DNA from: Ianthella basta
Lineage: Eukaryota > Porifera > Demospongiae > Verongiida > Ianthellidae
Direction: 5' to 3'
Length of the DNA stretch: 64,000 nt
Assembly (NCBI GenBank): GCA_964019415.1
Contig: OZ025870.1
Location: 4,176,908-4,240,907 of the forward strand
Within the stretch, counting starts at the first letter, position 1. Every line of letters starts with the position of its first letter. Both the position numbers and the translations under genes were made by a program. Positions 1 to 64,000 of this stretch are shown piece after piece. Under the pieces are notes generated by a model. That model did not search any database and was not told the origin of the DNA. It was given only the letters and a program-made list of their open reading frames with translations.

Positions 1-470
1 GCTCAATTTGTTTAATTTCTGTGTGCTCAAAGACTGTGAAATGGCCAAATAATCCAGTTGACTCTTCAGCATGCATGATGAACAGTGTGCGGCCATCCAT
101 CAAGTTCACTGTGGAAGTGGAGAAGGAAGGAAGCCTTCCCTTTCTTGACGCCCTGCTCCAGAGGAAAGATGATGGCAACTTGGATGTCACTGTCTACAGG
201 AAGCCCACACACATGGACCGGTACTTGGACTTCCGGTCCCACCATCCATCTCACGTCAAAATAGGGCTGGTCAGATGTCTGTACGACAGAGCAAGGAGCA
301 TCCCTACCAGGCAGGAGAACTTACAGAAGGAAGAGTGTCACCTCACCGAGGTGCTGAGACAGAACGGTTACCCCAGTAACTTCATCCGCTCCTCATCCAT
401 TCCTTCCAGGCGAGATGTGGAGACCACTGAGGTGCCACTGCGGAGGAGGGACGCAGACCCCCACTGGTGA
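1..470 (+). pseudogene. Penelope-like RT, thumb/connector fragment
   Basis: The frame is open from the left edge to a TGA at 468-470. It contains the segment IKFTVEVEKEGSLPFLDALL followed by VYRKPTHMDRYLDF, the family pattern just C-terminal to the RT palm of Penelope-like elements (an 'F...E....LPFLD' block and a 'YRKPT..D.YL' block). The palm motifs, including the YADD box, are absent and belong upstream of the window. The frame then runs into the next ORF with a -1 offset between about 440 and 467, where the family would normally continue uninterrupted, so this copy is frameshifted. Confidence 0.75.
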
Positions 471-982
471 TGCTTCCCCACACGGAAGGAGTCAGTGAGG
501 ACATCAGGCGGGTCTGTAGGAAGTTTGGCATGAAGATTGTCTTCAGGTCTGGACTGTCTCTGCGTTCCATGCTAACCAAGGTGAAGGACACACTGGCGCT
601 AGAGAAGAAGTCCAAGGTGGTGTACCAGGTCCCATGCAGCTGTGGTGAGACCTACATTGGGGAGACACTGAGGAGGCTCGAGACGAGAATGAAAGAGCAC
701 TGGGATGCCTGTCAGAAGGGAACACTGGAGAAGTCAGCCCTTGCAGAACATGCGTGGGAGAACCACCATCCAATCAGATGGGAGGAGACAACAGTGATCA
801 ACCAAGCCAGGACCCCCAAAGAACTGATGCTCAAGGAGGCAATCCACATCAGGCTGAACCGCCCCTCCCTCAACAGGGATGGTGGGCTGGAGCTGCCTGG
901 ATGTTGGATGGCCGCCTTGAGGAAGGCAATCCCGCAACTTCTGGTGACACCCCTTGATGTGGCTTCCAGTGACAGCGCATGA
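467..982 (+). pseudogene. GIY-YIG endonuclease domain of Penelope-like element
   Basis: This 171-residue frame opens with PHTEGVSEDIRRVCRKFGMK, the block linking RT to nuclease in Penelope-like proteins. It then shows the nuclease core: VYQVPC.CGETYIGET (GIY-YIG strands), the Arg/Glu helix RRLETRMKEH, an AEHAWENHH block and the EAIHIRLNRPSLNRDGGLEL tail. In the family this domain nicks target DNA for target-primed reverse transcription. No ATG is expected at its start; it begins at the frameshift from the upstream RT fragment. Catalytic Tyr, Arg, His and Glu candidates all appear present, so only the frame break disables it. Confidence 0.8.
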
Positions 983-1035
983 TGAGATGCTAGGCTATAA
1001 AATATGATCAGTGCTCACGCTAGCATATCTTCGCC

Positions 1036-1068
1036 CTGAAGAAGACCAGAGCATCTGGTCGAAACGTC
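1036..1068 (+). ncRNA. hammerhead-like ribozyme motif in Penelope 3' tail
   Basis: CTGAAGA (1036-1042) fits the hammerhead core CUGANGA. A perfect 7-bp stem GACCAGA/TCTGGTC (1044-1050 with 1054-1060, loop GCA) follows, then GAAAC (1061-1065) and GTC (1066-1068), fitting GAAA plus a very short stem III and a UH cleavage site. Penelope-like elements are known to carry minimal hammerhead motifs in this position. One extra A (1043) separates the core from stem II, so cleavage activity is uncertain. Confidence 0.5.
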
Positions 1069-1130
1069 AGCAAGGTTTTCAATCCTGTTGTGAAGCTGGT
1101 ATTAGAGAACCAACCCTTTCTGATGCCTGA

Positions 1131-4090
1131 GCCAGCTGAGAAGCCCTCACTTCAGCATGCATGATGCACTACAGAGTACATTTCTGTGATGTCATGGAGC
1201 TATAGCTATCACTTAGTAACCTATAAGTGATCTACATACTGCATATATTCTTTTGATTAAACTACTACTACTACCATGGCCATACAGTCCATGCCTGTTA
1301 GCTATACCACCGCCGGGATCAGTGATTCCTGACTAAGCCAATCACTTTAGGCCAGATCTAACTGAAATGTATAAAGAGATGGCTGCTCTGCAGAGACCGT
1401 AATGTTGTAGTGCTATTAGGGGCTAGGGAGGCTGGCTGTTTTAGAGGAGTGACTGCCTAACACACTGACCAGTTTAGACTGGTTTCACCGTACAAAGTAA
1501 TATATGATAAGATAGGTGTGCAATTAATGTAGAAACGGCAACTGCAACTGCTTTAAAATCACAATGATGTTCATACATTATACCACACATATGCTGACAT
1601 TTCAGAGAGTCCTTATTAGGCAATTGCATGCAAAGAGCCTGATTTTCCAAAAGGGAGTATGACAAGAAAGTCATGCCAAGTGTATACATGTACAGTTGGC
1701 AGTCAACCTGCATGGTCTTCATGAAGTGGATCGACTTGGCTGCATTACCATGCTGATGATGACAGCGTATTTGGCACAACAACAACAGAAACCAAAGATA
1801 ACTAGTATTCAAGACGTGTCTGTTAGTGTGTGTATATTAATTTGTCAACATGTATTGATCACTTATACAAATTTCTGTTTCTGTTGTTGTTGTTGTACTT
1901 TGTGAAACATTCAGTGATAGCTGCTGCTATTGTTACAACACAGTCAATTTCAATGTGGTTGGTCAGGATTGGATTGGATGTCAGTATTAATTTTACGGCT
2001 TGCCACCACGTCACACCCATTGTCCTGTATTGTCATTCGTTATGACGTCACTCCATTTGCCATTTAGTCTTAAATTTGGACAACTAATCTGAAATAGGCT
2101 GCATTACTATATTAATAACTGTAGAGATTATCACCTCACATGATGCTTAAGGGTCTGTGCCATGTAAGTTGACAGTATCATATGGTGCTGACCCACACTA
2201 GCCAACTACCGCACAGTAGGCAGAACATGCTGCAAACAGTAGTTGCCTTAGGCCTGATCAGCTTTCTAAAAGTTGCTTCTTTTGATCCTGTGCAGTGTGG
2301 TGGTAATGCTATCAATTACCAACTATGTACTAGCTATAGCTGGTATGGCCCATGATTTAAGCATCTTAGTTTCAAAATCATATGATATCCATGTGCATGC
2401 AGTGATGCGCATATCAGAAATGTCCCGATTGCTCTTTAAGTTTTTTAAATCCGCACACTACTTTTGACAGTAGATGATCCCTTGCCAGAGAGCACCTCGT
2501 TTTAAAATAAAGTCCTGGGAACCTTGGCACCAACCTAATCGGATCTCTGGATCCGCCACTGACTTGAAGCCTCCATCGAATGGGAAAATAAAGAATAAGA
2601 ATAGTTAACTTGTGAGTACTGTTTTGCTGTTTCCTCAAGTAAAATAACATGTTTTCAAGTATTTCTTTATTTTCATTGTAGCATGTACTTGTAGAAACGT
2701 CAAGTTTGCTTGCTGTGTGAAATAATTACAATCATCCTGCAGATTGTTCGGCAGGCCCGCCATTTTGTTATTGCGTAATAATCGTACTCGCCATATCATT
2801 GGATGGGAGTCGCGCGTGCAGCAGCTGCTCGTTCGTTGACCGAGAGGCGAACTGTTGTAAGCTGAAGAACGCTCCAGCTAAGTGAACAAGAGAAATGGAA
2901 CGGCTGTGGCAGTCACTTTCGCTTTCTCCCAACTCCCACTGGGCCTCCATGGTGCTGGACCTGGTGTTCTGAAGGTACGTAGTATATAAAGCTTCCCGTT
3001 TGCCTGCTGTAAAACATAGGCGGAATTTCACTTCTTGACAAGCTCCTAACCTGGTTCTATACTTACCTGTGTCATGTGCTATAATTTCTAGGAGTATCCT
3101 GTAGGTTCTTCGTAAGTTATAGCTACAAATTACAAGGTGGCGCAGTCTGTTATCAAGAGCGCCATAGCTATTACTCCTATACAGAACATTGTCATAGCTG
3201 ATGTCTCTTCTTCCTCTGAAGCTCCTGTCCTAGCGCGTCGTGCTGCTCAACTCCCACGTAACAGAGTGCCGAGATATCCACTGTTCTAGTTCATCAGTAA
3301 GTTGCCACCCCTGATTTACAACTCCTACATATGACTGTATAATATAATTTATATACGCGCAAGGTGCTCTTTATGTATGTGCCATCCATGTGGTTGTGCT
3401 CATTTGAAAGTGAGTCTCTTCTCTTTCTCTAATTGCAGTTCAGAGAGAAACAGGGCCAGGGGTCGGTACTCTATTGCAAGGCCTTCAATTCAGGCTCATC
3501 GCTGTCATCTCCATGCACTTGCAGATGTGCATAAGCTCTACACGGTGCGTTACATTTTAATGTATGGAAGTTGGATTGCATTTTTCAGGTATAGAGACAT
3601 CCATCATCACAATTGGAGAGAAATTTAAATGGTTTCCCTTTGTTACGATGATTACAGGCATGACCCATTTGGATACATACATTTGGATTATGAGAATACA
3701 AAACACGGAAAATGTTGAATTTGTTTCATGCTGGTGTGCACACATTTTGCTGAAAGTGAGGTTAGTTCTTATGTTGTATATCACTATGCAACAGATTCTA
3801 ACTCTTGGGTAGCCCTTTTCACCGTTTTTTAGTCCTAAACAGTAATAGCGCTAATTTTTGTTTGTACTATAACAACGGTTGTACTGTTTCCAAACTTTTA
3901 ATCATGCATGAACTATTACTTCCTTGTTTTTAATTTATAATTATGTCACAATTATTACATAACGATACACATTACTATTATTTTAAGTATGTATGTATGT
4001 ACATCTATCAATTTGCTGATTATTGTAATAACTTAAGTATTCTGGTTGGCCGACAATAATGTGAACGTACGTGCCTAAAAGAAATTGCAT
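1131..4090. other. gene-poor stretch
   Basis: No reading frame here shows recognisable protein character, and none of the small ORFs carries a domain pattern. The only repeat I see is the ACT run. The 2740-3030 part is relatively GC-rich and could be a first exon or promoter of something unseen, but I have no positive support. Confidence 0.5.
1261..1274. repeat. (ACT)n microsatellite
   Basis: A short run of ACT trinucleotides, directly after the gene-free tail that follows the Penelope-like fragment. Confidence 0.8.
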
Positions 4091-4092
4091 GC

Positions 4093-4232
4093 TACACCCA
4101 TTAGGGTGCTTGTGGAGCACCCCTAGAGAGGTTAGTGAAACACCCAAAGGGTGTAGCCTGGTACACCCCTAGGGGTGCTATTTTGGAACATGCGAGGGAG
4201 CACCCCTAGGGATGTAGTGGCTACACCCCATT
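4093..4232. repeat. cluster of CACCC/GGGTG palindromes
   Basis: Within 140 bp there are several short inverted repeats built from one theme: ACACCC..AGGGTG at 4093-4110, ACACCC..GGGTGTA at 4140-4155, the perfect TACACCCCTAGGGGTGCTA at 4162-4180, and AGCACCCCTAGGGATGTA at 4199-4216. Such a cluster is typical of a hairpin-rich satellite or the end of a foldback element. Function unknown. Confidence 0.7.
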
Positions 4233-4356
4233 TCTTATTACCTAACAAGTCTGACCACCCATCCGATTGCTTACCACTAATATAGCTAGTCTGCGTGTAG
4301 TTACACACATTGCGAAGCGTTCATGGACTAGTGCTGCCCTTGAAGTATAAGGTAAA

Positions 4357-4460
4357 CCAGTCCATGCAAAACCCAGGTCATTAACATGCGCTGACTTTGA
4401 ATACATTTTCACCATCCTTATACATCTGCCAACATTTTGCTGTGCTTGCAGTCTTGCTAC
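4357..4460 (+). repeat. MITE-like dispersed repeat, fragment (copy A)
   Basis: The stretch beginning CCAGTCCATGCAAAACCCAG and running through GACTTTGAATACATTTTCACC matches, with scattered mismatches, the inverted sequence at about 5340-5440 and the direct sequence at about 44720-44800. It is a partial copy of a family whose longer members lie at 4950-5605 and 44646-45356. Confidence 0.65.
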
Positions 4461-4949
4461 CATCCCCTGTTTCTCCGCCTGCGTATTATAGTGCAATTGT
4501 ACATGTGAGTGTGCAATAACAAGGGTTGCCACAGGAGACTATCCTATTGCATGCATATGCCCATTCCAGCTACATGTTCCCGTTTACATATACACCACCA
4601 TACTGCATACATACATACATGTACATGACTGAAGCGCTAATGAGGAAAGTCTGAATAGCCAGAAACTGCAGTCTGGTGTGCACCATGGCAAATGTACAGC
4701 TGAACTCTGTGCGTTGTATAAGCCATTCGCATCCTGGATATAGGGAGTTGAACTTCGCTAGTGTTGACAGTGAAGTGTATATATACAATGTTTGTGCTAG
4801 TGTACACTGTAAAACTGTTGGATTCAGACCGCCATTGGTGTTTCACAGGGACTAAAGGTGTTAAAGTGGTTGTTTAAAACCACTGCTTGTCCCTGAGAAC
4901 CACCACTGGTGGCCATGGCCTGAAACCACCACTGTTTTTACAGTGTAGA

Positions 4950-5605
4950 GCCAAACAGAGAGGGCCTGAAACTGGGTGTATACCAGTTTGCGGACAGCAA
5001 TGTAGTGAAGAGCAATGGTAAGCAATAGCATGTACTAGTAGCTGAGCTGGGTGGTTTTCCAGGGTCTCAAGGCACAGCATGATGCATAGCTACATAAGTG
5101 ATGAAGCCAAAGAATATGGGTATTGCAGCTAGCTGCTACATTGAAACATGTAATGGATTGCATGTAAGAGCAGGAGGGCTTAGATTCTAGAGCACAGCAA
5201 AGTAGATTGAGTAGCAACCAATTTACAAGGATAAACCTAACAACTATAGTGTACAGAGCACATGCAACAAAGCAGAAAGATGGGGAAATTGTAAGGCTGT
5301 ACCAGTGGGTGTAAAGGGGAAGCTGAAGAGCATGCAGTAATAGGAGGTGCAGCAAAAGGTTGGCAGATGTAGGGATGGTGAAAACGTATTCAAAGTCAGC
5401 GCATGTTAATGATCTGGGTTTTGCATGGACTGGTCCTCCTCCTTGTTGCATGGACCGGCTGGCTGGCCCCCCTCTTTGCATGGACCGGCGCTCCTTGTTC
5501 CTATGGTTTTTCCGCCAGGTGGTTTTGCCATACCTTGCAGGTACACACTGCACCATCCCTACATCTGCCCTTGTTTTTGGAGGAACCATTTTTACACACC
5601 TTCTA
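4950..5605 (-). repeat. MITE-like dispersed repeat (copy B)
   Basis: Read on the minus strand this block follows copy C (44646-45356) over most of its length, including GCTTGCTACTCAATCTACTTTGCTGTG-like and CTTTGAATAC blocks. Its right end carries TTTTTCCGCCAGGTGGTTTT followed by GCCAT, the same sequence that copy C has at its end, but without the LTR-element insertion. It therefore serves as the empty-site version of that target. It has no coding capacity. Confidence 0.65.
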
Positions 5606-5868
5606 AATAGATCCTATAGCAGCACTCACCTCAACATAAAGTCGCTAGAACTTCTCCATGCAAAACGCTACCATTAGTTGCTCCTGCGCGGAGAAACCGT
5701 CAACTGTAGGATAATAACTTGCAGCGAATCCAAGTTTTCTAGCTGTGTATACTACTCGAAACTTTCACTTACTTGACCTCCATTTGCAAGCGAATTACAT
5801 TCGTTATTGCCACATGCAATTATCAATTGAAGTAATCGCGCGCACCGGATGTTGGTATCCTAGCGAAG

Positions 5869-7432
5869 ATGCCTCTAAGTGGAAGCAAGAACAGCTCAAA
5901 GCCGCGTTGAAGGAGATCTAATCTGGCAAGGGAAAGGAGTCAATTCATAAACTAGCTAAGAAGTATGGCATTCCATCATCTACATTGTACGATCATGCAA
6001 GGAAGAAGGATTCAAAGAGCGGTACAGGAAGGCCCACTGCTTTAACTCGGGTGGAGGAGGAGGAGCTTGTATACTGCTGCCAAATCCTACAAGAGATGGG
6101 ATTTGGGATGACAAAAGAGAATGTGACTGCAATCGTCACAGATTATGTCAGTACCAATGGGCGTAAAAAAACATTTCATGGTGGAATCCCAGGGAAAGAC
6201 TGGTGGATTGGATTCCTGTAGCGTTGGCCAAAGCGGTAGAGCGAAAGCCACAGCACCTCTCAAAGCAAAGAGCAGGTTCAGCAAACCCAGCAACAGTGGA
6301 AGAATACTTCAAGAAGGTTGAGAAGTTGATGGATGAGCTGGGCATTAAGGATAGCGAAGACTTGGACAGAAGGGTGTGTGAAACTGTGATGAATCTGGTA
6401 TAGCAACTGCAGTGGCATCCAAAGTCATCCTTGCTAGGCAAGAGTCCAAGTGGGTGCATGAGACAGGAGGTGGCTCTGGAAGAGAAGTGATCAATATAAT
6501 GGGGTGCGGATCTGCAGCAGGGGAGCGGCTACCACCAATGGTATTGTACAAGGGGAAACACTTGCTCGACGTGGATTCTCAATGGCCCACCAGGAGCACT
6601 CTATTCCAAGAGTGAATCCGAGTGGATGGAAAAGGAGAACTTTTTCTTTTGGTTTCAGAAGTGCTTTCTGCCAGCTGTTAAGGATCTCCTGAAGACTGGA
6701 CCAATCGTTCTACTTCTGGAAGGCCACCATTCCCACCTAAGTATTGCCTTTCTCGAACTGGCAAAGGAATCCAATGTACACCCCTTCTGCTTGCCATCAC
6801 ATGCCAGTCATTTCCTGCAACCACTGGATGTGGCAGTATATGGGCCCCTGAAGACAGCTTGGAAGTCAATACTGAAGGACTACAAAGTCGCCACACGTGC
6901 CAGTAATCCCACCAAGGAGGCATTTCCATCAATGGTCACCAGATTGTGGGACAAAGCACTCCAACCCCAACACCTAAAGGCAGGATTTCGTGCATGTGGA
7001 TTGGTGCCATTTAATGCCAATGCTGTCCTCCCATACAAGATGGCCACTGCTTTGCCCTTCACAGAAAGCATTGAGGCATTGCCTAATCCATCCAAGCCAG
7101 AGACACCATAGAGGAAAGAATTGAGGCACTTTTTCGCAGATCATCTGAAACCAAAGGAGAAAGCGCCTAAGGCTAAGAGGAGACGTGTAGACATTCATGC
7201 CACTGGAGATGTCCTGACCAATGATGCTTTGAAGGAAGCCGAGGCAGAGAAACAGGCTAAGCGCAAGCAGAAGAGCAAGAAGAAAGTAATGGAACCCGTC
7301 AGTGATGACTTTGATGAAGATAAAGATGTTGATCACTTCTTCTCATGCGGTGAGGAATGCATAGATGGTCAAGAGAAACTATGGGTTGGCTGCGATGAGT
7401 GCTGCCATTGGTATCACTACAAATGTGCTTGA
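5869..7432 (+). pseudogene. pogo/Tigger-type DDE transposase with C-terminal PHD-like finger, broken
   Basis: Fragments in several frames follow the order of a Tc1/mariner-superfamily pogo transposase. They are a psq-type helix-turn-helix (KLAKKYGIPSSTLYDHARKK, around 5950-6010), a CENP-B-like second DNA-binding block ending GRKKTFHGGIPGKDWW (to about 6220), and the DDE region. The DDE region includes GCGSAAGERLPPMVLYKGKH (about 6500-6565), LLLEGHHSH (about 6705-6735), where the family usually has Asp instead of Glu, and HFLQPLDVAVYGPLK (about 6810-6855) with the third acid intact. A basic tail leads to a Cys-rich CGEECIDGQEKLWVGCDEC..WYHYKC finger near 7350-7430. Stops and frameshifts split it into at least four pieces, so it is dead. 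Confidence 0.82.
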
Positions 7433-7748
7433 TTTTTCAGGCAGCCAAAGCGTGAATAAGAATTCACTTGTAATATCTGCAGCTCTTGACTTTTCATGAT
7501 CCAACAATCTTCAAACTGCTCATTCATTCATTGATTGTAATTCACTCCAAGCTTAGCAAGCGACTTTGACTTGACTGTAAAAGCAATAAATATAATCCAG
7601 TACAGTAAATATCACAATCTATACACAGCAAACATATTAATGTTGTTGGGACGACACCTACCATTCTTCCAACGAGAGAAACGACTCCAAACGGACATTT
7701 TCCGGAATTATCCGCCCCGGGCGTTTATCAGTGATTCTGTTCGACGGT

Positions 7749-7850
7749 AGTCTAGCCGCTAGACCCTACTTTGTCATCGCGTGCGGGGGCGGAAGTAAGT
7801 TATTCCGCCCCAGCGCGCGATGACAAAGTACGGTCTAGTGGCTAGACTAG
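7749..7850. repeat. long hairpin / foldback repeat
   Basis: Two arms of about 44 bp, TCTAGCCGCTAGACC... through GCGGGGGCGGAA and their near-perfect reverse complement ending GGTCTAGTGGCTAGA, flank a loop of about 8 nt (GTAAGTTA). The GC-rich palindrome sits just 3' of the dead transposase and may be a separate MITE or one end of a larger element. Confidence 0.75.
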
Positions 7851-8659
7851 TTCGACGGGCCCTCCAGACCGCTAGTCAAACTTGGCGCGAACGGTTTGCT
7901 ATCAGAGTACAGGTAAGAGTTAGTACTTCACCTTGATAGCAAACGATTTTGAAGAATTCGTTACAGTCGTTTACACGAGTAAGAAACGTCGAATTGTTTC
8001 CGAAATTACCCGCAATTACCTTATAACTAGCTAGCTACGATGCACCAGATACTGTCAGATGCTTATAATTATATATAGACAGGAGCGGAGGCCTGAAGGG
8101 AGACTAGCTATAGCCTTGACTTCAATCATAATAGGGAGTGCGTGCATTAGTGAATTATGAGAAAACTGGCAGTACCTTCCAAAGGGCTTTCACTGTACGA
8201 GTCATCACTCCTTGTGCTCGGTTCCACTTGGTGAGCGCCGTCCATTTTACGAGTGGGAACGTTCTGGCTCGCTTGACCTAGTCTCGTTTCCAGCCCGAAA
8301 GGTGGTCTGGCACATTTGCTCGTTACACGGCCAAATATTGCTTTTATATACGGATCTGTTCCGTATACGGACCGGATGTGTAGGTTACGGTACTGGCCAC
8401 ATCTGTGGACAGTCCGATACAGAAGCGATTGCCCGCCCTCCGATAACAACTGTTGGCATCGGAAGCGGATCGACTAGATAACGGTTCGAGACGGCTCCAG
8501 AACAGATCGTGAACAGATGTTATTATATCGCCGGTCGTTTCCAGTTGTAACTATGTCCACCGGCTCCCGCGCACTCACAATCGCTGTGCTTGTACATACG
8601 TGTGTGTTTGCAATATAAATTGGAATGCATTTGTATTAGACGCAGAATAGCAATGCATT
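7851..8659. other. no recognisable gene
   Basis: Overlapping short ORFs on both strands (around 8150-8480) have no domain pattern and mirror each other, so I regard them as chance. A splice-donor-like CAGGTAAGAG lies near 7910 without any exon I can support. Confidence 0.45.
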
Positions 8660-8975
<316 letters not shown>

Positions 8976-9131
8976 ATGTATTCTACTTACCTCCTTTCTC
9001 CAAGCTCCATGATGGTGTTCCTGCTATTCCCAGTTGTGACCCGCCCAGTGGACCTACCTTGAGTAGTCTGTCTATTTCCTGCAGAGTCTGCTGGCTAAGG
9101 AGGATGAAGCCATAAAAGATTGTCGAGACTA

Positions 9132-11192
9132 TGCATGGCTTCGTACGCTCCATATGTGCAACATGAATAGTGATCCCCTAACAATTTTACTGATGCCCAC
9201 AAACCAAACAGCTGCAGAATACACAGGTGTAGTAAGGATTCCCAGAAAAGATTTTTTCTATAATTATATATGTTACGACCCGTTTCGCAACTAACAGATG
9301 TCTGCAGGATTAACAGTGTGAAGCTCAACATTGTGATTTTGAGCCTGGGCCCTACTAGTTTCATACAAATGTTCATTGTAAATTATAAAGTAATGATGTG
9401 TCGTCCTTCCTTTCAGCTCCGTGAGCACTTCCAGTCACCTGGCTGGAGAGCTGGAGAGCATGTACTTTTTGTGGACACCCGTGTTGCTCTATGGCTAGAC
9501 TCACGTGCACACAAGAAGCTGCCTTGCTTGCGTGAGGTGTCTGGCTCCGTAATAGTGACTGAGACTCTGCAGGAGGAGTTTGACAAGTTCAAATCTGCCT
9601 TGCCTCGTATGGAATGCAGCCGTTTGGAAATTGGTCCCATACTCCAATATTGGAATGTCTTTGTGAGGTCAACACCTGGCATCCCAATCACCATGTTTGG
9701 CAAGCAGTACCTTGAGCTTCATTACTCAGAGGTAGACTGCCTCTGTCAATGGGTTGTAGACACAAGAGCCTGTGGAAGAAGGGACATCACCATTTCTGAC
9801 AGTGGCCCATTGCTTTCTAATCATCCACCTTTGCCAGTCAACCCAGAGAAACCAGACAAGCTGGAGAAACCAAACAAGCTGGAGAAACCACTCAAGCTGG
9901 AGAAACCAGACAAGCTGGAGAAACCACTCAAGAGACAGAAGGTAATCAATTCCTGATATCACGTGCTTTAAAACTACTGCATGCATCTCGTAGTGCTTAT
10001 TATAGTTTTTTAGTTTCTTTTTGCAGACTGATGCCATACAGAACACTGCTGCCAAAAATCTCAGTTTGAAGAAACGACAGGGCAAACACAAGAGTACAAC
10101 GCAGACTCTCACAGTGATTGACTTGACATACGAACCAGACAGAAATGACACATCACCTGCAAGTAATCGTACGTAGAAATGTGAAAAGTGGGTGCAAGTC
10201 AAGGACATCTGCCTCACAACTGCAGACCGAGGACTTCTACTTCATCCAACAGCGTGGATGACAGACAGCATTATTGCTGCAGGCCAAAGATTATTACAGA
10301 GACAAACTGGTGCACATGGTCTACAACCTCCTTGCCTTGGGCAGACATGTGCCTTTCACATCCGAAGTGGAGATTTTATCCAGGTTGTCAACAGTGGACG
10401 TGACCACTGGCTTACTATCAGCACAATAGGGGCAGTGGATGGTACAGTGAATGTTTATGACAGCATTTAGCTCATTCACAAAAAGCCAGATCGCAGCTAT
10501 CATCCACACAGATAGCAAAGATATCACTCTGAACGTCACAGATGTTCAGATGCAGAGAGGTTCAGGTGACTGTGGCTTGTTTTCTTTGGCATTCGCCGCA
10601 TGCCTTGCAAGTGGGTGTCAGAGACTCTTTGATCAGGGCAAAATGAGAAATCACCTGCACGAGTGCTTGCAGAAGGGAGAGCTGACTATGTTCCCCATCA
10701 TGAAAGAAAGAAAGCCCAAGAAAGTCATCAAAGCAGTGCACACAGTGTCTACTGCATCGGCAGAATGCCAGAAGACAGCAAGATGGTTCAGTGTTGTACA
10801 TGTAACGAATGGTACCACGTACCATGTGTGGATGTACCTGAAGAAGCATTAGACGACAGTGCAGTGCCGTGGTACTGTACTAGGTGTTAACTCAAACTAA
10901 CATGCAGCAACTAACATGTTTAGCACTTATAGCTAACATATAGTGTTGTTCCTTTTCATCTTGTTGACATATCAGTTGTAGTTTAATTCTATGCATTGAC
11001 TGCTTGTATCACTAACTGTACTTATATTACTTCTAAATACAGACCACTGGAATAATGAGATATTGCAAACTATGCAGGTTGCTGCAGAGTTTGGAATTGG
11101 GTTAGTCAGCTTTAAAATGGATCAACCAGCTTCAAGGCAAGTGACTGGTTTTGAAACGGGCTGACCAGCTTCAAAGTGCCAGGGGAACCCGC
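9132..11192 (+). pseudogene. array unit 1: Ulp1-like protease/PHD gene
   Basis: Exon A (9417-9941, acceptor TTTCAG, donor AAG|GTAATC) encodes a domain I do not recognise (REHFQSPGWRAGEH...ELHYSEVDCLCQW) and ends in five charged hexad repeats of EKPDKL type. Exon B (10027-10890) encodes a C48/Ulp1-like cysteine protease core. His is at 10405 in GRDHWLTIS, Asp at 10459 in VNVYDS, and Cys at 10571 in QRGSGDCGLFSLAFA. A PHD-like finger ending WYCTRC follows. A TAG at 10174-10176 and a second TAG at 10468 interrupt it, and the Cys block and the PHD block lie in shifted frames. Unlike the other units it lacks the GC-hairpin insert in the intron, and Gly replaces the second PHD Cys (CIG for CIC). 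Confidence 0.82.
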
Positions 11193-13295
11193 TGCATGGC
11201 TTCATATGCTCCATATGTGCAACATGAATAGTGATTCCCTAGCCCTAACCATTTTACTGATGCCCACAAACCAAACAGCTGCAGAATACACAGGTGTAGT
11301 AAGGATTCCCAGAAAAGATTTTTTCTATAATTATATATGTTACGACCCGTTTCGCAACTACAAGATGTCTGCAGAATTAACAGTGTGAAGCTCAACATTG
11401 TGATTTTGAGCCTGGGCCCGACTCGCTGTAGCAGAAGCCCACTGAAGGCGTGCGCCCTACTAGTTTCATACAAATGTTCATTGTAAATTATGAAGTAATG
11501 ATGTGTTGTCCTTCCTTTCAGCTCCGTGAACACTTCCAGTCACCTGGCTGGAGAGCTGGAGAGCATGCACTTTTTGTGGACACTCATGTCGCTCTATGGC
11601 TAGACTCACGTGCACACAAGAAGCTGCCTTGCTTGCGTGAGGTGTCTGGCTCCGTAATAGTGACTGAGACTCTGCAGGAGGAGTTTGACAAGTTCAAATC
11701 TGCCTTGCCTCGTATGGAATGCAGCCATTTGGAATGGTCCCATACTCCAATATTGGAATGCCTTTGTGAGGTCAACACCTGGCATCCCAATCACCATGTT
11801 TGGCAAGCAGTACCTTGAGCTTCATTACTCAGAGGTAGACTGCCTCTGTCAATGGGTTGTAGTCACCAGAGCCTGTGGAAGAAGGGACATCACCATTTCT
11901 GACAGTGGCCCATTGCTTTCTAATCATCCACCTTTGCCAGTCAACCCAGAGAAACCAGACAAGCTGGAGAAACCAGACAAGCTGGAGAAACCACTCAAGC
12001 TGGAGAAACCACTCAAGCTGGAGAAACCACTCAAGAGACAGAAGGTAATCAATTCCTGATATCACGTGCTTTAAAACTACTGCATGCATCTCGTAGTGCT
12101 TATTATAGTTTTTTAGTTTCTTTTTGCAGACTGATGCCATACAGAACACTGCTGCCAAAAATCTCAGTTTGAAGAAACGACAGGGCAAACACAAGAGTAC
12201 AACGCAGACTCTCACAGTGATTGACTTGACATACGAACCAGACAGAAATGACACATCACCTGCAAGTAATCGTACGTAGAAATGTGAAAAGTGGGTGCAA
12301 GTCAAGGACATCTGCCTCACAACTGCAGACCGAGGACTTCTACTTCATCCAACAGCGTGGATGACAGACAGCATTATTGCTGCAGGCCAAAGATTATTGC
12401 AGAGGCAAACTGGTGCACATGGTCTACAACCTCCTTGCCTTGGGCAGACATGTGCCTTTCACATCCGAAGTGGAGATTTTATCCAGGTTGTCAACAGTGG
12501 ACGTGACCACTGGCTTACTATCAGCACAATAGGGGCAGTGGATGGTACAGTGAATGTTTATGACAGCATTTAGCTCATTCACAAAAAGCCAGATCGCAGC
12601 TATCATCCACACAGATAGCAAAGATATCACTCTGAACGTCACAGATGTTCAGATGCAGAGAGGTTCAGGTGACTGTGGCTTGTTTTCTTTGGCATTCGCC
12701 GCATGCCTTGCAAATGGGTGTCAGAGACTCTTTGATCAGGGCAAAATGAGAAATCACCTGCACGAGTGCTTGCAGAAGGAAGAGCTGACTATGTTCCCCA
12801 TCATGAAAGAAAGAAAGCCCAAGAAAGTCATCAAAGCAGTGCACACAGTGTCTACTGCATCTGCAGAATGCCAGAAGACAGCAAGATGGTTCAGTGTTGT
12901 ACATGTAACGAATGGTACCACGTACCATGTGTGGATGTACCTGAAGAAGCATTAGACGACAGTGCAGTGCCGTGGTACTGTACTAGGTGTTAACTCAAAC
13001 TAACATGCAGCAACTAACATGTTTAGCACTTATAGCTAACATATAGTGTTGTTCCTTTTCATCTTGTTGACATATCAGTTGTAGTTTAATTCTATGCATT
13101 GACTGCTTGTATCACTAACTGTACTTATATTACTTCTAAATACAGACCACTGGAATAATGAGATATTGCAAACTATGCAGGTTGCTGCAGAGTTTGGAAT
13201 TGGGTTAGTCAGCTTTAAAATGGATCAACCAGCTTCAAGGCAAGTGACTGGTTTTGAAATGGGCTGACCAGCTTCAAAGTGCCAGGGGAACCCGC
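11193..13295 (+). pseudogene. array unit 2: Ulp1-like protease/PHD gene
   Basis: Same organisation as unit 1, with five charged hexad repeats, but it carries the GC-hairpin insert in the intron before exon A. A private 2-bp deletion near 11735 (TTTGGAATGG for TTTGGAAATTGG) splits exon A into two frames. It shares the AGCATTTAG form with unit 1, so the protease frame stops right after the catalytic Asp. The PHD Cys missing in unit 1 is intact here (CICRMPED). Confidence 0.82.
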
Positions 13296-15365
13296 TGCAT
13301 GGCTTCATATGCTCCATATGTGCAACATGAATAGTGATTCCCTAGCCCTAACCATTTTACTGATGCCCACAAACCAAACAGCTGCAGAATACACAGGTGT
13401 AGTAAGGATTCCCAGAAAAGATTTTTTCTATAATTATATATGTTACGACCCGTTTCGCAACTACAAGATGTCTGCAGAATTAACAGTGTGAAGCTCAACA
13501 TTGTGATTTTGAGCCTGGGCCCGACTCGCTGAAGCAGAAGCCCGCTGAAGGCGGGCGCCCTACTAGTTTCATACAAATGTTCATTGTAAATTATAAAGTA
13601 ATGATGTGTCGTCCCTCCTTTCAGCTCCGTGAACACTTCCAGTCACCTGGCTGGAGAGCTGGAGAGCATGTAGTTTTTGTTGACACTCATGTCGCTCTAT
13701 GGCTAGACTCACGTGCACACAAGAAGCTGCCTTGCTTGCGTGAGGTGTCTGGCTCCGTAATAGTGACTGAGACTCTGCAGGAGGAGTTTGACAAGTTCAA
13801 ATCTGCCTTGCCTCGTATGGAATGCAGCCGTTTGGAAATTGGTCCCATACTCCAATATTGGAATGCCTTTGTGAGGTCAACACCTGGCATCCCAATTACC
13901 ATGTTTGGCAAGCAGTACCTTGAGCTTCATTACTCAGAGGTAGACTGCCTCTGTCAATGGATTGCAGTCACCAGAGCCTGTGGAAGAAGAGACATCACCA
14001 TTTCTGACAGTGGCCCATTGCTTTCTAATCATCCACCTTTGCCAGTCAACCCAGAGAAACCAGACAAGCTGGAGAAACCAGACAAGCTGGAGAAACCACT
14101 CAAGAGACAGAAGGTAATCAATTCCTGATATCACGTGCTTTAAAACTACTGCATGCATCTCGTAGTGCTTATTATAGTTTTTTAGTTTCTTTTTGCAGAC
14201 TGATGCCATACAGAACACTGCTGCCAAAAATCTCAGTTTGAAGAAACGACAGGGCAAACACAAGAGTACAACGCAGACTCTCACAGTGATTGACTTGACA
14301 TACGAACCAGACAGAAATGACACATCACCTGCAAGTAATCGTACGTAGAAATGTGAAAAGTGGGTGCAAGTCAAGGACATCTGCCTCACAACTGCAGACC
14401 GAGGACTTCTACTTCATCCAACAGCATGGATGACAGACAGCATTATTGCTGCAGGCCAAAGATTATTGCAGAGGCAAACTGGTGCACATGGTCTACAACC
14501 TCCTTGCCTTGGGCAGACATGTGCCTTTCACATCCGAAGTGGAGATTTTATCCAGGTTGTCAACAGTGGACGTGACCACTGGCTTACTATCAGCACAATA
14601 GGGGCAGTGGATGGTACAGTGAATGTTTATGACAGCATATTAGCTCATTCACAAAAAGCCAGATTGCAGCTATCATCCACACAGATAGCAAAGATATCAC
14701 TCTGAACGTCACAGATGTTCAGATGCAGAGAGGTTCAGGTGACTGTGGCTTGTTTTCTTTGGCATTCGCCGCATGCCTTGCAAGTGGGTGTCAGAGACTC
14801 TTTGATCAGGGCAAAATGAGAAATCACCTGCACGAGTGCTTGCAGAAGGGAGAGCTGACTATGTTCCCCATCATGAAAGAAAGAAAGCCCAAGAAAGTCA
14901 TCAAAGCAGTGCACACAGTGTCTACTGCATCTGCAGAATGCCAGAAGACAGCAAGATGGTTCAGTGTTGTACATGTAACGAATGGTACCACGTACCATGT
15001 GTGGATGTACCTGAAGAAGCATTAGACGACAGTGCAGTGCCGTGGTACTGTACTAGGTGTTAACTCAAACTAACATGCAGCAACTAACATGTTTAGCACT
15101 TATAGCTAACATATAGTGTTGTTCCTTTTCATCTTGTTGACATATCAGTTGTAGTTTAATTCTATGCATTGACTGCTTGTATCACTAACTGTACTTATAT
15201 TACTTCTAAATACAGACCACTGGAATAATGAGATATTGCAAACTATGCAGGTTGCTGCAGAGTTTGGAATTGGGTTAGTCAGCTTTAAAATGGATCAACC
15301 AGCTTCAAGGCAAGTGACTGGTTTTGAAATGGGCTTACCAGCTTCAAAGTGCCAGGGGAACCCGC
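13296..15365 (+). pseudogene. array unit 3: Ulp1-like protease/PHD gene
   Basis: Exon A is open over its whole length with three charged hexads instead of five. The in-frame TAG after SNRT (about 14346) is kept. After the Asp block the sequence reads AGCATATTAGCTC, one base short of a frame that would join the catalytic Cys block, so the His/Asp part runs out at ISL. The PHD finger is in a third frame (14836-15063). Confidence 0.82.
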
Positions 15366-17435
15366 TGCATGGCTTCATATGCTCCATATGTGCAACATGA
15401 ATAGTGATTCCCTAGCCCTAACCATTTTACTGATGCCCACAAACCAAACAGCTGCAGAATACACAGGTGTAGTAAGGATTCCCAGAAAAGATTTTTTCTA
15501 TAATTATATATGTTACGACCCGTTTCGCAACTACAAGATGTCTGCAGAATTAACAGTGTGAAGCTCAACATTGTGATTTTGAGCCTGGGCCCGACTCGCT
15601 GTAGCAGAAGCCCGCTGAAGGCGGGCGCCCTACTAGTTTCATACAAATGTTCATGGTAAATTATGAAGTAATGATGTGTCGTCCCTCCTTTCAGCTCCGT
15701 GAACACTTCCAGTCACCTGGCTGGAGAGCTGGAGAGCATGCACTTTTTGTTGACACTCATGTCGCTCTATGGCTAGACTCACGTGCACACAAGAAGCTGC
15801 CTTGCTTGCGTGAGGTGTCTGGCTCCGTAATAGTGACTGAGACTCTGCAGGAGGAGTTTGACAAGTTCAAATCTGCCTTGCCTCGTATGGAATGCAGCCG
15901 TTTGGAAATTGGTCCCATACTCCAATATTGGAATGCCTTTGTGAGGTCAACACCTGGCATCCCAATTACCATGTTTGGCAAGCAGTACCTTGAGCTTCAT
16001 TACTCAGAGGTAGACTGCCTCTGTCAATGGGTTGTAGTCACCAGAGCCTGTGGAAGAAGGGACATCACCATTTCTGACAGTGGCCCATTGCTTTCTAATC
16101 ATCCACCTTTGCCAGTCAACCCAGAGAAACCAGACAAGCTGGAGAAACCAGACAAGCTGGAGAAACCACTCAAGAGACAGAAGGTAATCAATTCCTGATA
16201 TCACGTGCTTTAAAACTACTGCATGCATCTCGTAGTGCTTATTATAGTTTTTTAGTTTCTTTTTGCAGACTGATGCCATACAGAACACTGCTGCCAAAAA
16301 TCTCAGTTTGAAGAAACGACAGGGCAAACACAAGAGTACAACGCAGACTCTCACAGTGATTGACTTGACATACGAACCAGACAGAAATGACACATCACCT
16401 GCAAGTAATCGTACGTAGAAATGTGAAAAGTGGGTGCAAGTCAAGGACATCTGCCTCACAACTGCAGACCGAGGACTTCTACTTCATCCAACAGCGTGGA
16501 TGACAGACAGCATTATTGCAGCAGGCCAAAGATTATTGCAGAGACAAACTGGTGCACATGGTCTACAACCTCCTTGCCTTGGGCAGACATGTGCCTTTCA
16601 CATCCGAAGTGGAGATTTTATCCAGGTTGTCAACAGTGGACTTGACCACTGGCTTACTATCAGCACAATAGGGGCAGTGGATGGTACAGTGAATGTTTAT
16701 GACAGCATATTAGCTCATTCACAAAAAGCCAGATTGCAGCTATCATCTACACAGATAGCAAAGATATCACTCTGAACGTCACAGATGTTCAGATGCAGAG
16801 AGGTTCAGGTGACTGTGGCTTGTTTTCTTTGGCATTCGCCGCATGCCTTGCAAATGGGTGTCAGAGACTCTTTGATCAGGGCAAAATGAGAAATCACCTG
16901 CACGAGTGCTTGCAGAAGGGAGAGCTGACTATGTTCCCCATCATGAAAGAAAGAAAGCCCAAGAAAGTCATCAAAGCAGTGCACACAGTGTCTACTGCAT
17001 CTGCAGAATGCCAGAAGACAGCAAGATGGTTCAGTGTTGTACATGTAACGAATGGTACCACGTACCATGTGTGGATGTACCTGAAGAAGCATTAGACGAC
17101 AGTGCAGTGCCGTGGTACTGTACTAGGTGTTAACTCAAACTAACATGCAGCAACTAACATGTTTAGCACTTATAGCTAACATATAGTGTTGTTCCTTTTC
17201 ATCTTGTTGACATATCAGTTGTAGTTTAATTCTATGCATTGACTGCTTGTATCACTAACTGTACTTATATTACTTCTAAATACAGACCACTGGAATAATG
17301 AGATATTGCAAACTATGCAGGTTGCTGCAGAGTTTGGAATTGGGTTAGTCAGCTTTAAAATGGATCAACCAGCTTCAAGGCAAGTGACTGGTTTTGAAAC
17401 GGGCTGACCAGCTTCAAAGTGCCAGGGGAACCCGC
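15366..17435 (+). pseudogene. array unit 4: Ulp1-like protease/PHD gene
   Basis: Nearly identical to unit 3: three hexads, the same TAG, the same one-base deficit between Asp and Cys blocks and the same frame change before the PHD finger. Small private differences include Leu for Arg before the catalytic DHW (GLDHW). The intronic hairpin reads GCCCGCTGAAGGCGGGC. Confidence 0.82.
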
Positions 17436-19510
17436 TGCATGGCTTCATATGCTCCATATGTGCAACATGAATAGTGATTCCCTAGCCCTAACCATTTTAC
17501 TGATGCCCACAAACCAAACAGCTGCAGAATACACAGGTGTAGTAAGGATTCCCAGAAAAGATTTTTTCTATAATTATATATGTTACGACCCGTTTCGCAA
17601 CTACAAGATGTCTGCAGAATTAACAGTGTGAAGCTCAACATTGTGATTTTGAGCCTGGGCCCGACTCGCTGAAGCAGAAGCCCACTGAAGGCGGGCGCCC
17701 TACTAGTTTCATACAAATGTTCATGGTAAATTATAAAGTAATGATGTGTCGTCCTTCCTTTCAGCTCCATGAACACTTCCAGTCACCTGGCTGGAGAGCT
17801 GGAGAGCATGTACTTTTTGTTGACACTCATGTCGCTCTATGGCTAGACTCACGTGCACGCAAGAAGCTGCCTTGCTTGCGTGAGGTGTCTGGCTCCGTAA
17901 TAGTGACTGAGACTCTGCAGGAGGAGTTTGACAAGTTCAAATCTGCCTTGCCTCGTATGGAATGCAGCCGTTTGGAAATTGGTCCCATACTCCAATATTG
18001 GAATGCCTTTGTGAGGTCAACACCTGGCATCCCAATTACCATGTTTGGCAAGCAGTACCTTGAGCTTCATTACTCAGAGGTAGACTGCCTCTGTCAATGG
18101 ATTGTAGTCACCAGAGCCTGTGGAAGAAGAGACATCACCATATCTGACAGTGGCCCATTGCTTTCTAATCATCCACCTTTGCCAGTCAACCCAGAGAAAC
18201 CAGACAAGCTGGAGAAACCAGACAAGCTGGAGAAACCACTCAAGAGACAGAAGGTAATCAATTCCTGATATCACGTGCTTTAAAACTACTGCATGCATCT
18301 CGTAGTGCTTATTATAGTTTTTTAGTTTCTTTTTGCAGACTGATGCCATACAGAACACTGCTGCCAAAAATCTCAGTTTGAAGAAACGACAGGGCAAACA
18401 CAAGAGTACAACACAGACTCTCACAGTGATTGACTTGACATACGAACCAGACAGAAATGACACATCACCTGCAAGTAATCGTACGTAGAAATGTGAAAAG
18501 TGGGTGCAAGTCAAGGACATCTGCCTCACAACTGCAGATCGAGGACTTCTACTTCATCCAACAGCGTGGATGACAGACAGCATTATTGCTGCAGGCCAAA
18601 GATTATTGCAGAGGCAAACTGGTGCACATGGTCTACAACCTCCTTGCCTTGGGCAGACATGTGCCTTTCACATCCGAAGTGGAGATTTTATCCAGGTTGT
18701 CAACAGTGGACGTGACCACTGGCTTACTATCAGCACAATAGGGGCAGTGGATGGTACAGTGAATGTTTATGACAGCATATTAGCTCATTCACAAAAAGCC
18801 AGATTGCAGCTATCATCCACACAGATAGCAAAGATATCACTCTGAACGTCACAGATGTTCAGATGCAGAGAGGTTCAGGTGACTGTGGCTTGTTTTCTTT
18901 GGCATTCGCCGCATGCCTTGCAAGTGGGTGTCAGAGACTCTTTGATCAGGGCAAAATGAGAAATCACCTGCACGAGTGCTTGCAGAAGGGAGAGCTGACT
19001 ATGTTCCCCATCATGAAAGAAAGAAAGCCCAAGAAAGTCATCAAAGCAGTGCACACAGTGTCTACTGCATCTGCAGAATGCCAGAAGACAGCAAGATGGT
19101 TCAGTGTTGTACATGTAACGAATGGTACCACGTACCATGTGTGGATGTACCTGAAGAAGCATTAGACGACAGTGCAGTGCCGTGGTACTGTACTAGGTGA
19201 TAACTCAAACTAACATGCAGCAACTAACATGTTTAGCACTTATAGCTAACATATAGTGTTGTTCCTTTTCATCTTGTTGGCATATCAGTTGTAGTTTAAT
19301 TCTATGCATTGACTGCTTGTATCACTAACTGTACTTATATTACTTCTAAATACAGACCACTGGAACAATGAGATATTGTAAACTATGCAGGTTGCTGCAG
19401 AGTTTGGAATTGGGTTAGTCAGCTTTAAAATGGATCAACCAGCTTCAAGGCAAGTGACTGGTTTTGAAATGGGCTGACCAGCTTCAAAGTGCCAGGGGAA
19501 CCCGCTGCAT
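17436..19510 (+). pseudogene. array unit 5: Ulp1-like protease/PHD gene
   Basis: The last unit, again with three hexads and all shared lesions. The finger ends CTR followed by TGA instead of CTRC and TAA, so the final PHD Cys is lost. The unit's 3' flank is the same AT-rich sequence as in the others up to GCTGCATG, after which the array stops. Confidence 0.82.
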
Positions 19511-19788
19511 GTCTTACAAGTGGGTCATGGATCAAGTTGGGATTTGGGTCTTTCATGCAAACTGTTTATCTTTATTCTCTCGTAACGCAGGTATAAAAGA
19601 ATGTCAAATTACCCAAAAATTTGTGTTCAAACTGCCTGGCTTTAAACTCCGACATTTTGAAATATTATTATGAAACAGGCACACATGCGCACTGCCTGTG
19701 ATAGAGTACATATACATAAACACATGCAAAATGAAGTAAACAAAGCAATAATAAGCATGGGCAGTAGTATAGTTAATAGGCAGGTTAA
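19511..19788. other. array-to-retroelement junction
   Basis: Unique sequence leading into the 3' end of the minus-strand retroelement. CAGGCACACATGCGCACTGCC at 19676-19697 is the reverse complement of the 3'-end motif also found at 40060-40081. Confidence 0.6.
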
Positions 19789-22360
19789 TTAGCACATATT
19801 GTCAAGGAGATCAATAGGGCTGTCCAACAGGTTCAATCTCTTTGGATGGTGCAAACTGGATCTGGCACCTCGTAAACACATAATTGAGGCATCAATCAGG
19901 GCAAAGGAAGTGCGGCGTCTGATCATCCTCATCACTTGATTGTAGGGTGAGCCAGTATTGTCGGCAATCAGAGAGGCCAATCTCTTGTACATCACTGATG
20001 CTGATGGTCCCCACCCCCCGGTAGTGGCCAAAACAATGGGGGTAAAGGTACCATGCTCAATCTCTCGGATGCGATGTTCATATTCTCTTCTCTTTTCTCT
20101 TTCGTGCTTCTTGTAGGTAGACAACAGGGAATCAGATGAATTGGATGGGGCAAATGGGTTGAAGATTCTGACATCAAAGAAAGTCTGTTGTCTACTGTTC
20201 CCCCAGAAACCCATGGCTTTGATGTCTTGTCTGGCATTGTCACCTTTGATGGCAGATCGTCCAGAGGGCTGCTCCCCAGTCAAAGGTTGAAGATGGGGCT
20301 CAATCTCCACACCATGACAGACTTCCGTCAAGAGGTTGGCAGTCAGATCCCTTACTCTGTCATGCCTGATACTGGGGAAGGCACCGTGAGGGCAACTGAG
20401 GGAATGCTCCACTGTGAAGGCAGATCCACAAACACATGTGCTTGGCAGCCTCACTGGATCCCACCCGTATCTCAAACAGAGAGCATCCCTAAAGGCCTGC
20501 TTGTGCAGATTGAAACCTTCCTCAGCAAGAGGCAATGTGGTTAACCAAGCAGATGCCCCTTTTTCCGATGCCAACTCCATCGCCTTCTTCATTTTCCTGG
20601 GCAGCCGTCCCCGGAGAACATTTGCTTCCTCCTCAATTTTTGTTCTTGCTTCCTTCCTGCTTGCTGCTCTAGCCTCGCTTTGGAAGCTGCGGACAGCCAT
20701 GAGGTTGTCATCATTGCAGCCTAAGATGGCAGAGACCAGTGGTCCTGTTATTCCCAAAGAGGCCTGAAATTGCCTCTGGGCCCTATCGTCAGCTCTAGGG
20801 ACCCCAAGACCACCTAGCCTCACCGGTAGTGCAAGCAGTTCTCTTTCATCGTCGCTGATGGCTGCCCTTCCTGTGATGATTGGCAAGAGTTTGTCCCGAA
20901 AGGCCTTCTCGAGGGGAGCCAGTAGATCACCAATGTCTGGAATGACGCGCATAAAATAGTTCCACTTCTCCATTACTCCGTGTGTTAGTGCTGCATATGC
21001 CGCCTGAGGTTGAGTTACAGCAAAGGATGTAAGTTCTTCAATTTCAGCAACCCACTCACGAACCTTGTTTGAGACCACTTCCTCGATGTACCTTCTTGTG
21101 CCAATTGGGACTCCAAGATGTTGGTGTCCTCTTGAGGTGATGTTAACACCCGAACCTTCAAAAGCTTCTTGGGCTTGAGACAGATGCTCCTCTTTTACAA
21201 GCAGCCAAGTCTTTGCCGGGTTTGGATAATAGCCATAGCGAGGACCTTCATCCTGGACCTTCTGCCACCATTCCAGTACTCTTCTGACACTGCCACCAGC
21301 AGAGGCATCATCAGCATACCAGATTTGCTTCACATCAGCCGCAACTTTCTTGATCAACGGGATGGTAGCCAGAGCATACATGGGCATTGCCATGGGGTCG
21401 CCCTGCGTTGTGCCTTCCTTAGAGAGCAAAGTTTCACCATCAACATATAGGGGGACATCACATCGATAGGTATTGACAAGGAATGGAGCAATTGGTGGAC
21501 ACATTACCTGAATATTCCTCAGGGCCATTTCTCTGTTCAATGAATTGAAGGCATTGGTAGCATCTATCATCAAAATTGCTTCGGTATTGGTATCATTGTA
21601 GAGACATCTCATAGAATGAGCCCCAGCCTCACACCCACTAATGTGGCCAGTACATAGCTGCAAAGGGCCCGTCACTTCAAAGATGTAGTCTGAGGTCACC
21701 TGCAGTGCTGCTTTGGCCATGAGTCTTCTAAGAACTTCACCTACTCCAATAGGTCTTACACCAGGTGATTTATCAAGGGCTATGAGGCGACAGGCCAGTA
21801 GGCAAGAGACACCCTCTGGATCAACGTACTCACTGCAGAGACGTCTTGTCATCCTTGCGATTGTGGAACAGAGGTCGTCCGACTCTCTTGAGAAGGATGA
21901 ACAGATTCTCTTCCATCTGTTGGTGTCTAAACCAGAAGGGCCTGCCGAGCCCGTCATCTTAAGAACAATTGACCTAATCATTTGGGCAGTGATTTCGTCA
22001 TATATCACTTGGTGTGGCTGGGAACCGCCTCGATCCTCCTCGAGAACACTCTCCTGCAAGGGCCGTCTGTCTGGGTGTTTATCCTCAAGGTGCTGCTTCA
22101 CTGATCTGCCATCCTGTTGGATGCTGTCTGTCTGCAAGACCCCAGTGAAGCCATTCTTGCTTATCATCCTTATAGCAGCTTTCACATTGCCCTGCTGTAC
22201 TTTCCTGGCAAAAAGACTTGCATGCTGCCCTCCATTCAATGAGTGATTGCGAGTGTCCTTCAGTCTTGTTTGGATGGTGACTGGCTTTAAACTGGGCCAC
22301 CTGACAGTGGACTTGGCTTGACCTAGTTTTAATAGATCAAACAATAAGAGTGAATGGTAA
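19676..22360 (-). mobile_element. non-LTR retrotransposon with restriction-like endonuclease
   Basis: One long minus-strand RT ORF plus a 3' UTR ending near GGCAGTGCGCATGTGTGCCT. A 5'-truncated relative on the plus strand at 39117-40085 ends in the same motif. 5' truncation and a shared 3' terminus are typical of target-primed retrotransposition. There are no LTRs and no clear poly(A). The 5' end is not defined; the ORF is open without a clear ATG at 22344, so this copy may itself be slightly truncated or use an upstream exon. Confidence 0.75.
19789..22344 (-). CDS. reverse transcriptase with zinc knuckle and REL-type endonuclease, intact ORF
   Basis: 851 codons without a stop. RT blocks in order: RLIALDKSPGVRPIGVGEVL (motifs 1-2), MIDATNAFNSLNRE (motif A Asp), EGTTQGDPMAMPMYALAT (motif B) and IWYADDASAGG (motif C YADD). 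Towards the C-terminus a CVCG...EHSLSC Cys/His knuckle precedes RQDIKAMGFWG...TFFDVRIFNP, whose spaced Asp residues suit a PD-(D/E)XK nuclease. This order resembles early-branching non-LTR elements (R2/NeSL/CRE-like) rather than APE-type ones. The first codon of the open frame is TTG; the first internal Met candidates are within the first 100 codons. Predicted role: target nicking and reverse transcription of its own RNA. The exact clade is not assignable by eye. Confidence 0.8.
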   Translation of the reverse strand: MFDLLKLGQAKSTVRWPSLKPVTIQTRLKDTRNHSLNGGQHASLFARKVQQGNVKAAIRMISKNGFTGVLQTDSIQQDGRSVKQHLEDKHPDRRPLQESVLEEDRGGSQPHQVIYDEITAQMIRSIVLKMTGSAGPSGLDTNRWKRICSSFSRESDDLCSTIARMTRRLCSEYVDPEGVSCLLACRLIALDKSPGVRPIGVGEVLRRLMAKAALQVTSDYIFEVTGPLQLCTGHISGCEAGAHSMRCLYNDTNTEAILMIDATNAFNSLNREMALRNIQVMCPPIAPFLVNTYRCDVPLYVDGETLLSKEGTTQGDPMAMPMYALATIPLIKKVAADVKQIWYADDASAGGSVRRVLEWWQKVQDEGPRYGYYPNPAKTWLLVKEEHLSQAQEAFEGSGVNITSRGHQHLGVPIGTRRYIEEVVSNKVREWVAEIEELTSFAVTQPQAAYAALTHGVMEKWNYFMRVIPDIGDLLAPLEKAFRDKLLPIITGRAAISDDERELLALPVRLGGLGVPRADDRAQRQFQASLGITGPLVSAILGCNDDNLMAVRSFQSEARAASRKEARTKIEEEANVLRGRLPRKMKKAMELASEKGASAWLTTLPLAEEGFNLHKQAFRDALCLRYGWDPVRLPSTCVCGSAFTVEHSLSCPHGAFPSIRHDRVRDLTANLLTEVCHGVEIEPHLQPLTGEQPSGRSAIKGDNARQDIKAMGFWGNSRQQTFFDVRIFNPFAPSNSSDSLLSTYKKHEREKRREYEHRIREIEHGTFTPIVLATTGGWGPSASVMYKRLASLIADNTGSPYNQVMRMIRRRTSFALIDASIMCLRGARSSLHHPKRLNLLDSPIDLLDNMC

Positions 22361-22425
22361 GCTAGTTAGTAATTCTAAAATCTACCGTATGAAGTAGATG
22401 CAGCACTCCTGTTGTCATATAAAAT

Positions 22426-22451
22426 ATCTATCTATCTATCTATCTATCTAA
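22426..22451. repeat. (TATC)n microsatellite
   Basis: Six or so ATCT/TATC units just upstream of the minus-strand RT ORF. Confidence 0.9.
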
Positions 22452-22690
22452 TTATAAATTATTACCTGTAAACACATGTCACGGCCTGCAAGTATTGGGT
22501 TATCTCGTCAAGAACCACGAACTACAAGCAAATTAGCTAGCTATGCTAATCTTTCAGCTTTGGTGTTACTGTGACTCACACTGTTCACTGCAGATGTTTG
22601 TCACTATGGTCCATCACGTCGTTCGCAACAGTCACAATTCTTCTCTAAAGGCCTAGCACGGTCCAAAGCACGGTTCCAAAGCACGGTTAC

Positions 22691-22885
22691 TAAGCCGGTC
22701 AACCCATTTCAAGGATGCGCCCATTTTCTCTGACCCGTTTCAATACGGGTCAGGTTGAGTAACGGGTCGTAACGTATTGACCGGTTTCAAATTAGGTCGA
22801 CCGGTTTCAAAACGGGTCGACCGGTTTTAAAGCGAGCGACTAGTTTCAAAACGGGTCAAGTTGCGAATCGGGTCGTAACATATAC
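22691..22885. repeat. GACCGGTTTCAAAACGGGTC minisatellite
   Basis: About ten degenerate copies of a roughly 20-bp unit containing GACCGGTTTCAAA and ACGGGTC, many with the palindrome GGTCGACC. It ends GCGAATCGGGTCGTAACATATACG, the reverse complement of ATATGTTACGACCCGTTTCGC found in every unit of the 9-19 kb array. Degenerate versions (GACTGGTTTTGAAACGGGCTGACCAGC) close each array unit. Confidence 0.8.
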
Positions 22886-23057
22886 GTAAAATTACGGATC
22901 TAGTGCTGATTGCACCATATATTTCATGCAGCTTTATTGAGCAATTACATTATTATTATCCGCTACCTAATCATTTTTTTCCACAGGGGCAACTATTTTC
23001 AACGTACCAATTAAAGCAAAATGGTGATACATAGGCACACATGCACACTGCCTGATA

Positions 23058-23557
23058 ATGCCCATGGTCTATAGCAGAGAAACTGCAGCTGCGATAATAG
23101 TAGCTAACTCCACAACATACGATGCACAGGTCGCTAGGCTTACCAAATTATTTCGCCTTTCTCTCGCTTCTTGACGACGTACGCATGAATGACGTCATAT
23201 GACAATTTAATTGCCACCGCGGAGTTCCCGCATATGGTTATATGGGATATATAAACCCCCCGCGCTCTGCCCACAACGTACTTTACATAATTTATAGATC
23301 CCGTTGCCGTGGTAACGTGCGTCTAAACGATGTTCCTCTAAACATTGTAGACATCCCAACTGTTGTTTCGCACCATGGTCTATTTCCTCCAGCCGTGTTC
23401 TAATTCGACGCGCGGCGTTCGCGCCTATGCTGTAAATACCGATTTGGAGCATGGGCGTGGCTTAGGCCCGTGGTCTATAGCACAGAAACTGCAGCTGTGA
23501 TAACAATAGTAGCTAATTCCACAACATACGATGCACAGGTCGCTTGGCTTACTTGTT
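23058..23557. repeat. direct repeat pair, about 92 bp
   Basis: GCCCATGGTCTATAGCAGAGAAACTGCAGCTGCGATAA... at 23058-23150 recurs at 23466-23557 with few differences. The roughly 315 bp between them contain a TATATAAACCCC / GCGCTCTGC block that recurs at 23987-24010. Confidence 0.75.
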
Positions 23558-23860
23558 TAGTCGACAACAGGGTAAAGCAACAATCCGGCAGCGGCCTACG
23601 AACCAGAGCCAAGAAATGAACTGGTTACGAGCTGGGAACAGGCTTAGGACACCGCTCTTGGGAACGCTGTAGCTGACGGGGCTGACAGTGAGTATAAGCT
23701 TACGTTTAGCTTACGCGCCACATCCACTGCCGATCTTTAGGAACGTCTGCTGCGATGACAAACCCAATAACCAAACGACGTTTTCTCGGCCATTGTCAGA
23801 AATTGCTAACTACTTCCGGAAGACGCGTGATGACACAAGTACGAGTTGGATCTATAACAC

Positions 23861-23983
23861 TTAAATGCTGACCAATCGGTGTCTCTGAAGATTTAGACCA
23901 CTCAGCACTCGGGCGCTTCGCGCCCAAGTGCCTCATGCTCTAAATCTCAGAGACACCTCTTGGTCAGCTTTTAACTATTACAT
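23861..23983. repeat. palindromic MITE (M2)
   Basis: Inverted arms TTAAATGCTGACCAATCGGTGTCTCTGAAGATTTAGA and TCTAAATCTCAGAGACACC...GGTCAGCTTTTAA enclose an inner hairpin ACTCGGGCGCTTCGCGCCCAAGT. Relatives are M1 (8660-8705), M3 (37784-37917) and M4 (60916-61051). No ORF. A non-autonomous DNA transposon is the simplest reading. Confidence 0.8.
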
Positions 23984-24115
23984 ATATAAACCCCAGCGCT
24001 CTGCGCGCAACGTACAATTATGGGATTTATATAGAATCACGCACGAAGCAGTTGGAATGCTTCTCAGACATTTAGAATCATCGTTTAGAGGCCCGTTACA
24101 ATGGCAACGGGTTCT

Positions 24116-24940
24116 ATATTATTATATATTAAACAAGAGATATATATAAATCGAGATGAGCATGAGTTTGCTGAATCGTTGTGTTATATTTAGCTGCTAG
24201 CTATTGTGCACAATCATACAACTATTTATCATCATGCATTTGTGCTACTAAACTGTACATTGGATAGGTAGCTAGCTAGCTTGGTCTGGTGTGTTCATGT
24301 TTTAATGATAATATGTGTACATGTACCTAGCTAAACTTTGATGAAGTTCAATAATTTGGCAAAGAGGACGGGTGGGTAACCTCCCGGCATCCTCTTTGAC
24401 ATGATGACCTAGCTACAATATACCCCTCCTCACCCACACCACCACTTCCTCATCCACACCTCCTCCTGTTGTATATATGCTGATTGCAATCAACCATGAA
24501 CATGTGTGTTAATACATTACTTGAGAAAATGAGCACAAAAAACTATAGTACTGCAGTACATGCAGCTGCAAGATTACCAGCACTTCACACTTTGGATTCA
24601 TCTGCACATTAAAGCACTGACCTCACTAAAACAGCATTGAAACAGTGACAGAAACTAAAGCAACAGTTTGTATGACATAATACAATAATATTAATACAAT
24701 AAAATACCTTATGTTATAGTAGTTAAATGTTACTTTTGTAGTGATACAAACCCAGGCTAATAACAAAAACAGAAAATCACTGTATAAAGTGTGGCAATAA
24801 AATTGTTTGTTTTAAGTTCCTATATACTTGGCACAGTTCCTTTCGTAAGTGTATCATTTATGTCATATGTAAATGTCAAGTGCAAACTCAACTTGTGCAC
24901 ACAAACTTGCAGTCAACAATGAACGCGTATCCTATGACAT
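24116..24940. other. 3' flank of the receptor-like gene, AT-rich, no gene
   Basis: About 800 bp of AT-rich sequence downstream of the TGA of the minus-strand gene, probably holding its 3' UTR. I did not find a convincing minus-strand AATAAA signal, so the transcript end is undefined. Confidence 0.5.
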
Positions 24941-27493
24941 TCACAGTGACAGCTTCAGTGCACGAAATTTCCCCGCCTCATCATCATTACCATACTCGTA
25001 TGCAATGTTTTCCAATTGTTCATAATTCCATCTAAGGGCAGGGTGGGAATTCCCTCGGATACGCATCTTAAGTGTCAGCGATTGCTCAATGTACTGCTTT
25101 GCCTCCTCCAGCTGTCCCAAATGAATGCATACCAACCCCAATTTGTCCAAGACAACCGCGTTCTGTGGGTGCCCTGGTCCAAATCCTACCTTTGACATTT
25201 TAGTCTGCTCTGCACTTATTTGAAGGACATCACAGGCCTCTTTATACCTGCCTTGCTGAATGTAGCATTCCCCACGGAAAAAATGAATGAGAGGGATAAT
25301 TGTATCCTCACGAACTTCCACTGGGAGTCTATCATTCATGTTCTGTGCCCCCATTAGCACTATCAAAGCCTCCTCACTCTTATCCAGTTCCAGGAGTACC
25401 CTGCCTTTGGTCATCATGCTAAATGCAATCATTGGGTGCAAGTCCCCATACAGTCGATGGCCCATATCAACAGCCCTGTCAATAAGAAGGCTAGCCTTGC
25501 TTACATCTGGCTGTGGCCCATCTAACAGTAGGTCTGTCAGTGTTCGCAGCACCTGGCAATTGTGGTGGGATGGTGTTGCACCCACTCCACAGGCCCTCAG
25601 GAGCTCATCTATAAGAGAGGGGTCATAACGTGCAAGGTCTTGGTAGAGCTGTGCCCGGAGGAGGAGAGCCTCTGAATGCATCTGATTCACATTGCTATCA
25701 TCTGCCATGTCAGTCCTTCCTCTATGAAGGAGTTCAAACACTTCGTCAACATGCTTTTCAGCAATAACTAAATCACCTTCCTCCCCTCTATCCTTGAAGG
25801 CATAACCAAGGGCAATAAGATCCCCATGCAGTCCAGCAAAATTTCTCCTAAGTTGGTCTAAGTTAGTATGATCTGACTTCTTCCTGTCCTCAATGTTCTT
25901 GTGCAGTAGTTTAATGGCAGAACTAAACTCCCTAGCCTCAATGAGCTCTTTTGCATACAAGCTCTTTAGATCTATCTCTGCTGAAATGATACTTTCTTTC
26001 ATAGCTGAGGTAGTGGCGATTCCTATCTCCAATGCATTCCTAACCTCTGAGCCCTCACGGCGCAACTGCAGTAGTTTTGCAGCATACAGAGCAAAGCGAG
26101 GAACAGTGGCATCCTGAAAACCACATGACTGAACGCAGGTGCGGAAAACAGCAACAAAATGAGGAAGAAGTTGGAGCTTATCCATCACACTGTCCAGGTA
26201 GCTTGCCTTTGACTGCTGTTCAGTAGCTTCATACAAAGAACAGAGTGCTTTTATGATAGCTGACACTTTGTGCCTCGTTCCAAATTGTTGTTCAGCTGCT
26301 GATGCCGATCCTTTAAGTTGTGCACATGCACTATCTCTGAGGACAACATGTAGAACATGATGCACTGAGATTCCAGCATCACCATCCAAAAGTAAGAGGC
26401 TGTTATGGTGGATGTCCTCCTTGAATTGCACAAACAAAGCATCTTCTGTTCCCTCTTCTGGTTCATCTACAAGCAGGGCAACTGCCAGTTTCTTAATCAA
26501 TTGCAGAGGAACAGTTCCCTCCTCACAAAGCCCGAGTAGAAAGAAGAGCTCAGCATTATTGCCCTCAACTCCAATTCGCTTCACTGCTTGTTTCAGTGCC
26601 TGATACAAAGTTTGATCATAGTTGCAGTGCAAATTCTTAGGATGTCTGGGATCTGATGCATGCACATCTGCAGAATCTGATGGCAAGAGGTTCTTCTCAA
26701 GGTGAGTTTGCCAGGTATAAGATGCATCATTATCCCGCAGTGACTTCATTGTCTCAGCTGCTACAGCCAGTGATAGAGGAATGTAGGCCAGTTGCTTTGC
26801 TACATTTTGCAAGTCTTCCTCTCTGTCATCTGGAAAGAAGAGCCTAAGGAAATGAAGGCTTTCAACAGGAGACATTCCAGGTCCCAAGGAGATTTCCATT
26901 GTGCATGGATGCCTCACAGCTAGGTGATCCTGCACAGCAATAAGCAGTCTGCCACGCCCCCACCGAGTAGTATTACACTTGAATAAAGGTGACATCAACC
27001 TTTCCAGCTGGTCATAGCTAAAAGCCCCATCAATTATAACTAGCCATTCCTCCATCTTCTCAGAGGCAGGCCTTTTCTTGTACTTGTCCTTAAGTGTATC
27101 TAGTACCTCCTTCAAAAGACGATCTAGATTATGCTGGGACACCTGCTCAGTAACATGCATTAATGTTAGATCTGGATTAATCTGCTTCAAGTAGGCTGGA
27201 TTGCGCATATTCCTTAGGCTGTCACGAAGAGAACCGGCAAGCTCCGTAACTGAACCTGCCTTCCAAAAAAGAACTGGCAGGTACAGCCCATCAGGACTCC
27301 TTGCCAACCGAGCTTCAAATACAGCTGTGGCATATTCCCGGCACACTTGGGTCTTGCCACATGCAGGAGGACCAGTGAGGACAACCATTACTGGTCTATC
27401 TTTCATTTCCCCCTTAAGCAGTTCTTGGAAAGCCTTCTCAATGTTTACCTCAACCTTTCTTCTAACAACCTTGTGTACCGGTTTAGGAAAGGC
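24941..27493 (-). CDS. last exon: NB-ARC-type NTPase and TPR repeats
   Basis: 2553 nt with 850 codons before the stop. Acceptor TTGTATAG|GCC. Walker [10 protein letters not shown] (gene residues about 1229-1237), Walker B WLVIIDGA (about 1340), a sensor-like strand [12 protein letters not shown], a GLPL-like AYIPLSLA and an MHD-like [11 protein letters not shown] follow in NB-ARC order. The C-terminal 300 residues are helical repeats. The best is the pair [20 protein letters not shown] and [20 protein letters not shown] followed by HPALRW, a kinesin-light-chain/nephrocystin-type TPR signature. The Lys of the P-loop and the Asp of Walker B are present, so nucleotide binding is plausible. The single huge exon contrasts with the small exons upstream. 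Confidence 0.85.
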   Translation of the reverse strand, partial: AFPKPVHKVVRRKVEVNIEKAFQELLKGEMKDRPVMVVLTGPPACGKTQVCREYATAVFEARLARSPDGLYLPVLFWKAGSVTELAGSLRDSLRNMRNPAYLKQINPDLTLMHVTEQVSQHNLDRLLKEVLDTLKDKYKKRPASEKMEEWLVIIDGAFSYDQLERLMSPLFKCNTTRWGRGRLLIAVQDHLAVRHPCTMEISLGPGMSPVESLHFLRLFFPDDREEDLQNVAKQLAYIPLSLAVAAETMKSLRDNDASYTWQTHLEKNLLPSDSADVHASDPRHPKNLHCNYDQTLYQALKQAVKRIGVEGNNAELFFLLGLCEEGTVPLQLIKKLAVALLVDEPEEGTEDALFVQFKEDIHHNSLLLLDGDAGISVHHVLHVVLRDSACAQLKGSASAAEQQFGTRHKVSAIIKALCSLYEATEQQSKASYLDSVMDKLQLLPHFVAVFRTCVQSCGFQDATVPRFALYAAKLLQLRREGSEVRNALEIGIATTSAMKESIISAEIDLKSLYAKELIEAREFSSAIKLLHKNIEDRKKSDHTNLDQLRRNFAGLHGDLIALGYAFKDRGEEGDLVIAEKHVDEVFELLHRGRTDMADDSNVNQMHSEALLLRAQLYQDLARYDPSLIDELLRACGVGATPSHHNCQVLRTLTDLLLDGPQPDVSKASLLIDRAVDMGHRLYGDLHPMIAFSMMTKGRVLLELDKSEEALIVLMGAQNMNDRLPVEVREDTIIPLIHFFRGECYIQQGRYKEACDVLQISAEQTKMSKVGFGPGHPQNAVVLDKLGLVCIHLGQLEEAKQYIEQSLTLKMRIRGNSHPALRWNYEQLENIAYEYGNDDEAGKFRALKLSL

Positions 27494-30400
27494 CTATACA
27501 ATAAAACAAAAAGTATGTACAATGGCAACAGCATCCATATTACATATAACCTGCAACAACACAGGTACCGTGCAGACTGGTTAATATGTAGCGGTTTTAA
27601 ACATGGTTGAGGGCATGCACAGTGACTCTACTCAGACTTGTCAACCTCTACCTCTAGCCCTCATGTACCTAATAGTTACAACATGGCCATGAGTCTGATG
27701 TCTTTATTACAGCACAAGCAGTGAAGTGTCCGAAGGTATTACGAGGCTCTATACTAATGAGCTAGGCTGTTCTACCTCAAGTGAAATGAAGTAACCTAGG
27801 AAAGGATGCTTAACAAACGCAAGAATAGTACAATATTGTGTATAGATGAGCAAGACGAAGACCTACTATAAGAATATTAATGGAATGCAGACACCCGCGT
27901 ATATAACTAATTCAAGGGTTATAATAATTTTGGCTCTCAGAGTTTGTATTGACAATTACCCTTTGCCACAAATGCATTTCTTGTACCTCTGCCAAATAAT
28001 GAAATTCATGGATGCAGCTCAGTTTTACAAATTAAAAAACAATGTGACTCATCTAGTTCATGCACAACTAACGTATGTAATCTATGATGCAATATAGTTA
28101 CAAGCCATAAAACACAATAGTTCATAGTATCATGTCTTATACTACACTAGACGAATGCAAAGCATTGTGGGGTGAGCCTGAGCAGTGCATGTACTATTTC
28201 TATGGCATTCAGCAGCAAGCGACTGTGCAAAGCACTATACACAGTAAAGTATAGCTTGAATGTTCAGTAAGCATTGGTGCTGCGCAGCCATCACTTTTTA
28301 AGAAGAAAACGTGCCTGGCTTGCATAGGAATCGCGCAAGTGGATGTGTCGCAAGAGATGAAGAGGTGGCAGGGGAACTTTACTGAAGCTGGAGGGAGGGA
28401 AATCGTCGGCATACTCCATGTCTCTTCAGATAACGTTGAGCTAGAGTACAAGTGGTAAGCAGCCAACGTTCGTTCGCATAGTCGCAGCTTTCCGCAGCGA
28501 GTATAGCTAAAGTACGGATGGAATGTGGTGACGTCACATCTGGCAACGTCTGTAGTAATACATGTAGTATGCTAGCCTAATGATATGCACGATAGCGCAA
28601 CCACAATGTTTGTGGCATGCGAAATGGCCGGTATAAAAGAGATCCGAAATAGAACTATACGGTGTAGACACCCTTTACAGTCCCCTGTGCCGAAAATGTG
28701 TTGCAGGCCCACGGTGTGTCCACAAAATATTACGCCAAAGCTTTACCCCGTGGCCCAAACGGACAGCCCACTATTTATACACATCCTATTGGCGCTTCCA
28801 GCTACACTACGCACTAAGAGAACATAGTCTTTAAGACTATACTCCATGTCTCCAAGATCTAGCATGCATATTAGCCTTTGCTTGGCAACTCTCTTTTGGT
28901 TGCAGAATATTTGGCTAACCGTTAAACAAGTCTCATACAGCAATATCTTAATTATGAAACTGGTCGTATGGAATATTGCATACAGATGATTACAAAATAT
29001 AACACCTACTCAAGACTGTCACAATTTGCCATGCTAGAAGCTGTCAAAATTGCCTTTCTGTCATATGGTTCTCCCTTTCTACAGACAATAGTAATACACA
29101 AACTCCTAAAGGTGGACACTGCAAGACACTGCCTACTTCAAAATTTAAACCACATGTAGTTAGGTGTAAGCATATTGAGCTCACACTGCCAGGAAAGGTG
29201 TCACTTGTAGGGTCAGCCATGTTGGTGCCTAGGTTCTGTCATGATAGAATTAGATGGACAAAATTTGAAATTGAAAAATCGCAGTTTCACAGTAAAACAG
29301 GCTGACGGTGTCAGAGAGTCTGTGAACAGGATAGGGTTCTGCAGTAGTGCAGCATTTCACCGGTACAAGACAGAGCAGCTTCTAAACTTTGTTCCAAGTT
29401 ATAATTAGTGCAGGATTAAAAGACAACTCAGGACTAAGTTCGCTGCTGCTTCTTCACATACTTGCAATAATATTATGTGAGCTGTGTTTGGAAACTGCTC
29501 TTACTGTACAGAAAAAGTGGGATGTTCTGACACAGGTGACCACACACTGCCTTAAAAAAGGTGAAAAGACAGTTTCTTTCTTAGACTATTATCCCAATTA
29601 TATCCACATGTACCACTGCCGAAAATACCCTCCTGTGTTATAGTTATACTTGAAGAACAAAAAGGCTGATATCTGTTGACTTAGTACAAACTAGGCAAAA
29701 TGGCTATATGCAATGAAAGCTTTCATACAATGACTTAATCAGAGCGTTCAGCTTCCACTCTGACTATTTCAGGATGCTGTCCAATAATTGATGATGTCTG
29801 ATTATAGAGATCACATTCCATTTCATAATGACTATTTTGCTTGTTTGCTAATTGGCAAACAAGTTTAAAATATTTCACCCATTTACGTACGTGCAACAAA
29901 TATCTGCTTCCAAACTTACTGGCAAGGTCTTCTGAAGGATATACTCTCCATCAATGATTTTATGACTTTCTACAGAATAAGAGAGAAGAAACAGTGGATG
30001 AGCTGCACTGTAGCTAGGACATGACGGTGTTCCTATGTGTGAGATACCACAGTGTTCAGATAGAAATCATGATATTATTCCATTTCCTATTCTATTCCCG
30101 CTGGAATAATGTGCAATAATGCCTGTAAACAAGTGCTTGGATCGCCGATCATGTATTGCATAGTGATTAACAGCTGAAGGAGCATACAGTAAGAAAGTAT
30201 ACGTCGGCAGCCATTTTTAGTTGCAATTAAATTTAGTCAAATGTCAAGATGGTATATCTTGCTTTAGCTAAATAACAAAAATTATTCAGCAGAATACAAG
30301 TGGTGATTATGAGTATGCAAATGTGGTTGAACATAGTAGCTTATGCTCAACAACATTAAGTACTGCTTTCACTGCATGCCCAAAATTTTGTCGCATTCAA

Positions 30401-33400
30401 CCTATGTAGCCTGCAATTGACCTGTTTAATGAAAACCTTACAACAGTATAAATAGTATGCATGACACTTGTTGTACGTGGTACATACTGAAACATATGTC
30501 CTGACAAAAGCATCACAACTTAAGCCTAATGGCCATGCATAACAGCTGTAAAATATATCAGTAGCAGTTTGCGCCAAGGAAGGAACTAACTCAGAAAGGC
30601 GCAGCATTAGTTGGGCTGACTAACAAACCTCCTCTCAGAATACACATTTATATAGCATCCTTCAGTGTCATGAAAATTACATAATTGAGTACAGAGGATG
30701 AGGTTTGTACATAGACAAAACATGTCTGGTTATATTTACACATAAGTTTAACTTTATGCATACCACATGGCATGAAGTTTTGGTGGGAAATCAATTTTGG
30801 GGGGATTGGCAGTTTGGAGAGTAATTAATCCACCAAAGCTTCACAGCACCATGTCATCCTTATTGCATGATCCTATACTGCATAGTCTTCCTGTATAATT
30901 AATAGGACTGCAAGTGGATGTGCCAGGCCCATCATTAACATTCAGTTCACCACCAAAAGCTGCACACGAGAACAGTACGTCGCTGAAGAGACACCAAACC
31001 TGGGAGAAGAGCTGTCTGATCAGTATGTGGACGGCAATCTGAAAGATGGGTATGCTGTCTCTATGAAAATGAATGCTGTTGAGTTGTGGCTACTTGCTGT
31101 GGAACTTCGGCAGCCTTTTCCTCTACCACCATGCACATGCAAATCATTCTACAGCAGAATGTAAGCCAAAATATACATTCTTCTGACTTTCACTCAAAAA
31201 TTCAAGTCCGCTTGATAGCTATAAAAGTATTGGTATGAAGATAGTCTAGATCTGATAAAACATCAACTTGTATGCTTCACAGTCATACTTCATGGTCATT
31301 TGCAATCAAATTGAACAGATACTAGCTAAGTTCCCAGCATAGCTCAATTATCCATTTTGCTATGAATATCATTATAGCATTAAGCTTACAAACACGAAGA
31401 ATATTCTGCAAAATGTCATATTTTCAGCAATATGCCAAAATACAATGCTGCCAAGATTTCTGGCCATTACAGTGTGACATGCATATGAACACAGAATACT
31501 ACAAGTAGTTCTCTGTATATAGCATATATTATGGTAGAAGCAGGGTAGCGGGTGCTCACTTATGGAAAGACAATGGCATTGTACTCTCGATCCAGGCTAT
31601 ACTGCCAAACTCTACAGTGGTATGAAGCCTACATTTCACACTTTTCCACAATGGAGAGCTTTCAGCAAATGACGTGCCTACTTTGTAGCACAATTTAGGT
31701 ATGCAGTTGGTAACAACACCTTCACTACCAAGCTTGGGTGACCAGAATGGACCAGCCACATATGCGCACAAGCATGTACACATGTGTTCAAATGTGGTGG
31801 TTCATTCTTTTTACTTGTCGAATGCATGGTTGGTTCTGGGGGACTTTACAAAACCAATTAAGGTTTCATGCTAACAACTCACAGTTAATACCCTAATGCA
31901 AGCAACTTTGCGGGCTGCAGTATGGAACGCCTGCCTGAGATTATCACTCACATGGTGGGTGTTTAGCTACTCACCACAATAGTGCCGTAGCAATTCAAAT
32001 GACTGTGCCCCAAAGTTCTTGCTACTATGTAAGAAATAGCCCAGATCCGCTACTGTGGCCCTCTTCTTGTCCGCCCAATCAAGGAGCAAGAGTTGAACAC
32101 GATCTTGGCTGTACAGTCCCACAATTTCGTTCGTTCGGTAACTGTAGCACTTATTCCCAGCATTTTCACTCAGTGATATTACCACCTGCTCAAATTTGTC
32201 ATACAAGAGACTGTCTAGCTCTTTCCAGAATTGTGTGGACACATCTTTCAGAGACAGTTCAAGGTACTTCTGTGGAATGTTCGTGCCAAGTAAATGAGCC
32301 ACTGGAAAGGGTGAAGAAACATACAGCCAAGTGGGTTAATGCTATAAGGCTAGTATACGCAATACAGAGGGAAAACAACATAATTATATAAGCTTCCTAT
32401 CCCCTACAGTTAATTAAGAACTCTCACAATGACAGATCATTAATAGTGCCATAATAGTTTCTTTAGAAATACCAGTTTCATAAATTTCATGCTGTATGCT
32501 GTTCGGATGATTCACTAATATGCACAGCAGCTCTGTTTATAAGGCAACAATACCTCCCAAACTGCTTGTCAAGTAGTCAGAGTCTGCAAAATGGCAGCCT
32601 TTATGTGAGACCTAAGCAAATCCTGCACCAAACGAGTTTCTACAAATGGATGGTGATGTATGAAGGTCCCACCTCTACATCTGGTCCCCCCCTCCCCTCA
32701 CAACCAGTGCCAAACAGCATGACGCGCCTCCTATTCTGAAATCCATTTACATATGGGTGTTTTGCATTGAAAAAGTAGTTGTTGCACAATATTTTACATG
32801 CACCCAAAAGATAGCATGTTTTCCCTTATGCTGGCTGTGTACACAGATATCATTCCTCCAGGCTTTCAGAAAAAAACAGCCCGGTGCATTTAATTGCCGG
32901 TAAGTGCTTAGGCATAGGTCAGATCTTTTTCCTCAGGTCCGTACACATGGGGGTTTGGGGGGGAGGGGTTCAAAAAAACACACATGCCTAGGAGGTCTGC
33001 CTGAGGAACAACATCGATAAAATTTTAGCTATACAGAATCTGAGCTGTACTACTATACAGTAGTGTCACAATGGACAGTGCCACTCAAAAAAATATACAT
33101 GTCCTCAAAACCTGCATAGAAAAATGCATAGAATAACACCTGTACCAAAATGCCTGAACCGATCCGTACCGATTCATAGATTGGTTCTATCAAAGGCTAT
33201 GCATCACTTCTAGGATAACCTGGAGGAATGATTTCCAATATGCACGGCCAGCATAGGAAAAACGGGCACCATTTTTTTACTATTGCAGAAGAAACAGTTG
33301 TTGCACACGCATGATATATACAAATGAAACGCCTGTGATATGAGCCATTATAATTGTACCAAACGTCTACCATTATGTTGAAAACAAGCAAAAGGTATGT

Positions 33401-36400
33401 GCGGTGTAACATTGTATGGGATTGTAGCTTGCCTTGTTCTGGATTAGGCTGCATACTTCTGGGATGAATACTTCGACCTTGCACATGCTCCTGCACAATA
33501 AAGTTAGCAGACAAGCAAAACCCTTTGCACAACTTCATCTACATGACGTAATGAACATGCATAATACCACGGGAGACCTCTAGCTATGCATGGTAGCATC
33601 ATACCCAAGCAATCACCTGTGACTTCACCACTGTCAATAATGTCCCCTTGACACTGCTCAGCTCCTGATGGGTTATTTTCTGCTCAGAAACTTTCAATTC
33701 AGCCTTTATTTCCTGAACATGTGACAGCTGTTCATCATACTCACTATCACGCCCCTCCTTCTCTTTTCCCTTATCTCCATTTTCCTCTTCCACCTCTGGC
33801 AGGACATTTCGCTCAGACTGCATGTGGAAAAGAAGAGCCATGAATAACTGAAAGCAAGTAATTGAATATTAAGCTGTCAAGGAAAATTGTTCATAAAATT
33901 CACAAGTCATGCATGCAAAATGCAAATTTCAAAGAACGCAGTATTGTAGTATAATCTATTTTTATTGAAACAAGTATTTCTAGTTAAAAACACACCCCTG
34001 AACTCGAACTATTTCTTCTTGAACTTCCCCATGTATGTTCAATAGTTCAGATAGTTGGGGATGCAGCATTGCTAATGACCTGAAAGGTACATCACGATGC
34101 CATAGACTGTTGGGGTTGCAAGGGTTTCGAGTCTCCAGACCATGCTAGCAAGTCATCCAGTGAAAGCACTCCTACCAAATTGTCGAAATGCTTTGCTTTT
34201 GATCTACATAACATTCTGAATGAGGAATTACATGTCACTTTGTGCCTGGAGGAGAAGTGCGCTGGCTAAAAAGGTGACCCTAAGTGGTAATGCCATGACA
34301 GGCATGATTGTCTCTCATACACCAACGGGTCGTTCGACCTCTGTTGTATTTGTGGCTGTACCTCGCAGGAGAATAGTTATCAAATTTTCCTTTACAATAA
34401 ACGTGTTCTAGAAAGACTTTTGTGGGAAATTAAGCTCCACTTATCACAGACAGACATTGTAAAATGGCCACACTCAATGTTCTCTGTTTGCTAGGCTCAA
34501 AATCACCTTTCTTCGTATTTCGCCATGTATCCAAAGAGCGAAAGGTCTTACTAGAACATGTTTAAGTAATAGTATCGTAGTAGAAACCTAACTGTTCTCC
34601 TGCAGGGTACAGCCCCAATTAGCTACAACAGAGGTCGAATGACCCGTTGGCCAATAATGACAGACAAGCAAATCATGGCATTACCTCATATATGTGTAGC
34701 CTTTTAGCCAGCATGCTCTTCCTCTAGGCACAAAGTATCAAGTACATCCTCATTCAGAATGTCATATAGATAATAAGCAGTCTGCAAACATTTTGACACT
34801 TTGGTAGCGGTGCTTTCACTGGATGACTGGCTGCTCTAGAGACTTGAAACTCTTGCAAACCAAACAGTCTATCATGATGTATCTTTCAGGCCATGCTGCA
34901 TCCCCAACCATCTGTATTATTGAACATACATGGGGAAATTGCTAGCAAGTAGTTCGAGTTCAAGGGCGCCCCGGCACCCCACCACGAGTTTTTTAACTTG
35001 AAATACTTGGATAGCTACACGGAGAAATACAAAGAAAGATGATTTTGAGCCTAGCAAACAGAAAGCGTCAAGAGCTGCCATACATACAAACATGAAGCCA
35101 TACGAATATCTAAATTAGAAAACAATGTAGGGGCGACTTCCCAAAAATGCTACACTCATGTGTTATGTTCATGTACAATCTCACTCAATCCCGCCACTTG
35201 TTTTCCGTGAACTACACAATACTTGTGCTCTTATATGCAGCAGAATATAATGTGATAAACAAATGAAATGGGACAGTAGCCCCCTTATATCTATAGCATA
35301 ACAGATAGACGAAAGAAAGCTGGTGTACACTTTCAAAAGAAATTGCATAAACCTAGAACAAACAGCTATAGGGCTGTCAATGGCTACCACATGACTGTCC
35401 AACATAAAGGGACATACAGGGCACAAATGTATTGTACTTTGACAGCTTTTGGACAATAACACATGTGGGGACCCTCCACTAATCCATTACCAAACTTAGT
35501 ATACATCAAGAACTAGCAGGGCGCCCACCTTCGGCGGGCTTCTGCTTTGGTGAGTCAGGCCCAGGCTGATTCGAAGAATCTGCGCTGTTAGCAACAAAGG
35601 GTAGCTGCTATAATGACGACCAAGTTTTAAACTTCGATCGTCGGACGACAGTGAATCAAACTGCCAGATAACCAGAAGTCAATGAGCGATAATTAAGAAA
35701 ATGGCCATCAGCCACGAATGAAAACTGGAAATTGAAAGATATCTCTTCAGGAACTGCAAAACTCGCAATTTCAACTCGTGGCGGACACTTCTGGAGCCCC
35801 ACTTCATAATCCCTGAGAGTTTGGTGGCGTTCTGTTCCGTAGTGTTTGCGGCAAAAGCGAACAAACAAACAAACAGACAAAGGAACTGAATTATATATAG
35901 ATCCATGGCGGACAGTCACAGTCAATCTTTTCACACTGTACCTTTGCAGGCAATCCCACTCCGGTGATGTATCTGTATCTGACTCTTCCTGGTCTGTACT
36001 CCTCTGCCTCCCTCACAGTGGTCATCTCTGGAGACTGATGTAGGAGCCACTGCTTACAGGACTCCTCCTCCTCCACCTGGACACTGTCTGCCAGCCAACG
36101 CTGATGGTAGCGGGTGAATTGATCTAGTTGTAAAGCCGGGACTACAGCCTGCATGGAGTGCAAACAGGTCCATTGAACATTTTATGTATCTAACTACCTA
36201 TAAGCTACACACTTTTAAGGAAAACCATGGTGTGTGGTCTGAATGCCACTGATGTCTCATTGGCCATGGACTATAGCTATAGAGTGAAGGAGTGTGGTGA
36301 GTTGAGGTGAGTGTCTTGCATTAATTGTCCATAGTCTCGTTCACATGCATGCAGTCACAGCAAAGCATGCATATAAACTGCACATACATACCACAGTGAC

Positions 36401-39400
36401 ACCACATGTGAACACACATGTACACAAACGTACATGCACACACGCACACACACACACACGCACACACACACACCCGTCTTCCTCTCTCCAGGGCCCTTCT
36501 CCGGTACATGCACTCTGTGCCATTGACTGCCTTCATCAGTTTGGATTTGGGGTCCCTCCTGAATTCCACCTCTCCCTCCATCTCAGCACTACCCTCTGCC
36601 TGCTCCACAGAGGAGGATGGAGGAAGTGTTACATCATGACTCTTGTCTAAGACTTTGAGCCACCATCGGCGTATGCGAGCCCTACACAGCCAGGAAGATA
36701 CATTCCTCTCACAATGTACAGAGTGTTTGTAATGCAACACATGCAATGTACGATACCTCTTTGATGTCAGCTGAGAATCTTTGTTGGCATCAATCTGTTG
36801 GATGTAGTAGGTGCAATAAAGATAACACATGTTGTAGTCCCAGGGTACCATTATCAGATGTCACAGCTTGGGATGTCTAATTAGGAATGTGCCTGATAAA
36901 AATGGCTACTCCTATCTTAATGTAGCTTGCTTGAGCAGAACTAGCCAAACAGTGGCGGCAAAGAATTAAAGGGCCTGGATAGGCTTCTTTTGATGCATTG
37001 AAGATGTCAGTGCACCCAAAGCAAACCTGGAATGCATGTATGAGAAAGGCATTATAGGCTGTTTGTATCCCATTTTGTACTTTCATATTCTCCTCCACAT
37101 CATTTCTGCTGAAATTCTGTGTGTTCCTAGTGCAAGACACACAGCACACATGGACCCAAGTCATGCATGCACAAGGGCTTGCATAGAGATGTGAAGGGCA
37201 AATATCTGAGTGACGGTGACAATCCAATTGTCACAACATTGTAGCGAGCTCAAAGTTTGTATTCCCATGTATTATAGATACCCTTATGCCAGTATTTTGT
37301 CATGTTCACATCCAGTATGGCCCTGGCCAGCTCAAATAGAAATTGATGTACGTAGCTATATATAAGCCTTTGGAAATGCAAAAGCGTTCAACCAGTACAA
37401 TAATAATTTCTATAAACCAAATCGGGATTTAGGAATGGCCAATGATTCTAATTCGCAGAGAAGCATTCTAATTTCTTCACATGTGATTCTAAATTCTATA
37501 CACATACATTGCAGGCAGAGTGCGTGTAAAGTGCATAACAACGTTATCACAGCCATTTTGTATCTACTGTGATATGTGCTTGTCGCTGTGAATTATTCCT
37601 TCAGTTCTTGTTGAATGGCCTCCTTGCAAAGTAGGAGTAAGGGCAGACGGCGAAGGAGTGTAATGGGAAAGTTAGCACAGGTGCTGTACCACATTATCAT
37701 CGGTTGCCAATGACGTGGACGTCATCAAGCGGAGATAGTGGAGACAATTTTCATTGGATTAGTGAACTGTCTTTAGATCCATATTACTTAAATGCTGCCC
37801 AATCGCTGTCTGCGAGGATTTAGACCACTCAGCCATTGGTGCTTTGTGCCCTCAAGCTTCGTTCTCTAAATCCTACAGACCCATCCTTACAATAATTGGC
37901 AGCATTTAACTATTACACAGTTCACCCTACACGTATATATGTATATGCATCCCTGCCACCAACCTTACCTTCCGCTCCAGCTGTGGGTAGTTCTCTGTGA
38001 GGTATTCTGTCATGACTCTTCGTCCCAGCCTGTGGGCAATGTCCAGGCAAGTCTCATCATTTTCATCCCTGTCAAGCACTCTGTCTCCAAACTTAGAACA
38101 GAGGTACTGCAGGACAGGTAGGTGGCCTCTGTAGGCTGCCAAGTGGAGGGCATTCTGAGAGTTCTGGAGGAGATTGGAGGGTGTGCGTACGTGATACTGT
38201 GTGACTGTGACTGAGGGATCATGTGTGTGCAAGTGCAGATGCCTATATATCAGCAGTACTTCCATTATACGTACCTTCATTCTGTGGAAGATATCTCCGT
38301 CATATTGTCCAGCTAGTTTTCTGACCAAGTCGGTATGCCCATTTTCTGCAGCTATTAATATAGGAGTCCTGCCACTCTGCACAGGAAAGACAATCACAGC
38401 ACTCGACCTTTGGTGAACAAACAGCATTGTAAAACCGAGGCTCACAGCTAACTACCTCAAGAAATAGTCTACCTTATGACATTACATAAGCACTAGACTG
38501 CGCATTAATTCATACTAGCAAGAAAGCCCGCCTTCGGTGGGCTTCCCTGCTCCGGTGCCCCCACGACGGCACTTCCACGACAGCTACTCGGCGCCAGTCT
38601 GGCAAGGCCAGAGTGTGTGATGACAGTGTGCTAACATCATCTGGTAGCATGCATGCATATGCACTTAACAGAACAAAGCAGTGATCAATGAATCACGTAG
38701 TCGTGCACCTGGTCTAAATCAAAAATGAATTGTGCATGTCTCACAACAGAGCCAGTTAATGTCCATAACACGATGCTTGCTCTTGTCTCTGCTGTAGCAA
38801 GTGTTCACCTTGCATGGTGGGATGTTCCTAAGGAGCACAGTCTCATTCATGTAGCTTTGCATTTTGTTGGGTGTAGAAGAAATGCACTGAGAAGTAACCA
38901 GACGCGATCATGTCCCCGTCCACGTTGTTGCATGTGATTCCGAAGCGGTCAGGCCGGAGCTTCACTTTCCCCTCGCTCTTGTTGCTGATCGTCTCATAGT
39001 CCCTATCCTTTTCATAGCAACGAATCTCGTTGGTATGTAACTGCGCATTGCATGTCTTGAACATTGGTATGATTACCAACGTAATTCTTTGTGTTTGGAT
39101 GACATGTTAACCCTTTAAAAAAGCCAGAGAGAAGGGGGCATCAAACTGGCTCACTGCACTGCCCCTGGAAGAGCTGGGTTTCAGTCTGCACAAGGGTGCT
39201 TTCCGTGACGCTCTCTGTCTACGTTATGGCTGGCAGCCTCCATACATGCCATCTAATTGTGTATGTGGTAAGTAGCAAACAGTTGAGCATGCTCTCAGCT
39301 GCTCACATGGAGGGTTCCCAGCACTGAGACACAATGACATCAGAGACATCACAGCCAAGTGCCTTTCCGAAGTCTGCCACAATGTGGCAGTGGAACCAGA

Positions 39401-42400
39401 GCTGCAACCGTTGACTGGGGAGAGTCTGCAACTAAGAACTGCCAATTCAGAAGAAGGTGCACGGCTCGATGTAAGTGCGCAAGGTTTTTGGGGGGAGAGA
39501 CATCAGCGTGCATTCTTTGACGTCAGGGTTTTTAACCCGTATGCACCAAGTAACTGCAAGTCGACCCAAACCGCTGCGTACAGAAGGCATGAGAATGAAA
39601 AGAGAAGAAGTTACCAGCAGCGAATACTGGAAGTTGAGCACGGATCCTTCACCCCGTTAGTCTTCTCAGCAACAGGTGGCATGGGCCCTGCAGCACGCGT
39701 CACCTATGGGAGACTAGCCTCTCTTCTAGCAGAGAAGAGGTCCTTGTCATACCACCAGGTCATCACCTGGCTGCGCTGCCTACTAAATTTCTCTCTGCTG
39801 AGATCCACAATCATGTGCATCCGAGGTGCACGATCAACCTCAAATGGACCAAGCAGATCAGCTGTGCGCGTTAATTCACTCGACCTAGCAGCCTGCACAC
39901 ACGCGGATGTGCGGCCCAGCTGCTAGATGACTTCCAGTACAGTATAACAGAATTATGAGTTACTTATTTTACCATATTATGTTTTGTTTCTTTGTTTTCA
40001 ACCACCATTCATGTACAAGTATTATCATTACAATGTCATACCTTACCTTAAATACCTGTATGGCAGTGCGCATGTGTGCCTATATACTTGTTTAATTATT
40101 TATTCACGCCAAAAGGCGTCATGAGTGAGTTTGCGCGTAACCGCGGATGACACCTTTTGGCGTCACATTGGACTCGTCCGAATTTCGAGCATTATTTTAG
40201 TCGAGGAGCCTCCGAACGGAACGTTGCTTTCCGTGTACCCGAACCGGTGCCAGAGTTTTCTGTCAACGCCCTTATCTGGTCTCCAGGTTGCACCTGTTGC
40301 GCGCAAGCTGCTTCCGAACAGTACGCAAATTTTTCGGGCGTCTTCGTCGACGGAAGGTAAGCGAACTTTACATTCCCACTGATAACAACGCAGTGAAAGC
40401 GGCTACTACAATGAATACTTCAAATAACCCTAAAATAGGATGACTGAAGAGCCTTAAAGGTCCCGTTTGACTGGGCTGCAAGTCTTGGCTTTGCTGAAAG
40501 CGGAAGAAGAAGGAATGGAGGACACCATTTTCTGTGAAGATCCTCGGAAGGGCACGAGAATGATCGTCGACCTTCCTGGAACATAGCTTCAGGCTGCGAC
40601 CAATTGTTCACCACCTCTCCGGGCAAGAGAAGGCTCCAGCAGGTGCGAACACGAGGTGCACTGAATTCGCACGTGCGCTGCCATTCTAATTTCGCCACTC
40701 GTGACAGCGCGCGCGATTTAAATGCCGCGGCTAATGGGTTAAGTAATAATGTAGTCATAAATCATCCATTATGTAATTGTGGATGGCAACTTTAGAAGCC
40801 ATAATGGGGGAGAGGGAGGATTCACAATTGCAAGTGCATTTCATAGGCTATGCAATGATGCTATGAAAAGAAAATCATTATGTCGCCTCCATGCATAGCA
40901 CCTATATACAATACTAACACACAGTTTTCTGTTAGCTACCTCAGCTGGTCTCCGGATTGCGTGTGCTTGAAACACATAATATAATCAGCTGCTAAGGTTT
41001 GTCTGACGGTGCATTCCATCTTCCAGAGGCCTCAGGTAGGTACATTAGGGAGGCTTTCAGTACATAATTTATTCACGTTTACCAAATCCTTCCCTGGCAA
41101 ATGCAGTCAGTGAGAAAAGATCGCCAAGGAGAATCATTGCTCTTCTGCTCTACACTTGTATTGCACGTAGCTGGTTTCGTTCAGCAGATGCGACGATTCA
41201 ATCGCTAAACTTCGGAGGCATTTTGCACCACGGTTGACAACATACAAAATGGCTTCGGTAGCTCCTTCACTTTCTTATCCGCGCTGGAGCCGAATGTTGC
41301 TGTTTTTGCAATCCCATTGTTCCGAACTGAAATAGGGTGAAGTGCAGACAAACGGAGCTGGCAGAATACACAGCGCAAACCCCTAAATGCTGCTAAGAAT
41401 ACAGAATGCAGCCAAGAATACGGAATGCCCTAAGAATACGGAACGGTGCCAAGAATACGGAACACAGATACTCAGGCTTAGCTTCATTATATATAGGATT
41501 ATATATAGGATTCTAACTTCTTGTTTCTAATTCCCACTTACGTACACTTTCAATCCTCATCTTCCCATCCCAATTTACCTTAATCCCCATTCCCATCCCT
41601 TCTAGTTCACTGTACACATTCTTCTGTAAACCTAAACCCTACATACCTTGTCTTCTACATCCACGAGTTGCTTCACCAGGCACTGTACCACTGACTGGCT
41701 ACCCTTTGCTGAAGCTTGCAGCATTGCCATAGCAACAGGGTCTGATGTTGACAGGCTCTGTGTGAAAAATGCATGTAAAACGAGAGTGAGAAAATGAAAA
41801 TATGAACACACAATATAAGTTTCAAGAGAGAGAAGTATGCTGCAGGTGCAAAACAAACAAAGTATATAAAGAATCCAAATTACATACCTGAGTGATCATT
41901 GCCATGTCATGGTCATATTTCTCAGTCTGCTGAATCAGCTTTTTCTGCAGAGCACTCATCTCAGATTCTAGATCATCCACATGCATTGTCTGAGCATCCA
42001 CATCTCTTACTGCGAACTGGGCCTCTGGTTCTGGAGGAGGCAGCAGTGGATCACTTGTAGAGGACAGAGACGTGTAGGGACTGGAAGGCAGATCCACCTG
42101 TAGTAATAGATGTCTGGATCATGCACAGCACCCAGATGGCTGTGCATGTGTCTTCTCACCTGTGACCTCAGCACTGGCAGCAATCTCTCCTCAAGGTTAG
42201 CCATCTCTTGGCGGACACGGCCCTCCTCCATTTGACTGGCCTTCAGCTTGAGCTCCAAGGCTGTATTATTATAAATTAGTTCTTCCCTCGTTTGCTCATA
42301 TTTCTTTAATTTATCTTCTAACTCCTGGACTCGAGACCGCAGCTCAATGTCATCAGCCACTGACTCAATTCCTTCACTCTTGGTTTCCTCTTCCCCTTTC

Positions 42401-45400
42401 ACCTTTGGAATATAAATATGTATGATTACATGTCTACTGTGGGCAGTGTATATATTCAACCACAGAACTGATCATGAAGAGGAATAAGGATTGCAAAGCA
42501 AGTCTGTTTTCATTTCTACCATTTGTACGCATACAAAACTTACAGATTCTGTGGGAGGCTGCTCATCCACTGATTCTTGTCCTGCATCTGAGAGATTGGC
42601 TTCAGCTCCAACATTATCTGAGTGGGCAAATGACAAGGCAAATAGTGCAGTACAAGCATATCACAAAGTCTTAGTGGAACAAGTTTATATTAACTAAAGG
42701 TCAGAAGGGGTGCATGAAGGCACATTGTGTGTACGAACCGTGTGATTGCAAGTGCTGAGCAATCATTCTGGTACCAAGTGGACGACCAGATGAAGGTTCC
42801 TGTGGAAGGAAACCCAGCAATAACTTTTATTAATCATAGTGAGTCCAAGAATTGTCACTCACTGCCCCACAGCGAAGTGGACATTTTTTGTCAAAGACGC
42901 TTTACTTGCTGACTAATGATGCCAGTATACAGTACATAGAAATGGTGCAATACCATCGTATATAATTTATACATGGGAACTGCTCATATATAATTAATAT
43001 ATACATGGGAACTGCTGGCTAGCAAGGACACACAGTAACCTATATACCTTGGTGCCTGGATCAACCAAACAGTGCATCTGATATGGGAGGATCTGTGGAC
43101 ACGAAGGCATTATGTATTTCAATCAAGCTGATAAGGTAGCAAAACTGTTTTGGGCAGAGCATGATGATTACTGAAAATATGCTGACATGCTTAACCTTGT
43201 GCATGTCTCTAAACCACACTTGAAGCCATACCTCTGTCACTCCCAGAAGGTCAGCAGTGAAGGGCTTGCTTTCCCTCAGCAGTGTCAAGAAGCAGTTCAC
43301 AGAAGGTTTGAAGGTGAACCCTGACATGGCCACCTCAATGACGTCTAGTTCCAGGAGTATCCAAACGGTCTCCAACTGAGTGCTGCGCTGCATTATAACG
43401 TAGGTGAACCCATTGGGAATACGGAAGGTGACAGTTGTGCTCTTAATATCCACTGCTTTGAGGCAGCTAATCTTCTCTGCGGGGATGCCAAAAGTTTGGC
43501 TGAGGACACGAACTTGGAGATGGTGACAATCCTCATAAGTGAAGTCAGTGAGAGATTTTGATGAAGTAATTTCCAGTAGAGCAAGTTCACTTTCTGCGAC
43601 AACCTGTCTACCTTCATCCTTGTTCTCGGATTCCTTCCTCTTATCAATATCATCTTTCAGCAATGTGGCCTTCTCGTAAGTGTTCAGGTGAAGATTGTAG
43701 TGTGAAAGGATGGCTTCAGCAACTTCCCGTTCTAGGGCCTTAGGGGGGATTGCATCCACAGCTTGTTGCAGGAAACTTGTATCATTCCATTTAGCTTCGA
43801 TTGACATTTGGCTGAGGAGATCGCTGACAGATTCTGCAGATTGAATATCACTTCGCTTTACTTGTTCTTCGCCTTCATGGAGGCCTAGTCGAAGGTAAAA
43901 ATTAGCTGCTTTTTTCACTTCATCCAGGTGGGGCTCCAACAGTCGTATAATGCGGGAAGTGGCATTATGATAGAACAGACGAATTGCTCGATCACATTTA
44001 GTTCGTAAGCTCTTCATATCTTGTCTCACTAGATCCATTTTCATCTTCATGTATTCGTCCATTGTCCTCTTCTCGGCAGGACAAGATGGGAAGTCTCCTG
44101 AACTTGCAGATGATCTAGATCGCTTCCTCTTCAACACTACACGACAAGACAAGGAATGTGTGTCATATACTGAAAAGTGCAAATCTTGAGTACGTGTGGA
44201 TGAAATGGGGCATGCAAGGTACCATGAACATGCAACCATGTACATACCATAAGTTTAGAATACACGACATACAAAAGGCACATTTACACCAAGTGGGTCC
44301 AAGGTGGGATAGAAGCAGGTTAAATTATAATTAGGTCATTTGAACGCTGTAACAAGCGTGAGGTACTGTCTCTGTTGTTGTTGACAAAAGCACTGCATGG
44401 TCAATCTTCTAGGAGCTACTCTACTTTACACTCATACAAATATACACTATATTACAGTGTTCACATCAATAGTTTGATTGAATTTACGTGTTCTTTGATA
44501 TTGACATAATTCAATGAAAATTGCTACATAGAAGTGCTCTTGAAACTCACCGGGAAGGTAGATAAGAAATATACTTGTTAAGACTGTGAACAAGACAAAG
44601 TTAGTCTAAGTTTCATAATGCAGCTACCATGGATAAGTATTATAAGATGGCAAACCACCTGTCAGAAAAATCATAGGAACAAGGAGGAGGGCCGGTCCAT
44701 GCAAAGAGGAGGGCCAGCCTGTCCACGCAAAACCCAGATCATTAACATTCACTGACTTTGAATACATTTGCACCATCCCTACATCTGGCAACAGTTTGCC
44801 GGGCCTCCTGCTAGTTACTGCGTAACCACTCCGAATATTCAGTTTCCCCTACAGGTAAAGCCTTACAATTTGCCCATGTCTCTGCTTTGCTGTGCACTAT
44901 CTTCTCTTTCCACTAGGTGCTCCCTGCAAATTGCTTGCTACTCAATCTACTTTGCTGTGCTCTAGAATCTAGGACCTCTTACTCTTACAATTCTTTATGT
45001 GTTTCCATGTAATTATCAGCTGCAGGCTCCATATTCTTTGGGTTAATTCATCTCTTATGTAGCCATCTTGCTCTGCCATGAGACCCCAGCAAACCACTAA
45101 GTGCAACTGCAGTGGCAATACTTACCATAGCTGTTCGCTACATTGCTGTGTGCAAACCACCACACCCATGCACTTTCATGCCCACACTGTTTAGCTCTAG
45201 GCCAGCGCAAACATCGTACACTCCACTGCCAAAGTTTGTGAAGTGCAACCTTCATAATACATATATCCTGGTAGCTATATAGTGTCTTACAGTATACCAG
45301 AACACACCTGTACATATGCCTGCGCCACTGTATATGATTTTTCTGCCAGGTGGTTTTGTAGCGGTGTCGTCAGCATCACGGGATACCATGCGAGTGACGT

Positions 45401-48400
45401 CACATCTGCACAACCACCTCGTGGAGCGGCTAGCTAGGGAGCCAAACGTTGACTCTTGACTTGTTGCTCATGTTCTGTGTGTAGGCCTGTATTTAGCTTC
45501 AATCTTGTAATAGTGTCGGATCGTCAACGACCGCCACACCACATCCGACGCTATATTGGTGACCCGGACGAGAGCCTACCCCGGAGCAGCGGAAGAGCAG
45601 CAATCATTGTCACGATCCCTCAACCCTCCACCTTCTTCCATCGGCCCATCGGCCCGCCTGGGTCTTCAACCAACACCCACTGGCCTGCCCGACTTCTCAC
45701 TGTCCTGACATCGATCGGCCCGCCTCACACCTCGTCGGCTCCTCACCGGTCCCCGTCTATACCAGTCGCTCATCTGTATACCGCCCTGCCCAGCCCTCCA
45801 TCGGCTTATTCGGCCTCCTGTCGGCACCTCATCGGCCACAGCTCGACCCCAGTCCGGCCACGGCTCGACTTCAGCCTGTCTTCACCGCAGCTTGCCACAC
45901 GGCCTCGCACCGGCTTATTAGGCTCCAGCCTCGGCCCAGTTCAGTCTCGTCACGACTTCTTTTGGCCTCATCCTGGCTCACACGGCCCCGGCCCGCTTCC
46001 TCGGCCTCGTCGCAGCATCGGTGCAACCTCATCGTGGCTTCCATTGGCTTCGTCTCAGCTCTCCTGGCCTCAGTCTAGCTACCCTCGGCCCATTCCAGTC
46101 CACAACCCTTCCGGAATGCATCTTAGGGACTATGTTTTTCTAGAAGGCCCCGTTTTTGGACTTCGGCTGCATGGCACAGTATCAGTAGCACATCGTTCAG
46201 ACCACAGGACCGATCTCAGCACTGCCAGCCCCCGGACAGCATCTCTGGCCCTCACACTCCGGCGTGGCCCCCATGGACCACTATCAGCACTACTACACCA
46301 CGTTATCAGGCACCTTGATTTTCACTTGTAACACACAGATCCCCAACCCTACCTGCACTCCCCCGACTCCCCTAGCCCTACCAAGCCATTCACTTCATCG
46401 CACTCCTGCAGTTCCTAACCTCACATCACTACAGTATTGATTGCAACCCCCTTTCGCAACACAGGTTGTCATTCAGGACACCGTGTCCTACGGATGTATC
46501 GTTCACCTGTTCACTGGGAGGGGAGTAATGTAGCGGTGTCGTCAGCATCACGGGATACCATGCGAGTGACGTCACATCTGCACAACCACCTCGTGGAGCG
46601 GCTAGCTAGGGAGCCAAACGTTGACTCTTGACTTGTTGCTCATGTTCTGTGTGTAGGCCTGTATTTAGCTTCAATCTTGTAATAGTGTCGGATCGTCAAC
46701 GACCGCCACACCACATCCGACGCTATAGTTTGCCATGCCCCTCAGAGACACACTACATCTGCCCTTGTTTTTGGAGGAAACATTTGTACACACCCTTAAT
46801 TGTGTCTCGACTTTTTATGGAATGCAAATTTCAGATGGGCAACGGCTGGTCTACTTGAAAGGCTTCCAAACAACAGTGGCTACAAAGGAATCAATATGCC
46901 CCAAATGCATGGCAGAGTATGTAGCACATTGTGGGATGTGGCTGGATGGGCAACCTAGGGTAAGCTGTGGTGGGTGGGTGCAAGATGTGTTACTTCTGTT
47001 TGGATAGGGTACCATGTTGCAGAGTTAGCTGTGATAAGGCTAGGACGGCAGGACAGAGGGGGGAGGGGGGGGGGGGGGGGCTAGGGGGCTGTAGCCCCTC
47101 AAAAACTACTTGCTTCAGGAAATGGTGGCGGTAGGCAAGACTGGCTTGGTCACGGAGTAACATCCACAATCCCAATCATATTTCACTGCCACTCTGACTC
47201 ACTGTCTATAAGGATATTGACTATAGCTACGTATATACCCACACCACAGGCAACCCCTGCATACATACAAAAGTGCTGCACTATACCTACACCCTTGAAT
47301 GCAGGATGCTTGTGAAGTGGAACTAGAAGTGACAGCTAGCTCTGCACCGCCAAACGAACGCGGAAATGGCGGCCAGAAGCAATCGCGCAACAAGTGAAAA
47401 TGGCTGCCAAATGGCATGACTGCAGAGAACCTCCAAAATGGTGCGCGGGCGAATGACGGTCGAAGCATGTCCCGTATGCACTCTGGAACATCTGACCGCA
47501 TTGTGGAACTAATGATTGAAGCCCAACTGAAAGGATTAGGCGGCCGGAGAAACAAATAATACAGGCCAGTTGCAACTGGTTGCCAATTACGTCATGGGAA
47601 AATGGCGACCCATAGCTATGGGCACCGTAGACCGGAGAATTGTCACATGCTATACTACATCGCAGCATTCCCTAACCTACAAAAGGCGCTAGCTAGGAAT
47701 GGGGCGAGAAAAACTGCGAATGAATTGTTGTCTTACGTCTTGTCGTTCGTGAGTTACAGCTGACGGAAAAGAAAAGAAGAAGAAGAAGAAGAAGACGAAA
47801 CACGGAAAATGACCACAACGCTTTCTACTTAACGGCGAGCTTGCGCTTGGAAGTAAGGTTAGCTCTGAATACTATACAGCCTCCCTTCTTCATAGACGGT
47901 TTCTTTCGCCAGTTCTTACTTCTGTTTAGGAGTAGCACTACATTTTGTTTGTATTACAACATACAAACAACCACCACCATCCCTACATAGACAGCACTAC
48001 CGTGCTGTCTGATAACAAAGCACACACATATTACTTTGACAAACAATATTTGCAGTATTTGAAGTTGTTTCTTTACAATATTATACAGCCATGCACATTT
48101 ATACTTGGAAACACAAAACTGAAGTAGTCAGTGGTTGTGAATAAAATTAATGGTTACTAGTTGTAGGATTAATGGCATTCATACACATAAATGAATATCA
48201 TTATAGGGAATTGTACAGATTGAGCAACACCACAAAAAGCATCTCTATATAATAAGGAGTGACATCTCCTTCTACCAATACAGTGATTTGAGGCGGCTAG
48301 TGCGGGGGAGGGGGAACAAGTAACGAAGCACAAAGAGTGCTACGTAGGAATACGCAAAGTGCATTGGACTATGATTTAGCAATTGCCTACATTTTCAGTG

Positions 48401-49753
48401 ATATGCATAAATGACCTATGTAAGCCATTCATCCAACTATGACTGGGGTACTTCACGCTCACCAGTCACTATATGAAAACAGTTCATAACATTAGATACT
48501 ACACTCCTCGCTTGGCTCACACAGTTTATCTTATGGTTCTCAGTATACATTACCAATTGAAACAATTCAGTCCCATTCAGATTCAATTCTAAGCCTTAAT
48601 CAAACTGCCTATGCATTAGTGGGTGAATATGGATCATTCATAATCAAATGGTTGATGATATGGTTGGCTTCGCTGGCACTTTAATACTCTGTAACTGAGA
48701 GCTGAACAGAATTAGTCCAAGATAACCGTCAGTCCCAGACCCACAGAGCATGTGTTAGTTTGGGAACCAGACAAAGAAAATAACAGGAATGTACTAATTG
48801 CCCCAACCCAAACAAATCTCTCCCCTTCCCCTCCTGAATCGGATTATGCCTCAATAACATTAAACCATTTAGTCTCCAAACTTGCCATCCAGACATATTT
48901 TGAAGCCGCAGGTTATTAAGTTACACATAAAATCAATAGTTCATCTCACCTGGCACAGGTACATAAACAATCCTTGTTCCCCCTTCTCCTTGCACCTGTC
49001 CTCCTTGGAAGAGCTGAAGAGACATGTTGCTGCCTCCTTCCATAGGGTACTCAATGGCTTTCAGACCAGATTGATCTACATAGTAGTGCAATTGTAATAC
49101 ACTGATGAAAATAGCATAAACATAGCAGTGAATCAACTACTAATACATGTACATACGTAATGACATTCATATACATAAATGAATATTATTATAGGCAATT
49201 GTACAGATTGAGCAACACCACTAAAAGTCTCCCCGTAAGGAGTGACACCTCCTACCTATACAGAGAATAGAGGCGGTCATTCTTGCTACTGCAGCGATAA
49301 ACCAAACACACTAGTAAAATATGCTAGAATGCAGTTGTGTGTAAAATCCATACACATCCATGCATGCACATATATCACTATGTCTGCAAACATCCTAGAG
49401 TACCCAAATAAACCAACATTTTATCTTCATGACAGTTCTGTACCATTTGCTTTGTGATATTCTTCAAATTGGCAAGCAGATTCTTCAATCTTGTCCGCCC
49501 ACACTTCATTACCGCTCTCCTTGAGCATCTTCAGAAATGTGTCAAACTCCTTGTTACCTTTTCCCCGCAAGATGCCAATGATCCTGCCAACTCGTTCACA
49601 CTTATCCTCTGCCCCCTCCACACGCATCCTCTCTGCCTCTGTCATGAACCCTCCTGCAGGCCTTTCCAGGCGACCAACAAGGTCCGCCATACCCAGATTC
49701 ACCTTCAGCTCATTCTCCAAGCTGACCAGAGCATACTTCTTCCAGCTGTCCAT
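24941..49753 (-). CDS. CARD-ankyrin-Death-NB-ARC-TPR receptor-like gene (20 coding exons)
   Basis: Joining the exons listed separately below (49753 down to 24941) gives 6120 nt, about 2039 residues, with every junction in matching phase and no internal stop. Order by rough residue: CARD 1-100, linker, region of unknown family 146-447, acidic linkers, coiled coil 508-588, ankyrin repeats 659-794, Cys4 finger-like exon 795-833, basic/Trp region, Death domain about 1085-1170, NB-ARC-type NTPase 1190-1560, TPRs to 2039. CARD and Death domains recruit death-fold adaptors; NB-ARC is an ATP/ADP switch; TPR and ankyrin repeats bind ligands or scaffold. The predicted product is a cytosolic STAND-type sensor comparable in logic, not in exact architecture, to APAF1 or NLRs. 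Exon joins are by eye, and alternative first and last exons suggest isoforms. Confidence 0.7.
27960..27988 (-). CDS. 29-nt microexon linking Death domain to NB-ARC
   Basis: ATTTGGCAG|AGGTACAAG...CAAAGG|GTAATT. Its 29 nt convert the phase-1 end of the Death exon into the phase-0 start of the NB-ARC exon (VQEMHLWQR), which no direct join could do. It also accepts the phase-1 end of the candidate internal first exon at 28383-28419. Short size makes this a by-eye call, but both splice signals and both phases agree. Confidence 0.55.
28383..28419 (-). CDS. candidate internal first exon (short isoform)
   Basis: ATG at 28417-28419 starts [12 protein letters not shown] and reaches donor A|GTAAAG in phase 1, which fits the 29-nt microexon. 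A transcript starting here would encode only the NB-ARC and TPR part, without CARD, ankyrin or Death domains. The open frame would run on for 30 more codons if unspliced. No promoter element can be proved. Confidence 0.3.
29735..29847 (-). CDS. candidate alternative terminal exon after the Death domain
   Basis: CAATTAG|CAAACAAG opens a frame in the phase left by the Death exon and ends after 37 codons (…[11 protein letters not shown]) at TAA 29735-29737. Using it would give a protein that stops after the Death domain, lacking NB-ARC and TPR. The acceptor has a poor pyrimidine tract. Confidence 0.3.
30906..31161 (+). CDS. orphan plus-strand exon-like ORF
   Basis: Between ATTAATAG| and |GTAAGC an open frame of about 85 codons includes [20 protein letters not shown] and [19 protein letters not shown]. 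Composition is protein-like, but I recognise no family and see no partner exons on this strand. It may be a transposon-derived exon inside an intron of the minus-strand gene. Confidence 0.3.
31975..32301 (-). CDS. Death-domain exon
   Basis: 327 nt, acceptor TTTCCAG|TGGC, donor TGTG|GTGAGT. It encodes [20 protein letters not shown]...[20 protein letters not shown] and [13 protein letters not shown], the six-helix pattern and buried W of a Death domain (R-LL--W----...TV--L---L). In known proteins this domain pairs with other Death domains, for example FADD/MyD88-type adaptors, caspase platforms or kinases. It lies immediately N-terminal to the NTPase in the spliced product, which is unusual because CARD sits at the other end of the same chain. 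Confidence 0.75.
33433..33490 (-). CDS. short linker exon with GC donor
   Basis: ATTGTGCAG|GAGCAT...GAACAAG|GCAAGC. It encodes [19 protein letters not shown] in phase 0 to 1, exactly matching its neighbours. The donor is GC rather than GT, in the usual AAG|GCAAG context tolerated by the major spliceosome. Confidence 0.6.
33617..33817 (-). CDS. acidic, coiled-coil-prone exon
   Basis: 201 nt (67 codons), ACATGCAG|TCTGAG to GTCACAG|GTGATT, phase 0/0. The product is highly charged ([20 protein letters not shown]) and then heptad-like ([18 protein letters not shown]). It resembles in style and ending (…SQ|) the coiled-coil exon at 42160-42402 and may derive from it. No catalytic features. Confidence 0.6.
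33973..35070. mobile_element. inverted pair of a palindromic DNA transposon
   Basis: The right member has terminal inverted repeats CTCTGTTTGCTAGGCTCAAA at about 34482-34501 and their complement TTTGAGCCTAGCAAACAG at about 35044-35061, some 580 bp apart. Its interior (34545-35015) is the reverse complement of 33973-34440, an adjacent copy lacking its terminal repeats. Matching pairs include GTTCTAGAAAGAC/GGTCTTACTAGAAC and CCCCATGTATGTTCAATA/TATTGAACATACATGGGG. No transposase is encoded, so it is non-autonomous. It lies in an intron of the receptor-like gene. Confidence 0.75.
35514..35600. repeat. C(TTCG)G hairpin short element
   Basis: ACTAGCAGGGCGCCCACCTTCGGCGGGCTTCTGCT...GAGTCAGGCCCAGGCT is the reverse complement of the intronic insert of array units 2-5 (…GCAGAAGCCCGCTGAAGGCGGGCGCCCTACTAGT). 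Its core is a stem closed by a CTTCGG loop. Confidence 0.75.
35942..36148 (-). CDS. exon of receptor-like gene, unknown region with GVGLPAK end
   Basis: 207 nt (69 codons), ATGCAG|GCTGTA to CAAAG|GTACAG, phase 0/0. The product [20 protein letters not shown] continues with an acidic EEEE patch and ends [14 protein letters not shown] do not recognise a family. It follows the basic Trp-rich exon and precedes the acidic exon at 33617. Confidence 0.6.
36437..36473. repeat. (CA)n microsatellite forming a splice donor
   Basis: An imperfect CA/CGCA tract on the plus strand. On the minus strand it begins GTGTGTGTG right after the exon, so the 5' splice site is part of the repeat. Confidence 0.8.
36474..36681 (-). 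CDS. basic Trp-rich exon whose donor lies in a microsatellite
   Basis: 208 nt, acceptor GCTGTGTAG|GGC, completing an AGG Arg codon with the previous 38-nt exon ([17 protein letters not shown]). It ends [12 protein letters not shown] with donor GGTGTGTGTG supplied by the (CA)n/(GT)n tract at 36437-36473. The middle is Ser/Glu-rich. Family not recognised. Confidence 0.6.
36757..36794 (-). CDS. 38-nt exon of receptor-like gene
   Basis: CATCCAACAG|ATTGAT...CAAAGAG|GTATCG encodes [12 protein letters not shown] and leaves AG to form Arg with the next exon. The phases on both sides agree (0 in, 2 out). Confidence 0.55.
36910..37026 (-). CDS. Cys4 finger-like exon
   Basis: CATTCCAG|GTTTGC opens [12 protein letters not shown]...LILCRHC, a CX2C-X17-CX2C arrangement that could bind one zinc ion. 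It ends YIKIG before a weak donor GGA|GTAGCC in phase 0, which matches the next exon. The alternative is to read on to TAG at about 36879, which would give a truncated isoform. It follows the ankyrin exon directly. Confidence 0.5.
37784..37917. repeat. palindromic MITE (M3)
   Basis: Arms TTAAATGCTGCCCAATCGCTGTCTGCGAGGATTTAGA and TCTAAATCCTACAGAC...GGCAGCATTTAACTATTAC are inverted relatives of M2. It lies in the intron between the Cys4 and ankyrin exons. Confidence 0.75.
37969..38163 (-). CDS. ankyrin-repeat exon 3
   Basis: 195 nt, TCCTCCAG|AACTCT to GCGGAAG|GTAAGG, phase 0/0. [19 protein letters not shown] is a clear ankyrin A-helix/B-helix pattern. It is followed by [19 protein letters not shown], a second, C-capping repeat. 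Confidence 0.8.
38275..38376 (-). CDS. ankyrin-repeat exon 2
   Basis: 102 nt, CTGTGCAG|AGTGGC to AATGAAG|GTACGT, phase 0/0. One repeat: [20 protein letters not shown] (consensus G-TPL--AA--GH-D-V--L). It is typical of one-repeat-per-exon ankyrin genes. Confidence 0.8.
38513..38560. repeat. C(TTCG)G hairpin short element, degenerate copy
   Basis: ACTAGCAAGAAAGCCCGCCTTCGGTGGGCTTCCCTGCTCCGG shares the ACTAGCA start and the GCCCGCCTTCGGTGGGC hairpin with 35514-35600. Confidence 0.6.
39117..39926 (+). pseudogene. RT C-terminal fragment (zinc knuckle and nuclease region)
   Basis: One frame from [20 protein letters not shown] through the knuckle (NCVCG…[11 protein letters not shown]) to the nuclease-like block [20 protein letters not shown] and the tail [23 protein letters not shown] at 39273-39275 falls inside the knuckle, and the RT palm is missing. 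The nuclease Asp residues are kept. Confidence 0.8.
39117..40085 (+). mobile_element. 5'-truncated second copy of the REL non-LTR retrotransposon
   Basis: It begins abruptly inside the RT C-terminal third and runs to the shared 3' motif GGCAGTGCGCATGTGTGCCT at 40060-40081. Orientation is opposite to the host gene. Divergence from the 19.8-22.3 kb copy is substantial at the protein level, so the two insertions come from different lineages or times. Confidence 0.75.
40097..40168. repeat. CGCCAAAAGGCG inverted repeat
   Basis: CACGCCAAAAGGCGTCATGAG and GATGACACCTTTTGGCGTCAC face each other about 35 bp apart. It sits just after the 3' end of the truncated retroelement and may be its target or a separate small palindrome. 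Confidence 0.55.
40386..41640. other. intron of receptor-like gene, no coding exon seen
   Basis: Holds a tandem repeat near 41393-41465 and otherwise unremarkable sequence. ORFs here have no domain pattern. Confidence 0.5.
41393..41465. repeat. short tandem repeat (AAGAATACGGAA)
   Basis: Four imperfect copies of an approximately 18-bp unit AAGAATACGGAATGCC, within an intron. Confidence 0.75.
41647..41757 (-). CDS. ankyrin-repeat exon 1
   Basis: 111 nt, TCACACAG|AGCCTG to GACAAG|GTATGT, phase 0/0. [20 protein letters not shown] and [11 protein letters not shown] fit a divergent first ankyrin repeat leading into the next exon. Confidence 0.65.
41888..42097 (-). CDS. linker and second coiled-coil exon
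   Basis: 210 nt, CTACTACAG|GTGGAT to ACTCAG|GTATGT, phase 0/0. A Ser/Pro-rich start ([20 protein letters not shown]) is followed by a heptad-rich helix ([20 protein letters not shown]). Confidence 0.7.
42160..42402 (-). CDS. coiled-coil exon
   Basis: 243 nt (81 codons), phase 0/0. [20 protein letters not shown] and later [14 protein letters not shown] show hydrophobic a/d spacing over about nine heptads, predicting dimerisation or oligomerisation. Confidence 0.75.
42544..42617 (-). CDS. acidic linker exon
   Basis: 74 nt, CACTCAG|ATAATG to GAATCT|GTAAGT, phase 1/0. It encodes [19 protein letters not shown], low complexity. Confidence 0.6.
42739..42799 (-). CDS. 61-nt linker exon
   Basis: CTTCCACAG|GAACCT to CACACG|GTTCGT, phase 0/1, encoding [20 protein letters not shown]. 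The donor is weak, but the frame and both phases fit its neighbours. Confidence 0.5.
43048..43092 (-). CDS. 45-nt linker exon
   Basis: GTCCACAG|ATCCTC to ACCAAG|GTATAT, phase 0/0, encoding [15 protein letters not shown]. Confidence 0.55.
43232..44136 (-). CDS. large exon of unknown conserved-looking region
   Basis: 905 nt, TCGTGTAG|TGTTGA to GACAGAG|GTATGG, phase 1/0. A basic stretch [10 protein letters not shown] (possible nuclear signal) leads to two helical segments ([20 protein letters not shown] and [20 protein letters not shown]). An alpha/beta-looking block follows: [53 protein letters not shown]. The last block resembles a repeated theme I associate with uncharacterised sponge proteins, but I cannot name a family. 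It sits between CARD and coiled coil. Confidence 0.75.
44646..45356 (+). repeat. MITE-like dispersed repeat (copy C), interrupted
   Basis: It begins GGCAAACCACCTGTCAGAAAAATCAT and ends with the inverted form ATGATTTTTCTGCCAGGTGGTTT, so it has terminal inverted repeats. The right repeat is split by the LTR element at 45357-46727 and resumes GCCATGCCCC at 46732. The interior matches copies A and B. Confidence 0.7.
45357..45555 (+). repeat. 5' LTR
   Basis: TGTAGCGGTGTCG…CGACGCTATA. The ends TGTAGCG and CGCTATA are nearly inverted copies of each other. Same length and sequence as the 3' LTR. Confidence 0.9.
46529..46727 (+). repeat. 3' LTR
   Basis: Identical to 45357-45555 by direct comparison of all 199 positions. 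Preceded by the polypurine tract and followed by target duplicate GTTT. Confidence 0.9.
46835..46959 (+). CDS. orphan plus-strand exon-like ORF with CX2C…HC
   Basis: AAATTTCAG|ATGGGC to CTAGG|GTAAGC, 125 nt, encoding [19 protein letters not shown] then [15 protein letters not shown]. The splice signals are good and the composition is protein-like, but no partner exons were found. It may be a captured or ancestral exon stranded in this intron. Confidence 0.35.
47056..47080. repeat. poly-G tract
   Basis: A near-continuous G run with one A, within an intron on the minus-strand gene. Confidence 0.85.
48166..48300. repeat. direct repeat, left copy
   Basis: AATGGCATTCATACACATAAATGAATATCATTATAGG...GATTGAGCAACACCAC...AAGGAGTGACATCTCCT...GAGGCGG recurs at 49155-49275 in the same orientation with about 10-15% differences. 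Confidence 0.75.
48950..49075 (-). CDS. linker exon after CARD
   Basis: 126 nt, ACTATGTAG|ATCAAT to GTGCCAG|GTGAGA, phase 1/1. It encodes [20 protein letters not shown] and a Gly/Gln-rich end. No domain is recognised; both phases fit. Confidence 0.65.
49155..49275. repeat. direct repeat, right copy
   Basis: Second copy of the 48166-48300 repeat, in the intron just 5' of the linker exon. Confidence 0.75.
49444..49753 (-). CDS. CARD exon with start codon
   Basis: The exon spans 49444-49769 (acceptor TTTGTTTCAG|CCAC, donor AAATG|GTACAG). The ATG at 49751-49753 opens [24 protein letters not shown] features follow: a helix-1 E-L pair, the G-F-MT-AE loop ([10 protein letters not shown]), an ARR-like [19 protein letters not shown] and a closing [19 protein letters not shown]. 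An out-of-frame ATG lies 11 nt upstream in the same exon and could dampen translation. CARDs recruit caspases or CARD adaptors. Confidence 0.8.
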
Positions 49754-50395
49754 TGCTGACCATAAGTGGCTGAAACAAAGCAAAATAAAAATGACACCCT
49801 TGTCTGCAAAGAGATGGGCTGCATGGTTATTTAGCAGCAATAGCAATTAGTAGCATATACTGTACACCACACTGCTTGCCAAGCACCATAGACTACGGTG
49901 CTGTGTTCAGAAAATACCCCAGGGGTTGTGAAACTGAGGTTCCAAGAATTGAGGGGAGGGGGGGGGGTGATAATATGTTGAAATACAAAATTGTCAAGGT
50001 GTGTGTGTGACAGAGATTATAGCTAGGGAAGGCGAATGACCCCCCCCCCCCCAATGCACCCTTGAACTATACCAATGCTTACAGTACACGTAAAGTAAAC
50101 CAGGAGTATTCCAGCACATGTTTCTGTAACAATTTCTGAAAATCCAAGACAAGCTACATAAGATGATAAGTAGCCCTGTAGCTATACTTAAGAGTTACAC
50201 ATCATGTCCTAGAGAGCAAGAGATAGTGCTAGCTATAATGGATCCTGCCCTGTGAATAAGTAAGGAGTCACTTCTGTGTCTCATGCACACATCATGATGA
50301 TGACTGTACTGCTCAGGTGAGGGAGGTATATCTAGATGGAAAAGAAAGAGCCTTAGGCTACCCAAAGCTAGCCGGCACGAATAAACAACATTTTT

Positions 50396-50487
50396 CTAGT
50401 TATTAGAATTTGACAACTTGAGGTGTGGTCAGTAGCTGGCAAGCTAGCTACTGATCACACTTCAAGTTGTCAAATTCTAATAACTAG
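50396..50487. repeat. near-perfect 42-bp hairpin in intron 1
   Basis: CTAGTTATTAGAATTTGACA...AGTAGCT (50396-50437) pairs with AGCTACT...GTCAAATTCTAATAACTAG (50446-50487) with two mismatches and an 8-nt loop. It may be a tiny MITE or a transcribed small-RNA precursor. Confidence 0.85.
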
Positions 50488-50529
50488 TAGCTGCGTATAT
50501 ATGTAATATATATACAGTACAACACTCAC

Positions 50530-50740
50530 CTGTCCTGGGTTCTCTGAACGCAGTGCGCAAAAAATGTTCGAGAGACAAAGTTGCCAAGCGATAAATCAGA
50601 CTTCCAAAATAGCGAGGAACTAGTCTTGCACCCACGCTCATTCTTCTCACTGAGCGGCCATCTTGGGGGGAGTGGCGAAGAGGCAGGCACTGAATAGAGC
50701 GACCCCACCGCAATGTGGAATGTGTGTTGAACAAAGCGAG
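50530..50740 (-). other. probable 5' UTR exon of the receptor-like gene
   Basis: Minus-strand CCCAGGACAG|GTGAGTG at 50530 is a strong donor. The upstream sequence (CGCTCTATTCAGTGCCTGCC...) is GC-richer than the introns and has no ATG in frame with the CARD exon. The transcription start is not defined; I infer a promoter near 50.7-50.9 kb. Confidence 0.5.
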
Positions 50741-50870
50741 ATGGCTTTATTTCGATTTCGCTAGTAACATTTGGCTACCTATAGCTCAAGTTGAAATGGC
50801 TGTAACAATGCGTATACAAGATGTAGCTTCCTTAGTTAGCTACGTTTGAAGCAGGACTCGAGTAACTGGG

Positions 50871-51065
50871 TTGTTCTTTGTAGGTACTCGGAACTGGCCG
50901 TCAAGACTTCGATGCTTAAGTTCAACTGTTGCACGTGGTGGAGAGCATAAGGGCGCATTACCGCGGAGTCCAACTGCAGCAGTGGAGGGTTCTAACAGTT
51001 GCATCGGAAGGAACCGCGTGACTGGGTATCTGGTGTTTCTTCACACAGCCCTCCTCCACTGGACA
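50871..51065 (+). other. possible plus-strand first exon opposite the receptor promoter
   Basis: An open plus-strand frame (RGGEHKGALPRSPTAAVEG…) ends at a donor-like GGACA|GTGAGT near 51065. If real, the receptor-like gene and this transcript would be divergent from a shared promoter. No family is recognised, and connection to the ALDH-like exons at 52.8 kb is unproven. Confidence 0.3.
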
Positions 51066-51374
51066 GTGAGTCCCTGCTAAGTAGCTAGCTACATGTCTCT
51101 CTCTTCCATCAAGGCCAGGAAGAGAAAGTGTGTTTGTGCGCATGTAGCAGTGCATGAGATGGTGTCTTTGGTGTGTTGGTCTGATCAATTGCAATAAGTT
51201 CCAATAGATCTTGTTCTAGTTACTAATTCTAATTCAATAGATTCTAACAACAGCTATAGTAGTCATCCATAACTTTGCTATCCTTACAATACCCTTTCAT
51301 CATCAAGTCAAGTGCATTACTGCCTGTGTTCTAAGAGCCCTCTCAGGAAATGCCATACACTTCTGTTTCCCTGC

Positions 51375-51566
<192 letters not shown>

Positions 51567-52854
51567 ACATACAATGGATCATGCAGATTGATATGGCTTT
51601 CCGTCACAGCAAGTTGTCAGTCCTTCAGCAAAATCTCATTAGAATCCTACTTGTGTCAGTAATTGAACTCTGGCACTTAATGAGTGCTCACCTAACAGCA
51701 AGATCTGGTCGGGCCATGGCCTGGACAGCCAAGGCAGCTCCTCTAGGCATTGAATGTACAGTAACCCTGTGAAGGTCTTTCTCAACCACAAAGGTGTTGC
51801 AGTATACTTATTCATACAATTGGTCTATAGATAATATATTGCTAATACTGTAGGAATGAAATTTTGTGGGAATAAGCTTCATATTATGGATGTTGCTGTC
51901 ACTAGCTAAGAATTGAAATAGTTACTACTATTAAGAATTTATTGAAGTACAGTTAACTGCTACAACTCACCTAGATTGTGATATCAGTTGATCCTGTCAA
52001 TAGCCGTGTTCATTTTCGTCACTACACACATGGACTGATCCCCTGTTGTCACCAGTCATTTATGTGTAGTACATCACAACATGGCTTCTCACTGACATTA
52101 TAGTGAGATCCATTCCGTCTTGTGGTTGGTCCTCTTTATGGAGGCTGAATCATTCACTAGCTTTGTGACTTTACGTTTGTGCAAAATTGAAAGTTGTCAT
52201 TGAAAACATTATAAATAAGGACATTAACCTAACAGAGACAGATGTTGCAGTATTAATTGCAACCTTGCTAGGATTACCATTGTTTAATGTGTAAGTTGTT
52301 GTCTAATGTAACATTACTCACCCAATGAGTCTCATTGCCATAAGATATGGTCCTCTGACAACCTGTTAGATCAGTTATGTTTAGGTTTGGACTGACCCTT
52401 TCCCTACCATTCCACTCTCTTACCTTGTCCCTCTCCCTCCTCCCCCCTTCCCCTTCCTTCTTCTTGCAGTCGGTTGCAGATAGACTGTACTTGTTAATGG
52501 TCTCCCTTTAGTGGCCATGTTTCACCTCTCTCCCTTTCCCCCTTCCTCCCTTCTCCCCTCCCCTAGTTATTAACGTAACCCTGTGTTGCCTGTACGTACT
52601 GACATGCGTACAATCAACAGCATCACGGAGGCTGTGGATTTCATATAATATTTATTATTATATAAAGAAACAGGTGTGTATGAGTGTGTGTGAGAGTGCA
52701 TAATACTATGTGTTTGAGCATGTGCACCCTTGTGTGTGTCTGTGTCCTGAATTTTCTGAAAGAAAGAGATCAAGCTACTATCAACTCAGCATGCTTAATA
52801 GCTTTCACGTTAACATGATATATACTGTTCATCCTCCCTCCCCTCCCCCTTCAG

Positions 52855-53444
52855 AGAGAAGCCCCTTGCTCTGTACCTGTTCACTGAGAGAACAAGAAAC
52901 ATGTCTTCCTTCCCACTTTGCCTCGTCGCAGAGAACAAGAAACATGTCTCCACATTCACCTCATCTGGAGCACTTGTTGTCAACGACACTGTTCTGCATG
53001 TTGGAGGTGAGTAGCTTGGACAAAGTGTGAGTGAACAGCATAGCAGCTGTAAGTGTAAAAGTGTGATGTGTCATGACATGTACAGTAAGACGTTTGCGAT
53101 CTAGTCTCTTAACAACCTTAATTCCTCTGCTAATTCATTTCTCCTCCTCGGATCATGCCAGTCCCCTCATCCTCTTTTCATTTCCTTCTCCCCCTCTCCC
53201 ATCATCTCTCCCTCCTCCTCATCTTCCCCTCTCCCTTCTCTTCCCCCTTCCACTTTTCTTTTCCGTGCTGTGAACATCCTCCCCGTTGGAGGTGTCTGTC
53301 ACAGTGGCACCGGCACTGGCTGTTACCATGGCAAACACTCGAGCTTGTTTGATGCCTTCTCTCACATGATTGTACAGAAATTAAGGCTTGTCTGGAGACA
53401 AAGAGTGCTTTCAAGTTTGCAGCAGCGTAAGTGTGTGTATGTGT

Positions 53445-53542
<98 letters not shown>

Positions 53543-53758
53543 ACGTGTGTGTGTGTGTGTGTGTGCATTGCGTATTTACATTAAGTACATGTGTGCACAT
53601 GCCCTATTCAATCTTGCAGGTCCCACTATCCTCCCTATACTGAGGGAAACTTTATGGTCCTGCATTTCTTTTTGCTGACTCCGAGACAGTTTTATTTGAA
53701 GGAGATCTTCAGGATCAAAGTGGTTGTTCTGATACTGGGCTACCTTGCCATGGTGTGC

Positions 53759-53796
<38 letters not shown>

Positions 53797-53803
53797 TGTG
53801 CAC
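52855..53803 (+). pseudogene. C-terminal remnant of an ALDH3-type aldehyde dehydrogenase
   Basis: Exon 1 (52855-53008; CTTCAG|AGAGAA) reads EKPLALYLFTE...SGALVVNDTVLHVG, the ALDH3 'EKPLALYvF…sG.v.vNDt.lH' block. Exon 2 (about 53271-53430) reads ILPVGGVCHSGTGTGCYHGK then FDAFSHM, matching 'LPFGGVG.SG.G.YHGK.sFdtFSH'. Exon 3 (from 53620) reads SHYPPYTEG and a hydrophobic IKVVVLILGYLAMV like the membrane tail of fatty aldehyde dehydrogenase. The NAD-binding and catalytic Cys/Glu exons are not in the 51-52.8 kb region. A 45-bp in-frame duplication (GAGAACAAGAAACATGTCT twice), a TG instead of AG before exon 2, and odd substitutions (FGGVG to VGGVC) suggest decay. Confidence 0.65.
53431..53564. repeat. 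(GT)n microsatellite
   Basis: Begins right at the putative donor of ALDH-like exon 2; a shorter GT tract at 53757-53802 follows exon 3. Confidence 0.95.
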
Positions 53804-53814
53804 GATAAGTAAAT

Positions 53815-55636
53815 GATGTGAGGAATTTGGTGTGGGGAGGAGCTTGTATACTGCCCGTCACACTGATCTTGCTAGTTGTGGTCACTGTATGGTGTGTTGT
53901 GTGTTCATGTGCATCTTTACATAATTGTGCCTGTTTCTATGTCTGTATATAGTTCTTCAAAGTGTGGCCTTGAGGAGGAGAACGCTATGCATGGGCGCAG
54001 TTTAGCCGAACACTTTGTGCATAATCACAGCACTTAACTTTGTACCCACTACATATCTAATATATGTTTTAAAGATTACGTATTTCTTCAGCTAGGTTGT
54101 AATCTCTGTTGTTGTACTTTTGATCTGCGATTGCATGTGGTACATTTGAGCTGGAGATTGACAATGTACAAGTATTGATCTCATGCTCTTAGCTATATAA
54201 CATTGAGAACTAATTGGGTGCATGAGTATATAAGTAGTGAACACAGCATTACTTTCTACTTCAGCGTCAAACTAGAATTAAAGCATAAACAAAATGTTAA
54301 TACATTTGGTGCGTGATGCTTTATAGGGAGTTCCTGCATATGTACAGAAGAGGAGAAATCTGCTGTCATACCATGGAATTGCATACAGATGAGCATGATA
54401 TGTATATATGTAGCCTCGTTCTCAGGCTGTCTTAATTAGTGCGGGGGCATGCAGAAAAGACGGCTATGAACCTCTGTTTGCACATGCATGAAGATTTTCC
54501 AGCAAAAAACCTAGCTTGTAAGAGCTTCAGCTCTAGTTATTTGCCTGCCTTGCCTTAGAGAAGACGTAGGGCAAGGCTGTCGCAAAGAATGCAGCTTATG
54601 GAAGCTTCCTCGCTGCGGATATTCATTTGCACTCGTATATTTAGCAGCTAGCAGGCTGGGACAAAATGGCTCAGCTTACAATAGCTGAGTAATACAATTT
54701 TGGAGTGTGACCGAGAGTCAGACAGCCTCACGTGTATGCAATAGTCGATGCACAGCCTTGCCACTAGCCGTGTTAGATCCAGACGACGTTAGCGAGACTG
54801 CTTTCCTCCCCGTCAGTCCCATGCACAGTGTTTGAAAATCACTGGCACAGCAAAATCAAAGTATATATTTTAGTGAACTGACTAACTTTGGTAATTTTCT
54901 ACCCAAACTGGACCAATTCCAACTGTTCTCAGCGTTTCACAGCCAGTAATTCATGGTTCACCTACTCTTCTTCACATAGATTTACTGAAACATAGACAAT
55001 GTCTCCCCCAGTTATTGGGGTAGGGGGTCATTGGAACAGTGGTGCCCAGGCCGTCCTTTCCGTCCACTCACTAGTTAACATGCACAGATGGTCTGAGAAA
55101 GAGGCTAGCATGATAAGCCGCAGGGAGAAATGCACGGTGGATCTCCATGCACTGAAATAACACGATGCATTGGCGTTGCTTTTCTTTATCACCTCCTGAA
55201 CATACATACATGCATGCATCCTACTTTTGTTGGTCATGTGACTGGCATACCATGATGGGCACAAGGATGATGGAAGACTCCTATATAAGTATAACTCACC
55301 TGAACATGGGTATCTGCAGTTATCAAGTTACAGAAAGTAGTCTGCAAGGAAGAGGGATGCAGGACAGGTGTTTGCAGGTCACACACAATGAGGTCATGCA
55401 TAGATGAGTGTTTTGGTATTATCCTTCATTATTGATCATGCAGTTCTGATCACAAACTCAGTGAAGGAAGAGAAACTTGACCTAGCCTCATTCAAGTATA
55501 ACACTTCGTTCCCATGGCTTGAAAAGTGGAAATGACTACTGTTCTCAATGTGAGATGTATACAGCTAGATGCTTTCTACCAACTGGTTACTGCTTTGTTC
55601 TCACCAGTAGAATTATATATACAAGACACACACACA
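53815..55636. other. intergenic, no gene seen
   Basis: About 1.8 kb between the ALDH-like remnant and the 3' end of the LRR gene. Short ORFs only, with no repeat family that I can match to others in the window. Confidence 0.5.
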
Positions 55637-55975
55637 TCATATGAATGGTAAAGGGAGAAGTGTGGCCTGTAATGACTCACTATATCCTGCTCTCACAACC
55701 AATCGGAGCTTTGATTTGGCTTCCCGCACTTCCTCCACCATCACGGGGAGAACAGCAGGGAATTGTCTTGGTACTACAAGCTCCACATCTTTCAGGGATG
55801 CATTGGTTATGAGCCCTTTGAGGATGGCTACAGTGATGTTGGTCCAGCTCAATTCAACGCAGTCAATCCTGATTGTTTTCAAAGAAGTATTCTCTCTGAC
55901 TGCCTTTTCTACTGATTGAAGAATCTCAGGATCGGAAACATCGTCTGTCTTCTCCCTGGAGTCCTTCTGCCCCAT
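55637..55975 (-). CDS. LRR gene, terminal exon
   Basis: 339 nt including the stop, CACTGCAG|ATGGGG, phase 0. LKTIRIDCVELSWTNITVAI and LITNASLKDVELVVPRQFP are two LRRs. A charged Lys/Arg/Glu segment and a short end LLPLPFI follow. Confidence 0.75.
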   Translation of the reverse strand: MGQKDSREKTDDVSDPEILQSVEKAVRENTSLKTIRIDCVELSWTNITVAILKGLITNASLKDVELVVPRQFPAVLPVMVEEVREAKSKLRLVVRAGYSESLQATLLPLPFI

Positions 55976-58900
55976 CTGCAGTGGGACAAAATGCAGGAGA
56001 AAATTAAAAAACAACAGTTTTAGAGTACGTGCAATGACATTCATGATCATCAAAGGTATCAATGAAGAATGAGAAGTTCAGATGACATGAATGATATTGC
56101 CTACTGATGTAAGCTGACAAGTTTCATGTGTGGTCCTAGCTAATGCATATTTGGATGGCGGTACATATATAATGCATGGCAACCAGTAAAACACTACTGC
56201 AACCTCACAAAATTCACATTGCAGACTCCTTGGCACACTATGCTCAAATTCCCATGATGCACTTGCTTAATAAAGAAAGACATTACGCTCTCATTCCATA
56301 GCCAAGTGGAGACCCACTGCAATGAATTCCCTTGTTTAATAAGCTCAATACACTATTTGAAGTTACAAGCGTGATGGCAAAAGAGTTACAGAATTTTGTC
56401 ATCCTAGCACGAGAGAGATTCAATTACAATTTTGGTGCAATAAAATCTATTTTGGGTTGACAATTTAGCTCCTTCTGCGTGAAAACTCTCACCATACTGA
56501 CGGATGAGATTATGAGCTCTTCCAATGTGTTTAGGCTCTGTACACTTTTGCAGATGGCTGCAATGTGGAGGGGTGACAGGCCCACACAGTAGCTCATCTC
56601 AACCCTCCGTAGTTGACTATCCTTCATGAAATCGGCAAACATCATCACTGCTTCATCAATTCCATCTGCAGCAAAATTAGAGAATAAGGGCATAAATATT
56701 CTATGTGTACATGTGAGCAGATGTAAGAAACAATACATTTCATGCAATTTCATACTCATTTTGAGTTAGTGATATACTGCATTAAAGCAGAGTGGTTGAG
56801 GCATACATATCTGCATATCTGTTACATTTGGTTGTGCTACTCCTGCTCAAATTCCCAAGATGCACTTGCTTAATAAAGAAAGACATTACGTTTGGTGTGA
56901 TACTGGGACATGACATTTAGGCCTGGGCCTTATGGAGCTGACCTATGTACGGCCTATTTCAACCTATACTAGCAAGTGCATACTAGTGGGATGAGTACGG
57001 AAGCAGCAATATATATTTTCAAGTACGGAAGCCCACCAAAGGCTTCCTTGTTCTGGCTTGTCAATGACGTGCTGTGTGCCGTTGTTTCAATGCCGCTAGT
57101 TGGATGATGGTATCTTGTAGGTAGCTCTCAGTCTGCTGTACTCTAGCATAGGATGCACTGATTAGTGAGACACCAGTATATATAATACTTTATAACTATA
57201 CAGCAGCTCAGCAAGCAGAGTTCGTGCTGGAGTAGCAATGTGGAGAACATGAAGGGAAGACATTGAACACATACACACACAAATGGGCCCTGATAATGGA
57301 ATTCTGGTAAAGGATAACTAGTTATAAGGACAACAGCAAGTGTCATAACAGAGAGAATGTCCATGCCCATGTATACTTGGTCTTGCAACACAAGGACAAT
57401 GATGCATGCAAGCTGCAGGAGAAGTTTGCGAACAGACAAATCTGGCTCTACGGAAATAATTTTATATTATATATAGTTTAGCATTCGGAAAAGTCTAGGG
57501 TTTGGTAGTAGTAATTTTAGCAATTTCAAGGTTTTGAAATGTGAAAAAGGTTTGCCAGTGCAAACCTTTATAGGTACAATGTTATTGATTTTTGCTATTC
57601 GCTAAATTCACAAAATTAGTGCCTGTAGTAATTAAGGTTATTAGCTTTAAGTACAATGGCTTACACTTTTTATGGCATGCATGCTTTTCCAGAGAGTTTG
57701 ACTCCAGTAAGACATGATGGTGATGCAGATACACATACACATGCATGCACAAATGCAGACATACCGAAGACACACCACTTTAGTGTCATTTCCTCCAAGG
57801 GCCTGATGCAAGTCATCACATGGAGGAAGGCAACTGTGACTGGGGGAAGGACATTCCAGTTGTCAGTTCCTTTCACTGTCAGCTTTTGAAGTTTGGTACA
57901 CTTTGCTAGTTCATCTTTAATGGCTGGTGGGAGAAGTTTGACCTGTATAACGAAGAAGAGTTAACACATGTATACAGGCCATAGCTATGCCAGTAGAAAA
58001 GGTCAGAAACAAGGAGAATGGAGCAGTTACTCAGTGTTCCTTGCCATTACATGCATATATGAGAACAATGCCTACATGTTGTTGTATCTAAGTGCATTCA
58101 AACACCACCAGCACAAACTGCTAAAGGTCAGGGAAACTGAGCACCAGCAGCAACAATTGATGCAAGTTGGCCTGGAGCGGGATGCAGCAACAGCATGCAA
58201 TCTGCACATGGGCACTAACATGATTCACAGTTGTGCCCATGTTCATTTTGTGTTCACCAGATGTATCATTCCCATGCATAGTGCTAATTGGGTCTTAAAC
58301 CTTCTTGCTGAGCATAATGAACTGGAACTAACAGTACATGCAGTAATACAGAATGTAAGGCAAAATTAATGTAGCTGCAGTTTGGCCCTACCACTATCAT
58401 CCATCATGTAACTACGTAACAGTAGGTCATCAGTATAGCACCCACAGGTCAACTTGAGGGTTGCAGACCTTGCAACAACCATGACAAAAGAGCAGGTTAG
58501 ACAGGGCTAAATGACTTGATCATTAGTATCAAAATTCACTGTGTCACTTAAAATCAATACACTGTACTCTTGTGTGCTGATCTAGCAGTTTACTCTTAAT
58601 ACCGGCTTAGTTTACTGGTAAGTGTAAGGTCCACCTGCTGTATAAATACTTGTTGTTAATAGCTACATAATTATAAATATAGAAAGGTGTTTGGTTAAAT
58701 TATACTGTATTCTGTGTACGCACTGGTAGATAACTTATCTCACATTACTTGATGTAAACATCCGGGATCTGTCAGACATCAACACTTTTAACTCCTGGAG
58801 GTCGGTGCAGTGACTCAACTGTGGCAGTAAGAATGTCACTATTAACTGAGACAGGCTTGTTGCAGGGTCTTCAGAAGTATATTCTGGTTGAGATGGATTG

Positions 58901-61900
58901 AGTTCAACACCAAGCCGTAATTTCTTCAGGGTTCCGCCATTCAGTATTGCCAGAACAGGGAAGATTAGCTCATAGAAAATTTTAGCTGTATAGGGGGAGA
59001 AAAGCATTACAATTAGCAGTGAGTTATTGAAATAGATTATACGTCAGTTTTGTGTCGGCACAAACATTTAATGAACTAGCTGATTACCTACCCTTCGGGT
59101 GGGTTCCCAACCTTTCGTTCAAAATTTTGAGGGACTAACAAATCAAAACTGTCAGTTTTATTGGGAGTATTCTGTAGAGACACTCCACAAAACTCTGCGC
59201 AAAGAGAAGTTCTTAGGCGGCATTTACATTAGAACGTTTAGTAATGTCCATTTTCGAATCATTCTTGTACTGCATCGTTTACGTGTGTTTGCACACATCG
59301 CTTTCGTACACTGAAAATGGGTATGCTCAGAAAAGATGTGATAATTACGAGCACATGACAATCGTGTGACTGTAGACCACATGAAACAACATGTACATTG
59401 GCAAGAGCGTTGTCGTTTTAGCCACACGAATGTCTTTGCTGTTTATACAAAGAAATTGTGGCAACGTTTTTGCAAGTATCCACCTTCAACAGCGGATTTG
59501 GAGGTGATCGTTTTTCTCTAGTGTTTTCATTGTTTGTGTGTTAACAGTAAGTCAAAACGGTGTCGATTTGCACCATTTTTGGTCAAAAACGTTCTAGTGT
59601 AAATGTCACCTTTTGCTAATCCATTTGTCTAAAGAAGTCTAACGGTGATTGCATTGACCACCTTCAGTCTCTCCCTGAATTGCCAAGATATGATCTTCAA
59701 TGTTTGGTGAAGATTGGCAGAAAACTAAAGGAGGAGTTCGCGAACAACCAAACTGCGATCTTTACCTTATCTCTTAGATATGGCTGCGAAAGTAAAAGAT
59801 GCAGTACCTCCAATGGAACAACTTTTATCCCAAATTCGGCTCAGCCAAGACACTCTCACAATGCCTATTCCTACCACATTGGTGACAATTAATCTTCCAA
59901 AACTGAAGGAGCAATTTGGTAGCATTAACATATTACAAGCAAGCGCGGCCTTTGGCCACACTCGCTCGGCGTCGCATTGCTGAGAGGACAACGCAGGCCA
60001 TCCATCACCATTTAGGTGATTGCAGGCGGGTGACACTGCTCAGGTATAGTGCTGATCTTGTTTGCACTGACGTTGGCCACTGTCATACACTTGCATGCAC
60101 ATACACATATAGCTAGCTACACTTACACCATGTTAAAAGAATTGCTTGGTCATGTATTTCCTTAGCCAATAAGGCACTGGCGAAGCCAAGCAAGCTCTCT
60201 GCCCAATAGCTTCCTTCGCCATAGAGAAAGGGCTTTCAGCAGCCCGGAGCGCTGACAGCTAAAGTACCCAAATAACAAAACAAAAATGCCGACGTACCGA
60301 TAGCCAGAGCAGTTCCCTCGCACCAGACAATAACAGTAAACTTCTGTGCAAGTGTGCGTCGTGCCTGGGAGACCCAAACTGAGGAGCGCGGAGTGTCTTA
60401 GCCTCTAAAAAATGGCTGGCTGTGAGGCACCTGCACACTGCCAGAGCGGCCATGTTTGCAGTTACATCATTGCGTCATCCAATCAAATGTCCGTTTTTAG
60501 TGCCACGCACAAGCGAACGAACGCGCAGACTGGAAAAGATTAAATATATTAAGGATAATAACATTTACACTATGATGCAACAAATTGCTGTAATCTGATT
60601 GGTTCAGTGGAGGTGTTCTAAATTGCTTATACCCTACTCAAATTCAAGTTATACCACTGCTGATTCAACTTATACCACCTCTGGTAGCTTCTAGTGCTTG
60701 AAGGCAAACTTTTGACAACATAGCTGCGACAGGTTTGGAGCGAAATTAACTTTAGCACTGTTCTGAGGTACTTCACGGCAACTGGGCTTTGTAGGGTTGT
60801 TGCCAGGGAGTTTACACTGCCATTTGACTACTCAGCTATCTTTTTGTCGTCATTTCTCAGTAGAACTGGCCAGCGCAGTCCTTCCCTGTATTGACACTAG
60901 TTGCTGTCATAGTCTAACAACTTAGACCAAGAACCGTTGGTGTCTACAAGATTTAGAACACCTTGGAAACCAATATAGTGGTGCTTTGTGTGCTGGCCTC
61001 TATAGTAATCGGTTTCCTATGGTGTTCTAAATCCCACAGACACCTCAGATGTCAGTCTAACCCATATTTATAGGGTACAATTGTGAAATGGACTAATAGG
61101 GGAGATCTCTGTATGTTTAGAAGGAAGCTCATGTGAAATGTAACAATTTATGTACAGCAAAGGGAATCAAACGCAATGACAGCTAACTAGTTTTGATGGA
61201 CCACCTACATGAATGTGAGTTATGTCCTAGTATTTAAACAATGCATGCTTGCCCATGGATGAGAAGCAGTTTGGCTCAAGAACAGAAGCTTACGATGCCA
61301 AACCAAAGCCAGTTTTTCCACACCACATCTCTTTGAAATGCCCTCCACGATTCCCTTGAATAGGGAGTCACTGCACCGTGTACTTGCATGTGACATTTTT
61401 ACTGTCATCTCTTTCAGGCTAGGATGCTGTGCCACTGATGATGAAATGACTGAGGAGGTTGAGTCCTGCAATGGAAGAAGAGAGATCTAGTTAGTAATCA
61501 CAATGTTATAATGCAACTTAGGCATTCTGTATATATGATAGTCTCACGCTACTACTCACTTTCTCATCTGACAAGTGGACAGACTTCAGTTTCAGTGCTA
61601 TCAGGTTGTGCAAGGCCTGTACAATGGCTACCAAATCTTGCGAAGACAAGGTGACATGTTTGAGGTTCAGTGACTTTAACTTCTTACAGGCCTCAAGGGA
61701 CTTAATCAAATGTTGATGGTAGTCTGAGAGTACAATAAGAACAAATTAACCAGAGCAGAATTGGCTAGCTACGGAATGCATTTAAATACAGAGCAAAATT
61801 TAATTTAGAGCTAATGTTGCATTAGAAACAGAACGAAGTGACATACACACACAATAATAAGTTTTCACCAACTGCTAACTGTTTACCAACATAGACTTAG

Positions 61901-62672
61901 CTACTGTTAAGGCCACATTTTGCACAATATGATATTTTAATACTTGAAAGATGTTGTTTGAGTATAACCCAACCAACCTGAGGCTGGATCTCCTTCAATC
62001 GCAAGTGTCAGCTCTTCCAATGACCCCATGTGCTGGGTTATCACATCCTATGCAAAAAGTAAGTATTCAGTATAGTCTTGAGCAGACCACTTCAGGCCTC
62101 CATTTTGTATGACTGCCAATTACACAATATAAAATGGCTGGAAATGGGTCAGACTACACTCAGTGTGAACTACAAAGTTCAGATGGCACAATGTACACAA
62201 ATGCTACCCTCAGTCTGAAAAAGGTTTGTCTACTGGTGGGTGAACATATTTGTGTGGTTTACAGAATACAAAGTTTAATACCTTTAAGGTAGCAATCAAA
62301 TCCATTGTCTTCACTTCATCCTGGGTGTCACTCAGATCCTTGTTGCTACTAAATTGCTCAACATCTTTGCATTTCACCTCAAATGTGAAACTCTGGAGTT
62401 GCTTCAGTTTCAGCAGAAACTGTCTGATGGTCTGCAGATCTGTGTGCAAGATGTGTATATAATAGAGGCATTCAGAAGCATGATCATGTGCATGCATCTA
62501 TCGCGTATGTTAGAGAATGTGAATTCCAATTAACACAATGGTCATGCTTATCTAGGCATAGATTCCCTGTACATGACAGCTGCACTTTGCCGATACTTGA
62601 AGTTATAATAATCTTGTCGTGATATTGCTGCCACATGGCAAGGGCTGACTCTGAGAAAGGGCTGTGACTGCC
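55637..62672 (-). CDS. LRR-rich gene, C-terminal half (9 exons, continues beyond right edge)
   Basis: Nine exons from 62672 down to the stop at 55637-55639 join in phase without stops, giving about 530 residues of leucine-rich repeats of irregular, ribonuclease-inhibitor-like spacing (LKSLNLKHVTLSSQDLV, LRRVEMSYCVGLSPLHIA, LEELIISSVSM). In animals such a C-terminal block usually belongs to an NLR with an upstream NACHT and a death-fold domain, acting as a cytosolic sensor. None of that N-terminal part is visible here, so NLR identity is inference. Orientation matches the CARD gene about 5 kb downstream. Confidence 0.65.
56493..56665 (-). CDS. LRR gene exon
   Basis: 173 nt, GCTGCAG|ATGGAA to AGTATG|GTGAGA, phase 1/0. 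It encodes LRRVEMSYCVGLSPLHIAAI and LNTLEELIISSVSM, two repeats. Confidence 0.75.
57765..57942 (-). CDS. LRR gene exon
   Basis: 178 nt, TTATACAG|GTCAAA to GTCTTCG|GTATGT, phase 0/1. It encodes AKCTKLQKLTVKGTDNWNVL and IRPLEEMTLKWCVF. Confidence 0.75.
58744..58985 (-). CDS. LRR gene exon
   Basis: 242 nt, CTATACAG|CTAAAA to AGTAAT|GTGAGA, phase 1/0. It encodes ILNGGTLKKLRLGVELNPSQ and CTDLQELKVLMSDRSRMF. The adjacent intron towards 59.1 kb holds another degenerate TTCG hairpin (CTACCCTTCGGGTGGG near 59089). Confidence 0.75.
60916..61051. repeat. palindromic MITE (M4), divergent
   Basis: GTTGGTGTCTACAAGATTTAGAACACC...GGTGTTCTAAATCCCACAGACACC repeats the inverted GTGTCT…GATTTAGA theme of M2/M3 with more divergence. 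It lies in an LRR gene intron. Confidence 0.65.
61294..61465 (-). CDS. LRR gene exon
   Basis: 172 nt, CATTGCAG|GACTCA to GGCATC|GTAAGC, phase 0/1. It encodes VAQHPSLKEMTVKMSHASTR and CGVEKLALVWH. Confidence 0.75.
61560..61723 (-). CDS. LRR gene exon
   Basis: 164 nt, ACTCTCAG|ACTACC to GAGAAA|GTGAGT, phase 1/0. It holds the most regular repeats: CKKLKSLNLKHVTLSSQDLV and LHNLIALKLKSVHLSDEK. Confidence 0.8.
61978..62047 (-). CDS. LRR gene exon, 70 nt
   Basis: TGCATAG|GATGTG to CCTCAG|GTTGGT, phase 0/1. It encodes a single repeat, QHMGSLEELTLAIEGDPA. The donor is weak, but the phase fits both neighbours. Confidence 0.65.
62282..62439 (-). CDS. LRR gene exon
   Basis: 158 nt, GCACACAG|ATCTGC to TTAAAG|GTATTA, phase 1/0. 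It encodes LLKLKQLQSFTFEVKCKDVE followed by an acidic insertion and MDLIATLK. Confidence 0.7.
62573..62672 (-). CDS. LRR gene, probable upstream exon
   Basis: 100 nt, CTCCTCTACAG|GGCAGT (strong pyrimidine tract) to GTCAT|GTACAG, phase 0/1. The frame reads SPFSESALAMWQQYHDK and IGKVQLS, compatible with a region just before an LRR block. It is the first exon of this gene visible in the window; earlier ones must lie to the right. Confidence 0.45.
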
Positions 62673-64000
62673 CTGTAGAGGAGGAGGGAGGGTCTGGTCA
62701 GCCAGCTTAGAATGGCCAACAGCAGCGGCCAAGTAGGCAGAAGGTGCAAGCTGAACTGCACTGTGGATGCCCAGTCCACCAGTTCTGATTGGAAGTGAAG
62801 CTTAGATCCAGATTGAATCCTCCTCAAGGCAAACATTTGTGATGTCAGTCAAAAGAGATGATGTGACTTGTCTCTCTTATGTGAATGTAGCTGTTATGTA
62901 CCTTGTACTTACCTTTTGCTTTGCTGTATGTTTATGCATGATTTAAGTGTTATTGTCTGATTGTATGGTTGCCACGGTTTTGGCTGGCATGGTTCTGTTA
63001 TGGTCTAATATGACGTTAGTGCTTGCCTCGCATGGTTATATCTTTTGGTGCTCACGTGTACTGTTTCAGTTGATTTTCTCATTACAGATGGACAGTGTGT
63101 TGCTGTGTGCATAGGTTGACTTTTGCAGTGTTCAGTGCTCTTGTTTCATTGAGTCATTTGATGTTCATTGGTTGTTCGTCAGTGCGATAATTTAGCAACT
63201 CAGTGGACACTACTGTAGCTCAAATGATTTCACTATTGCTCTTGTATCTTCATCAGGGCAGTGCATGCCTTTGCAGAAGAACAAGGTAAGGCAGGACAGA
63301 TGACCGACCAAGGATATAGCTTTATACAATCAAGACTGTGGTTCAGTCAACTCTGTTAGTGAATCACGTTAAATTATTTGACCTAGCTAACAGAGCTGAG
63401 GACACACAGAAGTGAACAGTGTTAGTTACAAATTCATACAGTATGTTTCTCATCACTGAGTGTTTGATACAGTTTCTTAGACTAGGCTTTTGTGTATCGA
63501 TTCAATGTAACATTTCATTGTGGTGATTGCACTTGCATTTACTGTAAAACCAGTTCTTAACCCATTACACGAGGAATATGAAACTTGTGCACTGCTCCCA
63601 GATGTGAAACTAAAATAGCGGCTCACAAGAAGATTTCTGCCCACAGCTTTTGGCAGTTATTGACCATTCCTGTAGATGAACAGAGAAGACAAGGAGTGTG
63701 ATAAAGAATGGTTCACAGTCCCTCTTGAGTCTTTTCTGGACCCTGTGCACAGGCCATGGCTCCCTGCAGGCAAGACAGTGACATAGCTATGGTACATTTG
63801 CACACTCTAAGCCTTTCTCAACAGACTGTAAGCATCACTTTCAAAGTCAACTTCGAGGGTGTGTTCATTACAATACAGGGAGCTTGACATGTTTAAGTCC
63901 ACAAAGAACTCCTGGAATTCATCATGCCATTTACAGCATATTCATACCATATAAATACCATTATTCAAATGTGAAGCACTGACAGTGTCGGAAGTACTTG
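62673..64000. other. no exon recognised
   Basis: About 1.3 kb, presumably intron or upstream region of the LRR gene. There is no ORF with domain character and no repeat family shared with the rest of the window. Confidence 0.45.

Follow-up and report, generated by a model that had tools for sequence, protein, structure and literature searches.

The window, a stretch of 64,000 nucleotides of Ianthella basta (contig OZ025870.1, positions 4,176,908 to 4,240,907), carries on its minus strand an exon series that was followed by reading frames, Pfam scans and exon chaining from an ATG at 49753 to a stop codon ending at 24941. Part A of the series (49753-35942) is a head of 11 exons and 896-897 aa, in the order CARD, exon 2, MID, two coiled-coil exons, three ankyrin-region exons, a 38-nt exon, e9 and e10. 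Part B (32269-24941) is a module of a death-domain-like exon, a short hinge and an NTPase-TPR exon. By their sequence relatives, A and B are immune-receptor modules of different gene families, placed head to tail on the same strand, and may form one gene. Conservation of the head was assessed in five further loci (head loci), for which 10 of the 11 A exons, all except the 38-nt exon, were queried. The features are:

49444..49753, minus strand: A exon 1, ATG and CARD, 103 aa (Pfam CARD E 0.0018 for the exon alone, below the gathering score)
48950..49075, minus strand: A exon 2 of 126 nt, with an acceptor AG in front of 49075 (protein 64-94 % identical in four of the five head loci)
43232..44169, minus strand: A exon 3 (MID), a domain of about 300 aa without a name (relatives in the genome and in the database)
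42160..42402, minus strand: A exon 4 (cc1), acidic coiled coil (57-59 % identity in four of the five head loci)
41888..42097, minus strand: A exon 5 (cc2), proline-rich and coiled coil (62-70 % identity in four of the five head loci)
41647..41757, minus strand: A exon 6, begin of the ankyrin region (70-76 % identity in four of the five head loci)
38275..38376, minus strand: A exon 7, one ankyrin repeat (in the spliced model Ank_2 reaches E 1.5e-15; kept in four of the five head loci)
37969..38163, minus strand: A exon 8, ankyrin repeats (Pfam Ank; 74-86 % identity in four of the five head loci)
36757..36794, minus strand: A exon 9, 38 nt, required for phase (two other head loci have a 38-nt counterpart in their models)
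36474..36681, minus strand: A exon 10 (e9) (60-69 % identity in four of the five head loci)
35942..36148, minus strand: A exon 11 (e10), ending in a conserved phase-0 donor (GT in six of six aligned copies; 27 genome matches)
33617..33847, minus strand: e11, coiled-coil exon with both ends in phase 0 and ATGs in its frame (related to cc1)
32282..32284, minus strand: ACG where the C21 copy of part B has ATG (aligned codons)
31975..32269, minus strand: B exon 1, death-domain-like, 98 aa compared (64 % identity to C21; dN/dS 0.26 in this frame)
29920..29969, minus strand: B exon 2, a hinge of 50 nt (nucleotides 85 % identical to C21 along 72 nt, with conserved splice sites)
24941..27493, minus strand: B exon 3, 850 aa up to the stop, a STAND-like NTPase with GPPACGKT followed by TPR (TPR_12 E 8e-18)

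The coding signal of this series is real. Exons were chained with a script that used generic splice matrices and scored codons by log-odds, for which long frames in the window and in the fetched loci served as training set. Strict chaining of the real minus strand between 24.9 and 49.8 kb presented 17 exons with 6069 nt, the plus strand 10 exons with 918 nt; twelve shuffles gave at most 8 exons and 705 nt, ten of them nothing at all. The main exons found by reading frames and Pfam scans were likewise recovered by the script. The model guided by conservation is free of internal stops and comprises 15 exons with 5820 nt, or 5817 nt if exon 2 begins at the AG-preceded position 49075, the start at 49078 of the longer version having no acceptor. 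A preliminary description of this DNA had chained 20 exons to 6120 nt; the minus-strand exons in it are real, while exactly 20 exons were reproduced neither by the 15-exon model nor by the strict chain. Its argument that phase agreement at the junctions supports one gene has to be dropped, because at permissive settings all 12 shuffles also yielded chains of 36-136 stop-free, phase-consistent exons, at each of two settings. Three additional exons of the script are doubtful. Those at 39892-39767 and 35604-35529 had no match in the five head loci, and the one at 35050-34983 lies probably within a dispersed repeat, because its stretch appears twice more in one head locus and also within an intron on C21. 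Match rows outside approximately 44.1-41.7 kb of the window were read for this check. A weak match in the head loci, at 39.7-39.5 kb, adjoins the exon at 39892-39767.

The predicted N-terminal CARD was borne out at the level of the family. A profile of 21 CARD exons, the window's own and 20 picked from 150 scored genome matches, retrieved APAF1 CARD chains from the PDB sequences (best E 1.6e-5), and Pfam recognized a CARD in 19 of the 21 exons at E 0.1 (best 2.7e-8). Ankyrin repeats were equally evident in the spliced model (Ank_2 57.9 bits, cut-off 27.3). The MID exon had no match in Pfam and nothing better than E 0.056 in the PDB. It obtained 113 match rows in the genome, including pieces of single copies, and is related to 148 database proteins; among the 120 listed of these, the window's own included, none carried a Pfam domain or a name. 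Fusion or not, MID is an unnamed 300-aa domain of a large head family that Pfam-based domain surveys would miss. The models of two paralogues start MID later, at a position equal to 44136 in the window.

Judged by its matches, part A is one copy of a large, expanded head family. For the CARD exon 150 genome matches were scored out of 377 candidates in a search ignoring introns, and e10 had 27 matches. The head loci on C54 and at C3:3.22 Mb matched all ten queried A exons, with only 40 % for the C54 CARD; the locus at C3:3.55 Mb also matched ten of ten, with MID split into two pieces. At C3:4.35 Mb only CARD, exon 2 and MID were present, and the fetched stretch at C3:6.71 Mb was without CARD and exon 2, a CARD match lying just outside. 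The dN/dS ratios of the A exons against paralogues span from 0.14 for the CARD to 0.71 for one ankyrin comparison; the CARD exon had 0.14 and 0.24 against two paralogues, the MID exon 0.30-0.35.

In part B, the TPR array of the preliminary description is present with 64.8 bits for TPR_12 (cut-off 30.1). The domain before it is harder to name. Pfam matches of B exon 3 were AAA_22 (E 5.5e-5), AAA_16, TniB and others, all under their own cut-offs. NB-ARC (PF00931) was absent from the hmmscan at E 0.1, and the window's NTPase was not among the 10 NB-ARC matches of the genome (144 of 232 candidates scored). The translation contains GPPACGKT, which we take to be a Walker A, followed by a presumed Walker B and a presumably GLPL-like IPLSLAV. 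Counterparts of these motifs are present in five aligned relatives, and the best match of an NTPase profile in the PDB was an AAA ATPase, at E 0.031. The NTPase looks STAND-like by its motifs, a tentative NB-ARC assignment that the Pfam model does not share. Neither NACHT nor LRR, the pair that serves as criterion for NLRs, occurred among the Pfam matches of B exon 3. The preceding exon had been described as a Death domain (PF00531), which was confirmed neither by Pfam (no match at a limit of E 10, the filters dropping most above 0.1), nor by a PDB profile search (two matches, no Death chain), nor by hhalign. The latter aligned the exon co-linearly around two Trp to 17 Death exons, chosen from 150 scored Death matches of the same genome, with a probability of 1.8 % and an E of 0.028. 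We infer a death-like character from the place before the NTPase, the length and the two co-linear tryptophans, and use the term in this sense.

Part B is distributed differently. A single paralogue of the NTPase-TPR exon is intact over its full length, that on C21 (73 %), and the window holds the only full-length intact copy found on its own chromosome. On C3 and C54 there are six broken copies, which start only at residue 230-245 and each have stop-containing match rows, and five distant relatives on C4 (26-27 % identity) have stop-free frames of 808-839 aa. The death-like exon had two other genome matches, one of them partial. On C21 the death-like exon, the 50-nt hinge and the NTPase-TPR exon follow each other in the order and phase of the window. 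Within 30 kb fetched there, 10.7 kb of it upstream of the death-like exon, no A exon was found beyond two short matches (e9, 8 residues, E 0.85; e11, 41 residues, E 0.013), and the genome searches with MID and e10 had no match on C21. Upstream of B on C21, ZU5 is weakly matched (E 0.034), and another frame looks death-like by eye before a stop interrupts it. The script joined the ZU5-like exons to B just as it joined A to B in the window; hence a chain of this script does not separate adjacent genes from a single one. A database protein of 969 aa on a metagenome contig of 3276 bases (P0013) has the layout of B starting from its own M, with the same order and hinge and 33 % identity over 100 % of the NTPase-TPR exon. 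Seven further database frames with 62-73 % identity comprise the NTPase-TPR exon alone; the missing death-like part would fit frames called without introns. One database protein, P0006, is near-identical to the C21 copy.

By eye, three of the eight close NTPase-TPR copies (window, C3:3788k and C3:3536k), a count that leaves out the five distant C4 relatives, are located within 12 kb behind an e10 copy, and 24 of the 27 e10 copies have no NTPase-TPR copy within 12 kb behind them. As judged from these copies, the CARD-ANK and the NTPase-TPR parts evolve as separate units, because B exists on C21 without A exons and in P0013, and most e10 copies lack the NTPase-TPR exon behind. An ancient tie of the head to the NTPase-TPR exon is unsupported, with only those three of eight close copies behind e10. 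We propose from the comparison that B used to be a gene in its own right, starting at its own ATG.

The GT donor of e10 is retained in all six aligned head copies; conservation of the frame ends there and the sequences behind it are divergent, so that a further exon has to follow in the head. In a comparison of six loci no conserved last head exon was found behind e10. Sharing was only pairwise and patchy: C54 and C3:3.55 Mb have 236 nt in common at 98 %, C3:3.22 and C3:3.57 Mb about 490 nt at 82 % plus a block of 140 nt, and stretches common to the window, C3:6.71 and C54 around 34.4-34.0 kb appear like interspersed elements. The NTPase-TPR exon itself is among the sequences shared behind e10. 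The best-scoring in-frame route with one exon from e10 to B passes e11, and the acceptor at 32269 is also in frame with e10 directly. Alignments of e11 to cc1 of four paralogues gave z values of 7.4, 5.6, 4.7 and 4.4, against 2.8 for the window's own cc1, which suggests that e11 derived from part A; it may belong to A, to B or to a fusion.

The start of B differs from its C21 copy by one base in the start codon: C21 reads ATG GCC CTT CCA, the window ACG AAC ATT CCA. The ATG on C21 is in frame, opens the death-like exon behind an upstream stop, and is located 1.4 kb behind the stop of another reading frame. In the window no other M occurs in the B frame before residue 30 of the NTPase exon. ATG was presumably the older state and ACG the derived one. 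A strong acceptor at 32301 (score 6.0) is out of phase with e10 and e11, and the C21 alignment, which is loose here, has no AG at its position; the acceptor in phase, at 32269, is weak (2.45). C21 has another candidate acceptor 74 nt before the ATG (score 4.6), with an in-frame stop right after it. Between e10 and B two AATAAA, one of them within e11, and one ATTAAA were noticed.

The loss of the start codon could be the begin of a decay of B, the chain not being expressed as protein. Such a fate has met the six close copies on C3 and C54, which start only at residue 230-245 and have stops in their rows. The dN/dS ratios against C21, 0.28 for the NTPase-TPR exon and 0.26 for the death-like exon in the B frame (its two other frames have 0.61 and 1.09), are averages over both lineages since their split, are not informative on constraint after the loss of the ATG and thus leave room for a recent decay. 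Still, values of 0.26-0.28, intact splice sites and 850 codons plus the death-like exon without stop or frameshift speak against it, and we consider a decaying locus improbable.

We rather read B as the present tail of a longer transcript beginning upstream, for which the head would be the simplest candidate, and assign this predicted fusion a probability of roughly 45 %. It is favoured because B has lost its ATG, the donor of e10 is obligatory and an A-related exon in frame, e11, is located between the parts. The still open death-like frame of the window, the acceptor at 32301 lacking an AG counterpart on C21, and an NHL exon behind another head (see below) point in the same direction. It is disfavoured because B is autonomous elsewhere, e11 contains ATGs, and the in-frame acceptor at 32269 is weak. 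Since the points for and against balance, two neighbouring genes are equally probable: A would terminate in a short or divergent exon behind e10, and B would start at an own ATG, either within e11, where in-frame ATGs are available, or formed by the terminal A of a spliced non-coding exon together with the TG at 32301. Both genes would serve NLR-type pathways, with the CARD and the death-like domain in no single protein. The autonomous appearance of B on C21, where an ATG in frame follows an upstream stop, the start of P0013 at M, the mere three of eight close NTPase-TPR copies behind e10 and the polyadenylation-like hexamers between e10 and B agree with two genes; the disappearance of B's own ATG, the relationship of e11 to an internal A exon and the lack of a conserved last A exon behind e10 in six loci do not. 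A database search with the fused model, in which 7997 candidates sharing most words were scored, retrieved four proteins with TPR or ankyrin by Pfam, covering 6-9 % of the query; none had both parts, and a full-length homologue was not among them.

For the fusion the predicted route is e10, e11, death-like exon, hinge and NTPase-TPR exon, coding for about 1940 aa. By analogy to NLRs and Apaf-1, the TPR and perhaps the ankyrin repeats would detect a ligand or a host protein that they guard, the NTPase would swap ADP for ATP with subsequent oligomerization, and the CARD and the death-like domain would nucleate death-fold filaments that recruit caspase-type effectors. The joint transcript is a prediction, and sensing, oligomerization and signalling are carried over from these analogues. 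If one transcript spans A and B, the receptor would unite a CARD, a death-like domain and two repeat types, and a recent gene fusion would be present whose steps are readable as a lost ATG, a new acceptor and a captured exon. Even without fusion, a large family of heads with varied neighbours has been exposed.

These neighbours were inspected by eye. At least seven of the 27 e10 copies, the window included, are followed within 15 kb on the same strand by an NTPase-TPR, NHL or NACHT tail. NHL matches are located 2.0 and 3.0 kb behind e10 at C3:3565716 and C3:3286407; the two cases count as one because they go back to a recent duplication, with 95.7 % identity across 3 kb. In one head the phase-0 acceptor of the NHL exon lies 1.3 kb behind e10. 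The exon terminates in a stop; its open frame extends further upstream and holds ATGs, and NHL is possibly a separate gene. The e10 copies on C54 and at C3:4253459 are followed by a NACHT exon and two further ones by a broken NTPase-TPR copy, and at C3:3193248 a Death match occurred in a long frame 9 kb behind e10. Behind other e10 copies another CARD, MID or e10 copy comes next among the matches listed. Such neighbourhoods fit a head-and-tail family, in which one phase-0 donor would be joined to NTPase-TPR, NHL propeller or NACHT tails and sensors would arise by swapping. We regard a system of this kind as a speculative and rather unlikely extension; the window would then represent a tail caught with its own start codon just lost.

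The preliminary description considered one death-fold domain and one repeat type as usual for animal STAND proteins. The record is more varied, with TPR, WD40 and ankyrin types, double CARDs, and Death or DED heads (PMC2246300, PMC6321704, PMC7642931). Apaf-1/CED-4 homologues of Nematostella, amphioxus and sea urchin combine CARD, Death or DED heads with WD40 or TPR tails; TPR in place of WD40 and paired CARDs are known among them, and the window resembles them in a death-fold domain before a STAND NTPase with repeats behind (PMC2246300). An ankyrin-plus-MID head as in the window is not mentioned in the portion of that report consulted (PMC2246300). In contrast to these homologues, the window has an NB-ARC assigned solely from motifs and a CARD-ankyrin head that possibly belongs to another gene. 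The NACHT/NB-ARC-TPR receptors of Hydra and placozoans have CARD or death-like heads, no LRR and many paralogues (PMC7642931, PMC6321704). The window shares with them the NTPase and TPR without LRR, but part B has just one other intact close copy, and CARD and death-like domain would be in one protein of the window only if A and B are fused. P0013 shares the layout and the hinge of part B and differs from the window by the lack of CARD, MID and ankyrin. A CARD-ankyrin-death-NTPase-TPR protein was not reported in the open literature searched, a scope that mostly excludes subscription papers. Among sponges, NLRC and NLRD of Dysidea avara are expanded intracellular receptors of the CARD- or DEATH-NACHT-LRR type (PMC12909245). 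The NTPase of the window is not a NACHT-LRR, and its CARD resides on a MID-coiled-coil-ankyrin head. As in D. avara, receptors are expanded in this genome, with at least 102 NACHT and at least 150 Death matches scored, and the CARD exon reached at least 150 scored matches compared to 39 CARD genes in D. avara, the two numbers being counted differently (PMC12909245).

The MID domain, about 300 amino acids encoded by exon 3 of the CARD-MID-coiled-coil-ankyrin head module (window 43232-44169, minus strand), presented 113 match rows in the genome and 148 relatives in the databases. No match to MID was obtained in Pfam and no convincing one in the PDB; the domain is a candidate for a new family. 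The death-fold and NLR repertoire of this genome is very large: whole-genome searches yielded 377 candidates for the CARD exon, 437 for Death and 469 for NACHT, with 150, 150 and 102 scored matches, respectively.

Broken copies of the NTPase-TPR exon are located on C3 and C54, two sequences of the same genome. All six start at about the same residue (230-245), thus they seem to originate from the amplification of a single truncated ancestor. The copy at C3:3.54 Mb had 89-100% identity in translated matches to window 24.9-24.4 kb, directly past the stop of the NTPase-TPR exon.

Further features of the window were the following, the first four assigned by resemblance by eye:

431-979, plus strand, GIY-YIG endonuclease-like frame (CGETYIGET)
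6500-7108, plus strand, DDE transposase-like frame
19792-22365, minus strand, LINE-type reverse transcriptase-like open frame of 858 amino acids
55640-56077, minus strand, coding-looking leucine-rich repeat-like exon
9264-19162, plus-strand frames, tandem array of five unit copies of ~2.07-2.1 kb

The leucine-rich repeat-like exon may be the end of an adjoining NACHT receptor, since a copy of the last head-module exon (C3:4253459) and a NACHT match (C3:4247970) lie just outside the window edge. The reverse transcriptase-like frame follows the NTPase-TPR exon downstream at a distance of 2.6 kb. The array resembles a pair of mobile-element genes repeated in tandem. Plus-strand frames, one of them containing SGDCGLFSLAFA, which resembles a C48/ULP-type protease motif, and an 18-base minisatellite were present in each of the five units.
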